Assembly (NCBI GenBank): GCA_030068145.1
Contig: JAPJBO010000475.1
Location: 108,276-172,275, forward strand
Reading direction: 5' to 3'
Source: Diplonema papillatum
Taxonomy: Eukaryota > Euglenozoa > Diplonemea > Diplonemida > Diplonemidae
Length of the DNA stretch: 64,000 bases
Positions 1 to 64,000 of the stretch are shown one piece after another. A program made the position numbers and the translations under genes. Numbering within the stretch: position 1 is the first letter of the stretch; every line of letters starts with the position of its first letter. The notes under the pieces were generated by a model. The model did not search any database, had not been told where the DNA came from, and worked only from the letters and a program-made list of their open reading frames with translations.

Positions 1-1896
1 GCGGGAAAAGATTTTCTCGAACAAAGAGCGACGGAGAGAAAGGGTCGCAGAGACTGTCTCGTCGGGGGGCGGTTGCCGGCAAGCGAAGCCGCGAAGAAAT
101 GTGAAGACGGGGTTTTGCCTGAAGGCTGAAAGAAGAGAAGCGGCGAACGAGCTCTGCAGGGGGAGGTCGCTACAATAGGTACTGCGTTTGGGAATAAGGG
201 GGAGCCAAAAAAAGTTTCCGGGAAATCGGGGGGGGGTGGAGGGGAGTCGTTGTCAATGGTGCTGGTTTTTTGAGGAATCAGGAACGGCAAGAAAATTCTT
301 TTTGACGGCCGTCTCCGTCGGGGGGGGGACGGGGGGAGGCGGGGGCATACCTTCACGGCTGGCTGCGAGGCAGCGTCGCGTGTCGGCCGGCGCGGCTTCG
401 GCCGCTCGGCGGGCCTTGGACCCGGCAGCGGCGGCGTTGCCGGCGGGTTCGGCAGGAGAAGCGGCGGCACGGCCTTTTCGGCGAGGCGCTTCACGATCTC
501 CCACGACCCCCTCCTGAAGGCCCACAGCGCCCCGTCCACGACGTAGAAGCCTTCAGCCCCAGAGCAGGCCCAGATGCAGCCGCGCTGGTACCGCGGGACA
601 AGTGTGTCTGCATCGGACGCGTCAGCACTGCTGGATGCATTCGACGAGCGCAGGATCCACGAACCACCATGACCATCTTCGACAGGCCCGGTACGTGATG
701 GTAGCGAAAGGCTGGCACCCGCCGTCCACTCGACGACGCCGTCGTCGACATCGATCATCATTAACGGAAGCGCCTGCGTCGCGGCCAGCGGGGAGGCCGA
801 CGTGATTGTCCGCCAGACTTCCGCGACGACGTTGAAGATCGACACCGTGAACTCGAGCGCCCCGCCCTGCCCGAAGCCGCCGGCGACGGCGAGCGTAGCG
901 CCGTCCGCCAGCAGCGCCGCGGCGTGGCACGACCGCTTGACGCCCGAAGGCGGGAGGCGGCGCCACGTCTGCTTCTCGAGCCCGAACTCCCACAGCTCGT
1001 CCGACGCCCGCGGCGGGACCAGCGACCCGCAGCCGCCGTGCACCAGCAGCGCCTTCTTCAACGGAAGCAGGGTCAGCGTGTGATGGCAGACAGGTGCGGG
1101 AAGCTGCGCCGGCTTCGTTCCTGGGACGTGCATTTAGGCATAATTGCACGGCTGCCGGTCATGACAGGCCAAAACCAACACCAATGAAAATGCCCGAATT
1201 TTTGCGGAAGTGCGCACTTCCTCGGGCAGGGTGGCCGTTCAATTCGACGCCCTGGTGTCAACGAAATCAAACGCCATTCCCTGACAGGGCAAGAGACGCG
1301 GTCGCAGGCATACCTTGGTTGATGCGGATCCATCTGCGTTGGGATGTCGTCGTCAGGTCGACAGCAAACATGGAGCAGCTGATGCCTCGGCCATGAGGGG
1401 CCAAACCGCCATGGACTACAAATTTTGAGCCTGTGGGTGTGTGGGGGAGTGGCTGTTGCTGGAGGTCCGAAAGCATCTACTCGGCATTCGCTCCTTGAAT
1501 GATGTTGTCGTCCGTCGAAGCACACTGCGCCCCGTTGGGCAAGAGAGGGGGCTGGATACCTATCGTCGTCGCGGCAGCCAGGATGCCGAGCGGTGCCTCT
1601 CCTGCTACTTCTGCCCGGAGCCACCGATTGTCAGTTTGCGCATCCGCATCGGTGCTGAGACAATAGAGCTCTCCTCTGAAGCAGCACAGCAGACTCCGAC
1701 GCCACGCCACCGTCGCGCAGTGCTCCGGCAACGCCTCGAAGCCGCCATTTTGCACCTGGGCCGAGCAGGCCGCCTCCTTCGCTCGCTGCTGCACCTCCTT
1801 CAACAACCGGCGTCGATCGCGGGAAGCGCTTCGCACCTTCGGGATGTTCGGAGTCTCCAAGTAAGGCCGCACGGCCCCGGCAAAATTCGCCGACAT
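1..1896 (-). CDS. Kelch-repeat protein (3' end outside the window)
   Basis: Four exons can be joined with matching codon phase: 1560-1896, 1314-1430, 351-1120, and 1-153, which runs off the window. Donors are GTATCC, GTATGC and GTATGC. About 459 codons are visible. The translation has kelch blades: segments such as KFVVHGGLAPHG, ALLVHGGCGSL...DELWEFGLEKQTWRRLPPSG and TLAVAGGFGQG...VSIFNVVAEVW show the double-Gly strand followed by spaced Tyr/Phe and Trp. Kelch blades form a beta-propeller used mainly for protein binding, and the partner is unknown. The start was chosen at the ATG of MSANFAGAV, because no good upstream exon is seen. Exon 3 ends in a Pro/Arg-rich linker, so the fourth exon is the least certain. 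No enzymatic domain is visible. Confidence 0.8.
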
Positions 1897-1941
1897 GGGA
1901 CCGACTCACCTCATGTTTTGATTACGGATGAGGTTCCGCGC

Positions 1942-2112
1942 AGGGATGCGGGTTGCCTGTTGTGAGTTGCCTGTTGTGAGCAACTCGCCAAATTTCCGAG
2001 GGTAAGCGAAGTTCTGAGTAGGGATGCGGGTTGCCTGTTGTGAGTTGCAACTCGCCAAATTTCCGAGGGTAAGCGAAGTTCTGAGTAGGGATGCGGGTTG
2101 CCTGTTGTGAGC
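1942..2112. repeat. 67-bp tandem repeat upstream of the kelch gene
   Basis: About two and a half direct copies of a roughly 67-bp unit, each starting with GGGATGCGGGTTGCCTG, lie at 1943, 2021 and 2088. The first interval is lengthened by a small internal duplication. The array lies just 5' of the kelch start codon, so it could be part of its promoter or leader; no function is shown. Confidence 0.8.
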
Positions 2113-4342
2113 GACTCGCGAAGGATCTCTTCCTCTCGCAATGCAAGGCCCACAGCAATAATCAGTGGCAGCCAGCAGCACCGATTGTTCTTCGCCGCTT
2201 TTCGCGTTGCCCTGATGACGCAGACATGGCTGGAATATTTCTCTGTGACACGTGCTCTTTTGTGCCAAAATTGCAAGGGTAACCGTGTGCACGATTGGGC
2301 GTGTCGTTTCTCGCCTTCCAGCACTTCATCAGTCCTTTTCGCACGGACAGCTCGGTGAAGAGAACGGAGTGCGACGAGTGAAGTAGTGTCGTCCCCCTTT
2401 GAGAACAGTCTTCCGTATCTGAACTGAAACAGTGAGACGAAGGGGAGGAAGATGAAGGCTCCTGCTTATTATTATTCGCCACGCACAGGTTGGTGCACTT
2501 CTCGGCGTGTCGTTACCAATAATCTGAACACAAAACGGATTTCCCTCTGAAACAGGTCGCTGAGGAGAAGACTCTTTGGGAGGAGCCTCGGCAACGCTTC
2601 TGGGCTGTTCAAGTCCCTTTTTAGTGGGTCGATGACCCATGTAATTCGCGTCTGCTATATTCGCAAAATGGTGGTCCGACCTTTCAATTTTGGGGGCGGG
2701 AAGAGGAATGCCCAGGCTCTGTCAAAACCCTCTGCGAGGTCTGAGCTGGAGAAAACAGACAACTTGGACAAGACGGAGTAGCAGTCCCGTGTGCTCCTCC
2801 CCCAACACGATCGATTAGTGTGCAGTAAGCGGGTGTGCATCGTTATGTGACGAAGTGACGAAGTGTTCGCGGCAGCTTTTTTTTCGTTCTTCAACGTATT
2901 TGCGAGCTCGCAATCGCTATCACGGCTCTGTCGATAGTTCGCAGAAGCCCCCTGGTCGCTCAATGTCTAAGCTGTGGGAGGCCTGACGGACCGTCGCGTG
3001 CAGATTTTCCCCCTTCCACGCGATGAGGCATTTCCGGACTTCGACATTTAAGAGATTCCCGCTACGCTTTCGATGTGATTTCTTTCTGATAAGTGAGTGG
3101 TAGCGATGGGAAACAGTTCGCCTGGCAAGCCAGAAGGTATCATTACTTTACTACACTCTAAGTACAGTAAGTGCTCACAGCAGTTCGGCGCCGCGCCGGC
3201 CCGGGTCAATTTCTTGTTCGAATGGATGTTCTAGTTATGTATAGCAAAATACATGATTCCGATACGCATGTTTATAGCAGCGTTCGGTGCTGTTAATACT
3301 CGAGCTACTGGTTGTTGTGGATCTAGTTGCCAAAATGAGTGCGGATGAAAACCGTCCATTCCGGTTTCGGAGCCGTTGTGTCCCGACCCGCATGGACAGG
3401 AAAAAGCATCTCAGCTGAAGAGAGGACGTCTTTAAAATATTTCACTTGGTTGAGACACTGATGAAACGGACAGCGAAACAAACGAATACCGACCAGAACA
3501 GTGGGGGACGAGAAAAGAGAGAGTAAGCGAGAGACGTCCAAATATGAGCTGCGCTTTCTTTCAGTTGCTGATTTGTGTTTATCGGCCAGTCCAAGCCACT
3601 TTGTAGAGTGTCATGCCACGGTTTCTGAGAAATTGCACAACGGCACGTCTGTAATGACCGTTTGCTCGCCTCATTTTGTAACCGGTTGTGAGACACGAAT
3701 GCTTCATTGCTGGCTGGTTGCTAATTGACACTAGCTCGTCGGATCGTGCCTGAATTGTTTTCCTCCTGCAGCTACGGTTAGCTGCTGGATGCGGCATGGA
3801 CTGGCCAATAGAGGAGGTCGACTCAGCGTGTGTGGGGTCGATTGGTCAGCTAAAATATGTCTGAATTGAACAACAGGTGGGACGGGACTCTCTAAAAAAT
3901 CCAACAACAAAAAAACTAAGAGACAAAACAAGCGTAAGCGAAAATCCTGAGCTTTCGACAGGCTCGAAAACACAGGTCACGTTTCTGAGTGGGTCCTACT
4001 ATCTGCGCGAAACCTGTTACGAACGGAACGGTGTTGTACAACCACCTACATGAACTCGCGCTCTATTGCGGACTGGCCCGGTGGTCCAAAGCCCTGCAGA
4101 CCGTCTAGCAAATGAGACGCAGTCGTGTGTTCGTACATGAGAGTATAGTTTTGCTTCGATTTGCCCGGTATTTGTAATTATTGCTTGGTGGCACCGACCG
4201 GTCAATGGTAACACTGTTTACTTGGGGCGCGAAACCCGTTCCAGCATCTTGTCACATTGTTCGCGTAGTGAGAGGCCCACTCACTTGGGTGTTGGCTAAC
4301 TTGGCCAGTTCTTCGTTTGGTACAAGAACGCATCCGTGCTCG
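2113..4342. other. No supported gene
   Basis: Open frames here are short, overlapping and without recognisable domains. One minus-strand frame near 2520-2640 (starting MGHRPTKKGLEQ) could be a small exon, because it runs into a GTAACG donor, but nothing confirms it. Confidence 0.5.
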
Positions 4343-5302
4343 TCATACGATGTTGCAAATAATGTTGTTCTCAGCCACGAAACTCCATTTTCGGGCGCCA
4401 GAGCGAAGGTAGAGGGGCCTGCTGTCGCGGCCGTCGTAGGGTTGTGGCTGAGGGTCAGAGGTCCGGAAGCCGCCGGAGGGAGGGTAGAGTCGGGCGCCGC
4501 TTGCGGGGAGCGGTGCAGGTTTTGGCCGGTGCTGCTGTTGCGATTGTTGGTGTTGGCGCTCCGGCTGTTGCCGTTGCTGCGGGGCTCGGAGCTGCTGGGA
4601 CCGCTGCTCAGAGAGGTTTGAAGGTCGTTGGTGAAGATGGTGCTGCTGCGGCTGTTGGCATTGTTGCAGCGGGCGAAGCTGCTGCTGCTGGGACCGCTGC
4701 TCAGAGAGGTTTGAAGGCTGTTGGTGTGGGTGCTGCTGCTGCGGCTGTTGGCGTTGTTGCGGTGGGCAAAGCTGCTGCTGTTGCTGCTGCTGTCGGGACC
4801 GCTTCTCAGAATGGGCCGAAGGTCGTTGGTGTTGAGGCCAGTCAGCAAGCGGCTTTCGGGAAGGCTGTACTTCGCTCCACGACAAGCGCCTATCGAACTC
4901 AGGAGAGTCGGGCACTGGTTGCAACGGCCCGCGCGCACTTTTCTTCATGCAGGAGACTATCGGCCGCAGCAGTGTAAGGCACCGGCAGCGGATTTCCGGA
5001 CAAGCCAGCGACGCTTCAAGAGGTTGCATACATACGGAACAGAGCGTTCCCGAGGACGGCACCGAGCACGGGACCGCGCCCGATGTGCGCGATCCGCAGT
5101 CAGATCCTACAATGTCGTCGGCCCACGAAATGCTTGGCCGGTCGTCTTTGCCGCCTCGCTGGCATCCTTCGTCACTGCTCCGCGTCAGCCCCTGACTGAC
5201 GATCGTTTCGCGACTCCCGCTTCTGCTTTCCGCCTCCATATTTCTTAGGCTCTCCATGTTTCTTAGGCTCTCCATGTTTCTTAGGCTCTCCCAGCCATTC
5301 AT
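4343..5302 (-). CDS. Gln-rich low-complexity protein, probable 5' exon
   Basis: An open frame of 319 codons. The N-terminus has a tandem NMESLR motif. A middle segment has spaced cysteines (CSVCMQPLEASLACPEIRCRC). The C-terminal half contains three degenerate copies of a Gln-rich unit ending near PSNLSEQRSQ. The frame ends ICNI followed by GTATGA, which resembles the donor used by neighbouring genes. The final Val-stop may therefore be intron read-through, with more exons to the left that I could not place. Poly-Gln tracts of this kind are common in nuclear proteins of protists but do not define a function. Whether it is a real gene is moderately supported by length and codon-level repeats, not by homology. 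Confidence 0.45.
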   Translation of the reverse strand: MNGWESLRNMESLRNMESLRNMEAESRSGSRETIVSQGLTRSSDEGCQRGGKDDRPSISWADDIVGSDCGSRTSGAVPCSVPSSGTLCSVCMQPLEASLACPEIRCRCLTLLRPIVSCMKKSARGPLQPVPDSPEFDRRLSWSEVQPSRKPLADWPQHQRPSAHSEKRSRQQQQQQQLCPPQQRQQPQQQHPHQQPSNLSEQRSQQQQLRPLQQCQQPQQHHLHQRPSNLSEQRSQQLRAPQQRQQPERQHQQSQQQHRPKPAPLPASGARLYPPSGGFRTSDPQPQPYDGRDSRPLYLRSGARKWSFVAENNIICNIV

Positions 5303-5830
5303 GCCCCGAAGGGCCCCCCTTGTGGTGTTAGGATAGAAACGAAATACTCGACGGGCTGGGTCCCAGAGACTACACTGTTGGCCTTTTGTCGCGTTTGTGA
5401 ACAGTCCTACGCACCACAGAAAGCTAACTCATATTTATTATGCGGTCCCCAGCACCCCAAGTGCCGGGCAAACTGGTGCAGCGAAATCACGTCTTGTGAT
5501 GGAACGAGAGAAAACGGCTCAGTGAGAAGTCAACACGCCATTGCACCCTCCTCGGCTAGGTCGCGACGACAGGAAGGCGAAACGGGATAGCGGTCCATGT
5601 CCCAATGCAGCGCTGAAGGACACGGCCCGTTGGTGCTTTCTTGCAAATTGCGTTTCTCGTGAAACACATACGGAGAAGCAATTGCACGCTGCACTCCAAG
5701 AGCGATCTCCTCTGTGTGGAACGGCCACGTGCCACCGACGCGGATGGTGGCAAGAGGAGAGGGGGGAATGAGCGGGAAAGCGCTGGAACCAGGTGCATCG
5801 AGAGGCTGTAAACCCGTAGCAGCAGCACCT

Positions 5831-8800
5831 TTAAACCTGATCAGGTCCAGGAGGCTGACCAGCGGTATCCGCTGTCGCGTTTTGGAGCTGCTTGTACTCG
5901 TCCATGACACCGGACATGTGCCCAAACCGGTTATCGAACTCATCGAGCTGATCACGTTTGCGGAGCGGGCTGGGCTTCCAGCCGAGGTACGTTTCTTGCT
6001 GGTGGATCTTTCCTTGCCCGAGCTCTAGCTGTTCGCGCAGCTGCGACTCGATTTCGAGCGCGTCGTTGATGTATTCGAGCGGCTTCATCTTGAAGGCAGC
6101 TCGAATCTTCTGCACGCCTTTATTCGCGCCACGGGTCTTGGCGTAACGACTCATTGCACCTCTCTCGAACCGCCGTCTCACCTCTGCATGCAGCTGTAGA
6201 TGCGTGCCTCTCTGCGTTGTTCTGGAGTGGCGTTCTGCCAAACTTTCCACATCACTCGGCCGCATCTCATGCCGAAGCTGGAACCTTGCGGCCCTCCGCA
6301 GCTCCCTATATCTCTCCTGTTCTTTTGTGAAGTCTGGCATGACCCCAGGAGGTGTATCCCGGCTGCTAAGCCGCAGCGCAGCGACGTCATCGAGCAGGTC
6401 AGGTTCCTCTTCCTTCACTCTGTCGTACAGCATCTTCAGAGCTTTGTGATACGTGTAGTACTGAAACTCCTTCTTTTCCGCCGCAACGGTGTCGCGAAGG
6501 TGCTGGTCTTTGGTGTGGCATCTGTGTGGATTCATCATCATGAGAGCTTTAGAAAGACTGCATTTGAATCCGACTTGTTTGGCAATGTCCACCTGTATCG
6601 AATGCGTGGCGAGCCGCTAATCAACTACGAACAAAAAACGACATACTTCTCAAGCTCTTTTATGAACCACTCTTCGATAACCTTCAGCTTTACAAGAGCC
6701 ATTGCGTTGATTTCGGAAGACATTTTACCTGTTTTGTGGTCGCGAATTCGGAGGAAGTACTCACGATACGGATTGGCATATGCGGCGGGAGCGATGTTTT
6801 CGGTTTGCGGGAACGGCAGACGACCCTGCTCGGTAGCTTCACCAAGTTTTTAAGACGAATGCCGAATCAAAAGGAGCATACCGTCTTCCAGAGTGATCTG
6901 GGTAGCTGTGTCCAGTGGGGTGTCCTTCTTGCTGTCACCTTGGTTGAGGTCGTCTTCCGACGTTGCTGTAGATTTTTGGTTCACACTCAAATATCTCTGT
7001 TTCTTGTGTGGAGAGAAAAAAGGGGTCTCAGCCTAGTTCTCGCATCTCTTCTCAGGATGAAGATCCTTCTCGGAAAAGAACCGTATACGTCAAACGTCGA
7101 TCCCCCTCATAATCGTTTTGCTTCTCGTTTTTTTTTTGGGATTCGCGTGGGGCTTTGTAAGAGCTGTTTGCAGCTCGGCGCACATCATGACATGATGGTC
7201 AAGGTGCTGAGGACAGACACATCAACTATGGGCCTCAAACTAAACCCTCCTTTTTCCCCGACGATGGTCGCGTTTCTGGACCGATCTCGTTTGGCTTGGA
7301 AACGCTCATCGCTTTTATCTTAACCCTTTACCGACCATCTACGCATATATGCGTAGGTAATGCAGCGAATATCATGAGTAGCTCCCGAAGGGTGCCCCTG
7401 TGGTTAATCCGGCACCCAAGGGACGTATTTTAAAGATTTCTTAGCGTATCTTTCCATTAAAGCAACTGCCGACAAAAAAGAGTGCCTGCCCCCCCTCTTT
7501 TTTCACGGCTGGAACTCGAGGTGTCCCCAGAAAACTGGGAGGTTTTCTTGGGCCAGTCACACACGGATTTTGAAATATCAGCACCGGTACCAAAAAAACG
7601 AGCAGGACAGAACTGCGGACTGAACAAAAGAACTGCAAAAAATGGTCAGGAAAGGCGTGATTGTCAGTGATGAAGTGTGCGATTCAGAAAGCACATCGTC
7701 CGAGACAGAGTCGGACAGCTCGTCGACGGATGAGGAAGAGGTGAAGCCGAGAAAGTCCCCTTCCCGTGCGCAGAAACCTGAAAAGCAGACTGGGAAGCCT
7801 CAGCAGCCGGTAGATGGGTGGACAGAGGGTATGGGGCCTGTGGATGACTTCCTGAGAAAGTTGCCTGCGGACACCTTTCGCACGTGCACCGTCGTTGATT
7901 CCCTGGAGCAGTACGGAAGCAGGCGCGAATTCGGGTCCATACCCGGGGTGACACTGAGACTGAGAAACGAGCAGAAGGGGTGTGAATGCGCCTACATCGC
8001 GTTGTGGCGTGCACTTGCATGGCGAACTACCGGAAAGACAGATCTCCCGACTAAGGCTGTCGTGAGATGCTTCACCTTGCCAGGAAGTACGCACAGCGTG
8101 GGCACTGGCTGTATTTCGACAACTACTATACCAGTGTCCCACTAATGCTTGCTCTATCCAGCATGGGGTTCCATTCGTGTGGTACAGTACGGTCGAACCG
8201 GAAAGGGCTCCCATTACTTCGCGAGAAAAAGGAGAAGAAACGTGGCCGACCAAGTAAGATCGAGAAGGCCAAGGCACCGCAGCGTGGGGACTCTTTTTTC
8301 ATGCAATCCGGACCGGTCACTTACGTGGAGTGGCACGACAAACGGGAGGTCAAAATGTTGTCCACCCTCCCGATCGGGGCATCCACAACTGAGGTCCAGA
8401 GACGACCCAAAGGTTCTTGTGGAAGAAAGGAACCAGTGCAAAAACCCGATATCGTCGAGTCCTACAACGCGTACATGGGCGGTGTCGACCTCAGCGACCA
8501 GCTCATGGCCAGTTGTGGCCGGCTCATGAAGGGTCGGAGGTGGTACCTGAAGCTTTTCTTCTACTTGTTGGAAGTTTCGTGCCTCAACGCATCTGTTATT
8601 TGGAAACATCTCCACAAAGACGATCTGCAGAGCTTTTCCTTCGCTAACTTCAAGCGTGCGCTTATTGCGGGGCTCCTGAACGCAGATCCTGCCGATGACA
8701 GCAGCACAGAACCGGATGAGGTAAGTGCCGGCCCCGAACCCACGACTCCCACCAAATCGCAGCAGGACAGCGCACCGTCGACCCCATTCTCGCCAAGTAC

Positions 8801-11800
8801 TCCGTCACGTGCTGACGATCATCCGTGCCGGCTTGACGGTAAAACCCACTACCTTGTGCCCCTGGACCGCCGGACGACTTGCAAGTGCCACGTGCAGCGC
8901 AAGGACGTCCAATACATGTGCAAGCAGTGTGGTGTGCCATTGTGCCCTGCACCCTGCTTTGGGCGGTTTCACACCAAGCAGGACCACAAATTCGACGACC
9001 CGAACTTGAAGGACGCGCAGCGCCGACTCAAGGATCCCAACGGGCGCCCATTCAAGCGCGGGAGGAAGCGCAGTCTCCAGTCAAACAACAGCCCTGCGCA
9101 CAACAAGCGCAAGACCTGAGGCTGTGCTTGGATCGCCTTCTACTTTTTCGACGCGTAGGAGTGCAATCTCGCTACCAATTTCGTCTCTCTTCATACCTTC
9201 CGTGGCAGAGCTTATTATTTCACTCTCATTCTTTCGTAAAGTTTCCAGGTGGCTGGCTGAGCAACGCCTGGCCAACCGGACACGATACTTTTGCGACGGC
9301 CCGGCCCCCCTGCACGCCGAACATGACATGAGTGCCTGATACAAGACCAGCACGAATGGGAGGCAGCGACCGAAACGAACCCGGAGAGAGGCGAGAAGAA
9401 CACTGCGAACCAATAGCGCACTCGACGATGGTTGCAGGACCAATGAATAGCGGGAAACAACTTCACACCCTGCCGACCTGGAACAGCTTTCGCACGGCAA
9501 AAAGCCTGGATACCTGTTGCGGCAAATGGCCGCAATGAAAAGATCGACGAAAATGCGCTTAGTTCCACCCCTCGGATGCCACAAATCTTGCTGTCGGCGG
9601 CTTGATACACCCCGGACGAAGTGTACCCGAAAATAGGCAATTTCCTCAGAATAACCCCCCCAGGCATCTTGTTAAGAACCATCCATCCATCCATCAGCCG
9701 GCTGACCCCCCCCCCCCCCCCCCTCAGGCTATTTTCACTGTGGAGGGGGGAGACGCTACCTGTCACACTCTAAGGTGGTCACCACGGTGGGCGGTCAGAA
9801 AAAAAAAATTTTTTTTTGCCCCAAATACCCCAAATACCACACTTCGGAAAATTTTTGTGGGCCCACTTTTGGCAGGGAATTTTGACCATTTCACCTTAGA
9901 GAATTTGACCACCCAGCCTCCAGGGCAACTGCACTGTAGAGGGGGGAAAACTTAGTTTAATGTTTAGGCAGAGTACTGCCTCGCATGCATGGGGGGGGGA
10001 GGGGGGGAAAATGTTTCTTGGGTTTGAAGAGCGCGTGGTGCTTGCACCACTTAGGCCAGGTTATTTAACCGCGGATTTAGTGAAGGATTGTTCAGGAAAC
10101 GGTCGCGAGCGAAACCCGACCAGGTAACGACCATTTCACTGTCTTCTTTGTTTTGTGATGCGAACATCACGAGGTGCTGTCCGAAGACACCGCCCACGTG
10201 AGCACTGTTAAGCAGCGGTTGCCAGATACTCCCGTAGCACCTATTCACGGGTTTGCAGGGGTAAAAAGGAAGCCCGGGTTGGGGAGGGTGGTGGGTTTGG
10301 TGCGTAGTATTCTTCTTTTTTTGTTCTTTCTCGGTTCTGGTGGTGCTGCTCCTTCCTTCTCGTCCTGTGTTGGGTTACGACTCTTTTTGTTGTTGTTGTT
10401 GTGGGGGCAGCGCTCTTGTTAAGGATCAGCCACTTTGGCCGGATGGCCGGATAAACCAGACCCCCCCCCCGGTCGGTAAAGGGTTAAAAGAAAGCACCAA
10501 GTAGTGTAAAGCGCACCTGGGACGTTCGATATCGGTATTGTTGTTCCGGTTGCGTTGGAGACACGAAATCGCTTGACCTCGCCGGTGGCGGGATCTTCTA
10601 AGTCCATCCATGTAACGTCAACAGGCTCATCCAAGACCGGATCGATCAGCTTGACTTCGTAGTAGTCCACCCAGGCTTCCGCGAACTGGGTAAGTGCTTG
10701 TCCCGTCTGCGGATCCATTCCGCGCCTCTTCTTCAGGCGAACACCTTCCACCTTCAACTTGTTGGCAGCATGAAACGTGTCGACGACCTTCCCTCGCTGC
10801 CCCTTATCCGCCCCGGAGCAAACTTGTACGATATCACCTGGTACAACTTGCCACTCTTCCTGCAGTATTTAGTTGTCTGTACAGTGCGTACATTCGCAAT
10901 GGCTCTTCGAAAGCCTTACAAACAAATGTTGACCCTGGGTCTTGGGCCTGTGCGTTAGGTGAAGCACAGGTGACGCACTGTGATCTATCCAGAAAGAAAA
11001 TGTTCACAAAGGTAGACCTTCTTGATGAGAGAGAGAGAGTGCAGGCTGATGATGTGCAGCTTTCTTCACTCCAACCTGAGCTGCCACGGCAAAAAAAGTT
11101 GAAGTCACCTGAGGGGGTAATCTCAGGGCCGCCCGCGTGATACGCCGATAAGCAGCGGCTGCCGGCTTCTCCCGTGACACCTTTTATATGTACGCTATAG
11201 AAAGAGTAGCGTTGGCACTCTTACAGGTTCGCTACAATTAGGGCGGGCAGCAGCCTCACAGTAAAACCAGCTTCATGTCGCGAGACAACATTGCGTACGA
11301 AGTCAAGAATGTTAACACCGGCAGTATTTCACATCGAGCCTGCGAACCTCACGATGGTTGAGAACTGAAAACGCGCAATCCATACCGGGTTCATACGCGG
11401 ACCCTTCGGATCGTCTTCCCAACGATACTGGTGCAGTTGCTTGTACATTTGAGCTGTAATGCCCATCGTGTTCCAGTACCGGTCTTCGTCGATCACCCGC
11501 GATGCCCAATACTCATCGTCCGGCCTCCGGATGATCAGGCCCGTCCATTGTGTATCTGAGAGCAATTAGTCAATGAGCTGCAGCACCGGGAGCCAGTAGA
11601 CCGAAGCCAGCCCTCAGCCCTCAGGATGGCGTGTTTTTGATCATGAATCGGGACTAGTTGAGTCCTAACTCTGTTCGCATTCTGCCCGAAAGGGAGTCAA
11701 TTGACTCTGGTGTGCTTCAGCAAGCGTTCATGTCTCCTTCCCCAGATTAGAAGTCCGGCCTTTGTTCGTGAACTGGCGACGAATAAAAGTGCATACCAGG

Positions 11801-11890
11801 AGCGGCTTTTCCCTTGTAAACGGACTTAAATCGCGTTTGGACTTTCTGGAGCAAGCAGTGCCTGGCTTGCCTTGAAACGATGGTTGTCAT
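5831..11890 (-). CDS. Mitochondrial-type ribosomal protein uL24 with long C-terminal extension
   Basis: Six exons join in phase to 536 codons (535 aa): 11797-11890, 11386-11555, 10517-10859, 6882-6965, 6647-6836 and 5831-6557. The first exon encodes a basic, Arg/Lys-rich start (MTTIVSRQARHCLLQK) that resembles a mitochondrial presequence. From residue 89 there is a KOW domain (VVPGDIVQVCSGADKGQRGK), followed by KLKVEGVRLKKR, EVKLIDPVLDEPVDV and VKRFRVSNATGTTIP, the pattern of bacterial/mitochondrial L24. The exon 4/5 junction gives TQITLEDA, matching the conserved tail region of mitochondrial uL24. After that comes about 300 residues of charged, helical sequence that usual uL24 lacks. Intron 3, about 3.55 kb, holds a piggyBac transposon. 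Donors are GTATGC, GTATGG, GTGCGC, GTATGC and GTATGT. Least certain: the exact 5/6 junction. Confidence 0.8.
7642..9119 (+). pseudogene. piggyBac transposase, internally deleted
   Basis: The 5' frame (7642-8070) encodes an acidic, Ser-rich N-terminus (CDSESTSSETESDSSSTDEEE) and about 70 further residues. The 3' frame (from about 8067 to the stop at 9119) is shifted relative to it. The 3' frame has the piggyBac signatures LYFDNYYTSVPL (second catalytic Asp), VESYNAYMGGVDLSDQL and KLFFYLLEVSCLNASVIW. It ends with a Cys/His-rich C-terminus (CKCHVQRKDVQYMCKQCG...) like the zinc-binding tail of this family. The central part, including the block around the first catalytic Asp, is missing. That points to an internal deletion with a frame break. 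Intact piggyBac transposases are usually near 550-600 residues. Confidence 0.85.
9943..10125 (+). repeat. Dispersed repeat X, uninterrupted copy
   Basis: A roughly 180-bp segment begins with AACTTAGTTTAATGTTTAGG, contains a small hairpin (AGGCAG...CTGCCT) and ends near CAGGAAACGGTCGCGAGCG. A second copy in the intron at 24636-26330 is interrupted by a transposon. The hairpin part recurs inverted at 62985, 63265 and 63380. Here it sits inside the piggyBac element. Confidence 0.75.
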
Positions 11891-12251
11891 CGCATACACG
11901 CAGGGTGGGTGACCCCCCACTCTGCCCTCACCCCGCCAGATCCTGGTCATTTTCCATGGTTCCGAAGCTAAAACTCTTGAGCGTTGAGCTTCAGTTTTCG
12001 ATCTTTAGGACTGATTCGGCAATCGATGGCTTCGCACTTATTACAATACCGTATACCTAAAATCAAACATTGGCAACCATTCTCATTCAGTCGTGTAGAC
12101 TTGAGTCCCTCGCAGTCGAACTTTTCGGAAGCGAACGCGATGGCGAAAGTGCGACTATGATGCAGTCACTCCGAAAAGAGACAAGGCAAGGAAACAAAAC
12201 ATGAAAAAACAAAAAGGATTCACGACACGAAGACATGCAACGCTATGACGC
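11891..12251. other. Intergenic, no feature seen
   Basis: This is the space between the uL24 start codon and the stop of the first eL8 copy. No convincing reading frame or repeat was found. Confidence 0.5.
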
Positions 12252-13116
12252 TCATTCCTTGGTCTTGCGTCCCTTGGTTCCGAGCTGGAGACCTCCGTAG
12301 TGCTTGCGCTGCTCGTCGTACGCGTCCAAGAAGCCGGAGTTGCACGAGTCCTGGATGCGCGCGAAAGTCGAGTTGTCTTCCGAGTTGACAGCGTCGAAAG
12401 CGGCACACGAGCACGTCTTCAGGTTGACAAGCTTGCCGAGGGCACTCTTGCCCTTCACGATGCAGTACGGCACACCCTGCGCCTTGCAAAGAGCCGGCAT
12501 CCACAACACGATCTCGATCGGGTCGACGTCGTGGGCGATCACCACCAGCTTGGCACGCTTCTCCTCAACCATTCTGGTCACCTGCTGGATCCCGTACTTG
12601 ATGCACGTCGGCTTCTTGCTCAGCGCCGCCTTCGGGTTTTCCTTCTTCTTCGCGGCCTCAGTCTTCAGGCGGGCGTCACGCGTCTTCTTGTCTTCCGGAC
12701 GGTACTTGGCCATCAGCTTGAAGAGCTCGCTCTTCGTGCCCTTGTCGAGGGTCAGGCGGAACATGTTCAAAGTGGGGGGAACCTGCAAGTGTTGTTCAGC
12801 AATGGAAACGCAAATTGAATCGCACGACTTCACCACCTTGACCAGTACACATGGAAAGTCACTCACGAACAGATCCCAGCAGTTGCACTTCGCATACCTT
12901 GAGGCGTCTCTCCAAAACTCTCTTCTGCCTCTGGCGGGTGACGTACTTCGGCCATCTGACGAACCTGGTCACATCACGCTTCGGCGGGAGGTCGTTACCG
13001 ATGGCGAAGTTCTTCGGGCGAGACACCAACAACGGGTCTTTGTCGGTTTCTTCGGTCTTCTTGTACGGCTTTCCCTTGCCGGTTTTGCTCTTCAGGGTTG
13101 GCTTTTCCTTGCCCAT
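12252..13116 (-). CDS. RPL7A: Ribosomal protein eL8 (L7A), copy 1
   Basis: There are two exons: 12898-13116 (73 codons) and 12252-12782, giving 249 aa. The donor is GTATGC and the acceptor is TTGCAG. The N-terminus is basic ([12 protein letters not shown]). The conserved block [20 protein letters not shown] leads to ERRLK at the splice, continuing [16 protein letters not shown]. The L7Ae RNA-binding fold spans about residues 134-210 and shows [19 protein letters not shown] and [17 protein letters not shown], as in eukaryotic eL8 of the large cytosolic subunit. Length fits the family (about 250-266 aa). This copy differs from the others at a few silent positions. It ends the tandem array, and its 3' flank is unlike that of copies 2 and 3. 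Confidence 0.97.
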
Positions 13117-13499
13117 TTTCGTTCCTTTCTAATTGACTGCTGGAAGGGAGAGGTTGTTGTTTCTCGTGCGACTAGTTTCATAACGAAACCACGTAAGTTC
13201 GGTTCTCACCACCCGGTTTGGTCTCATTTTCGCATGGCCAGTAGCTGGACCATCAACACACGAGCCTGGAAACTTCTTGGACCGGTTCGGCAACGAATGG
13301 GCTCGTTCCACCACTTCCAGACTTTTACCTCGACACAATGAGGTTCTTCGTTGTAAACTGACGAGGAGCCAAGATTCTGAATACAAATTCATTTTGCGCT
13401 GCAACCGGGGGTTTCAAGCACTCCCGTTGAGCCTGCCTCGCAGCATAACCCTTCTCACTTCAGCATTGCCAGAACCCGCTCGTTCAGCTGTTCGTGCTG
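13117..13499. other. 5' flank of eL8 copy 1, duplicated before copy 2
   Basis: This flank is almost identical to 16184-16566 upstream of copy 2, with only a few substitutions, so the duplicated unit includes the leader and probable promoter. Copies 3 and 4 have different 5' flanks beginning within about 20 bp of the start codon. No core promoter motif could be assigned. Confidence 0.6.
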
Positions 13500-15088
13500 G
13501 AACCCGGAGTTGAAGATTCCGGTTCAGCATGTTTGCCACAACCCCGAGTTACAATAACTACCGGTTCAGCTTTGTGTCACAACCCGGAGTAGAATAACTA
13601 CCGGTTCAGCGAGTTTGTGCCACAACCCGAAGTTGCAATAACTACCGGTTCAGCGAGTTTGTGCTGCAACCCGGAGTTGTAATAACTACCAGTTCAGCGA
13701 GTTTGTGCTGCAACCCGGAGTTGCAATAACTACCAGTTCACCGAGTTTGTGCTGCAACCCGGAGTTGTAATAACTACCGGTTCAGCGAGTTTGTGCTGCA
13801 ACCCGGAGTTGTAATAACTACCAGTTCAGCGAGTTTGTGCTACAACCCGGAGTTGCAATAACTACCAGTTCACCGAGTTTGTGCTGCAACCCGGAGTTGT
13901 AATAACTACCGGTTCAGCGAGTTTGTGCTGCAACCCGGAGTTGTAATAACTACCAGTTCAGCGAGTTTGTGCTACAACCCGGAGTTGCAATAACTACCAG
14001 TTCACCGAGTTTGTGCTGCAACCCGGAGTTGTAATAACTACCGGTTCAGCGAGTTTGTGCTGCAACCCGGAGTTGTAATAACTACCAGTTCAGCGAGTTT
14101 GTGCCACAACCCGGAGTTGCAATAACTACCGGTTCAGCGAGTTTGTGCTGCAACCCGGAGTTGTAATAACTACCGGTTCAGCGAGTTTGTGCTGCAACCC
14201 GGAGTTGTAATAACTACCAGTTCAGCGAGTTTGTGCTACAACCCGGAGTTGCAATAACTACCGGTTCAGCGAGTTTGTGCTGCAACCCGGAGTTGTAATA
14301 ACTACCGGTTCAGCGAGTTTGTGCCACAACCCGGAGTTGCGGTTCAGCGTGTGTGTTTTTGCCACAACCCGGAGTTACAATAATACCGGTTCAGCGAGTT
14401 TGTGCTACAACCCGGAGTTGTAATAACTACCAGTTCAGCGAGTTTGTGCCACAACCCGGAGTTGCAATAACTACCGGTTCAGCATGGTTTGTGCCACAAC
14501 CCGGTGTTGTATCAACAACCGGTTCAGCGACTTTGTGCCGCAACCCGGAGTTGCAATAACTACCGGTTCAGCGAGTTTGTGCTGCAACCCGGAGTTGTAA
14601 TAACTACCAGTTCAGCGAGTTTGTGCTACAACCCGGAGTTGCAATAACTACCGGTTCAGCGAGTTTGTGCTGCAACCCGGAGTTGCAATAACTACCGGTT
14701 CAGCGAGTTTGTGCTGCAACCCGGAGTTGCAATAACTACCGGTTCAGCGAGTTTGTGCTGCAACCCGGAGTTGTAATAACTACCGGTTCAGCGAGTTTGT
14801 GCTGCAACCCGGAGTTGTAATAACTACCAGTTCAGCGAGTTTGTGCTACAACCCGGAGTTGCAATAACTACCGGTTCAGCGAGTTTGTGCTGCAACCCGG
14901 AGTTGTAATAACTACCGGTTCAGCGAGTTTGTGCCACAACCCGGAGTTGCGGTTCAGCGTGTGTGTTTTTGCCACAACCCGGAGTTACAATAACTACCGG
15001 TTCAGCGAGTTTGTGCTACAACCCGGAGTTGCAATAACGACCGGCTCAGCAAGTTTGAGCCAGTTGCAATAATTCTACCGGTTCAGCA
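13500..15088 (+). repeat. 44-bp minisatellite array 1 (about 36 units)
   Basis: Head-to-tail units of 44 bp have the core CAACCCGGAGTTGYAATAAC, then TACCRGTTCAGCGAGTTTGT. Variants (CAGTTCACCG, CATGGTTTGTGCC, ATCAACAACC) recur in the same order, which indicates that blocks of several units were duplicated together. The array lies 5' of eL8 copy 1 and 3' of copy 2. Confidence 0.95.
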
Positions 15089-15318
15089 TTGAAGGGGAGG
15101 GGGCGCAAGGGGGAGCTCTTGTATGTTTCGTTCGTTCGTCGTCCGACTTGATGAACACAGGCGTTGATCGGCAAGAAACGCTGTTGGTTGATGAGGCGGC
15201 ACAGGAAGACGAGACGTGGGGCTGGAAAAGGGATCTCTGTTGAGGAACACTTTAATATCACTTTTCTCGGCTGACGTCGCTGCCCGTTTCGGATGGCAAA
15301 CTGTTGACATCATCCGGC
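15089..15318. repeat. Spacer 3' of eL8 copy 2, duplicated 3' of copy 3
   Basis: This 230-bp segment is the same as 19606-19835. It includes the end of the minisatellite and the run up to the eL8 stop codon. It probably supplies the 3' untranslated region and poly(A) signals of copies 2 and 3. The equivalent flank of copy 4 is only partly similar. Confidence 0.8.
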
Positions 15319-16183
15319 TCATTCCTTGGTCTTGCGTCCCTTGGTTCCGAGCTGGAGACCTCCGTAGTGCTTGCGCTGCTCGTCGTACGCGTCCAAGAAG
15401 CCGGAGTTGCACGAGTCCTGGATGCGCGCGAAAGTTGAGTTGTCTTCCGAGTTGACAGCGTCGAAAGCGGCACACGAGCACGTCTTCAGGTTGACAAGCT
15501 TGCCGAGGGCACTCTTGCCCTTCACGATGCAGTACGGCACACCCTGCGCCTTGCAAAGAGCCGGCATCCACAACACGATCTCGATCGGGTCGACGTCGTG
15601 GGCGATCACCACCAGCTTGGCACGCTTCTCCTCAACCATTCTGGTCACCTGCTGGATCCCGTACTTGATGCACGTCGGCTTCTTGCTCAGCGCCGCCTTC
15701 GGGTTTTCCTTCTTCTTCGCGGCCTCAGTCTTCAGGCGGGCGTCACGCGTCTTCTTGTCTTCCGGACGGTACTTGGCCATCAGCTTGAAGAGCTCGCTCT
15801 TCGTGCCCTTGTCGAGGGTCAGGCGGAACATGTTCAAAGTGGGGGGAACCTGCAAGTGTTGTTCAGCAATGGAAACGCAAATTGAATCGCACGACTTCAC
15901 CACCTTGACCAGTACACATGGAAAGTCACTCACGAACAGATCCCAGCAGTTGCACTTCGCATACCTTGAGGCGTCTCTCCAAAACTCTCTTCTGCCTCTG
16001 GCGGGTGACGTACTTCGGCCATCTGACGAACCTGGTCACATCACGCTTCGGCGGGAGGTCGTTACCGATGGCGAAGTTCTTCGGGCGAGACACCAACAAA
16101 GGGTCCTTGTCGGTTTCTTCGGTCTTCTTGTACGGCTTTCCCTTGCCGGTTTTGCTCTTCAGGGTTGGCTTTTCCTTGCCCAT
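15319..16183 (-). CDS. RPL7A: Ribosomal protein eL8 (L7A), copy 2
   Basis: Exons are 15965-16183 and 15319-15849. The protein of 249 aa is identical to copy 1 as far as can be read, and the 115-bp intron is also conserved, which suggests very recent duplication or continuing gene conversion. The unit carrying this copy and copy 1 is offset by exactly 3,067 bp. Both the 5' flank (to about 16566) and the minisatellite are shared. Confidence 0.97.
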
Positions 16184-16566
16184 TTTCGTTCCTTTCTAAT
16201 TGACTGCTGGAAGGGAGAGGTTGTTGTTTCTCGTGCGACTAGTTTCATAACGAAACCGCGTAAATTCAGTTCTCACCACCCGGTTTGGTCTCATTTTCGC
16301 ATGGCCAGTAGCTGGACCATCAACACACGAGCCTGGAAACTTCTTGGACCGGTTCGGCAACGAATGGGCTCGTTCCACCACTTCCAGATTTTTACCTCGA
16401 CACAATGAGGTTCTTCGTTGTAAACTGACGAGGAGCCAAGATTCTGAATACAAATTCATTTTGCGCTGCAACCGGGGGTTTCAAGCACTCCCGTTGAGCC
16501 TGCCTCGCAGCATAACCCTTCTCACTTCAGCATTGCCAGAACCCGCTCGTTCAGCTGTTCGTGCTG

Positions 16567-19500
16567 GAACCCGGAGTTGAAGATTCCGGTTCAGCATGTT
16601 TGCCACAACCCCGAGTTACAATAACTACCGGTTCAGCTTTGTGTCACAACCCGGAGTAGAATAACTACCGGTTCAGCGAGTTTGTGCCACAACCCGGAGT
16701 TGCAATAACTACCGGTTCAGCGAGTTTGTGCTGCAACCCGGAGTTGTAATAACTACCGGTTCAGCGAGTTTGTGCCACAACCCGGAGTTGCAATAACTAC
16801 CGGTTCAGCGAGTTTGTGCCACAACCCGGAGTTGCAATAACTACCGGTTCAGCATGGTTTGTGCCACAACCCGGTGTTGTATCAACAACCGGTTCAGCGA
16901 CTTTGTGCCGCAACCCGGAGTTGCAATAACTACCAGTTCAGCGAGTTTGTGCCACAACCCGGAGTTGCAATAACTACCGGTTCAGCGAGTTTGTGCCACA
17001 ACCCGGAGTTGCAATAACTACCGGTTCAGCATGGTTTGTGCCACAACCCGGAGTTGCAATAACTACCGGTTCAGCATGGTTTGTGCTACAACCCGGTGTT
17101 GTATCAACAACCGGTTCAGCGACTTTGTGCCGCAACCCGGAGTTGCAATAACTACCGGTTCAGCGAGTTTGTGCTGCAACCCGGAGTTGTAATAACTACC
17201 AGTTCAGCGAGTTTGTGCCACAACCCGGAGTTGCAATAACTACCGGTTCAGCGAGTTTGTGCTGCAACCCGGAGTTGTAATAACTACCGGTTCAGCGAGT
17301 TTGTGCTACAACCCGGAGTTGCAATAACTACCGGTTCAGCATGGTTTGTGCTACAACCCGGTGTTGTATCAACAACCGGTTCAGCGACTTTGTGCCGCAA
17401 CCCGGAGTTGCAATAACTACCGGTTCAGCGAGTTTGTGCTGCAACCCGGAGTTGTAATAACTACCAGTTCAGCGAGTTTGTGCTACAACCCGGAGTTGCA
17501 ATAACTACCGGTTCAGCGCGTTTGTGCTGCAACCCGGAGTTGTAATAACTACCAGTTCACCGAGTTTGTGCCACAACCCGGAGTTGCAACAACTACCGGT
17601 TCAGCATGGTTTGTGCCACAACCCGGTGTTGTATCAACAACTGGTTCAGCGACTTTGTGCCGCAACCCGGAGTTGCAATAACTACCGGTTCAGCGAGTTT
17701 GTGCTACAACCCGGAGTTGCAATAACTACCGGTTCACCGAGTTTGTGCTGCAACCCGGAGTTGTAATAACTACCGGTTCAGCGAGTTTGTGCTACAACCC
17801 GGAGTTGCAATAACTACCGGTTCAGCATGGTTTGTGCTACAACCCGGTGTTGTATCAACAACCGGTTCAGCGACTTTGTGCCGCAACCCGGAGTTGCAAT
17901 AACTACCGGTTCAGCGAGTTTGTGCTGCAACCCGGAGTTGTAATAACTACCAGTTCAGCGAGTTTGTGCTACAACCCGGAGTTGCAACAACTACCAGTTC
18001 ACCGAGTTTGTGCCACAACCCGGAGTTGCAACAACTACCGGTTCAGCATGGTTTGTGCCACAACCCGGTGTTGTATCAACAACTGGTTCAGCGACTTTGT
18101 GCCGCAACCCGGAGTTGCAATAACTACCGGTTCAGCGAGTTTGTGCTACAACCCGGAGTTGCAATAACTACCAGTTCACCGAGTTTGTGCCACAACCCGG
18201 AGTTGCAACAACTACCGGTTCAGCATGGTTTGTGCCACAACCCGGTGTTGTATCAACAACTGGTTCAGCGACTTTGTGCCGCAACCCGGAGTTGCAATAA
18301 CTACCGGTTCAGCGAGTTTGTGCTACAACCCGGAGTTGCAATAACTACCGGTTCACCGAGTTTGTGCTGCAACCCGACTACCGGTTCAGCGAGTTTGTGC
18401 TACAACCCGGAGTTGCAATAACTACCGGTTCAGCATGGTTTGTGCTACAACCCGGTGTTGTATCAACAACCGGTTCAGCGACTTTGTGCCGCAACCCGGA
18501 GTTGCAATAACTACCGGTTCAGCGAGTTTGTGCTGCAACCCGGAGTTGTAATAACTACCAGTTCAGCGAGTTTGTGCCACAACCCGGAGTTGCAATAACT
18601 ACCGGTTCAGCATGGTTTGTGCCACAACCCGGTGTTGTATCAACAACCGGTTCAGCGACTTTGTGCCGCAACCCGGAGTTGCAATAACTACCGGTTCAGC
18701 GAGTTTGTGCTGCAACCCGGAGTTGTAATAACTACCAGTTCAGCGAGTTTGTGCTACAACCCGGAGTTGCAATAACTACCGGTTCAGCGAGTTTGTGCCA
18801 CAACCCGGAGTTGCAATAACTACCGGTTCAGCATGGTTTGTGCCACAACCCGGTGTTGTATCAACAACCGGTTCAGCAACTTTGTGCCGCAACCCGGAGT
18901 TGCAATAACTACCGGTTCAGCGAGTTTGTGCTGCAACCCGGAGTTGTAATAACTACCAGTTCAGCGAGTTTGTGCCACAACCCGGAGTTGCAATAACTAC
19001 CGGTTCAGCGAGTTTGTGCCACAACCCGGAGTTGCAATAACTACCGGTTCAGCATGGTTTGTGCCACAACCCGGTGTTGTATCAACAACCGGTTCAGCGA
19101 CTTTGTGCCGCAACCCGGAGTTGCAATAACTACCGGTTCAGCGAGTTTGTGCTGCAACCCGGAGTTGTAATAACTACCAGTTCAGCGAGTTTGTGCCACA
19201 ACCCGGAGTTGCAATAACTACCGGTTCAGCATGGTTTGTGCCACAACCCGGTGTTGTATCAACAACCGGTTCAGCGACTTTGTGCCGCAACCCGGAGTTG
19301 CGGTTCAGCGTGTGTGTTTTTGCCACAACCCGGAGTTACAATGACTACCGGTTCAGCGAGTTTGTGCTGCAACCCGGAGTTGCAATAACTACCGGTTCAG
19401 CGAGTTTGTGCTGCAACCCGGAGTTGTAATAACTACCGGTTCAGCGAGTTTGTGAACCCGGAGTTGCGGTTCAGCGTGTGTGTTTTTGCCACAACCCGGA

Positions 19501-19605
19501 GTTACAATAACTACCGGTTCAGCGAGTTTGTGCTACAACCCGGAGTTGCAATAACGACCGGCTCAGCAAGTTTGAGCCAGTTGCAATAATTCTACCGGTT
19601 CAGCA
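16567..19605 (+). repeat. 44-bp minisatellite array 2 (about 69 units)
   Basis: The same 44-bp family as at 13500. This is the longest array and is richest in the higher-order block containing CATGGTTTGTGCCACAACCC followed by GTGTTGTATCAACAACCGG. A few units are shortened (for example near 18370, 19300 and 19455). It separates eL8 copy 2 (5' side of that gene) from copy 3 (3' side). Confidence 0.95.
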
Positions 19606-19835
19606 TTGAAGGGGAGGGGGCGCAAGGGGGAGCTCTTGTATGTTTCGTTCGTTCGTCGTCCGACTTGATGAACACAGGCGTTGATCGGCAAGAAACGCTG
19701 TTGGTTGATGAGGCGGCACAGGAAGACGAGACGTGGGGCTGGAAAAGGGATCTCTGTTGAGGAACACTTTAATATCACTTTTCTCGGCTGACGTCGCTGC
19801 CCGTTTCGGATGGCAAACTGTTGACATCATCCGGC
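19606..19835. repeat. Spacer 3' of eL8 copy 3
   Basis: Identical to the spacer at 15089-15318, so copies 2 and 3 were duplicated with their 3' flank. Confidence 0.8.
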
Positions 19836-20700
19836 TCATTCCTTGGTCTTGCGTCCCTTGGTTCCGAGCTGGAGACCTCCGTAGTGCTTGCGCTGCTCGT
19901 CGTACGCGTCCAAGAAGCCGGAGTTGCACGAGTCCTGGATGCGCGCGAAAGTTGAGTTGTCTTCCGAGTTGACAGCGTCGAAAGCGGCACACGAGCACGT
20001 CTTCAGGTTGACAAGCTTGCCGAGGGCACTCTTGCCCTTCACGATGCAGTACGGCACACCCTGCGCCTTGCAAAGAGCCGGCATCCACAACACGATCTCG
20101 ATCGGGTCGACGTCGTGGGCGATCACCACCAGCTTGGCACGCTTCTCCTCAACCATTCTGGTCACCTGCTGGATCCCGTACTTGATGCACGTCGGCTTCT
20201 TGCTCAGCGCCGCCTTCGGGTTTTCCTTCTTCTTCGCGGCCTCAGTCTTCAGGCGGGCGTCACGCGTCTTCTTGTCTTCCGGACGGTACTTGGCCATCAG
20301 CTTGAAGAGCTCGCTCTTCGTGCCCTTGTCGAGGGTCAGGCGGAACATGTTCAAAGTGGGGGGAACCTGCAAGTGTTGTTCAGCAATGGAAACGCAAATT
20401 GAATCGCACGACTTCACCACCTTGACCAGTACACATGGAAAGTCACTCACGAACAGATCCCAGCAGTTGCACTTCGCATACCTTGAGGCGTCTCTCCAAA
20501 ACTCTCTTCTGCCTCTGGCGGGTGACGTACTTCGGCCATCTGACGAACCTGGTCACATCACGCTTCGGCGGGAGGTCGTTACCGATGGCGAAGTTCTTCG
20601 GGCGAGACACCAACAAAGGGTCCTTGTCGGTTTCTTCGGTCTTCTTGTACGGCTTTCCCTTGCCGGTTTTGCTCTTCAGGGTTGGCTTTTCCTTGCCCAT
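19836..20700 (-). CDS. RPL7A: Ribosomal protein eL8 (L7A), copy 3
   Basis: Exons are 20482-20700 and 19836-20366, with the same intron and protein as the other copies. The 5' flank diverges from copies 1 and 2 about ten bases upstream of the ATG. This copy therefore has its own leader, with a possible extra splice donor (GTATGA) near 20767. That makes it a candidate for separate regulation although the protein is the same. Confidence 0.96.
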
Positions 20701-20930
20701 CTTATTTTCTTTCTCTTCGTGGCTGCTGGAAGGGAGAGGTTGATATTGCCTCTCCTGTGTCGCAAAAGCTCATACCTTGTGGCGAGGTCAGCACGGGTCT
20801 GCTGAGCTTGTGAAGTCCGATTTCGCAGCCGGTTCAGCTCCTTCGCCGTGAAATGACGGAATGCGAATAATACAGGTTTTCTGCAGGGAGCCGACACAGC
20901 GCTGGGATGGCACTGGGACGGTCCTTGTAT

Positions 20931-21140
20931 GCTACAGCCCGGAGTTGCAATATAACTGCCGCTTCAGCGCTTGTGCTACAACCCGGAGTTCATTAACTAC
21001 CGGTTCAGCAGGTTTGTATGCCACAACCCGGAGTTGTAACAACTACCGGTTCAGCACCTCTGCCACAACCCGGAGTTATAGCAACTACCGGTTCAGCACA
21101 TGTGCCACAACCCGGAGTGCAAGAACTACCGGTTCAGCAT
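20931..21140 (+). repeat. 44-bp minisatellite array 3, short and degenerate
   Basis: About five diverged units with the core ACCCGGAGTT...ACCGGTTCAGC lie between eL8 copies 3 and 4. Lower identity than arrays 1 and 2 suggests an older or less homogenised remnant. Confidence 0.85.
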
Positions 21141-21369
21141 AAAAAGGATTGGCGAAAGCTCTGGAAGTTTTCCTCGTCCGGCTTGATGAAGACAGGCTGT
21201 TGATCGGCAAGAAACGCTGTTGGTTTGTGTCGGGGAGAAACGAGGCGAACGGAACGGAAAGGGGGGAGCGCTCCCAGTAGGGGATCGCTCGTTCTGACTG
21301 GTCGAATCTGCCTTCAACACAGTCTACAGTGACTTGCCCGTTTCGGCGCGACTACGATAGCAACACAGC

Positions 21370-22234
21370 TCATTCCTTGGTCTTGCGTCCCTTGGTTCCG
21401 AGCTGGAGACCTCCGTAGTGCTTGCGCTGCTCGTCGTACGCGTCCAAGAAGCCGGAGTTGCACGAGTCCTGGATGCGCGCGAAAGTTGAGTTGTCTTCCG
21501 AGTTGACAGCGTCGAAAGCGGCACACGAGCACGTCTTCAGGTTGACAAGCTTGCCGAGGGCACTCTTGCCCTTCACGATGCAGTACGGCACACCCTGCGC
21601 CTTGCAAAGAGCCGGCATCCACAACACGATCTCGATCGGGTCGACGTCGTGGGCGATCACCACCAGCTTGGCACGCTTCTCCTCAACCATTCTGGTCACC
21701 TGCTGGATCCCGTACTTGATGCACGTCGGCTTCTTGCTCAGCGCCGCCTTCGGGTTTTCCTTCTTCTTCGCGGCCTCAGTCTTCAGGCGGGCGTCACGCG
21801 TCTTCTTGTCTTCCGGACGGTACTTGGCCATCAGCTTGAAGAGCTCGCTCTTCGTGCCCTTGTCGAGGGTCAGGCGGAACATGTTCAAAGTGGGGGGAAC
21901 CTGCAAGTGTTGTTCAGCAATGGAAACGCAAATGGAATCGCACGACTTCACCACCTTGACCAGTACACATGGAAAGTCACTCACGAACAGATCCCAGCAG
22001 TTGCACTTCGCATACCTTGAGGCGTCTCTCCAAAACTCTCTTCTGCCTCTGGCGGGTGACGTACTTCGGCCATCTGACGAACCTGGTCACATCACGCTTC
22101 GGCGGGAGGTCGTTACCGATGGCGAAGTTCTTCGGGCGAGACACCAACAAAGGGTCCTTGTCGGTTTCTTCGGTCTTCTTGTACGGCTTTCCCTTGCCGG
22201 TTTTGCTCTTCAGGGTTGGCTTTTCTTTGCCCAT
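21370..22234 (-). CDS. RPL7A: Ribosomal protein eL8 (L7A), copy 4
   Basis: Exons are 22016-22234 and 21370-21900. The protein is the same as in copies 1-3, with one intron substitution (GATTCC where the others have GATTCA) and silent changes. It is the 5'-most copy on the minus strand. It has a unique upstream region without the minisatellite, so it may be the ancestral gene from which the array grew. Confidence 0.96.
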
Positions 22235-22797
22235 TTTGTTTCCTTCCCCTTCTTGACAGCTATGATGGGGGGATTGTTGCGTTAGAGTTTAGGTAGCTTA
22301 CCGAACCAAATCTCACGTGGGCGCCACAGCAGAGCATCCGGTGCTTGAAAGCCGTGCAGATTGAGAAGTGTCCCCCGTGCATCGAGTTTGGAGTCCTCGG
22401 TCCCGGACCGTCGGATCTAGCCCTTTATGGTGTTCGGTGAGGTCCCTGGCTGCAGAGATTTAGCTCCAGTTCGAAAATCCGAAAGAGTGTGCAGGAATGA
22501 AAATGTCGAGACGTATACCCATTTCCAAGCGGGGGGAAGAGTGGGTCTCCGGATGCGGCGGGGAATGTGTTGTCGATGACAACCTCAGGTGCGCTCGCTT
22601 CTTCACGAAATGGATGTTGTTTTGTAAGGAGAATGCGGGTTCCACAAGTTCAAACGTTTCTAATCCGACACGTATCGTGCGATGGAGTAAGTTACAGGGG
22701 CTTCTGGTGTTGCCTCTACGTCGTGTGGAACTTTGCGAACAGTGATAAGTGACTGGTTCTGTAATTCGCAGGACGGATGCTGTAGTAGCGAGCCGTG
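22235..22797. other. Intergenic, no feature seen
   Basis: This is the 5' flank of eL8 copy 4 and the 3' flank of the TAF7-like gene. Short open frames here have no domain support. Confidence 0.5.
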
Positions 22798-23316
22798 TTA
22801 ACGGGCAACTGAGCGAAAGGTCACATCTGCGTCCGCTTCTTCTTTCGTGAGTTCCAGCCACGCAGCTTCATCGAGAAGCTGTTCGATTTCTTCGGGCGAG
22901 GGCGCCACCGATGCGGCGAGGTGTGCGAAGTGATCCCGAATGTTTCGCGTCGGAGGCGTCAGCCCATGGAGGTACTTCTTGGGCAGCATCTCAACCTCCA
23001 TCGTGGCGAGGCTGCTTCCACCAACGACGTCGGGTTGGGAGGCAACGATAATTGCTTTGTTCACACTCGCCGCCTTGACGTGCACTTCACTGTCGACGGC
23101 TGCATATGCGTCGGACGGTGTTGGTAGTTCCACGACTTTGCAACGATAAGACCGGTTCCCGACGGCCAACCAACCAAGCTCCCCGTCATCTTTGTTCCGC
23201 TCGAACCGGAGTGATAAGTCAAGCGAGCCCTTCTGCATCATTAGGGTAACCTGATCTGCGACGTCCTGCGACAAAAACCGTAGCATCGTGCAGACTTCGC
23301 CAGGGATGGCTTCCAT
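22798..23316 (-). CDS. TAF7: TFIID subunit 7 (TAF7-like)
   Basis: The frame encodes 172 aa from the ATG of MEAIPGEVCTMLRF. It has the layout of the TAF7/TAFII55 N-terminal domain: a first strand (TMLRFLSQDVADQV), a short helix (MMQKGSLDL), then YRCKVVELPTPSDAYAAVDS (compare the conserved AKLVDLP block with ES/DK residues), VNKAIIVASQ, and the diagnostic HGLTPPTRNIRDHF, corresponding to the HGLTPPM-N-R motif of TAF7. TAF7 is part of TFIID in RNA polymerase II initiation. The frame stays open further upstream to 23481, but that stretch looks non-coding, so the internal ATG was chosen; an upstream exon is possible. The protein is short compared with animal TAF7 (about 350 aa), as in many protists. 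Confidence 0.75.
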   Translation of the reverse strand: MEAIPGEVCTMLRFLSQDVADQVTLMMQKGSLDLSLRFERNKDDGELGWLAVGNRSYRCKVVELPTPSDAYAAVDSEVHVKAASVNKAIIVASQPDVVGGSSLATMEVEMLPKKYLHGLTPPTRNIRDHFAHLAASVAPSPEEIEQLLDEAAWLELTKEEADADVTFRSVAR

Positions 23317-23827
23317 TGCACGTCCCCGTCCGAAAACCCTCCTGCCATCCTGGAAGGCGATGCAATAGTCTTTCAAATCTCTGACTCGCAGAACAGTGCT
23401 CTCTCTCACACGCACGCTCGAAAATGAAAAAAAGCAGGTGGGTACACATCTATTCACTGAGTGAGCGCCTAGCAAGGGCACGAGTGTAGATTGCGGAGAA
23501 TGGGAGGAGGGGGGTACAGCACATTACAACACGAGCCGGGGGAGGCAGCCCAAGCACGGGGATGAAGGGCGGATGAAGGAGGCGGGCCCTTTTTACTCCT
23601 TCGGGAACTTTGGTACCTATTGTTCACGAAAGGATGGTAGCACGCTTGAACGGAGGCATGCTTGATGACTTGATTGACTGTTTTCTTTGTGTTTGCGATC
23701 GCTCGTTGTCAGTACAAATACGTGGTAGGCCACAGGAGCTACTGTTTGTAGACGCTGGAAGAGTGTTGGATGATCGCATCGTTTCACGATCCACGCGAGC
23801 GAGTGAGCTCTGAAGCTCCTGCACTGC

Positions 23828-26800
23828 TTATTTACGGCGCTCGTATTGCGGCTTGGGTGGAGACAGAATAGGGGGGCTGTGCCGGTCCTGAGGCGAAAAA
23901 GAAGTTCTTGCCGAGAAGCTGCGAAGAGGCGAGGGGCGCTTTCCGGCACCTCCACCCCCGCCACGCGCTGGTGACGGTGAGCGCTGCGTTCTACCGGCAA
24001 AAGCTGAGACTTCGTGGTTAAGCTGCGCCTCGTTGTGCTCGAGCATCTCTCGCTGCTTGCGCAGGTTGAGCTCCTTCTCAACGAGGGGCTGCTCCTCGGC
24101 ATTGGTGAGCTCTCGGCGTGCGATAATTTCGCGGTGCTCGTCTGCAAGCCGCATCAACCGCGCCTCCTCTCTCTCGATGCGGTCTACAAGCGCGTTTCCG
24201 TCTATCTTCTGTTGTCTCTCCGCGGCGCAAGAAGCCGCCAACCGGCGCTCTGCGTCTGCTAATTCTGCTGCGTGCCTGTTCGTTGCCGCCGCGTACTCGC
24301 TGAGCTGTTGCGCGAGCTCCTTTTCGTGTGCCTGCTTTCGTTTCACGCCGCTCTCAGCTTCAGCGATTCTCTCGTTCATCGCATGCAACCGTCGCAAAGC
24401 CTCCTGATGCAGCATCTTGCTTTCTTGCTGGCGGCCGTCTGCTTCCTGCAGCTCGTGGTTGCAGTGGTCGAGGGTTTGCGATTCGTCATCGGCTCTGCGC
24501 CGCGCTTCCAGAAGCTGTTTCTCTAACTCTTTCACCGACTCTTCGGCTTGCGCCACTTTATTGGATTGGATCGTCGCGCGGCGCGAGCATTTTTCGACTG
24601 TACGCAAGGGGGTTGATTTGGGTTTCCAGTACGCGGGGGGAAATACTAGTTTAATGTTCAGGCAGGACACTGCCTCGGGGGGAACTATATATTGGGTGTA
24701 ACATGCAGGGTCAAAACCTTGTGTCTTTTTTAAACCCAAAAGAAAAATTTGGAGAAAAAAACTAGTACGTGCGCTCGGCTAAGGCCGGCGCGTGGCGAGA
24801 CTGGAGGCAGCAGTTAAAGTTCGGGGAACAGCAAAGTTCGGGCAAAGCTAGTTCTGGTGAAGCAAAGTTCGGGCGAAACAAAGTTCGGGCGAAGCTAAGT
24901 TCGGGTGAGCAAAGTTCTGGTGAAGCAAAGTTCGGGCGAAGCTAAGTTCTGGTGAAGCAAAGTTCGGGTGAAGCTAAGTTCGGGCGAAACAAAGTCCGGG
25001 CGAAGCTAAGATCGGGCGAAGCTAAGTTCGGGTGAAGCTAAGTTCGGGTGAAGCAAAGTTCGGGTGAAGCAAAGTTCGGGCGAAGCAAAGTTCGGGCGAA
25101 GCTAAGTTCGGGTGAAGCAAAGTTCTGGTGAAGCTAAGTTCGGGCGAAGCAAAGTTCGGGCGAAGCTAAGTTCTGGTGAAGCAAAGTTCTGGTGAAGCAA
25201 AGTTCGGGCGAAGCTAAGTTCGGGCGAAGCAAAGTTCGGGTTCTGGTGGCGCCAGTACCCGGGGGGGAGGCCCCCCCCGACTCACCCGGGGTAAGCCAAA
25301 TACCGCGAGATACTGAGAAACTCCGCAAAAAACGCAACTTTCGGGCACATTAGACCCCGAAACGCAACAAACCTCGAAAACTATCTTCGACCGGGAAAAT
25401 GTCATGGGCGGGGTTCGAACCCGGGCCTACCGGCCTGAAGGCCAACACCCGGTCACTCTGCCACCCGCATACCTTTTGGAAGGGTAAAAAAAAGCTTGCT
25501 CCGCACTATTATCCAGTCCAAAAACAATACACTTTTTTACTGGAGAAAAGTGGGGTTGGCTCGAATAGAGGCTATTCGCATTGCATGTTCATAGGACCTC
25601 CAGTCTCGAAAAATGCTCATCTTCATCAAAAATTACTGCAGTGTTTGTTCCAAAATTTTAAAATTTTAAAAAGCCCAATTTTTTTCCGGAAATACTCGAC
25701 GTAGCTGCTTCGACTCCGAATGGAAGGGGGGAAATATAGAGGTACCTACCCCCCCCCCGTGCATAAGATGGATAGCCAAACCCCCTTGATTAAGATGGAT
25801 AACGGGCGAGAATGCCAATCCATCTTAAACACGGGGGTGAGGTACCCCTGTGCACAGTGACTACACTGTAGTAGTACAGTGCCCCCGTGTTTAAGATGGA
25901 TTGCCAAAACCCGAGTTTTTCATCCATCTTATGCACGGGGGAGGGTAGGTAAGGGGCAAATACAATACAAACACAATCTGATTCGTTCTTCGCTTACACC
26001 ACCGTGTGTTGTTTTTTCACTCAGGACTTTTGACCTGTGTGTTTGTGTGGTTTGTCGTGTAGGGGTAGACCCGCATGACCTCACGTTCGTTCAACACGTG
26101 GTTCGGTAGCGACAGCACTTGGGATCCCTTCTGTTCTTTGTCGGGCAGCATCGTCGAGCATTTCCTTTCAAGCTGGCGCTTATGTAAAAAAAATTGGTGG
26201 CCATTTACCAAAAAGACACAAGGTTTTGACCCTGCATGGTAAACAGCGCGTGCGCCACTGAGGCCAAGGTTTTTAACCGCGGGGTTTTGAAGGACTTTTC
26301 AGGAAACGGTCGTGAGCGAAACCCGGGGGGAAGCTGGCGAGCGAGGAATCTGCGACATGAAACGGAGAACGTGATGATGCAAAGGTTGGAGAAGGCGATG
26401 GAGTGAGTGAAGACTAAGGCCTGCAAATCCGCATGTGATGCTGCGTCTGAGCCCCGGGATTGGATATACCTTGGTTGATAGCTTCCTGCACCGTGGCATG
26501 TGCCTGTCTCTCCGCGTCCTTGGTGGAATTGAGGTCTTCCAAAGCTTCCCGTACGCCACCTCTGGATTGTTCGGTGGCGTTTCGAGCGGCGTCGATTTCC
26601 TCTCGAATGTCGTGCTCCCTGTTCTGAAACTGCGATAGTTTGCGCTTAAGCTCTTGCAACGATTCTTCCGCATCCTGCGTCGCCGCCTCAGCGGCCAGCA
26701 CGTTGTCGTGCATAGGCTGCTGCTGCCTTCGCAGCTGCTCAATACGATCGTGCACGTCTCCCAGCTCCTTCTCCCGTTCCTGCTCCGCTGCACCGTCGAC

Positions 26801-27055
26801 AGACCTGTAGTACAGGCAGTCCATGAGGGTCGGGTATTGCTCGGCCATGCGCAGCCACTCGGGGAACGTGATCAATCCGTCTCCGTTTGCATCGGACTTC
26901 GAGTGCAATTCGGCCAGGTCCGCGGATGGAATTTCGAGAGCCGCCTTCTGGAAGCCTGCACAGATGTCGTCGACCGTAACCCCTCGTTTGCCGTCGGTGA
27001 AAGCGTCAAACACATGCCCGACTTTCAACGAGAAAGGCGGCGGCGCTCCTGCCAT
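23828..27055 (-). CDS. EF-hand / coiled-coil protein
   Basis: Two exons, 26470-27055 and 23828-24597, join in phase to 451 aa. Near the N-terminus is a perfect calcium-binding EF-hand loop (DANGDGLITFPE, residues 55-66), preceded by a weak, probably non-binding EF-hand (TDGKRGVTVDDI). From about residue 85 to 380 the sequence is continuous coiled coil (QEREKELGDVHDRIEQLRRQ and similar heptads), and the splice continues the heptads without a break. The tail is Ser/Pro/Gly-rich and basic. This suggests a calcium-responsive structural or scaffold protein, but no named family is recognised. The 1.87-kb intron, large for this locus, contains repeat X with a transposon inside it. Confidence 0.72.
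24817..25245 (+). repeat. 16-18 bp minisatellite
   Basis: About 24 short direct units of the form AAGTTCGGGYGAAGCWA, with GGG/TGG variation. They lie inside the composite element. Confidence 0.9.
25404..25468 (-). other. tRNA-like segment (possible SINE head)
   Basis: Read on the minus strand, this has an A-box-like start (TGGCAGAGTGACCGGG) and a B box (GGTTCGAACCC) at tRNA-like spacing. Terminal bases can pair (GGGTGG with CCGCCC) and the T-arm is nearly complete. The anticodon arm folds better as a 4-base loop, so it is probably not a functional tRNA. Confidence 0.4.
25738..25952. mobile_element. Palindromic MITE-like element
   Basis: Inverted terminal repeats of about 30 bp (TACCTACCCCCC...GTGCATAAGATGGAT and its complement) lie about 215 bp apart, with a further internal repeat of AAGATGGATTGCC. 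There is no coding capacity. It is nested inside the composite element. Confidence 0.65.
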
Positions 27056-27407
27056 ACTCGATTACTTTTTGTTCAGGCTCGTCCCTCGCCCTCCCGCCCC
27101 TGTGCTGGCTGTGCGCTTTGGTGCCACATTGTCGGACGGTTTCGTCGTGTGTTGCGATTTTCCGACATACACGTAGTCAAAAGTCGCTCTTGGAGCCCCT
27201 GCTGTTTGATGCAGTTTTGTCTGATACCAGTTTTACTAACTGGCATGCACGCGGCATCGCTCCAACGTCTTCAACAACAAGAGGAAAACGAGAAAAGGGA
27301 ACGCAGAAGAGGGGCTCATGATTCCACTACAACATCACGCTCATACTAACTGATGGAGCTCGCAAAAGAAATGAAAAGGCGCTGAGAAGGAAAAAGAGCT
27401 CAGGCGC

Positions 27408-28072
27408 TTATTCGGCTTTCTTTACCTGACGCTTGGCGACGGTGCCCTCTCTGAAACCGTTGCGGGCCTTGCGCTGCACAGTCTTCAAGTACCTCATTCG
27501 GCCGGCTCCGGTTGTGCGGCGGCGGATGGCCTGGACGGACCAGTGGTACCTGTGAAATGTTCGCATTTTAAAAGGGCCCGAGGTTCCAGGTGAACCAGTG
27601 GTGCCAAGACTATTGATAAAGACCGTTTTGCTCTCCATACAAAGCCCGGCTGTTGGACAACAAAAAGAAAATACCTTCGCATGCGGGGGTTCGGGAAGCT
27701 GCACGAAGCGCAACGGAGGAGTCTGGTGTGGAATGAGCGCTTACCGCATCGGCGGCACAGGCTGTGGGTATGTTGCTAGGCGGGTCGGTAGAGAATCTTG
27801 TAGTGAAACGCACGCCAGCTCAGAGGAGTGGACCAAAATTAGGAAACCCTTACTCGATTGTTCAAGTCCAACTTCTCAAGTTTGTTCTATGGCCCTGCTT
27901 CGGAATGGTAATGTCCGTGTGATCAATACACAAGACCAGGTCGACGCCGCTATTCGACGACGACGACAACAGAAATAATTGCACGTGCGGTAGAAACGTG
28001 CTTTCACGAAAGATGAGCATACGTGTGCGAGTGGTGACCGCGCTCACCTCTGGATGTGGTACCCTTCGTCAT
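27408..28072 (-). CDS. RPL37: Ribosomal protein eL37
   Basis: Three exons, 28023-28072, 27675-27761 and 27408-27549, join in phase to 92 aa, the normal length of eL37. The start MTKGTTS leads to [20 protein letters not shown] and then [11 protein letters not shown], giving the C-x2-C ... C-x2-C zinc ribbon. The last exon gives [19 protein letters not shown] and [16 protein letters not shown], the family signature in the large cytosolic subunit. Donors are GTATGC and GTATTT. The residues between TTS and HT (RGERGHHS) are less conserved than usual. Confidence 0.95.
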
Positions 28073-28502
28073 CTCTTTTCTTGTTCCCCTTTCCTACGAA
28101 AATGGCGTGTGTTGAAGATCATGACTTAAAGTGGGTTGTTTCAGTGGCTTGCGACTCATGTCTTCTCCATCTTTGGTTGACGAGGTTTCGCGCTGAAGGT
28201 CTTTGCTCAGGCGGTCCATCTCACTACTCGACTAGCAGCGGAGCGTAGATCTTCAACAGTCAACAGGCAATCTTTGCATATGGGTACGGAGCGGGGACTG
28301 TCGGCACTGAGAATTGGGATGTACGCCCACAGGAGCTTGCTTCGAGGGGAAAACGAATAGTGTTGAGATGTAAATTGAGATCGGTGCGGTGCTACCGTTT
28401 ACGGGCTAGACGAAGACAGAATTGGCAGAACCAAAGGAGCTAATGCTCCAAGTCTGCGTACGCTAGCAGGCTTCTGTGTGAAAGTATTTTGTGACGGCAC
28501 CG
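28073..28502. other. Intergenic, no feature seen
   Basis: This is the 5' flank of eL37 and the 3' flank of the next gene. Nothing else could be supported. Confidence 0.5.
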
Positions 28503-30095
28503 TCAATTGGACAGACTTGAATCATTGTTTTCAGTTTCATCGTCGGACGTCTCCGCATCCATTACCATCTCTGAGCCACCGTTTTCGGAGTCTACTTCGG
28601 AAGCCCGTTTTTCGGAGTTCCTCCGAGGGCTGGCTTCTTGGCCGCCGCCGGAAAGAGACGACGGGCACTTCTCGATGAAATCGGTCTCGTCTGATTTGGC
28701 TGAGGCATCGTCTGTCACCCCGTCATGAGTGTACAACCCCCACGTTGCAACTGACGGATCACTGGCAAGTGCCCGCTGGATTGAGGGGTTGATTGATCCA
28801 AGCGTGCACGCCGCAAAGGTTTCATCTATCTTCAGATGGCCTTTGATGGACGTTGCGGCGATGCGATGAAGCTCTTGTCGAAGAAGTTCGAATGTTAGGC
28901 TGCTGTACACCGTGGGGCACCATGCGTGAAAGGGCAGCTGTTGCCGAAGTTCGTACTTGAGGACCTCAGGCAGCTTCAAGCGTTCGCCGCTCTTTCTGCT
29001 TGGTCCTATCTTTCCGGCCTTTGCCATCTTCCGAAGGTGTCCCAAGGGCTTGCTGGCAAACATGCTTCTTGTCTTGATGGGATAGTACAAGTACTCTGCG
29101 TCATCCGTTGCAAGCAGGCTCCACACAGCCTTGTTGTAGTACTGTGCATCAACGTGAGAGTCGATGCTCGGAGGATCACCTTCTTCTTCATCGACTTCCG
29201 TGATGAGAGGCGGAAGGTCGTGGGTGCCTTTGAGGACGAGGGATGCACCATTCAGCCATATTTTGTTGAAGAGGTTATCTATGCATTCTAACTTGTCCGC
29301 AAAGACTTTCTCCAGCCGCTCACGTGACAGATGCAGCGCAAGACTGGCCAGATACCAAGTGTCATTTTCCCACACGAAATAGTGCGTGAACTGCGGCGGG
29401 GGCGAGCCGTCAGGGGGACACCTAACCTTCATCATCTCCTCTGTGCACAGCAGCTGTTCGTGTTGTACAATCTGCATGATCCTCGACTTCGACACCTGCA
29501 GTCGCTCTGCGGCATAGCTGAAAAACGCATGAAGAAGGTCTGAATTCGTCCCTTGTTCCGGTAACATGGGGTTTGGTTTGGTGGATGTAGGCGGCACACT
29601 AATAACTATTCCCCGGCGTGGGGCCTTCACACTCGTACCACTGATCGTATCCAATGTGGTACCTCGGTCGGTATGTGTCGTTCCCTCCGAACGATTCGAC
29701 TCGTGCTTACGACTAACAGGAGTTAGGTCCATCGGTCTGTGCATAACGTTGCCATCCTCATCGAGGCGAGCACTTTTGGCTTTTGGCAGCGGAGTAGATG
29801 GAGCGGCCCGTTTTCTGGCCAAGGGAACAGCAGATGAATCGGTGTCGGCATCGGTGTCGTTGGCTGAGCGCACAACGTTGGCGGTCAGCGCCGGTTTCGA
29901 CTTTTTCTGTGACGCAGATGTTTGCTGGGATGTGCGTACACTGTCCCGTGTCTTCATCTTTGAAACCGTCATGTTGTCGACGGGGGCTACAGCATGTGGG
30001 GGTTCTCCTGCGTTTTTCGCGTTGCTAGTCTCCGTCTTGCAAACCTTATGATCTGTTGTTGCAGCCTTGCTGCATGTTGTCGAGTTTGCAGGCAA
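28503..30095 (-). CDS. Unrecognised protein, Ser/Thr-rich ends with central folded region
   Basis: An uninterrupted frame of about 530 codons. The first 170 residues are polar and basic (PLARKRAAPSTPLPKAKSAR resembles a nuclear localisation stretch). The middle (about 185-440) looks folded, for example SYAAERLQVSKSRIMQIVQH and YFVWENDTWYLASLALHLSR. The last 70 residues are acidic (SDDETENNDSS). The frame remains open upstream to a CAG acceptor-like site. The start may therefore lie in another exon or at the internal ATG near 29972. I know no family with these segments. A DNA- or chromatin-related role would be only a guess from the basic and acidic tails. Confidence 0.6.
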   Translation of the reverse strand: MPANSTTCSKAATTDHKVCKTETSNAKNAGEPPHAVAPVDNMTVSKMKTRDSVRTSQQTSASQKKSKPALTANVVRSANDTDADTDSSAVPLARKRAAPSTPLPKAKSARLDEDGNVMHRPMDLTPVSRKHESNRSEGTTHTDRGTTLDTISGTSVKAPRRGIVISVPPTSTKPNPMLPEQGTNSDLLHAFFSYAAERLQVSKSRIMQIVQHEQLLCTEEMMKVRCPPDGSPPPQFTHYFVWENDTWYLASLALHLSRERLEKVFADKLECIDNLFNKIWLNGASLVLKGTHDLPPLITEVDEEEGDPPSIDSHVDAQYYNKAVWSLLATDDAEYLYYPIKTRSMFASKPLGHLRKMAKAGKIGPSRKSGERLKLPEVLKYELRQQLPFHAWCPTVYSSLTFELLRQELHRIAATSIKGHLKIDETFAACTLGSINPSIQRALASDPSVATWGLYTHDGVTDDASAKSDETDFIEKCPSSLSGGGQEASPRRNSEKRASEVDSENGGSEMVMDAETSDDETENNDSSLSN

Positions 30096-30304
30096 CGCCT
30101 CAGGTTCCTGCGCCGCAACCCATTGCGTGCTCTCTTCGTTTGTTGAGGCCTTCCAACTTCTTCGTACTTGCTTCTTGCGACTTATTGTGCTCGATGCTAC
30201 TACCTGAGGTGTTGTTGTCGCTTAACAATCAACAACAGCAATGAGTCAGTGGTTCATTGACCAACTAGTTGGATACCTTCTGATGACCCGTCCGGGATGG
30301 AAGC

Positions 30305-32160
30305 TCACCCGACTCGAGTCAAGGCGTCAACACAGGACGTTCGGGTCAAGAATGTGCACACCTTTTTCTCAGCTTCGAAGACTGACGTTTCGGGCGGCAA
30401 GGATGGTGCTCGTTGGGGGATGACATTCGTATCGCTCCACCTTAATTCAAAGCGAGGGATAACGCCGTTGTCCTCCTCCCGCAGTATCTGAATATTTGCT
30501 TTGTGTCAATGCAACAGTCGAAACAAGAAGGGCACGCTCATGACTCGGCAGACTACGCCCGCTTTAGATACAACATTCGGGAGCTCGACTGCTCTCTTGG
30601 GAACACATACCGGAGGAATCCAAAACTACGAGCCACTTTTGAATGAGTACTCCTTTTTTTGCAGCGGCACAAAGCATCAAGTAACATACTTGGTAACTCA
30701 CGAGTCTGTCAATTGCGGCTTCAATCTTGTCCCTCGCCAGTTCTTCAAGTTTTTTTCCACGACGGAATTGCTGTGTGAAGGATTCGGGTAATCGATCTGC
30801 GATAGAAGGCTGAGTTCTCCACAACGCATGGCACCATAGCTGCTTGACACAATTGAGCTCGAGACAGAAAGAACCATACCATGACATTGCGTACGATGAC
30901 ATTTCGAGGTACCAATGTAGTACGGTTTCGCATTGCCCACAATACCTCTTGCTCCATGCTGTCACCATTGGGCTCGTCAATTGCCATGACTCGCTCTTCT
31001 ATGTCGCTGACGATCGAAAGTTGTTCGGTGAACGCAGGAAACTGGAGAAACAAGTTTCTGAGTTCGTTTAGCTGTGCCGCAACAAAAGCGCGAACTCCAT
31101 CCGCAGATTGGACATTGATATGAAACTTTACGATTGTTGATGGTTGCAGATTCAAGAGCTGCACGAAGTTTTTTAAGTCGTTACCGTGTTCGAACACAGG
31201 GTCACTTTTTTCGAAGCACGAAGCCCAGAGCTCTCGGGACAAGCTTCGAATGCCATCGGCGGCAGCTGGAAGCCCCTGATCCTCAACAATTTCGATGCAC
31301 GTGCGAAACACGGAGAGTACAGAGCCGCGAACTCGGGCGAAGTCTTCCAAGGAAACACGTTCGGGGCATCCTTCGTCCACACGCTGCTTCGACTCTCGCA
31401 GGCGCTCTGGTACACCATCTTGTGTGGCGGAGTACACTGTCTCAGCGGCCATCACATTTGATGCCTGTACCCGCGACAGCACAGCGTCACGCAGGCGGAT
31501 CAGTGACTTCGAGAGAACTGCATCTCGGATGACAGGATAGAATGCCGGCGTTGGGACCAGAGGGATCGTCGGATCAAGAAGATCGGTGAAAATCATGTCA
31601 ACCAATCCTGCTGTTGACAATTTACTGTCCAGGTGACTCACAGAGAAGTTCTTGTGGAAGCGTGTGTGCAACACGCGATCCAAGGCGCTCGACGGAAGTG
31701 ACGAGTCAGTCAAAGCTACCACGCACCAGTTCTTTGCTCGCTGATTGCCGGTACGACGATCCAATTTGAAAAGCCATCCCAACAAACTATCCAACTGGGC
31801 GCAATCGGGCGCTGTTGTGGCTTGCATTAGAAAACAATGGTGCGCATCATCCGGACAAGCTGGAGCACTTTCCATGCCAAGTCGAATAGTCGCCTCGACG
31901 CCGGATTCTAACATCTCCTTGACAAACTCCAGATGCACAACCGGCATTTTCGATACTACCATGACCCTTGTAGGTGCATCGGGTTCACACCCCTGTGATT
32001 CGTTGACGAACGCAGCCACCCGCTTGATGACGGGGGCGATGTAGTCAAAGAGACTCTCTCGAAGGGTATGTCCATAATGATTGATCAGGCCGGCTTGGAA
32101 GCTATCAGTGTCATGTTCGCCCCCCATTGAACTTCCGCCCTGCAAGGTGTCATTTCCCAC
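30305..32160 (-). CDS. Unrecognised 511-aa protein, three exons
   Basis: Exons 30946-32160, 30702-30839 and 30305-30487 join in phase to 511 aa. Donors are GTATTG and GTGAGT, and the acceptors are good CAG sites. The sequence has no low complexity and looks like a single alpha-rich fold, with blocks such as RVMVVSKMPVVHLEFVKEML, NWCVVALTDSSLPSSALDRV and KKLEELARDKIEAAIDRL. No catalytic motif or family is recognised. Its start lies only 29 bp downstream of the stop of the amidase-like gene on the same strand. The two could share a transcript, or the join may hide an unplaced intron. Confidence 0.6.
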
Positions 32161-32189
32161 AGACCAAACGGTAGTAGCGACACCATGCG

Positions 32190-33554
32190 CTACGCATTAC
32201 TGGGGAGGGCGTTCATGCGCGCACTGGACTGTTCTAAAACATCTAGAGGTTCAAGGTCGTAGAGCGGCATCTGCTTCTCGCCACTGCCTACTGCTTCTGC
32301 GATACGTGAGCATAGGGAGAGCAGATCCAGATCGCGGTTGTGGAAGCCAACAACCTGTATACCCAAGGGAACTTTTCCATCGGATAGCTTATGAAGCGGC
32401 ACCGCAACGGTAGGATTCCCAGAAAGCGTGAACGGAACCGCAAACTCCGAATTTGCACCTATTCCGTCGAGGCCCGGGCACTCGCTTGGGGTCGATGGCG
32501 TCACAAGGACGTCCACAGCATGTTGCTCCATCATCAGTTTTACAAAGGTCTTCCAGCGCTTTTGAAAGTGTTGAGAAGCATATAACGAATCCAGCCTTGT
32601 CGGGCGGCTACATTCTCGTATTGCCCGGGGATAGTCACAATCCTCGAGACCATCCGTGTGGTTAAGTACAAGGCCTCCGCCTGCGATAATGCGCCAATGA
32701 CTGTATATCTCGGTCAGGTCATCAAATATGAAGTGCTCGACATTGACCACTTCGTAATCTTGTCGAGCACTGAGCGCGCTCACAGCCAATTCTAACTCGG
32801 TATTGGAGGTTGCTGAGTACCCACGCCAGCTGTTTAGGACTCCTACTCGAGTTCGCCTGCTGATAGGTTCTGGCGCGGAGTGGTAAGGCAGCAGGCGGGC
32901 CAAGTAGTGCAGGTCGTCCACAGAGCGCGCATAGAAGCCTACAGCGTCGATATCTTCACTGTTGACATACACCCCTTTACCGGGCAGGGAACCATGTGTT
33001 CCTTTCCACGCCGCTACGCCTGTTTTGCTTGCATTCTTGATCATGCTCCCGCAGCACTGAGTTGCTACTGCAACATCTACCATTCCAGCTGCAACAGCAA
33101 CAGCACCGCCAGTTCCGATTCCCAAATCGAATCTCCAAGGGTTAGGCAAGGCCTTTTCCAGCTTGGTTGGCCATGTGAGGGGTGACACCACTGTTTTGCC
33201 CAGAACTACAGCGCCTTCTTTCCGCAAAGCATTGACGACACAGGCATCGCGTTCGGCTGCTACTGTTTGCTTGTTGCTCGTCTTTAACCCAAGTCTCGTA
33301 GGGAGTCCCTCGGTGTCGATGACATCTTCGACACCTACAATCACACCGCTGAGGCGCCCTCCGGAACTGCTGCTTCTTGCAGAAACATTCACGTCCACAA
33401 AAGGATCAAACACGTGCTTCAGATGCAGATGTCTGTCTTTCATCATCAAAAGCCGACCCCCGATGTGGCCGCCCAGTGCAGAGCAAACCTCGCCGATTCG
33501 AGCTAGAGGGAGCCCGACGGTATGGGATGGCATGATTTGTGTTCTTCCTTTCAA
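32190..33554 (-). CDS. Amidase-signature family protein, probably catalytically dead
   Basis: A single open frame of 454 codons with the amidase-signature fold: SGVIVGVEDVIDTEGLPTR near residue 70, AVAVAAGMVDVAVATQCCGS at 151-170, and a C-terminal block with FTLSGNPTVAVPL and PLGIQVVGFHNRDLDLL. Active members use a Ser-cis-Ser-Lys triad. Here the Lys of the VKD motif is Glu (E76), and the GGSS loop reads GIGTGG (145-150) with no Ser. Only the nucleophile-position Ser170 remains. Hydrolysis of amides is therefore unlikely; a binding or structural role is possible, as known for the inactive amidase homologue Toc64. Lack of introns contrasts with most neighbours. Confidence 0.8.
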   Translation of the reverse strand: MKGRTQIMPSHTVGLPLARIGEVCSALGGHIGGRLLMMKDRHLHLKHVFDPFVDVNVSARSSSSGGRLSGVIVGVEDVIDTEGLPTRLGLKTSNKQTVAAERDACVVNALRKEGAVVLGKTVVSPLTWPTKLEKALPNPWRFDLGIGTGGAVAVAAGMVDVAVATQCCGSMIKNASKTGVAAWKGTHGSLPGKGVYVNSEDIDAVGFYARSVDDLHYLARLLPYHSAPEPISRRTRVGVLNSWRGYSATSNTELELAVSALSARQDYEVVNVEHFIFDDLTEIYSHWRIIAGGGLVLNHTDGLEDCDYPRAIRECSRPTRLDSLYASQHFQKRWKTFVKLMMEQHAVDVLVTPSTPSECPGLDGIGANSEFAVPFTLSGNPTVAVPLHKLSDGKVPLGIQVVGFHNRDLDLLSLCSRIAEAVGSGEKQMPLYDLEPLDVLEQSSARMNALPSNA

Positions 33555-36149
33555 GCCTGGAAGGCTGATGCCGAGTGTGATGTCGCAATTCTGGGTTGCT
33601 GTGAACCTGACAAAAATGCAATGGACGCGAAACTAAGGCAGCAGGAGACGAAACGAACTGGAGAAGGGCTAGAAAACGGCGGACATGGGAGGACCACAAC
33701 ACTTTAGCACATCGCGGTTTATCGAAACAGTAGAAGCTAGAGTTGACGACACCGAACGAGGACGTAGTCACTAAGCGGACGGTGGTGTTGGAGTATCTGA
33801 CACTCTGGTACCAACGGAAACACTGGCGACCAACTTGCCATTTGCGAGAGTTGGTGGATTTTCGACATACACCATACATTTTTGCTCGGCAGGCGCTTGT
33901 CGAGAAAGTTGCTGCTGCTGCTGCTGCTGCTGACGCGGGGCGCGCATTATGAGGTGGCAACGCGGACACGAAATAAGCTCCTGTTTGGAGTGGTTTTAGG
34001 CTACGAAGTATGCTGGCAGGCAAGCACGATGATGACTCTGCTCTGGAATTGCAGGGTTTTCGATTGCACATTCAGCAACATTCCTCAGAGCGCAGAAACT
34101 AAAACATACAGCAGTCCCTGGGATAACCAGCGGTGTTACACATCTCAAGCACTGAATTCGCATCTGCGGAATAACTGTAATATTCTCACACAGTGGACAT
34201 CGTACAGACTGGGCGCCCTGTATGGTGTTTTATCGCATATTCCTGAGATCACTCAAACAGACGGGATGATGCATGCTCCGGACAACACGTACTTCCACCG
34301 ACTGCAAAGCAAGTCGAAAAGCATACTGCAGGGTAATCCAAGACAACAGCACACCGTCCACAGGAAACGCGGTTCAAGGGAGCTGCCATTTTCTGAATAT
34401 TTTTACGTACCTGGAGGTTTGCGGAGGTAGTGATGCAAATGTTTTCCAAATAAAACAAACTTACTTCATCGTGCAAAAAAAATTTAGCCCTATTCGGCTT
34501 AAAACTGAAGGTACGGAACGTGGGCAATACGGTTTTCCAAGCTACTGCCACAAACAAGCGAAGAAGGCGGCATGTTTGGTTCCTAAAAAAGCCTTGTGCA
34601 CACTACTACGCAATACAACTTCTGCATGTGCTTCAGGGTGACGTTCTTCTCGGCTTCGACAAAACTGGCGTGCAATAGGGGCAACAATCTGCGATAATAG
34701 ACTGCACATGTCGCTCCTTTTGGCGTGCATCGTGTTGTGTATCTCCCGTTTCACGTTCATCGCGGGGTGTGACGACCTGACCCGCACTTCGTTCTCGCGC
34801 GTTGTCCTCGCAAGGCCTCGATTCGGCTCCTCAACAACCTTCCCTTCGCCGCTCGCGTTCGCCTAGGAGTGCGGGCTGTTGGTGTGCACGGGCGGTCGGC
34901 ATTTTCCAGCTGAAGCCTCCACACAGGCGGGGGTGAGTATGTGCGGAGTGCCTCTCATGCTCCTGGAAGGTGCTGGACCCGAACCCACGGCAACAGCCCT
35001 CGAACGAGCGGATGGTCACAAGCGGGCATCCACGGACCCCCCACCCGAGGACATGCACCAGGGCCGGACAGCGCGCACTTATCAAATCAGAAAGATCAAA
35101 GCCAAGGAGTTGCTGTGTGCTCCTGCAGTCTTTGTGTGTTTCGTACTTGACCAACAGGTCCACCCCCCCGCACGCCAAGTCTGCCCTTCGGTATAAGTTT
35201 GTCCAGAACTTATCTCACTTCGTTCATGAAGTTCTTGATCCGTATCTCCACGTGCTGTTCTGGTCGTACCGCAGACGGCAGCTGTCTATCACAGAAACCG
35301 GGCGAGCAGGCGAAGGAGAAGCGGCAAGTGCACGCCTGAACGCGACTTCCTACTGGGAGAACGCGACTCTGACAAAGGACCGTCGAGCCGCCGACGGTGA
35401 GGCTGTCGGTCCGGCTCACGACAATACGCGACGGCAGCAGAGTGTGTGAAAGCGTGTCTCGCTCGTACCCAAGCGACGGTCATCGCCGGTACACTGAAGC
35501 GCAGCAAGGCACGCAATTCGTCGCTCGGAAGGCGTGAACTGGCCCTGTCTCGACCTATGGGTAGAGGCCATGAGGACAAAGTGAGGCGGGAAGTCAGCGA
35601 AAGGGCAGGGCCTGTGGCGGCCCGCAGGATGCGGGATGTTGTCGGCTTCCAGCAGCACACAGGAAGATCCTGATAGTCGTCAGGGGGTCATGAGATTCTT
35701 CTCAGTGTCCATGCACCCAAGCGGCTGCATTGGTGAAGAAGCTCCCTGCAGGCCCCATCGTGGCTGAAGAGATGCCAGCAGCTACAGCTGGAGAAGGCAA
35801 CCTCCGGCCCACACTGGCAGCTATCCCAGCCAGGCTCATATGCTGGTACGTGAGAAGCCGACACTGAATAACACCTCGCGTTTATGCAGGAATGGACCCG
35901 TGGGGGTAACTGCAGATTTTGCGGTCCAGACAAAAATACCGGGGATCGAGAAGTTTCGGAATATTGCATGGCAACCGCTTTCCAGGGGACTTTTGCACTT
36001 TGTCTGACCGAGCAAAAAAGCCGGAGTGGTGAGATATCGGCTTGCAGTGGCGGTGTGCATGTCATCAAACCACGGAGGTGGTGAGTGAAAAGCTTCGAAT
36101 GGCAGCAGCAGTTGTTTCAGCTTTCAGTTTCAGCTCATCGTGAGAGAGG
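33555..36149. other. No supported gene; short CTG run
   Basis: Open frames are short and lack domains. A run of seven to eight GCT/CTG triplets lies at about 33909-33932. The strand change between region 1 and region 4 falls somewhere between here and 57.9 kb. Confidence 0.5.
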
Positions 36150-36297
36150 TTGTGCGCCCGCACAACCTGAGATTTTCAAACCCACAACTCAAATTTGTTA
36201 AGGCCAAAATCTCAGGTTGTGTGGGCACTGAAATCTCAGGTTGTGCAGGCAGGCCAAAAATCTCAGGTTGTGCGGGCAAAAAATATCAGATTGTGCA
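36150..36297 (+). repeat. Short direct/inverted repeat cluster
   Basis: Four to five copies of AAATCTCAGGTTGTGCGGGC, the first one inverted (CGCACAACCTGAGATTTT). It marks the left edge of the transposon island. Confidence 0.75.
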
Positions 36298-36872
36298 ATG
36301 CTCATGGGTCACTCAACAGCTCAGCCAACTGGTGACTGTCCAGGCCTTGTGACCCTGGATGGTGTTTCCCCCCATTTCCTTTTTCCTGTGGCTCTTTTGT
36401 GTGGTTTTGCAAGTCTCCCACTTACACGACAATGAGCAGAAGTGAGAGAAAAACGAGCACAAAAAGAAAGCTGAATGTGAAAGCTGTGTTTGGGTCTGCA
36501 CAAACAAGCTGGTGAATCGAGTGAAAGGTTGGTTCAGTGTGAACAATGATGAGTCAAGAAAGGCTGAAGCTGTGTTTGGGTTTGAACAAACAAAGCTGGG
36601 TGTGAGTGACGGTTAAAGTGAAAGATTGCAAACAACAAGGAGGAAATTCAAAATTTGAAAAAGAAAATACATGCCGTATGGTTCAATTTTTGGATGGGTT
36701 GTTCAGCACTGTCTCCCCACAGTGTAAGCACCTTTAACAGGGAAACCTTTTTTTAGAGAGCAAGTTGACACGTTTTTAGGGGTAAAACAAAACAACCCGG
36801 TACTAGCCAGTCTGTACAGTGCAGCAAAACATCCAGAAGAACCCATAGGAATCTTGGTACATTCACGCAAAG

Positions 36873-36995
36873 CATGCAGGGTCAAAAGGTTGTGTCTTTT
36901 TGGAAATGGCAAAAAAAAATTTCTGGAAAAAAATTGGGTTTTTTGAATTTTAAAATTTTCGAACAAACTCTGCAGTAATTTTTGATGAAGTTGGT
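36873..36995 (+). mobile_element. 210-bp inverted-repeat element, copy 2 (left half)
   Basis: It starts CATGCAGGGTCAAAAGG and keeps the usual interior to TTTTTGATGAAGTTG, then stops. The right end is missing and no TA duplication can be checked. Confidence 0.8.
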
Positions 36996-37003
36996 CCAAA
37001 AAA

Positions 37004-37255
37004 GGTCGAGTTGGTGTCCTAAAATTTGTGAATCAAAAAAGGTCGAGTTGGCGTCCGAGAGGTGAATGAATCAAAAAAGGTCGAGTTGGTGTCCTATGGG
37101 TGGAATGAATCAAAAAAGGTCGACGAGTAGGACGCCATCGGGAACGGTGCCTCTAAAGTCCCCAAAGTCTAAAGTAGGACTTTAGACTTTGGCCCAAGCA
37201 ATCTTGGGTTCAAAATCTCAAAGTCTAAAGTAGCCAAGGTCTAAAGTAGGACCCC
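37004..37255 (+). repeat. Tandem repeats AAAAAAGGTCGAGTTGGTGT and CTTTAGACTTTGG
   Basis: Four copies of the first motif are spaced about 35 bp apart, followed by several palindromic copies of AAGTCTAAAGT. No coding potential. Confidence 0.75.
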
Positions 37256-37279
37256 TTTTTCAAAGTTGGTGTTCAGCTG

Positions 37280-37372
37280 AACAAGTTTCCCTACCACCAA
37301 CACCACCCAACCTGGGCTTGTGGTGAGTTAGGGATCCGGGGGCAGAATTCCCCGCAGCAAACTTAGAGACTT
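37280..37372 (+). repeat. Segment shared with the 3' side of DIRS element 2
   Basis: About 75 bp including GGTGAGTTAGGGATCC and CAAACTTAGAGA matches 53890-53962. It lies upstream of the plus-strand DIRS remnant and may be one of its terminal repeats. Confidence 0.55.
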
Positions 37373-37644
37373 CAGAATGACAGAAAGTAGTGAAAGGAAG
37401 TGGAAGAGAGGGAGAGAGAGAGAGAGATTTTGAAACTTGGTGTTCAGCAACACCTCCCATTCTGGACTTCAGAATGACACCTAACAGGGGGAAGGAAATA
37501 ATGAAAGAGGAGTTTTAGTTTTGTAGTCTGAGCCTGCGTCTTTTGGATGGTGTATCCTGCTCTTCTAGGTCAAACACAGGGGGGGTTTAGTTCTGGGGTC
37601 TCTTCTCGAGCTCTCTTCCCAAAAGAGAGGATGCATGCTCTGCA

Positions 37645-38866
37645 TGCAACACCTCCCGCGTCCCGAAGCGCCCTCTTCAGGCGGCCCTGAAGAAGGATGC
37701 GGAGGGGGTGGAGGTCAGCAACGCGATCTTCGCGAAGAACGACTTCATCGCGTTGCTTGCGCTGTGGTCGACAGCCCCAGTTGTCTGCAATCTGTGCTAT
37801 CAAAAAGTACGGCATCTCTTCCTCACCCCAGTGTCCCCGGATACCAACACAACACCGCCGACTCTTCTCCCGTCCCCGGATACCAATGCAACACCGCCGA
37901 CTGTGGCAGCAAGGTATCATGCAGGGTCAAAACCTTGTGTCTTTTTGAAAATGCCAAAAAAATTTCCGGAAAACCCGCTTCGGCTCGACGTCCCTCGGGG
38001 CGTTTTTTTCTGTCTCGAGGCATTTCCCAGCCCCTCGGGGCTCACACAAGGCCCCCTCAACCCGATAAAAAAAAACTCACTACCAGTGAGTTTTTCCGTT
38101 TTTCTACCAGTGAGAGAACGTATATTTTTTCCAAAAAATTTTTTAGGGCTCCATCGGCCCCGCGGGAGCGTTTTAAAAAGACACAAGGTTTTGACCCTGC
38201 ATGGTACACATACACTCGTATCATGGATGCAACTGTGCACCAGACGGAACAGGCGGTGGCAGTGATTGCTGCCCTCAAAAAGGAAAACAACGAGAAGGCT
38301 CAGCAGCTCATCATGCTCCAGCGCCAAATGGCAGAGCTAATGACAAAGGTTGGGAGCACAGACACAGCCGACCAGCAGGACCGACAGAAAGCAACCAAGA
38401 AGTGGACAGCAGCACCATTTCGTTCCCAGCTGATGCAAAGGACGTCCAGGAGTGGGTCCCGCACATTGATGGCAACCGAGCAGTTGGTCTACCATCTTGA
38501 GGGGCGATACCTCAGTGGGATGGTGCATTTGCCCGGCGGAGAGAGGTTGGAAGAAGCGTTCCACAGCTTGCGAATGTGGATAATGAGCGCTGCTTCAGCG
38601 GCTGGGAGACGACCCCGCATCGACAAGCAGGGAACGATCTCCTGCAGCTAGTTCGCGTTCAGTACCAGTATGTGCGAAATAAGGTGCCCAGGCGCGACCT
38701 CATGCTGGAGCTGACAAAGCAAGGTGAGGGGGTTGTTGGCCCGACAAACGTGGTTGACAAGTGCGCAGCGACCATCATGCAAAAGATGGGAAAGAAGAAG
38801 TTGCAGAAGTCGACCCCAGCTTTGAAGCGTGGTCATCAGGGAAGCGGGAGCGCCGGGACGAAATGA
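37645..38866 (+). pseudogene. Gag-like 5' ORF of DIRS element 1, degenerate
   Basis: The coding-like sequence is interrupted by element copy 3 (37917-38204) and contains frame breaks. After the insertion a coiled-coil segment (MDATVHQTEQAVAVIAALKK) is followed, in a second frame from about 38576, by NDLLQLVRVQYQYVRNKVPR and a basic tail. Position upstream of a tyrosine recombinase suggests the gag-type ORF of a DIRS-like element. No domain was recognised. Confidence 0.45.
37917..38204 (+). mobile_element. 210-bp inverted-repeat element, copy 3 (288 bp)
   Basis: Complete ends, flanked by TA on both sides. The centre is replaced by a GC-rich palindromic segment (CCTCGGGGCG..., ACTCACTACCAGTGAG) that resembles the repeats at 51605-52070. 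Confidence 0.9.
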
Positions 38867-38876
38867 CTGGGCGCCC

Positions 38877-40201
38877 CGGCTAGAGCCAACAAAAACGCCA
38901 GTTGCGCCCATCGCTCGAGCTTTTATGCCTCCAAAGATCGAGAAGCGCCCCCTTCCTCATCCCCGAAACGCCGCGGTACGTATCTTGCTTCCAAAGTCAG
39001 GAAGCTGCACGATGGTCTCAACGCCCTCCAGCGGATTACGAAGAAACACCGAGCCAGTTCACACTCCCGAAGTTTACCACAATCCTCTCAATCCCACATC
39101 CCTCATGGGGCAGGTGTTCCTCGACCACATTTCTGGCGACACGAGCCATACACACTTCCGGAAAACTGGGGAGCAGGTAGTTTCACGCGCCACAGCAACT
39201 ACGAGACTTCGGAATCTTGTTGCAGGAATGTGGGCGGCTTCCACGACTGCACAGCGCCGCAATCTTTGGAGGCGGTTCATCGCTTGGACGTCAAAGAACA
39301 ACATGCCAGCGACCCTGGACTCTGCATGCCTGTTTGTATTGGCTACGGGGGTGCGGCCGCAAGCGATGCTGACATATGCCAAAGGACTTTCTGGAATGTT
39401 CCGGCATATGGGTTTGATCAATCAGCCGCTGCTCAGCTTGGCTGCAGCTCTCAGAGCCAGTGGGGCGGCTATTCCCCTTCATCAAGCAATTCCCATGGAG
39501 AAGTCTGTTCTCGTGGCGTGGGCATTCCGGCAGAGCCCTCGTGTGTGTCTTGCAGCGCTGATTGCGTGCATCCACATTCGCAAAGACGAAGTAGTGATCG
39601 ATTGGTACACTCTCCCGAAAGGGAGAGCAGCAATGCCGTTCACTCAATCCAGATGGACGGTAGTGAAGGGCGACCTGACAGCGGCCATTTGCCTCTTGTT
39701 GAAATCACAGCTCCCCTTCAACAGGCTGACCACTTGGACTACAAGCACACTCAACGCACATTGGCAGATGTCTCACCAGATGAAAATGTACAGCGCGCAC
39801 AGCATCAAGAGGGGGGCAGTCACCCATGCGATCCAGAGGATTGTCGAAGGGCACCAAATCCCCGAAGTCTTGATATCATGCAGGGTCAGAACCTTGTGTC
39901 TTTTTAAAACGCTCCCACGGGGCCGATGGAGCCCTAAAAATTTTTTTGGAAAAAAAAAAATTTGCTCAACTTCCTCAAAAATTGCTGCAGAGTTTGTTCC
40001 AAACTTTTAAAATTCAAAAAACCCACTTTTTTTCTGGAAATTTTTTTTTGCCATTTTCAAAAAGACACAAGGTTTTGACCCTGCATGATATCTCGTCTTG
40101 CAAAGCACAAGGTAAAAGAAGGACTTGCAGAGGTGACCCTGCGGTACGGTACGGCGGAGGAATCGAGCTATCCTCCGAGTTTAGCCGGTGCTACCACATG
40201 A
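38877..40201 (+). pseudogene. DIRS element 1 tyrosine recombinase, split by an insertion
   Basis: Frames 38829-39875 and 40089-40201 form one recombinase once the element at 39876-40088 is ignored. Characteristic blocks are RRNLWRRFIAWTSKNNMPAT, LFVLATGVRPQAMLTYAKGL, YSAHSIKRGAVTHAI (the H-x-x-R/K box) and, after the insertion, EVTLRYGT with the presumed nucleophile Tyr. It is closely similar in layout to the recombinase at 55755-56849. Such enzymes integrate the circular DNA copies of DIRS-like retrotransposons. Apart from the insertion the frame is open, which suggests that the insertion is recent. Confidence 0.8.
39876..40088 (-). mobile_element. 210-bp inverted-repeat element, copy 4
   Basis: Complete, in reverse orientation (the CGGGGCCGATGG block is near the left end). 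The flanks read GATA and TATC, consistent with a TA duplication inside the recombinase frame. Confidence 0.95.
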
Positions 40202-40309
40202 AGAATGGAAAGCAAGAAGACGAAAAAGGCGTGAAACCAAGAAAACGGAAAACAAACACTGTGGGAAACGAAAAAGCCTTGCCGAAGACAAGGTCACTTT
40301 CCGCCTCCA

Positions 40310-40908
40310 CTACGCATGTTGGCCCAGAAAACGCCTCACCGCCTGTAGAACCTGGTCCTGATTGTCACGGGTCATCCTGATGGGCGGAACGCGCGATGGC
40401 ATATCAGCAGGATTGCATTCCGACTTCACCCACTCAAGGGAAAAAGTGCATCTACTGTCTTTCAGTGTCTGCAACGCACCCACAACTGAGTCGTTCAGGA
40501 TCCTGCTCTTGACACACTGCTTCTTCCTTGCGGCGCCAACAACGGTTGTGTTGTCAACAAAAATACTAATTGGTCTGCCAGCGGACTTGCGTGGAAGCAA
40601 CCTCAACACACAGAGTAAGGCGCGTGCCTCTAACTCATTGATGTGATGTTTCTTGTGGAAGGGTGACCATTCCTCCCCGTGAACGAATACTTCGCCTGTT
40701 TCCCGATCAACAATAACGCCGCCCCATCCCTTGAGGCTCGCGTCAACAAAAATGGTGAAAGCTGTTGGTTGAGAATGAGGTTGAACCTGGCGCTCCACTT
40801 GAACCTCTTGGCGCCACTTATTCAGTTGCACTACTACGGACGTTGGCAAAGCAACACGTGTGCCGGGTTGCCTTGTACTGCGATTTAGAGAGTTCACAAT
40901 TCTCCTTA
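40310..40908 (-). pseudogene. DIRS RNase H domain fragment
   Basis: About 199 codons ending in a stop. RNase H motifs are present: AFTIFVDASLKGWGG, HHINELEARALL, ISIFVDNTTVVG and WVKSECNPADMPSR, supplying the D, E, D, D residues. It aligns with the C-terminal part of the large frame at 54067-57174. It is on the opposite strand to the adjacent recombinase remnant and is cut at its 5' end exactly where element copy 5 begins. The two pieces were therefore brought together by rearrangement. Confidence 0.8.
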
Positions 40909-41111
40909 ACATGCAGGGTCAGAACCTTGTGTCTTTCTGGAAATGGCCAAAAAAAGATTTCCGGAAAATAAATGGGTTTTTTAAATTTTAAAAGTTTGGA
41001 ACAAACTCTGCAGTAATTTTTGAGGAAGTTGAGCAAATTTTTTTTTTTCCAAGTTTTTTTTTTGGGCTCCATCAGCCCCGCGGGAGCGTTTTAAAAAGAC
41101 ACAAGGTTCTG
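40909..41111 (+). mobile_element. 210-bp inverted-repeat element, copy 5 (right end lost)
   Basis: The left end is normal and preceded by TA. The right end stops at AAGGTTCTG and continues into CCAAAGCTCGG instead of ACCCTGCATG. Confidence 0.92.
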
Positions 41112-41469
41112 CCAAAGCTCGGAAGAAAGGGCCAAAAAGATCACGAAATACTACACTTGCTGGCGCCGTTCGTTCTTCGAAGCGACCAACGTTGCCGTTA
41201 CCCCCGTTCAGCACATTCCATCAGACTATCGCCTCCCCATACATTGCTGCACTCCTCAAGTCCACAACGGTCCGGTTTGAATCCAAGGAAGTTCTTCGGC
41301 GCTTCGTTGTCTTTGACCGCATTGCGTGGCCAGAGGGCGCGCACCTTACAAACTGGGGGGATGAACACATCCGGGAGCTCTACAGATACTACAGCAAGCC
41401 CGGCCGGGTCACGTACCGACAATATGAAGTGGACGTGCCAGCAACAGACACGATGCCTCGACCCACATA
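41112..41469 (+). pseudogene. Orphan coding fragment, interrupted gene part 1
   Basis: A frame running from AKARKKGPKRSRNTTLAGAV through YIAALLKSTTVRFESKEVLR and WGDEHIRELYRYYSK to MPRPTY. It stops at element copy 6. If that element and Merlin element A are left out, the frame continues at 43781 (TRSETKTDHGTP...LVRDWTLLKEVLR) to the next element. The family is not recognised. It is probably an internal part of another retroelement protein, because only element-bounded pieces are present. A second copy is at 44117-44474. Confidence 0.5.
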
Positions 41470-41683
41470 CCATGCAGGGTCAAAACCTTGTGTCTTTTTG
41501 AAAATGGCAAAAAAAAAAATTCCGGAAAAAAATTGGGTTTTTTGAATTTTAAAAGTTTGGAACAAACTCTGCAGTAATTTTTGAGGAAGTTGAGCAAATT
41601 TTTTTTTTTCCAAAATTTTTTTTAGGGCTCCATCGGCCCCGCGGGAGCGTTTTGAAAAGACACAAGGTTTTGACCCTGCATGA
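41470..41683 (+). mobile_element. 210-bp inverted-repeat element, copy 6
   Basis: Complete 214-bp copy with TA on both sides. It interrupts the orphan coding fragment. Confidence 0.95.
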
Positions 41684-42049
41684 TACAGCACCACTCGGGC
41701 GGGTGTCAGATTTTGCAAACGCGAAATCTCAGATTTTGCAAAATCGAAAATCTCAGATTTTGCAAAATCTGAGATTTGCAAAATCTGAGATTTTGGCAAA
41801 ATACGCAAAATCTGAGATTGGCCCATTTTGCAAAATCTGAGATTTGCAAAATCTGAGATTTCAGGTTTGCAAAATCTGAGATTTTCAGGTTTGCAAAATC
41901 TGAGATTTGGCCCAGCAAAAAAAAATTTCTGGGTTCGCCAATCTCAGATTTTGCAAAATCTGAGATTTCGCGTTTGCAAAATCTGAGATTTTCGATTTTG
42001 CAAAATCTGAGATTTCGCGTTTGCAAAATCTGAGATTTTCTGAGATGAG

Positions 42050-42520
42050 TGATGGGGTGGATTGGTGTGGGTGGGTGTGAGTGAGTGGGTTGGGTTGGTG
42101 TGAGAGAGGTGGGTGAGAGTGGTGGGTGGATTGGTGTGAGTGGTGGGGTGGATTGGTGTGAGTGGGTGTGAGTGAGTGGGGTGGGTTGGTGTGAGTGAGG
42201 TGGGGGTGGTGGTGTAGTGTGTGGTGTGAGGTGTGTGAGTGTGGGGGGTTAGTGGGTGGTGAGTGGAGTGGATTGGTGTGAGTGGGTGTGAGTGAGTGGG
42301 GTGGGTTGGTGTGAGTGAGGTGGGGGTGTGTGGTGTGAGGTGTGTGAGTGTGTGAGTGTGGGGGGTTAGTGGGTGTGAGTGAGTGGGGTGGGTTGGTGTG
42401 AGTGAGGTGGGGTGGTGAGTGGAGTGGATTGGTGTGAGTGTGTGAGTGAGTGGGGGTTGGTGAGTGAGTGGGTGAGATGGTGGGTTAGTGTGAGTGAGTG
42501 GGGTGGGTTGAGTGTGGTGC
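42050..42520 (+). repeat. G-rich GGTGTGAGTGAGTGGGG tract
   Basis: About 470 bp with almost no C on the plus strand, made of degenerate units of GTGTGAGTGAGTGGG. Open frames on either strand are low-complexity by-products. The second copy is at 45055-45525. Confidence 0.9.
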
Positions 42521-42524
42521 CAAT

Positions 42525-42785
42525 ACAGGTCAAACTGGATTTCTGTCTTGATCTTCCCTTTTGGAAGAGACACAGGCTAAACCAGGTTTCTGTCTTGAGG
42601 CACTTGCCAACACAGGTCAAACTGGATTTCTGTCTTGATCTTCCCTTGGAAGAGACACAGGCTAAACCAGGTTTCTGTCTTGAGGCCACACTTGCCAACA
42701 CAGGTCAAACTGGATTTCTGTCTTGATCTTCCCTTCTGGAAGAGACACAGGCTAAACCAGGTTTCTGTCTTGAGGCAAATACCAA
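42525..42785 (+). promoter_or_regulatory. Upstream repeat cassette, Merlin A (three units)
   Basis: Three tandem units of about 85-95 bp contain CAGGTCAAACTGGATTTCTG, CTTGATCTTCCC, AGAGACACAGGCTAAACCAG and TTTCTGTCTTGAGG. Related units precede the transposase of Merlin B and the large frame of DIRS element 2 in the same orientation, so a promoter or leader role is inferred. Confidence 0.5.
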
Positions 42786-42960
42786 ACTGCTTCTGTTCCT
42801 GGCCTTCACTGCCTCATCTAGCCTTCAGCATTGTTCCATGTTCTGCCTTTTTATTTTGCCTCTTGTTGACTGTGCAGCAAATGCAAAGCGTTGGTTGTAT
42901 TGATGTGAGCTGTGTTGCTTGTACTTGAAATTCCCAACAAACACACACAGGAGAGAGAAA

Positions 42961-43533
42961 ATGAGTTCTACACATGTGTCTGAACACCTTCAAAAAGGAA
43001 AAAACAGAAGGTGGGTGGCAGAGGCTGGGTCACGCCTCTCAAGTGAAAGGCAGAAGTTGTACTCAGGATCATCTTGGGTGAAGAGAAGGGCAAAGCCCCA
43101 ATTGCAACTCCTTGAGGTTGCAGCTGAGGGCCCAGAAGCTGTCGTCGAGCTCCTTCAGTGTTATGGGGTTCTGCCAACTCACGTCAACTGCCCCTGTTGT
43201 GGGGAAACTCTAGAATCATGGCAAATTAACTATGGAGGCCGAGGGAAGGGTGACTGGCCCTTCTGGCGGTGCAAACCGTGCAAACAGGTTATTGGTGGAA
43301 GCACCATGTTTGCAGGAGCCCTCAAGCAGCTTGGGCTCAAGCTTGAGGGTGTGGCTGAGCCGACTGATGATGATGATAAAAAGAAGAAGTCCAAAAAAGG
43401 GGGTGTGCATCTCTCCACCCTGCAGTTGGTGAACAAAATCCAGGGGTTTTCCCTGGGATCTCAACACAAGGCGCAGGATTCGAATATGTGGATGGACCAC
43501 GACACACACAGTAGGTACAACAAAGTGTTGAAA
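42961..43533 (+). pseudogene. Merlin A transposase, N-terminal part only
   Basis: It starts MSSTHVSEHLQKGK. At about residue 80 it has a zinc-ribbon pattern (NCPCCGETLE ... FWRCKPCKQVI) matching the first part of the transposase in Merlin B. The frame runs on through VHLSTLQLVNKIQGFSLGSQ and is then cut by the terminal palindrome array. The catalytic domain is missing, so this copy is non-autonomous. Confidence 0.7.
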
Positions 43534-43780
43534 ACAGGGTCAAAATCTGAGATTTTGGCAAAATACGCAAAATCTGAGATTGGCCCATTTTGCAAAATCT
43601 GAGATTTGCAAAATCTGAGATTTGCAAAATCTGAGATTTCAGGTTTGCAAAATCTGAGATTTTCACGTTTGCAAAATCTGAGATTTGGCCCAGCAAAAAA
43701 AAATTTCTGGGTTCGCCAATCTCAGATTTTGCAAAATCTGAGATTTCGCGTTTGCAAAATCTGACACCCGCCACCACTCG

Positions 43781-43912
43781 CTCGGAAACGAAGACAGACC
43801 ACGGCACTCCCCTTTTGCACGGAATGACCGAGGCAGACCTGGTGAGAGACTGGACCCTACTTAAGGAGGTTCTACGCGCCTCAAGATACTCCAAAAATGC
43901 ACACGCGGTGTA
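43781..43912 (+). pseudogene. Orphan coding fragment, interrupted gene part 2
   Basis: This continues in frame from 41469 once the two intervening insertions are ignored. It includes GMTEADLVRDWTLLKEVLRA and stops at element copy 7. Only one copy exists, because the tandem duplication lost the equivalent segment in unit 2. Confidence 0.5.
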
Positions 43913-44116
43913 TCATGCAGGGTCAAAACCTTGTGTCTTTTTGGAAATGGCCAAAATTCTATTTCCGGAAAAAAAAATGGGTTTTTTGAATTTTAAAAGT
44001 TTGGAACAAACTCTGCAGTAATTTTTGAGGAAGTTGAGCAAATTTTTTTTTTTCCAAGTTTTTTTTTTGGGCTCCATCAGCCCCGCGGGAGCGTTTTAAA
44101 AAGACACAAGGTTCTG
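43913..44116 (+). mobile_element. 210-bp inverted-repeat element, copy 7 (duplication junction)
   Basis: The left part differs from copy 5 at several bases. The right part, including the truncated end AAGGTTCTGCCAAAG, is the same as in copy 5. This is the expected product of recombination between two copies. Confidence 0.92.
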
Positions 44117-44474
44117 CCAAAGCTCGGAAGAAAGGGCCAAAAAGATCACGAAATACTACACTTGCTGGCGCCGTTCGTTCTTCGAAGCGACCAACGTTGC
44201 CGTTACCCCCGTTCAGCACATTCCATCAGACTATCGCCTCCCCATACATTGCTGCACTCCTCAAGTCCACAACGGTCCGGTTTGAATCCAAGGAAGTTCT
44301 TCGGCACTTCGTTGTCTTTGACCGCATTGCGTGGCCAGAGGGCGCGCACCTTACAAACTGGGGGGATGAACACATCCGGGAGCTCTACAGATACTACAGC
44401 AAGCCCGGCCGGGTCACGTACCGACAATATGAAGTGGACGTGCCAGCAACAGACACGATGCCTCGACCCACATA
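44117..44474 (+). pseudogene. Orphan coding fragment, second copy
   Basis: Duplicate of 41112-41469 with very few substitutions (one Arg to His change seen). Confidence 0.5.
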
Positions 44475-44688
44475 CCATGCAGGGTCAAAACCTTGTGTCT
44501 TTTTGAAAATGGCAAAAAAAAAAATTCCGGAAAAAAATTGGGTTTTTTGAATTTTAAAAGTTTGGAACAAACTCTGCAGTAATTTTTGAGGAAGTTGAGC
44601 AAATTTTTTTTTTTCCAAAATTTTTTTTAGGGCTCCATCGGCCCCGCGGGAGCGTTTTGAAAAGACACAAGGTTTTGACCCTGCATGA
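44475..44688 (+). mobile_element. 210-bp inverted-repeat element, copy 8
   Basis: Duplicate of copy 6 within unit 2, complete and flanked by TA. Confidence 0.95.
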
Positions 44689-44702
44689 TACAGCACCACT
44701 CG

Positions 44703-46258
44703 GGCGGGTGTCAGATTTTGCAAACGCGAAATCTCAGATTTTGCAAAATCGAAAATCTCAGATTTTGCAAAATCTGAGATTTGCAAAATCTGAGATTTTG
44801 GCAAAATACGCAAAATCTGAGATTGGCCCATTTTGCAAAATCTGAGATTTGCAAAATCTGAGATTTCAGGTTTGCAAAATCTGAGATTTTCAGGTTTGCA
44901 AAATCTGAGATTTGGCCCAGCAAAAAAAAATTTCTGGGTTCGCCAATCTCAGATTTTGCAAAATCTGAGATTTCGCGTTTGCAAAATCTGAGATTTTCGA
45001 TTTTGCAAAATCTGAGATTTCGCGTTTGCAAAATCTGAGATTTTCTGAGATGAGTGATGGGGTGGATTGGTGTGGGTGGGTGTGAGTGAGTGGGTTGGGT
45101 TGGTGTGAGAGAGGTGGGTGAGAGTGGTGGGTGGATTGGTGTGAGTGGTGGGGTGGATTGGTGTGAGTGGGTGTGAGTGAGTGGGGTGGGTTGGTGTGAG
45201 TGAGGTGGGGGTGGTGGTGTAGTGTGTGGTGTGAGGTGTGTGAGTGTGGGGGGTTAGTGGGTGGTGAGTGGAGTGGATTGGTGTGAGTGGGTGTGAGTGA
45301 GTGGGGTGGGTTGGTGTGAGTGAGGTGGGGGTGTGTGGTGTGAGGTGTGTGAGTGTGTGAGTGTGGGGGGTTAGTGGGTGTGAGTGAGTGGGGTGGGTTG
45401 GTGTGAGTGAGGTGGGGTGGTGAGTGGAGTGGATTGGTGTGAGTGTGTGAGTGAGTGGGGGTTGGTGAGTGAGTGGGTGAGATGGTGGGTTAGTGTGAGT
45501 GAGTGGGGTGGGTTGAGTGTGGTGCCAATACAGGTCAAACTGGATTTCTGTCTTGATCTTCCCTTTTGGAAGAGACACAGGCTAAACCAGGTTTCTGTCT
45601 TGAGGCACTTGCCAACACAGGTCAAACTGGATTTCTGTCTTGATCTTCCCTTGGAAGAGACACAGGCTAAACCAGGTTTCTGTCTTGAGGCCACACTTGC
45701 CAACACAGGTCAAACTGGATTTCTGTCTTGATCTTCCCTTCTGGAAGAGACACAGGCTAAACCAGGTTTCTGTCTTGAGGCAAATACCAAACTGCTTCTG
45801 TTCCTGGCCTTCACTGCCTCATCTAGCCTTCAGCATTGTTCCATGTTCTGCCTTTTTATTTTGCCTCTTGTTGACTGTGCAGCAAATGCAAAGCGTTGGT
45901 TGTATTGATGTGAGCTGTGTTGCTTGTACTTGAAATTCCCAACAAACACACACAGGAGAGAGAAAATGAGTTCTACACATGTGTCTGAACACCTTCAAAA
46001 AGGAAAAAACAGAAGGTGGGTGGCAGAGGCTGGGTCACGCCTCTCAAGTGAAAGGCAGAAGTTGTACTCAGGATCATCTTGGGTGAAGAGAAGGGCAAAG
46101 CCCCAATTGCAACTCCTTGAGGTTGCAGCTGAGGGCCCAGAAGCTGTCGTCGAGCTCCTTCAGTGTTATGGGGTTCTGCCAACTCACGTCAACTGCCCCT
46201 GTTGTGGGGAAACTCTAGAATCATGGCAAATTAACTATGGAGGCCGAGGGAAGGGTGA
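44703..46258 (+). mobile_element. Merlin element A, second copy, 3' part missing
   Basis: Duplicate of 41698-43253, with the 8-bp left duplication, palindrome array, G-rich tract (45055-45525) and cassette (45530-45790). It is broken inside the transposase gene by Merlin element B. Confidence 0.88.
45966..46258 (+). pseudogene. Merlin A transposase N-terminus, second copy
   Basis: Same start as 42961, cut after GGRGKG where element B begins. Confidence 0.7.
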
Positions 46259-46509
46259 GGCATGTGTAACATACAGAGAGGCTCTCTGTATTTTACATTT
46301 TTAGCAAAAAAAACGCTAAAAATGTAAAATACAGAGAGCTCTCTGTATTTTACATTTTTAGCGAAGAATTCGCTAAAAATGTAAAATACAGAGAGATCTC
46401 TCTGTATTTTACATTTTTATCAAAGAAGACGCTAAAAATGTAACATACAGAGAGAATCTCTGTATTTTACATTTTTAGCACAAAAAATGCTAAAAATGTA
46501 AAATACAGA

Positions 46510-46830
46510 GAGATGTAGTGCAGTGAAGTGTAGTGTAGTTGTAGTGTAGTGTAGTGTAGTGTAGTGTAGTGTAGTGTAGTGTAGTGTAGTGTAGTGTAGT
46601 GTAGTGTAGTGTAGTGTAGTGTAGTGTAGTGTAGTGTAGTGTAGTGTAGTGTAGTGTAGTGTAGTGTATTGTAGTGTAGTGTAGTTGTAGTGTAGTTGTA
46701 GTGTAGTGTAGTGTAGTTGCAGTGTAGTGTAGTGAAGTGTGAGTGTAGTGTGGGATGTGTTGTGTGAGTGTAGTGTGTGTGTAGTGGTGTGTAGTGTGAG
46801 TGTAGTGTGTGTTGTGTAGTGGGGGGGAGA
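46510..46830 (+). repeat. GTGTA pentanucleotide microsatellite
   Basis: More than 40 copies of GTGTA, giving way to GTGTGAGTGTA variants. On the opposite strand it gives long Thr/Leu/His/Tyr frames that are artefacts. Confidence 0.95.
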
Positions 46831-46924
46831 CAAGAGCAGCCAACACAGTACAAACTGGACATACACCCTTCCTTCACCACACATTTCCACTACACATTAG
46901 TGTAGTGGGTGTGGTGACCTGAGG

Positions 46925-47010
46925 GTACCAGATTCCTGTCTTGAGGCGAGCCTGGATTTCTGTCTTGATCTTCTTTGTGAAGAGACACAGGTCACACCAG
47001 GTTTCACAGA
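46925..47010 (+). promoter_or_regulatory. Upstream repeat cassette, Merlin B (one diverged unit)
   Basis: GATTCCTGTCTTGAGG, GGATTTCTGTCTTGATCTTC and AGAGACACAGGTCACACCAG appear as in the Merlin A cassette, about 110 bp before the transposase start. Confidence 0.45.
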
Positions 47011-47118
47011 TCACAGAACACAGCTGAAGGAGAACAGACCATTGCAACATTGAACCAGAGTTTGCCACTCCAACATTATGCCACATCAGACAGGTGAACA
47101 TTGTGAGAAAACCAGAAA

Positions 47119-49062
47119 ATGAAAATGCTCGTGCTGATACTGTTGCTGTTGTTCCTGGTGTGGATACCTGGTTGTGAAGCTGCAGAGCCAGGAAGCAAAA
47201 GAAGACGCACAGGCCCTGCACCGGCTCCTCTTCGACTTCCACTGGCTGAAGGGGCTGAGGTCAAAAAGGAAGAAGACAACGATGATGATGTGCCTGTGCC
47301 TGTTGCAAAACACCGACAACGCACAAAGCAGCGTAAGCCAGCTACACCTGCCCAAAAACAGCAGCAGAGGGCTGAGGGATACTCTGGAACCTTTCGAAAG
47401 CGGGTGCAGGCAAAGCCTAAATTTGGGATTGCTGCACTGATTCAGGAGGGAGACAGGACAATGGCCGAAAAACTACGTGAATATGGAGTGATCCCGCAGT
47501 CTATCACATGCAACAAGTGCAATGCAAAGCTTGAAGACATGGTCTGGACGGCAGCAAATGGTTCTACACCCCTCAACTGGCCTGTTTTCATTTGTGGTCA
47601 CTGCAAGCTGGTTTACTCAACAGCAGCTATTCTGAGCACGGCACTTGGAGTATCAGACAAGGGCGGACCTCTGAAGCTCAGGATTGCTGATCTCTTTTGT
47701 ATGATTGCTGGATTTGTGCACGGAGAAAGGCAAGCATTTGTTGTCTCAATGTGTGCTCCCATGACCCGTCAGACCGTCACACGCTGGGAAGGCGGATTTC
47801 GAGACATTCTAGGGGATGACACTCAACAGATGGAAGCAGCAAACTTACCACTAGGAGGCCCAGGGGCTATCATCGAGATTGATGAATTTTCTGTTGGTGG
47901 TAAGGTTGTGAAAGACACAGCAGGCAAGCCAGTCGGCTATGAGTACCTCCGTTTTGTTGGAATTGTTGTCAGGGGTACGTCTTTCTTCCTCATCCGTGAG
48001 CTTGCTCGTAAGGTGCAGCCTCTTGTTGAACCCAAAGGAACTGTGGCAAGTCCATCAGGACATAAGGACTTTACAAACAACAAAGGCCACTCAGTTGCAC
48101 CACCACCACCACCGATCTCAAAGGAGGAGTTCAAAGCTCTTCTAGATGAGGGGGTCATTGAAATAGGAACAGAAGAGGACCCGCTGTACATATCAACAGA
48201 CGGTGCAGCAACTTATCGCTCCATGCTTGATCCTACATCGCCTTCGTTTTATTGGGGTGACAAGAAACACTGCGTTAATTATGCGTGGGTTAATCACGGA
48301 AAAGAAGAGTGGTGCAAGAAGGTCGAGCTAGTGGCCACCCCCTCCATTGAGAAATGCTATGGAGAAACATGTGTTGCAGAGACACTGTGCAAACTGTCTG
48401 AGCCAGCCTCGGGCACTTCTGCTGCTGCAGGAGGCAACTTTTCCCCGAACTATCGAAACAAAGTGTGGGTTGCTGGAACACAGAAAGCAGATGGTTTGTG
48501 GAAGCACCTCAAGTCTTCACTTAAACACAAGAACTGCAGGAACCGTTCCAAGCCAGGAGAGATTGTCCGGTCTCAATGGAGGATGCAAAACACAGGGTTT
48601 GACCTCATCCACATTTTTCTGTGCACTTTGGGAAAGAAAATTGAGCAGATGGAACTGGTTATTCCAGCTGGTGAGAGTCAGGACGGCATTGTGAGAGACC
48701 CAGAAGCACCAAACATGCCATCTAACCTAATGCAGCTGCTGGCACAGCCTGGAATGCGTGAGCAGGTGCTGTCACAACCAGGAGTACGTGAGTTGCTGAT
48801 GCAAGGTCTGCAGGAGCCGCAGAATGAGCCTGGCCATGATCTCGTTGAGCCAAAACAAGAACAAGAAAAAGAAGACACTGATGATGAGGAAAACCCATTT
48901 CTTTCAAGTGACAGTGAGGCAGAAGCACCTCAAACCAGCCTGTCAAGTGTCCCAGTTTTTCACACAGCTGAACAGAGGGTTGTGTACAACCCTGAGCACG
49001 AAAACCCTCCTCGCAGAAGGCTGCAACTTATCATGCAGGGTCAAAACCTTGTGTCTTTTTGA
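47119..49062 (+). CDS. ISXO2/Merlin-family transposase
   Basis: A frame of 647 codons. A zinc ribbon (CNKCNAKLE ... FICGHCK, about residues 131-162) precedes a DDE-type domain: AIIEIDEFSVGGK (D255), PLYISTDGAATYRS (D361), CVNYAWVNHGKEEW (His393), and VAGTQKADGLWKHLK, which may supply the third acid (D458). This matches the ISXO2-like domain (D-E-F/T-G, sDG-a-Y, v-NH, K at the end). The last residues come from element copy 9, inserted at 49031; without it the frame would end four codons later, so the protein is essentially complete. The first 20 residues are hydrophobic and signal-like, odd for a transposase, and a downstream start may be used. It is the only apparently intact DNA transposase in the window. 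Confidence 0.85.
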   Translation: MKMLVLILLLLFLVWIPGCEAAEPGSKRRRTGPAPAPLRLPLAEGAEVKKEEDNDDDVPVPVAKHRQRTKQRKPATPAQKQQQRAEGYSGTFRKRVQAKPKFGIAALIQEGDRTMAEKLREYGVIPQSITCNKCNAKLEDMVWTAANGSTPLNWPVFICGHCKLVYSTAAILSTALGVSDKGGPLKLRIADLFCMIAGFVHGERQAFVVSMCAPMTRQTVTRWEGGFRDILGDDTQQMEAANLPLGGPGAIIEIDEFSVGGKVVKDTAGKPVGYEYLRFVGIVVRGTSFFLIRELARKVQPLVEPKGTVASPSGHKDFTNNKGHSVAPPPPPISKEEFKALLDEGVIEIGTEEDPLYISTDGAATYRSMLDPTSPSFYWGDKKHCVNYAWVNHGKEEWCKKVELVATPSIEKCYGETCVAETLCKLSEPASGTSAAAGGNFSPNYRNKVWVAGTQKADGLWKHLKSSLKHKNCRNRSKPGEIVRSQWRMQNTGFDLIHIFLCTLGKKIEQMELVIPAGESQDGIVRDPEAPNMPSNLMQLLAQPGMREQVLSQPGVRELLMQGLQEPQNEPGHDLVEPKQEQEKEDTDDEENPFLSSDSEAEAPQTSLSSVPVFHTAEQRVVYNPEHENPPRRRLQLIMQGQNLVSF

Positions 49063-49244
49063 AAATGGCAAAAAAAAAATTTCCAGAAAAAAAATGGGGT
49101 TTTTGAATTTTAAAAGTTTGGAACAAACTCTGCAGTAATTTTTGAGGAAGTTGAGCAAAATTTTTTTTTTCCAACATTTTTTTTTGGGGTCCATCGGCTC
49201 CGCGGGAGCGTTTTAAAAAGACACAAGGTTCTGACCCTGCATGT
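49031..49244 (+). mobile_element. 210-bp inverted-repeat element, copy 9
   Basis: Complete 214-bp copy with TA on both sides, inserted at the very end of the Merlin B transposase frame. Confidence 0.95.
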
Positions 49245-49335
49245 TATCTTCAAATGATCACTTTTATTTTCTTTCCTCTCTTTCTCTCTTTTTCCATCCC
49301 ATCTGGGAGGTGTTCCTGAGCACCATAAATTCGAT

Positions 49336-49463
49336 AATACTGAAAAAAAAACCAAAAAACATAAAAAAAAAAACAAAAAAAAAAATACAAACAAAAAAAA
49401 AAAAAAAAAACCCTCCCCCCAACTGAAAAAAAAAAAAAAAAAAAACAAAAACCATAAAAAAAA
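49336..49463. repeat. A-rich low-complexity tract
   Basis: About 85 percent A with scattered C, in runs of up to 19 A. It lies 3' of the transposase gene within Merlin B. Confidence 0.9.
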
Positions 49464-49892
49464 AGGGAGGGGGTGGAGATTAGGGGGGCATCATAAGTCC
49501 TCGACACTCCACCTTAAAAAAAAAAACGCGCCTTGTTGACTACCACCCTCTACCGAGGCTCTGGTGGTGAGGAAATGTCAACACTGTACAAGATCTCTGT
49601 ATTTTACATTTTTAGCGCTTTTTCACTAAAAATGTAAAATACAGAGAGCTCTCTGTATTTTACATTTTAGAGCTCTCTGTATGTTACATTTTTAGCGTCT
49701 TCTTTGATAAAAATGTAAAATACAGAGAGATCTCTCTGTATGTTACATTTTTAGCGTCTTCTTTGATAAAAATGTAAAATACAGAGAGATCTCTCTGTAT
49801 TTTACATTTTTAGCGAATTTTTCGCTAAAAATGTAAAATACAGAGAGCCTCTCTGTATGTTACACATGCCTCACAATACACCCACACAACAC

Positions 49893-50262
49893 CACAAACT
49901 GGATCAAAAAATTGATCCAGTTTTTTTGACCATAATGATCCAGTTTTTTTTGATCCAGTTTTTTTGGCCATATTGATCCAGTTTTTTTTGATCCAGTTTT
50001 TTTTGATCCAGTTTTTTTGGCCATATTGATCCAGTTTTTTTGATCCAGTTTTTATTGATCCAGTTTTTTTTGATCCAGGTATACCCACCAGGAAAAAACT
50101 GGATCAAAGTTTGATCCAGGTATACCCACCTGAAAAAAACTGGATCAACTCCTGGTCAAAAAACTGGATCAATAAAAACTGGATCAAAAAGTTGATCCAG
50201 TTTTTTTGGCCATATTGATCCAGTTTTTATTGATCCAGATTGGGTTGATCCAGACCCGCCAA
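49893..50262. repeat. GGATCAAAAAAACTGGATCA palindrome array
   Basis: About 17 copies of ACTGGATCAA and its complement in both orientations, with spacers such as GGCCATATT and GGTATACCCACC. The array abuts the reverse transcriptase remnant of DIRS element 3 and may be a terminal array of another unnamed DNA element. Confidence 0.85.
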
Positions 50263-51175
50263 TATAACTCTGTCTCAAGCCGAGGGGCTTCTCTTCCAAC
50301 ACCGTGAAAGGTAACAGACATCAAGGTTCTGGTCCCGTTTGCAGGAGCAGCAATATCACACTTCACCAATTGTTCTGCATGAGCAGCACTGAATGAAGAA
50401 CGGATACCATGCAGGGTCAAAACCTTGTGTCTTTTTAAAACGCTCCCGCGGGGCCGATGGCCACCCTAAAAAAAAATTTGGAAAAGAAAACAAATTGCTC
50501 AACCTTCCTATTACCGCAGAGTTTGTTCCAAAATTTTAAAATTCAAAAAACCCAATTTTTTTCCGGAATAAAAAATTGGCCATTTCAAAAAGACACAAGG
50601 TTTTGACCCTGCATGATACACTCTCATTGGTAACGATTGAGAAACGGGGGATTAAAAGTTGCATTCCAAACGAGATCAAACGTTCCCGTACGCATTTCCT
50701 CATTCTTAGCTTCAGCTTCTCAATGTAAGGTTGCACTTGTAGCGTGCAGTGGAGCGTTTCTTTCTCATCTGTTTGCCGGAATTCTGGAACAATGGGCACG
50801 CGGTCAGAGATTGTTGTGTGAATCATAAATATGCGTCACTTCCCAGTCTTCAGGGCACGCGCTAACGCAATTGGATCGCCTCCATATCTTATGGTCATCG
50901 GGAGACATGCCTTGATGTTTCGCTAAACGCGCTATAAGCCAATTGTAGAGGGACACCTTGAGACAACAGTTGGAAAAGATGTGAAAGAGCTCCTCGCTTG
51001 ATACTGTGACCGGAGAACGGCCGCATTCGAGGATCCTTTTCAAAGCGCGTTTAGCTCGGCCGTGCTTACTGGGTCAGACTTTGAAAACTGCCTAAGCTTC
51101 GGACAAGTGTCGCAATTACTCTGGTCAGGTCGCCTTTTATCACTGTCCAGACAAAAAGTTTTTTTTTGTCCCTGG
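50260..51175 (-). pseudogene. DIRS element 3, recombinase and reverse transcriptase remnant
   Basis: On the minus strand the recombinase tail is recognisable across frame breaks: VIKGDLTRVIATL, PFSGHSIKRGALSHLF, LIARLAKHQG and MTIRYGGDPIALARAL. It is followed by the start of the reverse transcriptase region (IEKLKLRMRKCVRERLISFG). The latter resumes left of the inserted element at 50407-50616 with FSAAHAEQLVKCDIAAPANG. The order and sequence match DIRS element 2. Several frameshifts show it is dead and older than the insertion. Confidence 0.75.
50407..50616 (-). mobile_element. 210-bp inverted-repeat element, copy 10
   Basis: Complete, reverse orientation, flanked by TA. It interrupts DIRS element 3. 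Confidence 0.95.
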
Positions 51176-51223
51176 AGACATTTCATAGCAACACCTACAG
51201 GATTAAGGAAACAAGACCACAAA

Positions 51224-51520
51224 ATGCCGAAGGTGAAGAAAGAAGGAGTCAGCGACTCCAGTCGAAAGCTCTGAAGGCGAAAGCAGCGACAGCGCTCTGC
51301 CGGAGAAGTCCAGGCAACGTTACACGTTGGTGTGGAGGGACTTCATAGACTACATTCAAGTTCACTGCAAGTACCCAAAGCCCCTCTCGGGAAAGCCATC
51401 CAAGAAGCAGCCGACGGAGGCACAGTACGCAACCTTCTTCAAGCACCTGGTAGCTTCAAGCTTCAACCATGTGGTCAATCTACAGCATGCTGAATGCACC
51501 CTTTTAGCATGTTGTCTTGT
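51224..51520 (+). pseudogene. Coding fragment resembling a recombinase N-terminal domain
   Basis: After an ATG with MPKVKKEGVSDS the frame slips by one base and continues ESSDSALPEKSRQRYTLVWR, DFIDYIQVHCKYP and EAQYATFFKHLVASSFN. The helical pattern is like the DNA-binding N-terminal domain that precedes tyrosine recombinases of Crypton-type elements, but it is too short to be certain. Confidence 0.3.
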
Positions 51521-51604
51521 GGTGAGGAATGCTCATTCCGTTTCCTTTTGCTCCTGGGCCTCATTGCAGCTGTTCAGTGGCAGGCAAAAAAAATCCAGCC
51601 AGTA

Positions 51605-52070
51605 AAAAAATTACGTTGTACCGGTCAAGGGGCCTTTTTGTCCCTCGGGCAAGTTTTTTTCACTCGACTCGCCCTCGGGCTTCGCCCTCGGGCTCGTCTC
51701 GTGAAAAAAACTTGCCCTCGGGACCTTATTTACCGGTAAAAAATAGCTATTTTTTCACTAGTGAAGAAAAAAGGTTTTTTTTTCACTAGTGAAAAAACTG
51801 GGTGTTTTTTTTCACTAGTGAAAAAAACACAGTGGGTAAAATTGGTTTTTTGCCCACTGCCAGTGAAAAAAACTTCTCAGAGTGAGAAAAAAAATTACGT
51901 TGTACCGGTCAAGGGGCCTTTTTGTCCCTCGGGCAAGTTTTTTTCACTCGACTCGCCCTCGGGCTTCGCCCTCGGGCTCGTCTCATGAAAAAAACTTGCC
52001 TCGGGACAAAAAGGCCCCTTATTTACCGGTAAAAAATAGCTATTTTTTCTTCACTAGTGAAAAAAAAAAA
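51605..52070. repeat. Duplicated palindrome-rich block
   Basis: Two copies (about 51608-51790 and 51895-52070) of a block with TACGTTGTACCGGTCAAGGG, the inverted repeat CCCTCGGGCAAG/CTTGCCCTCGGG, CTCGGGCTTCGCCCTCGGG and several TTCACTAGTGAA palindromes. Poly-A/T spacers separate them. No coding capacity. Confidence 0.85.
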
Positions 52071-52179
52071 TTTTTTCTGCCTTTACACCTGTTCTACTTC
52101 CCGATCTTTGAGAAGACGCTTGAGTCTCCCCACAAACCATCAGCAACCTGTGTGCCAGCTACCAGCCCTTCAAAACATA

Positions 52180-52386
52180 CACAGGGTCAGAACCTTGTCT
52201 TTTGGAAATGGCCAAAATTAGATTTCCAGAAAAAAAATGGCTTTTTTGAATTTTAAAATTTTGGAACAAACTCTGCGGTAATTTTTGCGGAAGTTGAGTA
52301 AATTCTTTTTTTGCCAAATTTTCTTTTTGGGGTCCATCGGCCCGCAGGAGCGTTTTAAAAAGACACAAGGTTCTGACCCTGCATGA
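52180..52386 (+). mobile_element. 210-bp inverted-repeat element, copy 11
   Basis: A complete but diverged copy (left end CACAGGGTCAG), flanked by TA on both sides. Confidence 0.9.
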
Positions 52387-52488
52387 TACTTGCTGCGCAG
52401 CTCACTAGCATGCTCTGAACTCAAGCTGCTGGCCACATTCCCAGAGTGAATAGCAGCTATTACGTCAGTTTCCAGCACCAGTCCCCCT

Positions 52489-53064
52489 TCACTTTGTATC
52501 CAAACAGGATCTTCACTTTGTACCCGGGAGACAAAGTGAAGATTTTTCGACTTAAAATCTTCACTTTGTCTCCAAACTGGATCTTCACTTTGTATCCTGG
52601 GTACAAAGTGAAGATCTCCAAAGTGAAGATCCAGTTTGGATACAAAGTGAAGATTTTTCGACTTAAAATCTTCACTTTGTATCCAAACTGGATCTTCACT
52701 TTGTCTCCAAACAGGATCCTTCACTTTGTATCAACAGGATCTTCACTTTGTACCCGGGAGACAAAGTGAAGATTTTTCGACTTAAAATCTTCACTTTGTC
52801 TCCAAACTGGATCTTCACTTTGTATCCTGGGTACAAAGTGAAGATCTCCAAAGTGAAGATCCAGTTTGGATACAAAGTGAAGATTTTTCGACTTAAAATC
52901 TTCACTTTGTATCCAAACTGGATCTTCACTTTGTCTCCAAACAGGATCTTCACTTTGTATCCAAACAGGATCTTCACTTTGTACCCGGGAGACAAAGTGA
53001 AGATTTTTCGACTTAAAATCTTCACTTTGTCTCCAAACAGGATCTTCACTTTGTATCTGGGATG
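52489..53064. repeat. CTTCACTTTGT inverted-repeat array, part 1
   Basis: Dense direct and inverted copies of GATCTTCACTTTGTAYCC with spacers such as TTTTTCGACTTAAAATC. A higher-order block of about 240 bp is repeated. Part 2 at 53279-53515 is separated by element copy 12. Confidence 0.9.
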
Positions 53065-53066
53065 TA

Positions 53067-53277
53067 ACATGCAGGGTCAAAACCTTGTGTCTTTTTATAA
53101 CGCTCCTGCGGGGCCGATGGAGCCCTAAAAAATTTTTTGGGAAATTTTTTTTGCTCAATTTCCTCAAAATTACTGCAGAGTTTGTGTCCAAACTTTTAAA
53201 ATTCAAAAACCCCATTTTTTTCGGATTTTTTTTTTTTTGCCATTTTCAAAAAGACACAAGGTTTTGACCCTGCATGG
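53067..53277 (-). mobile_element. 210-bp inverted-repeat element, copy 12
   Basis: Complete, reverse orientation, TA on both sides, inserted in the CTTCACTTTGT array. Confidence 0.95.
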
Positions 53278-53278
53278 T

Positions 53279-53515
53279 AAAGTGAAGATCTCTAAAGTGA
53301 AGATCCTGTTTGGAGACAAAGTGAAGATGATCCAAGTGAAGATCAGTAAAGTGAAGATCCAGTCAGGACACAAAGTGAAGATCCAGTTTGGATACAAAGT
53401 GAAGATCTTGGTTTCTCGTATCTAAAGTGAAGATCTGTAAAGTGAAGATTTTTCGACTTAAAATCTTCACTTTGCATCCGGAGACAAAGTGAAGATGAGC
53501 CAAAGTGAAGACCTG
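53279..53515. repeat. CTTCACTTTGT inverted-repeat array, part 2
   Basis: Continuation of 52489-53064 after the inserted element. Confidence 0.9.
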
Positions 53516-53516
53516 C

Positions 53517-53683
53517 CAGTCGCAAGCCATTTTCATTGAGAAAAACTTCGGTTAGAGTCGCGTAGAGCATTTCCATTACAAAAAACTTCGGTTAGAGTCG
53601 CAAGCCATTTTCATTGCAAAAAACTTCGGTTAGAGTCGCAAGCCATTTTCATTGAGAAAAACTTCGGTTAGAGTCGCGTAGAG
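53517..53683 (+). repeat. Tandem repeat AAAACTTCGGTTAGAGTCGC
   Basis: Four copies of a roughly 40-bp unit (GCAAGCCATTTTCATTG then AAAAACTTCGGTTAGAGTCGC) lie next to the 3' end of DIRS element 2. Confidence 0.85.
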
Positions 53684-53843
53684 GAATTCGTCTACGCGCC
53701 GTTGTGCAGGAAACGTGAGCGGAATAACACGAGGAATAAACCAGAGCCAATGCCGGGAACACGAGAGGAAACGAAGAATTGTGAGAACTAAACTAACGAG
53801 GGGGGGCATCGCGGTGCTTGCATGTTTTGCAGCAAGCCGCCAG
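53684..53843 (+). repeat. 160-bp direct repeat, outer copy
   Basis: Nearly identical to 53963-54122 at an offset of 279 bp. The inner copy overlaps the last codons of the DIRS reverse transcriptase frame. The spacer between them shares about 75 bp with 37280-37372. Confidence 0.9.
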
Positions 53844-53962
53844 GGGGAAGGGTGGGCGGGCAAAAAGAAGATGTCCAACCCACCGCCACCACCACCCAAA
53901 CCTGGGCTCATGGTGAGTTAGGGATCCAACTCTGCTTGCAGAATTCCCTTAGTAAACTTAGA

Positions 53963-54122
53963 GAATTCGTCTACGCGCCGTTGTGCAGGAAACGTGAGCG
54001 GAATAACACGAGGAATAAACCGGAGCCAATGCCGGGAACACGAGAGGAAACGAAGAATTGTGAGAACTAAACTAACGAGGGGGGGCATCGCGGTGCTTGC
54101 ATGTTTTGCAGCAAGCCGCCAG
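53963..54122 (+). repeat. 160-bp direct repeat, inner copy
   Basis: See 53684. A repeat pair at the 3' end separated by a different repeat recalls the split direct repeats known for Ngaro/VIPER-type members of the DIRS order, but the matching 5' partners were not found here. Confidence 0.85.
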
Positions 54123-57100
54123 CCACCACCCCTTTGCCAGTAAAAAACTGCCCCACCGCGTGTGCAACCTTCTGAATCAACTCAGGGGTTGCCAGCGACG
54201 AGGGTTCAACACGTGATGGGAGGTCCGCCGGATTATCTCCGGATTTGACCCACTGGATTGTCCACGTACACCCCATCCTTTTCAGGATGTTTAACACGCG
54301 CATCACTGCGCCGTTGAGCACCTGATTCTGGACGCACATCCGCTTCCTAGTCACACCCATCACTGTCGTGTTGTCGACAAGAATCTCCAGGTGTGTATTC
54401 TGGTACTTTGGTGGCAGCCGTGCCAGGGTTTCACCCAGCGCTGTTGCCTCCAGAATGTTGATGTGCCTTCCAGACTCTTCCAGGTTCCACTTATCTCCCA
54501 TGATCGTCAATTCTGTGGTTGACCTGTCCACTACCACACCTCCCCAACCAGACAATGACGCATCCACAAATATTGTTGCTGTCGGATTGCCTATGACAGG
54601 CCTGATGATCCGCGTTTTGCCAATCGCTGCGCTCCACTTCGCCAACTCCCTACGCACCGACGGTGGTACTGACACCGTCTCCTCACCCATCCGTGTTCCT
54701 TGGTTGAGACTATTAGTTACACGCCGTAAGAATTTTAATGCAAACCAGTATTCTCCTGGTGACACCCCGGCGACTGCACTTGCATGCAACAGCCGGCCTC
54801 CCAGTGTCTCCAAATCGGAAGCATCCACTTGCAACAGATTCGTTCTCTTTATTTTCAATACTAATCTCTCTGCCGGGGTTACTGCCCGGGCCACGTGGTC
54901 GAAGACTACACCCAAAAACTCATACCGGGTTGCCGCATCCACGCTGTCGGCTTCCTTCCACGTGAGACAGCATTCCCTTGCAACTGCGTCCAGACGGGTT
55001 GTTTCCTTCATCACGGCAGACCGACATCCCGTGTATCGAATGTTATCGATCCACACGTGGGTTGTGACGTTTCTTGCCATGAATGTGTCCTGCACGTAGG
55101 CTGGATCCCCCGCCGCAGCTGCTGCAAGAGTATGCATGATCTCCGGGGAGCAGGAATGCCCCATGGGCAGTCGCGTCAGCTCGAACCACTCTCCAGCATC
55201 TGTCACAAACCTGAACAAATGCCGTGACTCCGCGGGAATTTCTATCGCATAGAACCCCGTCCGGAAATCCCGTGCACTTCCGCACTCATTCAACACTGCC
55301 GGCAGGTAGCTCGACACATGTCCTAAGGGTACTTCAGCCTTGTATCCCGCTTGCTCTGCTAGCTCGTTCGCTTGTTTTGTCCACAGGATAAAGCGCTGTC
55401 TCAACCCTGTTGGCTTTTCCTCTATCACTGTAAAGGGTACATTTTGCAGCGGGCCAGGGCCCTTGGCCGGACATGCTACACCACAACTCACGAGTTCGTT
55501 TGCGTGTTTTAGCTGGAACCTGCTTTCTTTCTGGAGGGTCGCTTCCCCTTCTTGTGGGATAGACGGAAAAAACGTCGTTTTCCAGACTTTATCAAACCGT
55601 ACTCTCTTTGAAAAACGCAACCTTGCGCGCAACTTTTCAACTTTCATAGGTTTCACCGAGGCCACATGCAATGGAGCCTTCCGCTCGTCTTCTGTCTTTG
55701 GTATCCTCGAGCTGTGGGCTCGTCTTGTTATTGAGTGCACGATTTTCACTTTATTCAAAGGAATTGTGTCACTTCTTGTGTTCGCAACGCCCGGGCTAGA
55801 CTTACCGGATCGCCTCCGTACCTGATCGTGACTTGTGGCAGTCCCACCATCGTTGCATGTTTTGCCAAACGGGCGAGTAACTCTTCGGGAATCCTGGCCC
55901 CGGCTGCCACCTTCTTGAAAAGATGTGTTAGTGCTCCTCTCTTCACACTGTGAGCAGAGAACTCCTGCATAACAGGGTTCTCTTTCCATTTCCTTGTTAC
56001 TTCCTCTGTTCCGAGCGCTGTCAGCCTTGTGAAAGGAGCCAGTTTCTCGTACAACTCCGCTATTTCTTTTGTCAAGTCGCCGACCACAACCGTGAACTTC
56101 GACAGGGTGAAAGGATTCGCCCACCTGGAAGCTGTTTTCCATGCAAGAAGTGCGGCAAACCTCCATCTGAGGTTCTGCTGTTGCAGCGCCCATCCTACAA
56201 GAACTTCCTTGGGAATTGGAAACGCCTGTTTCTCTGGTATTGCGGCACCTGCCGCTCTCAACGCACTTGCCAAACTTAAGAGGGATTCGCGGGGCAATCC
56301 AACATGGTGAAACGTTCCCGACAGAGCCTTTGCATAACTCAACTGAGCTTGTGGAGTCACGCCTGTTGCCACCACGAAAAGGGTTGCTGAATTTTGATTC
56401 AAAGGAAGGTTGTTTACACCCGACCACTGCGCGAAACGTCTCCAAAGGTTTTTTCTTTGCGATGAAGTCGCTAGTGCCCACATGCTTCCTACTACTCCAC
56501 GCAGTCGGTGTAAAGCCTCCAGTGTGTTTACATCCTGCTCCTTTCCTCGATTCTTGAAGGGGACGTTCGCCTTTTCGGCGACGTGTCGCAAGACCTCCTG
56601 ACCAAAAATTGTGCTGGGCACGGCCACCCCAACAGTGTTTACTCTTTTCCTTGAGATGGAGAGAGGCGCTTGGCGCTGGAAAGTTGCTTTTTGAGGCCGG
56701 ACGATCTTCACCATTGTCATTTCTGGCACTCTGCAAGTGCGATTTGCGAAAGTTGTTTGCAAAGAAAGGGGAAGACGGACAGAGTTGTGTAAATTGGACC
56801 CTGTTTGAAACTTCGGCACGCATACGGGTTTTAGGAGGGAGACTGACACGTTCGGCGGTGGACAAAGGCTCAGTCAATTTCCTTTTCCACCACCCCCGTT
56901 TCCCGTTCGGCAGGCTCTCCTGCCTGGCTGCCGAGATCTTCACCGCCCACTCCCTCTGCTTACGCGGAACGCTCGCGGCCCCTGCTTGCAGTGAGTCCCT
57001 GACCTCGGTCAGGACCTCCGGGAAGAGTGCAAGTCTGGGGCAGCTGAGCGATGCCGCGCATACGGAATCCTGTGTGGGTGTGATTGTGTGCGGCCCCCCC

Positions 57101-57174
57101 TCGAGGGACCTGGTCAGGAGGGGGAGGCCCTTCATGCCTTCTAGGGTCGCCGCCGCCCCTGCCACGGCCGCCAT
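54067..57174 (-). CDS. DIRS element 2 reverse transcriptase / RNase H
   Basis: One long open frame, with the start taken at MAAVAGAAATLEGM (57174). About residues 1-110 of this start are Ala/Arg-rich. The next 365 residues overlap the recombinase gene in another frame and look unconstrained. The reverse transcriptase follows: RDFRTGFYAIEIP (motif A), FELTRLPMGHSCSPEIMHTL (motif B) and THVWIDNIRYTG (motif C, with Asn for the second catalytic Asp), then YEFLGVVFDH. RNase H follows with TIFVDASLSGWGGVV, HINILEATALGE, LEILVDNTTVMG and VKSGDNPADLPSR. Typical of DIRS-like retrotransposons, which copy through RNA and integrate by a recombinase. Confidence 0.85.
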   Translation of the reverse strand: MAAVAGAAATLEGMKGLPLLTRSLEGGPHTITPTQDSVCAASLSCPRLALFPEVLTEVRDSLQAGAASVPRKQREWAVKISAARQESLPNGKRGWWKRKLTEPLSTAERVSLPPKTRMRAEVSNRVQFTQLCPSSPFFANNFRKSHLQSARNDNGEDRPASKSNFPAPSASLHLKEKSKHCWGGRAQHNFWSGGLATRRRKGERPLQESRKGAGCKHTGGFTPTAWSSRKHVGTSDFIAKKKPLETFRAVVGCKQPSFESKFSNPFRGGNRRDSTSSVELCKGSVGNVSPCWIAPRIPLKFGKCVESGRCRNTRETGVSNSQGSSCRMGAATAEPQMEVCRTSCMENSFQVGESFHPVEVHGCGRRLDKRNSGVVRETGSFHKADSARNRGSNKEMEREPCYAGVLCSQCEERSTNTSFQEGGSRGQDSRRVTRPFGKTCNDGGTATSHDQVRRRSGKSSPGVANTRSDTIPLNKVKIVHSITRRAHSSRIPKTEDERKAPLHVASVKPMKVEKLRARLRFSKRVRFDKVWKTTFFPSIPQEGEATLQKESRFQLKHANELVSCGVACPAKGPGPLQNVPFTVIEEKPTGLRQRFILWTKQANELAEQAGYKAEVPLGHVSSYLPAVLNECGSARDFRTGFYAIEIPAESRHLFRFVTDAGEWFELTRLPMGHSCSPEIMHTLAAAAAGDPAYVQDTFMARNVTTHVWIDNIRYTGCRSAVMKETTRLDAVARECCLTWKEADSVDAATRYEFLGVVFDHVARAVTPAERLVLKIKRTNLLQVDASDLETLGGRLLHASAVAGVSPGEYWFALKFLRRVTNSLNQGTRMGEETVSVPPSVRRELAKWSAAIGKTRIIRPVIGNPTATIFVDASLSGWGGVVVDRSTTELTIMGDKWNLEESGRHINILEATALGETLARLPPKYQNTHLEILVDNTTVMGVTRKRMCVQNQVLNGAVMRVLNILKRMGCTWTIQWVKSGDNPADLPSRVEPSSLATPELIQKVAHAVGQFFTGKGVVAGGLLQNMQAPRCPPSLV
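55755..56849 (-). CDS. DIRS element 2 tyrosine recombinase
   Basis: A frame of 364 codons lies wholly inside the first half of the reverse transcriptase frame, same strand, shifted reading frame. Key blocks are RKNLWRRFAQWSGVNNLP, TLFVVATGVTPQAQLSYAKA, TASRWANPFTLSKFTVVVGD (candidate first Arg), EFSAHSVKRGALTHLF (H-x-x-R/K box) and LPQVTIRYGGDPVSLARAL (presumed nucleophile Tyr). Tyrosine recombinases of this type integrate DIRS circles without target duplication. The nested recombinase/reverse transcriptase layout is known from DIRS1. The frame is intact, so this element may be young. Confidence 0.85.
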   Translation of the reverse strand: MSVSLLKPVCVPKFQTGSNLHNSVRLPLSLQTTFANRTCRVPEMTMVKIVRPQKATFQRQAPLSISRKRVNTVGVAVPSTIFGQEVLRHVAEKANVPFKNRGKEQDVNTLEALHRLRGVVGSMWALATSSQRKNLWRRFAQWSGVNNLPLNQNSATLFVVATGVTPQAQLSYAKALSGTFHHVGLPRESLLSLASALRAAGAAIPEKQAFPIPKEVLVGWALQQQNLRWRFAALLAWKTASRWANPFTLSKFTVVVGDLTKEIAELYEKLAPFTRLTALGTEEVTRKWKENPVMQEFSAHSVKRGALTHLFKKVAAGARIPEELLARLAKHATMVGLPQVTIRYGGDPVSLARALRTQEVTQFL

Positions 57175-57595
57175 GCTAAACCAGGTTTCTGTCTTGAGGC
57201 ACACTTTTCTGTTCTTTTCACTTACCATGCAGGGTCAAAACCTTGTGTCTTTTTGAAAATGGCCAAAAAAAAAAATTCGGAAAAAAATTGGGTTTTTTGA
57301 GTTTTAAAAGTTTGGAACAAACTCTGCAGTAATTTTTGAGGAAGTTGAGCAAAATTTTTTTTTTCCAAAAAAATTTTTAGGGCTCCATCGGCCCCGCGGG
57401 AGCGTTTTAAAAAGACACAAGGTTTTGACCCTGCATGTTAGCCTGTGTCTCTTCCCCAAGGGAAGATCAAGACAGAAATCCAGTTTGACCTGTATTGGCA
57501 AGTGTGGCCTCAAGACAGAAACCTGGTTTAGCCTGTGTCTCTTCCAAAGGGAAGATCAAGACAGAAATCCAGTTTGACCTGTGTTGGCAAGTGCT
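57175..57595 (-). promoter_or_regulatory. Upstream repeat cassette of DIRS element 2, split by an insertion
   Basis: Read on the minus strand, two and a half units of the cassette found before the Merlin transposases (CAGGTCAAACTGGATTTCTG ... AGAGACACAGGCTAAACCAG ... TTTCTGTCTTGAGG) run up to the presumed ATG. Element copy 13 interrupts them at 57225-57438. Confidence 0.5.
57225..57438 (+). mobile_element. 210-bp inverted-repeat element, copy 13
   Basis: Complete copy with TA on both sides, inserted in the cassette upstream of DIRS element 2. Confidence 0.95.
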
Positions 57596-57752
57596 TATAG
57601 GGGTCATATAGGGGTCATATAGGGGTCACATGGGGGTCATATAGGGGTCTATGGGGTCATATAGGGGTCATATGGGGGTCATATAGGGGTCACATGGGGG
57701 TCATATAGGGGTCATATAGGGGTCATATAGGGGTCATATAGGGGTCATATAC
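57596..57752 (+). repeat. GGGGTCATATA minisatellite
   Basis: About 12 units of GGGGTCATATAG, some with GGGGTCACATG. Confidence 0.95.
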
Positions 57753-57775
57753 ACGACGCACTTGTCATGCACAAT

Positions 57776-57912
57776 CACTTGTTATATAACAAGTGACCTA
57801 ACAAGTGAAAATGTATAACAAGTGCCACTTGTTATATAACAAGTGATCACTTGTTATATAACAAGTGATCAATTGTTATATAACAAGTGATTGCTTGTTA
57901 TAACAAGTGTTT
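57776..57912. repeat. ACTTGTTATATAACAAGTGA palindrome array
   Basis: Five to six perfect or near-perfect palindromes of this unit in tandem. It forms the right edge of the transposon island. Confidence 0.95.
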
Positions 57913-60044
57913 GGTTGCAATTTCATAAGGAACCTGGGGTTTGCACCTACCTACGAGAGAAAATCAGTGATCTGCAAGACACAAGGCTCCACCTGGTCCG
58001 GACAAAAATATCGGGGAGTTTCGGGGAAATTCGGGGAGTTTCGGGGTATTTCCTTTGTGACGACCACTTTCCCTGCAGCCGGGGAGGGGGCTACGCTATT
58101 CTGGCCCTACCTTGCGCAGAGCGGTCCCGTGTTCGGTTATGCCCCGAAGACGAAGATAGAGGCTGAGAAGGAAGGACAGACTGGGAGGTACAGTTTGACA
58201 CGTTTTGACACAGGTAGCTACAGGATCCGCTGCGGTAAAGAGAGCAGGAACCGTTCCACCAGAGGTCGTGCGGGTACAGAGACGATGCTCGTGCTCGAAT
58301 CGCAGTTGGGGACGAACAAGCACGCCTTCAATGATGAGGTCTGGGGGATGGACGTATTTTCCACGTATGGGGAGGAAAGGATCGGACGTGCTGGTGGGAC
58401 GCCTTCGAAGACGGCACCTCCGGCAAGAAAGGACAGAAGAGGGTAAATTTAGTGGGCGGCGGAGACCCAGTGCATGGAGGTGGCGTGCCCAGGCCACCAC
58501 CAAGGACGAGAGAGTGCGCACGAGACATCACAGCTTGAACACCAAGCGCTTGTACTTTGGACACCGAAGGGGAAGCTCGTCTTTACCCCTTGGATCTGCT
58601 TGAACCGAGCACGGCGATCGTCAGAGAGGCCGGGCACGGTGTCCGGTGAAAACGGCTCGATTTGCCTCGGCGAATTGCTCTTCCGGCTCTCCCCAAGAAG
58701 AAGACCCCTCCGCTTTCGCGACAGTCACGAGATACCAAACAAAATCGAAGGAAGGTGCTTGGTAGATCTCGCTCCTGCCGGCGCTTGCGCGAAATTAGCT
58801 GAATTAAACGCCCATTTTATTGATCCAGGTAATCAGCGACCCGCTGCAAGCCCTGCTTGTGCTCTAAGACTCAACTGGCGTCGGGGCCGCGCAAGGTTCT
58901 GAAGCCTCCAAAGCAAACCTGCCCGTTCCAATGCAAATTTACAGAACGCTACACCCTATGAACGAAAAATGAAACACATTCTGCCCAGGAGTGCAGATGC
59001 GGGCTCTGTCAGCAGTGAAGATGATGCCAAGTCATTCTACGATCCATCGAACATTCAACGCCTTGGGAGCATTATCATTGATGATAGGGTGAACGTCACC
59101 CCTCCGTATGCCCCCCTCACCTTCTTTCGCCTTTTGTACCGCATTCTGCGCCAGCTCCACCTACGATGGGAGCGCGGGGTCAACAGCTTCCGCTTCGTTC
59201 TCCAGGTTCAGACCATCAGACCACCGCAGTTAGTAGTCGACGCCAGACACATTTCTTTGATGCGCATCGAACTGTAGCAAAAGGTTGACACCTAAGAACA
59301 ACACAGACCGAATGTTCCTTTTGTCCGGCCGTACCATCCAGACCTCAACCACTTCGCAAGCCGAGGCATGCACGACATTAAGTATGTACCGAATGCTACC
59401 TATCACAGCGCAACTCCGAGGTTTGGTAGTTGAAAATTCTCAAATTTAGCTCTATAGCGAGCTACCCCGCTTTTCTGGGAAGGCCATAGGTACCCCCAAT
59501 CGGGACATTTCTTTCACGATTTTTTCCCAATACAGTTCAACAGGTACCAGGAAAGCCTGCTACACGGGAGCCACGAGCCTGCGGGTCAAGTGGCTACCGA
59601 TTTCCCAAACTAAAGCATCAAGGCTTGGCGCAACTTGGGGCTTGGCGCTCGTGCTGAACACAAGCTCGTCGAGACGGTCAGCCGCAGGGCAGAGCGCGCG
59701 GGGTTGTGGCACCGTGCTGCCTCCGACTCAAGCTTTGCAAGCTGTGGTTGACCGTCACGTTCCTGGACCAGGAGCGGCCTATTTCTTTTTTTCTCTTCTT
59801 CCTCTTTCACACACACATAACGTGGGCGGCGCCGAAGCTTTACCAGCTTCCACCATTTGCCCACTTAACCATGGTTAAGAAGACGACTGAAAGCACAGAC
59901 ACAAAGATAGCTCAAAGCAATTGCAGAATAACACGAAAAGCCTCCAGGCAAAAACCCGTTTTCACATTTCTTCTTCCCAATAAAATTTGGGGGTTTCTGC
60001 GTAGCCAATAAATGACGGTTCGCAAAAACATACACAATCCACAG
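57913..60044. other. No firmly supported gene
   Basis: Two plus-strand frames might be exons: 57964-58446 (containing FPAAGEGATLFWPYLAQSGP and TGSYRIRCGKES) and 58969-59277 (containing SSEDDAKSFYDPSNIQRLGS and FFRLLYRILRQLHL). Neither has a recognised domain, and I could not connect them by phase-matched splice sites. Confidence 0.4.
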
Positions 60045-61297
60045 AGTCGTGCACAAGGTGAACACAGGCCGCCTCAGGTCGCTGATCCCTTCGTCACCGC
60101 TCCGAGTCGCGATCATCTCGTCGAACTCGTTGTTCATATGTGATCTATCAGGCCCAACAAAGCGACTGCTGAAGCTTTCGAAGATATCGCAGATCTTCAC
60201 GCAGATGGACGGCGGATCGACGTCGACACCGGGGCTACACATACTCATCAAGGTGCCTACCGAGCACGATTTGCTGCTGACAATTCCCCCGGATCCGCGC
60301 AATGATGACTCACGTGATTTCATCGAAACCCTCCGTGCGGTGTGGTCCGTGGACAGGTACCGCACTTTCTTCATCGTATTAGCTTCCCTGCACCACGGTC
60401 AGGAACCAGGCCGAGATCCTTAGTGCAGGCGTTATGACGCAGACTGCCAATGTTGCCCGAGCTGCGCGATGAATGCGTCTACAACTCACCATCAGGTATA
60501 AGCGCCGAGGGGACAACTTCCAGCTCCCCCTGACTGCGGTGGCGAAAGGTAAGAAGATTGAAAACTACGCGCAGCTGGAGGACCTCACAGAAGCGCAGGC
60601 GAAGCAGAAGTGTAAGTCATGCCTGATAAAGGATGCCGAGTTATCGGGAATTCACGACCAGCTTCTCGATCTTACCCGCAAACACGGACAAGCCGAAGAA
60701 GAAGCGGGGAAAGTGGCGGGACTCCAGGCCGACGTAGATCGCATGCGGCACTTGACAGCTCAAGCTCATGTCGGCCGAGATATGTACAAAGACAAGTGTA
60801 AGCAGCTAATGTTAGCAGTTGACACCGTGCATGAGGAGCTTGACGAGTGGCGAGACTTTGCTGAGGTTCTCGTAAAGCAGATCCAGCTTCTCAACGCGCC
60901 GAACGACATCCACTATTTGTGCCACCCGCGGAGAGTCGCGCAGCTTGAGTGGCGCCTGGAGCAGGCCGACTTCTACAAGCAGGCATACCTCGACTTGAAG
61001 GCGCAAAAACCGGACCTTGACATGTCGATGGACCGCATGACTCCCCAAGACTCACCAGCCCCCAGCGACGATTCTTTTATTCTTCCAATGGATGATGATG
61101 AACGAAATACGCTCAACCTCGATACCAGCACGGCCAGCATTCCGCAGCGCCCTAACATAGCCGATCTCATCGGTCAGATGCAATCGTCTGCGAGCTCTCC
61201 GACCAGCAAGTCTTCGAATGGTGTCAACAGAGCCATGCGCTCCTTCGCAGACAATATGAAACAGGTCGCGAAAAATGCAAGGAAAATGGACAGCTAG
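60045..61297 (+). CDS. Protein with possible PH-like domain and coiled coil (5' end not found)
   Basis: Exons 60045-60356 and 60496-61297 join in phase (donor GTACCG, acceptor ATCAG). An upstream exon is needed, because 60045 begins in mid-codon after a CAG acceptor; an ATG at 59871 (MVKKTTESTDTK) is a candidate first exon but was not joined. The first exon shows a beta-rich pattern typical of PH-like folds: LRVAIISSNSLFICDLSG, RLLKLSKISQIFTQMDGG, LHILIKVPTEHDLLLTIPP and DFIETLRAVW with a closing helix. The second exon has long coiled coil (about SGIHDQLLDLTRKHGQAEEE onward) and a polar tail with NIADLIGQMQSSASS. A membrane- or cytoskeleton-associated adaptor is plausible, not shown. Confidence 0.6.
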
Positions 61298-62380
61298 TCA
61301 ATGCCCGATGCCCTGTCACCGGCTTCTGAGAAGTACCTCCCCCAGGCCGTAACAGCATCACTGGGCTGACACGGCGGGGAGGGGAAGGGAAGGCCCTCGT
61401 AGCTCAACCACCAAGGGTAGTGTTGCGAACGCACCTGAATCTGCTGACGCAGTGACGTTTCGAGCGAATAAGAAGGTTCAAGAACGAACAAAATGTTGTC
61501 CGAGGACACACATTCTCGCCCTCTGGGTCCAACTCCTCCGTGGCGTGGTACTTCTGATCAACTGTGCCTAGGCGGTGGCCTCTTTCAGTCGCACGGGAAT
61601 CTAATCTGTGGGCTTCAGTCCCATGCTGCCCCGCTTATGGTCCTTCACCGCCGACCACCTCCGCACACACGAGGTCCCGTCCCTGGCCCCGGCGACCGCC
61701 TGCAGTCAGGGCAAAGTTCGACTTATACGCACACGTGACACAACAAACGCATGCAAACCATACATCAACCAATGCATACCAACTCTTCTAGCCCGCCGCC
61801 GATCGAGAGCGAGTACTCGCGCTTTCTTTCTTTCTTTTTTGTGTCTAACAAACGCAATTTGGCAAGAACGAAAACCGATCGATGGCAACGTTACGATCCT
61901 CACTCCGTTAGATGAACAAAACAGAATTGAAGACGTACAAAGGGGGCAGTTCGTGAAAACGCCGCTGCCATCCATACGTGACGAAGCCTACACAGAAAGC
62001 AGCGCTCGCGGGTCAAGCCCAATAACCTGAGTATACCAGAATGCGAAAGGATCGACCGAGAACAACGCTTGCGGAAGCACAGTATTATGATGACAATCAT
62101 GGCAAACACACCAGTATCACTGTCTGACCTTGCCACCTTCGAGCTTTGCATCACGCGACGGTGACGAAGCAGCGTCTGGAGCCAGTATACGCGGTAGAGA
62201 AGGATATATTACCGGTAGCTCCAAAAATGACCAACAATGCAGATGGCGGGGAAATCACTGCAAACGCAAGAAAACAACCAACCAACCCGTCAACCGATAC
62301 ACCATGTGCAAGCGCAAAATAAACCCAGGAAACGGGGCTTGATAACCGGGGGGGCAGGCGTGAAAGAAACAAAAAGGAAG
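61298..62380. other. Intergenic, no feature seen
   Basis: No supported gene or notable repeat in this stretch. Confidence 0.5.
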
Positions 62381-62758
62381 ATGTCGGCCGAGGACGAGCA
62401 CTTGGAGGAGGAGCACGAGGAGTACGAAGAAGCCGAAGAGGAGGTGGCGGAGGAGGAGCCGCAGCACGGCGAGGAAGAGCATGCCCGCGACCGGTCCGCG
62501 CCGGAGCCGGCGCCCGTGGAAGAGGAAGAGGACCTCTCGAAGCACGAGATCGACGAGCTCCGCGCGGCGATGGAGCGGTCGGCGGCGGCCGCGCAGTACG
62601 ACGACATGAAGGCGGCGTGCAAAGACCAGAAGCAGTCGATGGTCCGCTGCGCCGGCGTCCTCGCGAGCCTCGCCGGGCAGCTGAAAGCCGACGGGCGGAC
62701 TGTGCAAGACCGCATCGCGCAGAAGAAGAAGGACCGCGAAGAAATCAGGACCCAGCAG
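62381..62758 (+). CDS. Acidic coiled-coil protein, first exon
   Basis: It starts MSAEDEHLEEEHEEYEEAEE after a purine-rich AAGATG context. About 60 residues are mostly Glu. They are followed by a helical segment (SKHEIDELRAAMERSAAAAQ through RTVQDRIAQKKKDREEIRTQQ). After 126 codons comes a GTATCC donor, and the 33 codons beyond it are Pro-rich and look intronic. Further exons should lie to the right, perhaps beyond the window. The family is not recognised; Glu-rich starts of this kind give no function. Confidence 0.5.
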
Positions 62759-64000
62759 GTATCCATCCCCCGCCCGATGCAAGGCGCCCCTCCCCCCGCG
62801 TTCAAGAGCGAAACCAGAGACAAAGAACACCGCGATGAAAAAAAGAATAAAGAGGAATAGTCCCTCAAGGTTCCAGACCCTACCTGCGGAGTCTTACACT
62901 CCCTGCGACCCTTTTTCCCTTTCCCCTATTTTATTTTACACTTTCTTCGACGAAGACTTGATGCTAGCATCAAACATGCATGCGAGGCAGCGTTCTGCCT
63001 ACACACTAAACTAAGTTTTCTCCCCCCACGAAAGAAACACAGTAGTGAGAAGAGAAGAGAACGAGTGTAAAAGAAGCTGGCAGTAGCACAAACTACCGGG
63101 CCAGCGGAGACCACCGCAAAAAGATCTCTACTGTTTCCTTATCCCTCAAAACCAGCACCAATAACAACGTCCCCCCACGAAAGAAAGAAGAAAAATTGGA
63201 AAAAGGACGAAAAGGAACAAACATTGCATTCCCGCGAAGAAGACTTGATGCTAGCACCAATCGCACGAGAGGCAGTGTTCTGCCTAAAACATTAAGATTT
63301 CCACACCCCTTTCTTATTTTCGTGTTCCTTTTCTATCCAGCATCTTCTCTCTGAAAGACTTGATGCTAACATCAATCGTGCATAGAGGCAGTGTTCCGTC
63401 CAAACATAACTAAAGACTACACTCCACGAAGCAATGTACTTGGTGTGGGTCACAAACATGGACATGGCTAGCCATAACCCATAACGAAAGCGTGCACCAA
63501 TACCCGTAACCATATAGCCCTTTCTTGCTCAAAGAGAACCCATTCATCAACGGTCACACGGAGACCCTAAACCCCGGAATTTTAAGCGAACTTTAACTCT
63601 AAAACCAGTGTTTGTTCGAAAAAGGAGGACTCCTGGAGGCTAATCCTGCAGGGAATACTTGACTAAACTCCTTGAGTTTGTGCTACCACGATTGTGGGAG
63701 TCGGGAGAACCTAACACATCGACCCCCCTTTCGAGAGAAAGGCGAAGAATAACTTTAACTCTAATAACAGTACCTTCTTTTTCCATCTGGGTTGTCAGCT
63801 GCGACTCAAGACTCAACTACACTCCAGTCCGTAACTAATCAAGTGATATCTTGTGAAATTGTATTTTGTGAAGAGCTATTTCGCGAAGCCTAAGGAATTA
63901 ATTATTTTTTCTGACGGGCGCTTCTGGGGGGTTTTTATTTGTTTTTTGCTGGAGTCTGGTGGTGGGCCCGCAGCAGCGTCACCTCCCCTAGCGAGCTCTC
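62759..64000. other. No supported gene apart from the repeats listed
   Basis: This is a possible intron or 3' region of the acidic gene. No frame with domain support was found to the window end. Confidence 0.5.
62950..63405 (-). repeat. Imperfect tandem repeat related to repeat X
   Basis: Three units at about 62950, 63240 and 63350 share ACTTGATGCTARCAYCAA, then GAGGCAGYGTTCTGCCT and AACATTAA-like ends. The hairpin part is the inverse of that in repeat X at 9950 and 24650. Confidence 0.75.

Follow-up and report, generated by a model that had tools for sequence, protein, structure and literature searches.

A family of short inverted-repeat elements with a 4-bp nTAn target duplication in Diplonema papillatum

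Copies in the window and the sequences around them

The window, a stretch of 64,000 nt, carries thirteen copies of one inverted-repeat element, in agreement with a preliminary description of this DNA. All thirteen have the inverted end CATGCAGGGTCAAAACCTTGTGTCTTTTT in common; nine possess both ends and four are damaged (Table 1). With up to three mismatches allowed, the 17-bp end CATGCAGGGTCAAAACC has 22 matches in the window, compared to 0.26 expected from shuffled sequences. The last seven of the nine two-ended copies measure 208-212 bp each. TA lies one base outside the terminal CATG on both sides of all nine, and in seven of them the left and right flanks agree in all four bases xTAx (6/8 if a duplicated pair is counted once). 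The copies represent fewer independent insertions, since a tandem duplication multiplied the insertion at 41471/44476 and part of the pair 40910/43914, whose right part is common to both copies. The copy at the duplication junction (43914) is a hybrid, which recombination between two copies would be expected to produce.

Table 1. Element copies and the tandem duplication in the window
Feature	Position	Strand	Remarks
Two-ended copy, 1,537 bp	24702..26238	.	Satellite and another repeat inside; duplication GTAA/GTAA
Truncated copy, single end, no adjoining TA	36873..36993	-	Found by end matches
Two-ended copy, 286 bp, middle rearranged	37918..38203	-	Flanks GTAT/GTAC (3/4 identical)
Complete copy, 211 bp	39877..40087	+	Duplication ATAT/ATAT
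Copy, high-coordinate end broken	40910..41108	-	Contains left edge of tandem duplication
Complete copy, 212 bp	41471..41682	-	Duplication ATAC/ATAC
Hybrid copy at duplication junction	43914..44113	-	First ~100 bp own; remainder identical to copy at 40910
Complete copy, 212 bp	44476..44687	-	Insertion of 41471 multiplied by tandem duplication
Complete copy, 212 bp	49032..49243	-	TTAT/TTAT; 647-aa ORF 47119-49062 extends into copy
Complete copy, 208 bp	50408..50615	+	ATAC/ATAC
Copy, one end mutated	52182..52385	-	Damaged copy
Complete copy in repeated DNA, 209 bp	53068..53276	+	GTAA/GTAA
Complete copy, 212 bp	57226..57437	-	TTAC/TTAG (3/4 identical)
Tandem duplication	40907..46258	+	40907-43253 vs 43911-46258, 99.5% over 2.35 kb; left breakpoint inside element copy

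Insertion of the family into other repeats, as proposed earlier, was borne out by the flanks and by the empty sites treated below: copies are surrounded by satellites, by other copies of the same element and by other mobile elements. The ORF at 54067-57228, with RNase H and reverse transcriptase matches that both remain below cut-off, looks like a retrotransposon polymerase and appears DIRS-like by eye, and a further RNase H match just under cut-off lies at 40313-40918. The 647-aa ORF looks by eye like a Merlin/IS1595-type transposase; domain searches gave no Merlin/IS1595 family match for it. Inverted ends built of 57-59-bp repeats surround this ORF (46255-49874). At about 12.3, 15.4, 19.9 and 21.4 kb, ORFs of 288-346 aa that all start in the same way form a repeated cassette (12301-22282).

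Parts of an apparent minus-strand gene (23831-27061), with weak EF-hand and sub-cutoff coiled-coil matches, are found on either side of the 1,537-bp copy, which is perhaps located in an intron of this gene. An inner stretch of 230 bp, which the copy has in common with the fetched locus L048, has 42 matches listed in the genome. Of the three matches within C1-C9, the one in C2 is L048 itself, while those in C5 and C7 are more than 100 kb away from listed exact ends, and the stretch is therefore taken as a separate repeat.

End matches give a genome average of about one copy per 60 kb, and the copies are concentrated in islands where repeats are nested. Among the 100 exact ends listed (C1-C9), 58 are found in 5 of 300 20-kb bins, with C7 and C8 outside the bin count; a dense island such as that of the window is therefore not unusual for this genome. 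One family end occurs five times at an exact spacing of 397 bp in C250:72212-73845, perhaps as a tandem array derived from an element copy.

Family structure, age and target duplication

The assembly containing the window comprises 271 Mb in 2,910 contigs. A 24-bp end was matched 4499 times in forward and 4507 times in reverse orientation (9,006 matches in total, up to three mismatches), while the reversed control had no genome match at the same threshold. These end matches correspond to roughly 4,500 copies of the nTAn MITE per 271-Mb genome. When ends were paired in the window and in 26 fetched loci, 22 of these 27 sequences yielded a total of 57 element records; because the loci L035 and L036 overlap, one copy appears twice among them, and 41471 and 44476 are one insertion. 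Alignment of 45 distinct copies of 190-230 bp gave one 212-bp consensus with 29-bp ends, which forms a single long hairpin when folded. The termini are CATG...CATG, and the ends begin with CATGCAGGG. In a second form of ~235 bp, one end has GGTAACAGG or GGTAAGAGG as its inner motif and the opposite end GGTAAACGCTGCC or GGAAAACGCTGCC. With A/T tracts excluded (151 columns), the 45 copies diverge from the consensus by a median of 2.0% (range 0.7 to 14.3%), in a sample taken mostly from islands in few contigs and not drawn at random.

Like other MITEs, the elements are short, non-coding and uniform in length, with inverted ends and a high copy number, and the family is real, abundant and apparently young. 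The initial reading as a MITE is in agreement with the inverted ends, the consensus from 45 copies and the empty sites, and the fairly recent activity assumed with it is supported by the median divergence in the sample. Viral contigs contained no match to the family, and a further search of genome contigs gave two matches, compared to about one expected by chance according to an estimate. A literature search with the end sequence returned only works unrelated by title, and NTAN and "target site duplication" were not found together in one paper; we do not claim that the family is unpublished.

TA is present on both sides in 49 of 54 distinct flank pairs, and 41 of these 49 are identical over four bases (P ~2e-35 if only TA were duplicated). 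Eight of the 49 mismatch over the four bases and 5 of the 54 have no TA on at least one side, for which decay, chimaeras or mis-pairing are possible causes. The commonest of the 41 duplications are ATAC (7), TTAT (6) and ATAT (5), while TTAA occurs once. After symmetrization of 39 clean sites, few begin with C or end in G (8%), and the base directly preceding the site is seldom A (5%).

For 23 of the 57 element records, the fetched DNA contained a match across the joined flanks. Removal of four bases from the right flank made 16 of these 23 empty sites gap-free, compared to 0, 3, 0, 3 and 5 sites for the removal of 0, 2, 3, 5 and 6 bases, respectively. The 16 sites are partly non-independent: five elements adjoin another copy, and in four of these cases the match is weak, being the neighbour or the element itself; several sites lie in satellites, and one record is duplicated through overlapping loci. 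Clear cases are the copy at L037:2368, with its empty site at L034:915-1034 (120/120 bases), and the copy at L038:8748, which directly adjoins another, with its empty site at L033:1408-1527 (120/120). At two places two complete copies are exactly four bases apart, and a third such pair follows L038:8960.

Since the outer bases match and the removal of four bases fits the empty sites best, the target duplication is 4 bp, nTAn. The preliminary description was correct in placing TA on both sides of complete copies, but TA is not the whole duplication. A complete lack of counterparts without the element plus one TA would, according to it, have spoken against the reading; empty sites were indeed found, and they fit best with the element plus four bases removed.

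Coding pieces in long copies and searches for a transposase

As described before, no matching transposase is visible in the window, and this also holds for the other stretches read. A longer coding relative had been proposed as a check, and coding material was in fact found in long copies, but it looks nested, and no transposase could be assigned to these ends in the long copies or in the stretches read. Four of ten long-range end pairs have identical 4-bp flanks (C222:210604-214795 with CTAG, C1037:40182-42902, C199:258586-259902 and one in the region C94:129034-130108). The flanks of C223, C38 and C501 match at three of four bases, while those of C369, C1008 and C1071 differ, and the latter pairs are probably not single elements.

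L031 contains a MULE-like piece (15.1 bits against a cut-off of 27.6), to which a piece common to L075 and L001 is 41% identical. In L031 and L075 arrays of ~30-bp repeats are located on both sides in opposite orientation. Judging from the layout of L031 only, its piece is probably nested in an element copy. Five further places carry a piece resembling that of L001 and L075, and in none of them did the 251-261 bases read at the expected position contain the CATGCAGGG end. Two of these places have the end GGGACTTTACCC in common, followed by unrelated DNA, and we interpret it as the end of the MULE element itself; the remaining three have other sequence there, and the stretch read may not be the right one. 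In C222, the 291 inside bases that were read constitute an open frame (C222:212350), whose 97 residues are found with 100% identity at 22 places, C222 included. Frames of this type reach up to about 1,100 residues, mostly 1,000. The ORF is hAT-like by eye, and its 97 residues had no Pfam match. If element length is assumed to be equal, all 20 places where an end would be expected in 11 other copies of this ORF lack CATGC, as does the left place of the copy in C1 (L005). Since these ends are absent around other copies of the genes, the MULE-like genes and the C222 ORF most likely were inserted into element copies. Both were rejected as carriers, the MULE with two conclusive places out of five. 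In L032, a fragment that looks Crypton-like by eye has neither a Pfam match nor a second copy in the fetched loci.

In the genome search, PF13843 (piggyBac) gave 118 listed matches, PF13358 (DDE_3) a single sub-cutoff match with two stops in it (3/14 controls detected), PF13359 (Harbinger) no match (1/14 controls detected), and PF02992 (CACTA-type) no match, but with 0 controls detected. Up to 1.5 kb on each side of 20 of the 118 piggyBac matches, the family end was absent except for one weak match in L067, which looks like chance on reading. In the three piggyBac families examined at their ends, TTAA is followed by CCA or CCC, unlike CATGCAGGG, and among the matches read piggyBac did not emerge as a carrier. 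Of the 118 listed matches, 56 have one and the same score and represent the L073/L074 family, about 30 of which lie in an open frame of 891 residues, and the end that was read is TTAACCC; this family is apparently the result of a very recent burst.

Possible mechanism and comparison with known systems

We propose, with a probability of roughly 0.55, that the family is a non-autonomous cut-and-paste MITE which is moved in trans, with a 4-nt stagger on TA that generates the nTAn duplication. A MITE of about 212 bp (~235 bp in the second form) with the ends 5'-CATGCAGGGTCAAAACCTTGTGTCTTTTT and without a gene would be mobilized by a transposase acting in trans. This enzyme would make staggered cuts in its target, 4 nt apart and centred on TA, with a preference for A/G/T-TA-A/C/T, the element ends would be joined to the target, and repair would then leave the 4-bp duplication. 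From a duplication of 4 bp centred on TA we infer that the target is cut twice, at positions four bases apart on either side of TA.

As mover, we tentatively favour a transposase of the piggyBac type whose target is relaxed from TTAA to nTAn, since the cut geometry of PiggyMac and piggyBac matches and piggyBac genes are abundant; the chance of this being correct is well short of even. PiggyMac-dependent cuts in Paramecium leave 5' overhangs of four bases with TA at the centre, and likewise those of piggyBac with TTAA, according to the available part of the source (PMC3408717). Against this lean stand the single TTAA among 41 duplications and termini other than CC..GG, and because the ends do not fit such termini the family is not filed under piggyBac. 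Stated more generally, and just as tentatively, a recently active enzyme may cut any nTAn with a 4-nt stagger and act on ends that differ from all piggyBac ends read, be it a piggyBac lineage that lost its TTAA specificity or a new superfamily. The piggyBac lineage, if true, would show the cutting geometry of the ciliate PiggyMac in a mobile element.

About as likely as a relaxed piggyBac is a mover of the same MITE from another 4-bp superfamily, or from one that has not been described. IS5/PHIS relatives, MuDR-type, IS481-type, Kolobok, Sola, Chapaev-type CMC, Ginger and a hAT relative with a shortened stagger are candidates, which jointly come close to, yet stay below, an even chance. A duplication of 4 bp is within the range of PHIS (0-4 bp), IS256/MuDR (4-10), IS481EU (4 or about 15), CMC (2-4) and Ginger (4-5), as far as the accessible portions of the sources go (PMC10045372; PMC4482050), and the ends of our family misfit the CC..GG termini given for piggyBac/IS1380 in the same excerpt (PMC10045372). 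The search with PF13359 (0 matches, 1/14 controls) counts against such a mover, as do the MULE pieces encountered, which were not carriers; PF02992 gave 0 matches as well, but 0 controls were detected with it. Another reading is that the coding material in the long copies, either the MULE-like pieces or the ORF of 1,000 residues, represents the transposase of the family itself. It would agree with their position in L031, L075 and C222, where these ends enclose them and the 4-bp flanks are identical in each case, and with the range excerpted for IS256/MuDR (PMC10045372). We nevertheless consider this improbable, since the MULE lacks CATGCAGGG ends at all five other places, two of them clear, and the C222 ORF copies, equal length assumed, lack CATGC at all 20 end places and the left place in L005; the nesting in L031 is read from layout.

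Even less probable is the Tc1/mariner-type enzyme with a TA duplication that had been suggested in the preliminary description. It would account for TA on both sides in all nine complete window copies and in 49 of 54 distinct flank pairs, but the outer bases match as well in 41 of 49, the removal of two bases leaves three gap-free empty sites compared to 16 for four, and DDE_3, the model searched, had only its one defective sub-cutoff match genome-wide. The duplication thus has the wrong length, and this suggestion was not supported. The probability that all copies are mere parts of satellites or segmental duplications, with no transposition, is close to nil: tandem duplication did multiply 41471/44476 and 40910/43914, and the end in C250 is repeated at 397-bp spacing, but flanks differ between copies, their 4-bp duplications match, and empty sites occur in unrelated sequence.

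MITEs are assigned to superfamilies by the length and sequence of their target duplication, and a family that duplicates nTAn but can be read as a TA element would be misfiled. Stowaway-type Tc1/mariner MITEs are short, A/T-rich foldback elements with TA at the insertion point and a duplication of 2 bp; they resemble the present family except for its 4-bp duplication, and no DDE_3 match above cut-off was found. hAT elements duplicate 8 bp of their target and MULE/MuDR elements mostly 8-11 bp, as opposed to 4 bp here. For IS256/MuDR, however, 4-10 bp are given in the part available of PMC10045372. PIF/Harbinger (Tourist-type) MITEs are likewise short and non-coding with A/T-rich duplications, but their duplication is TWA in the excerpt of PMC4482050 and not a 4-bp nTAn, and the genome has no PF13359 match.

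A 4-bp duplication with central TA is shared with piggyBac, whereas the TTAA rule and the CC..GG termini do not apply to our family. The piggyBac/TTAA MITEs, such as the coral CMITEs (PMC2872659, accessible part), are likewise short and non-coding, with inverted ends and this type of duplication, and the present host genome is rich in piggyBac genes. In contrast to these CMITEs, the duplication here is nTAn and rarely TTAA, the ends begin with CATGCAGGG and not CCY, and no matching piggyBac element was found among the 20 matches read. Both TTAA-specific piggyBac and a domesticated enzyme of ciliates have been reported to cut with the geometry proposed here (PMC3408717, in the portion available), and thousands of copies, of low divergence in our sample, offer an accessible route to an enzyme with this geometry. 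PiggyMac excision sites in Paramecium also comprise 4 bp with a central TA and free outer bases; as far as the same portion goes, they differ from our family in that they belong to programmed excision by a domesticated enzyme, while here a mobile repeat with long conserved ends is inserted (PMC3408717).
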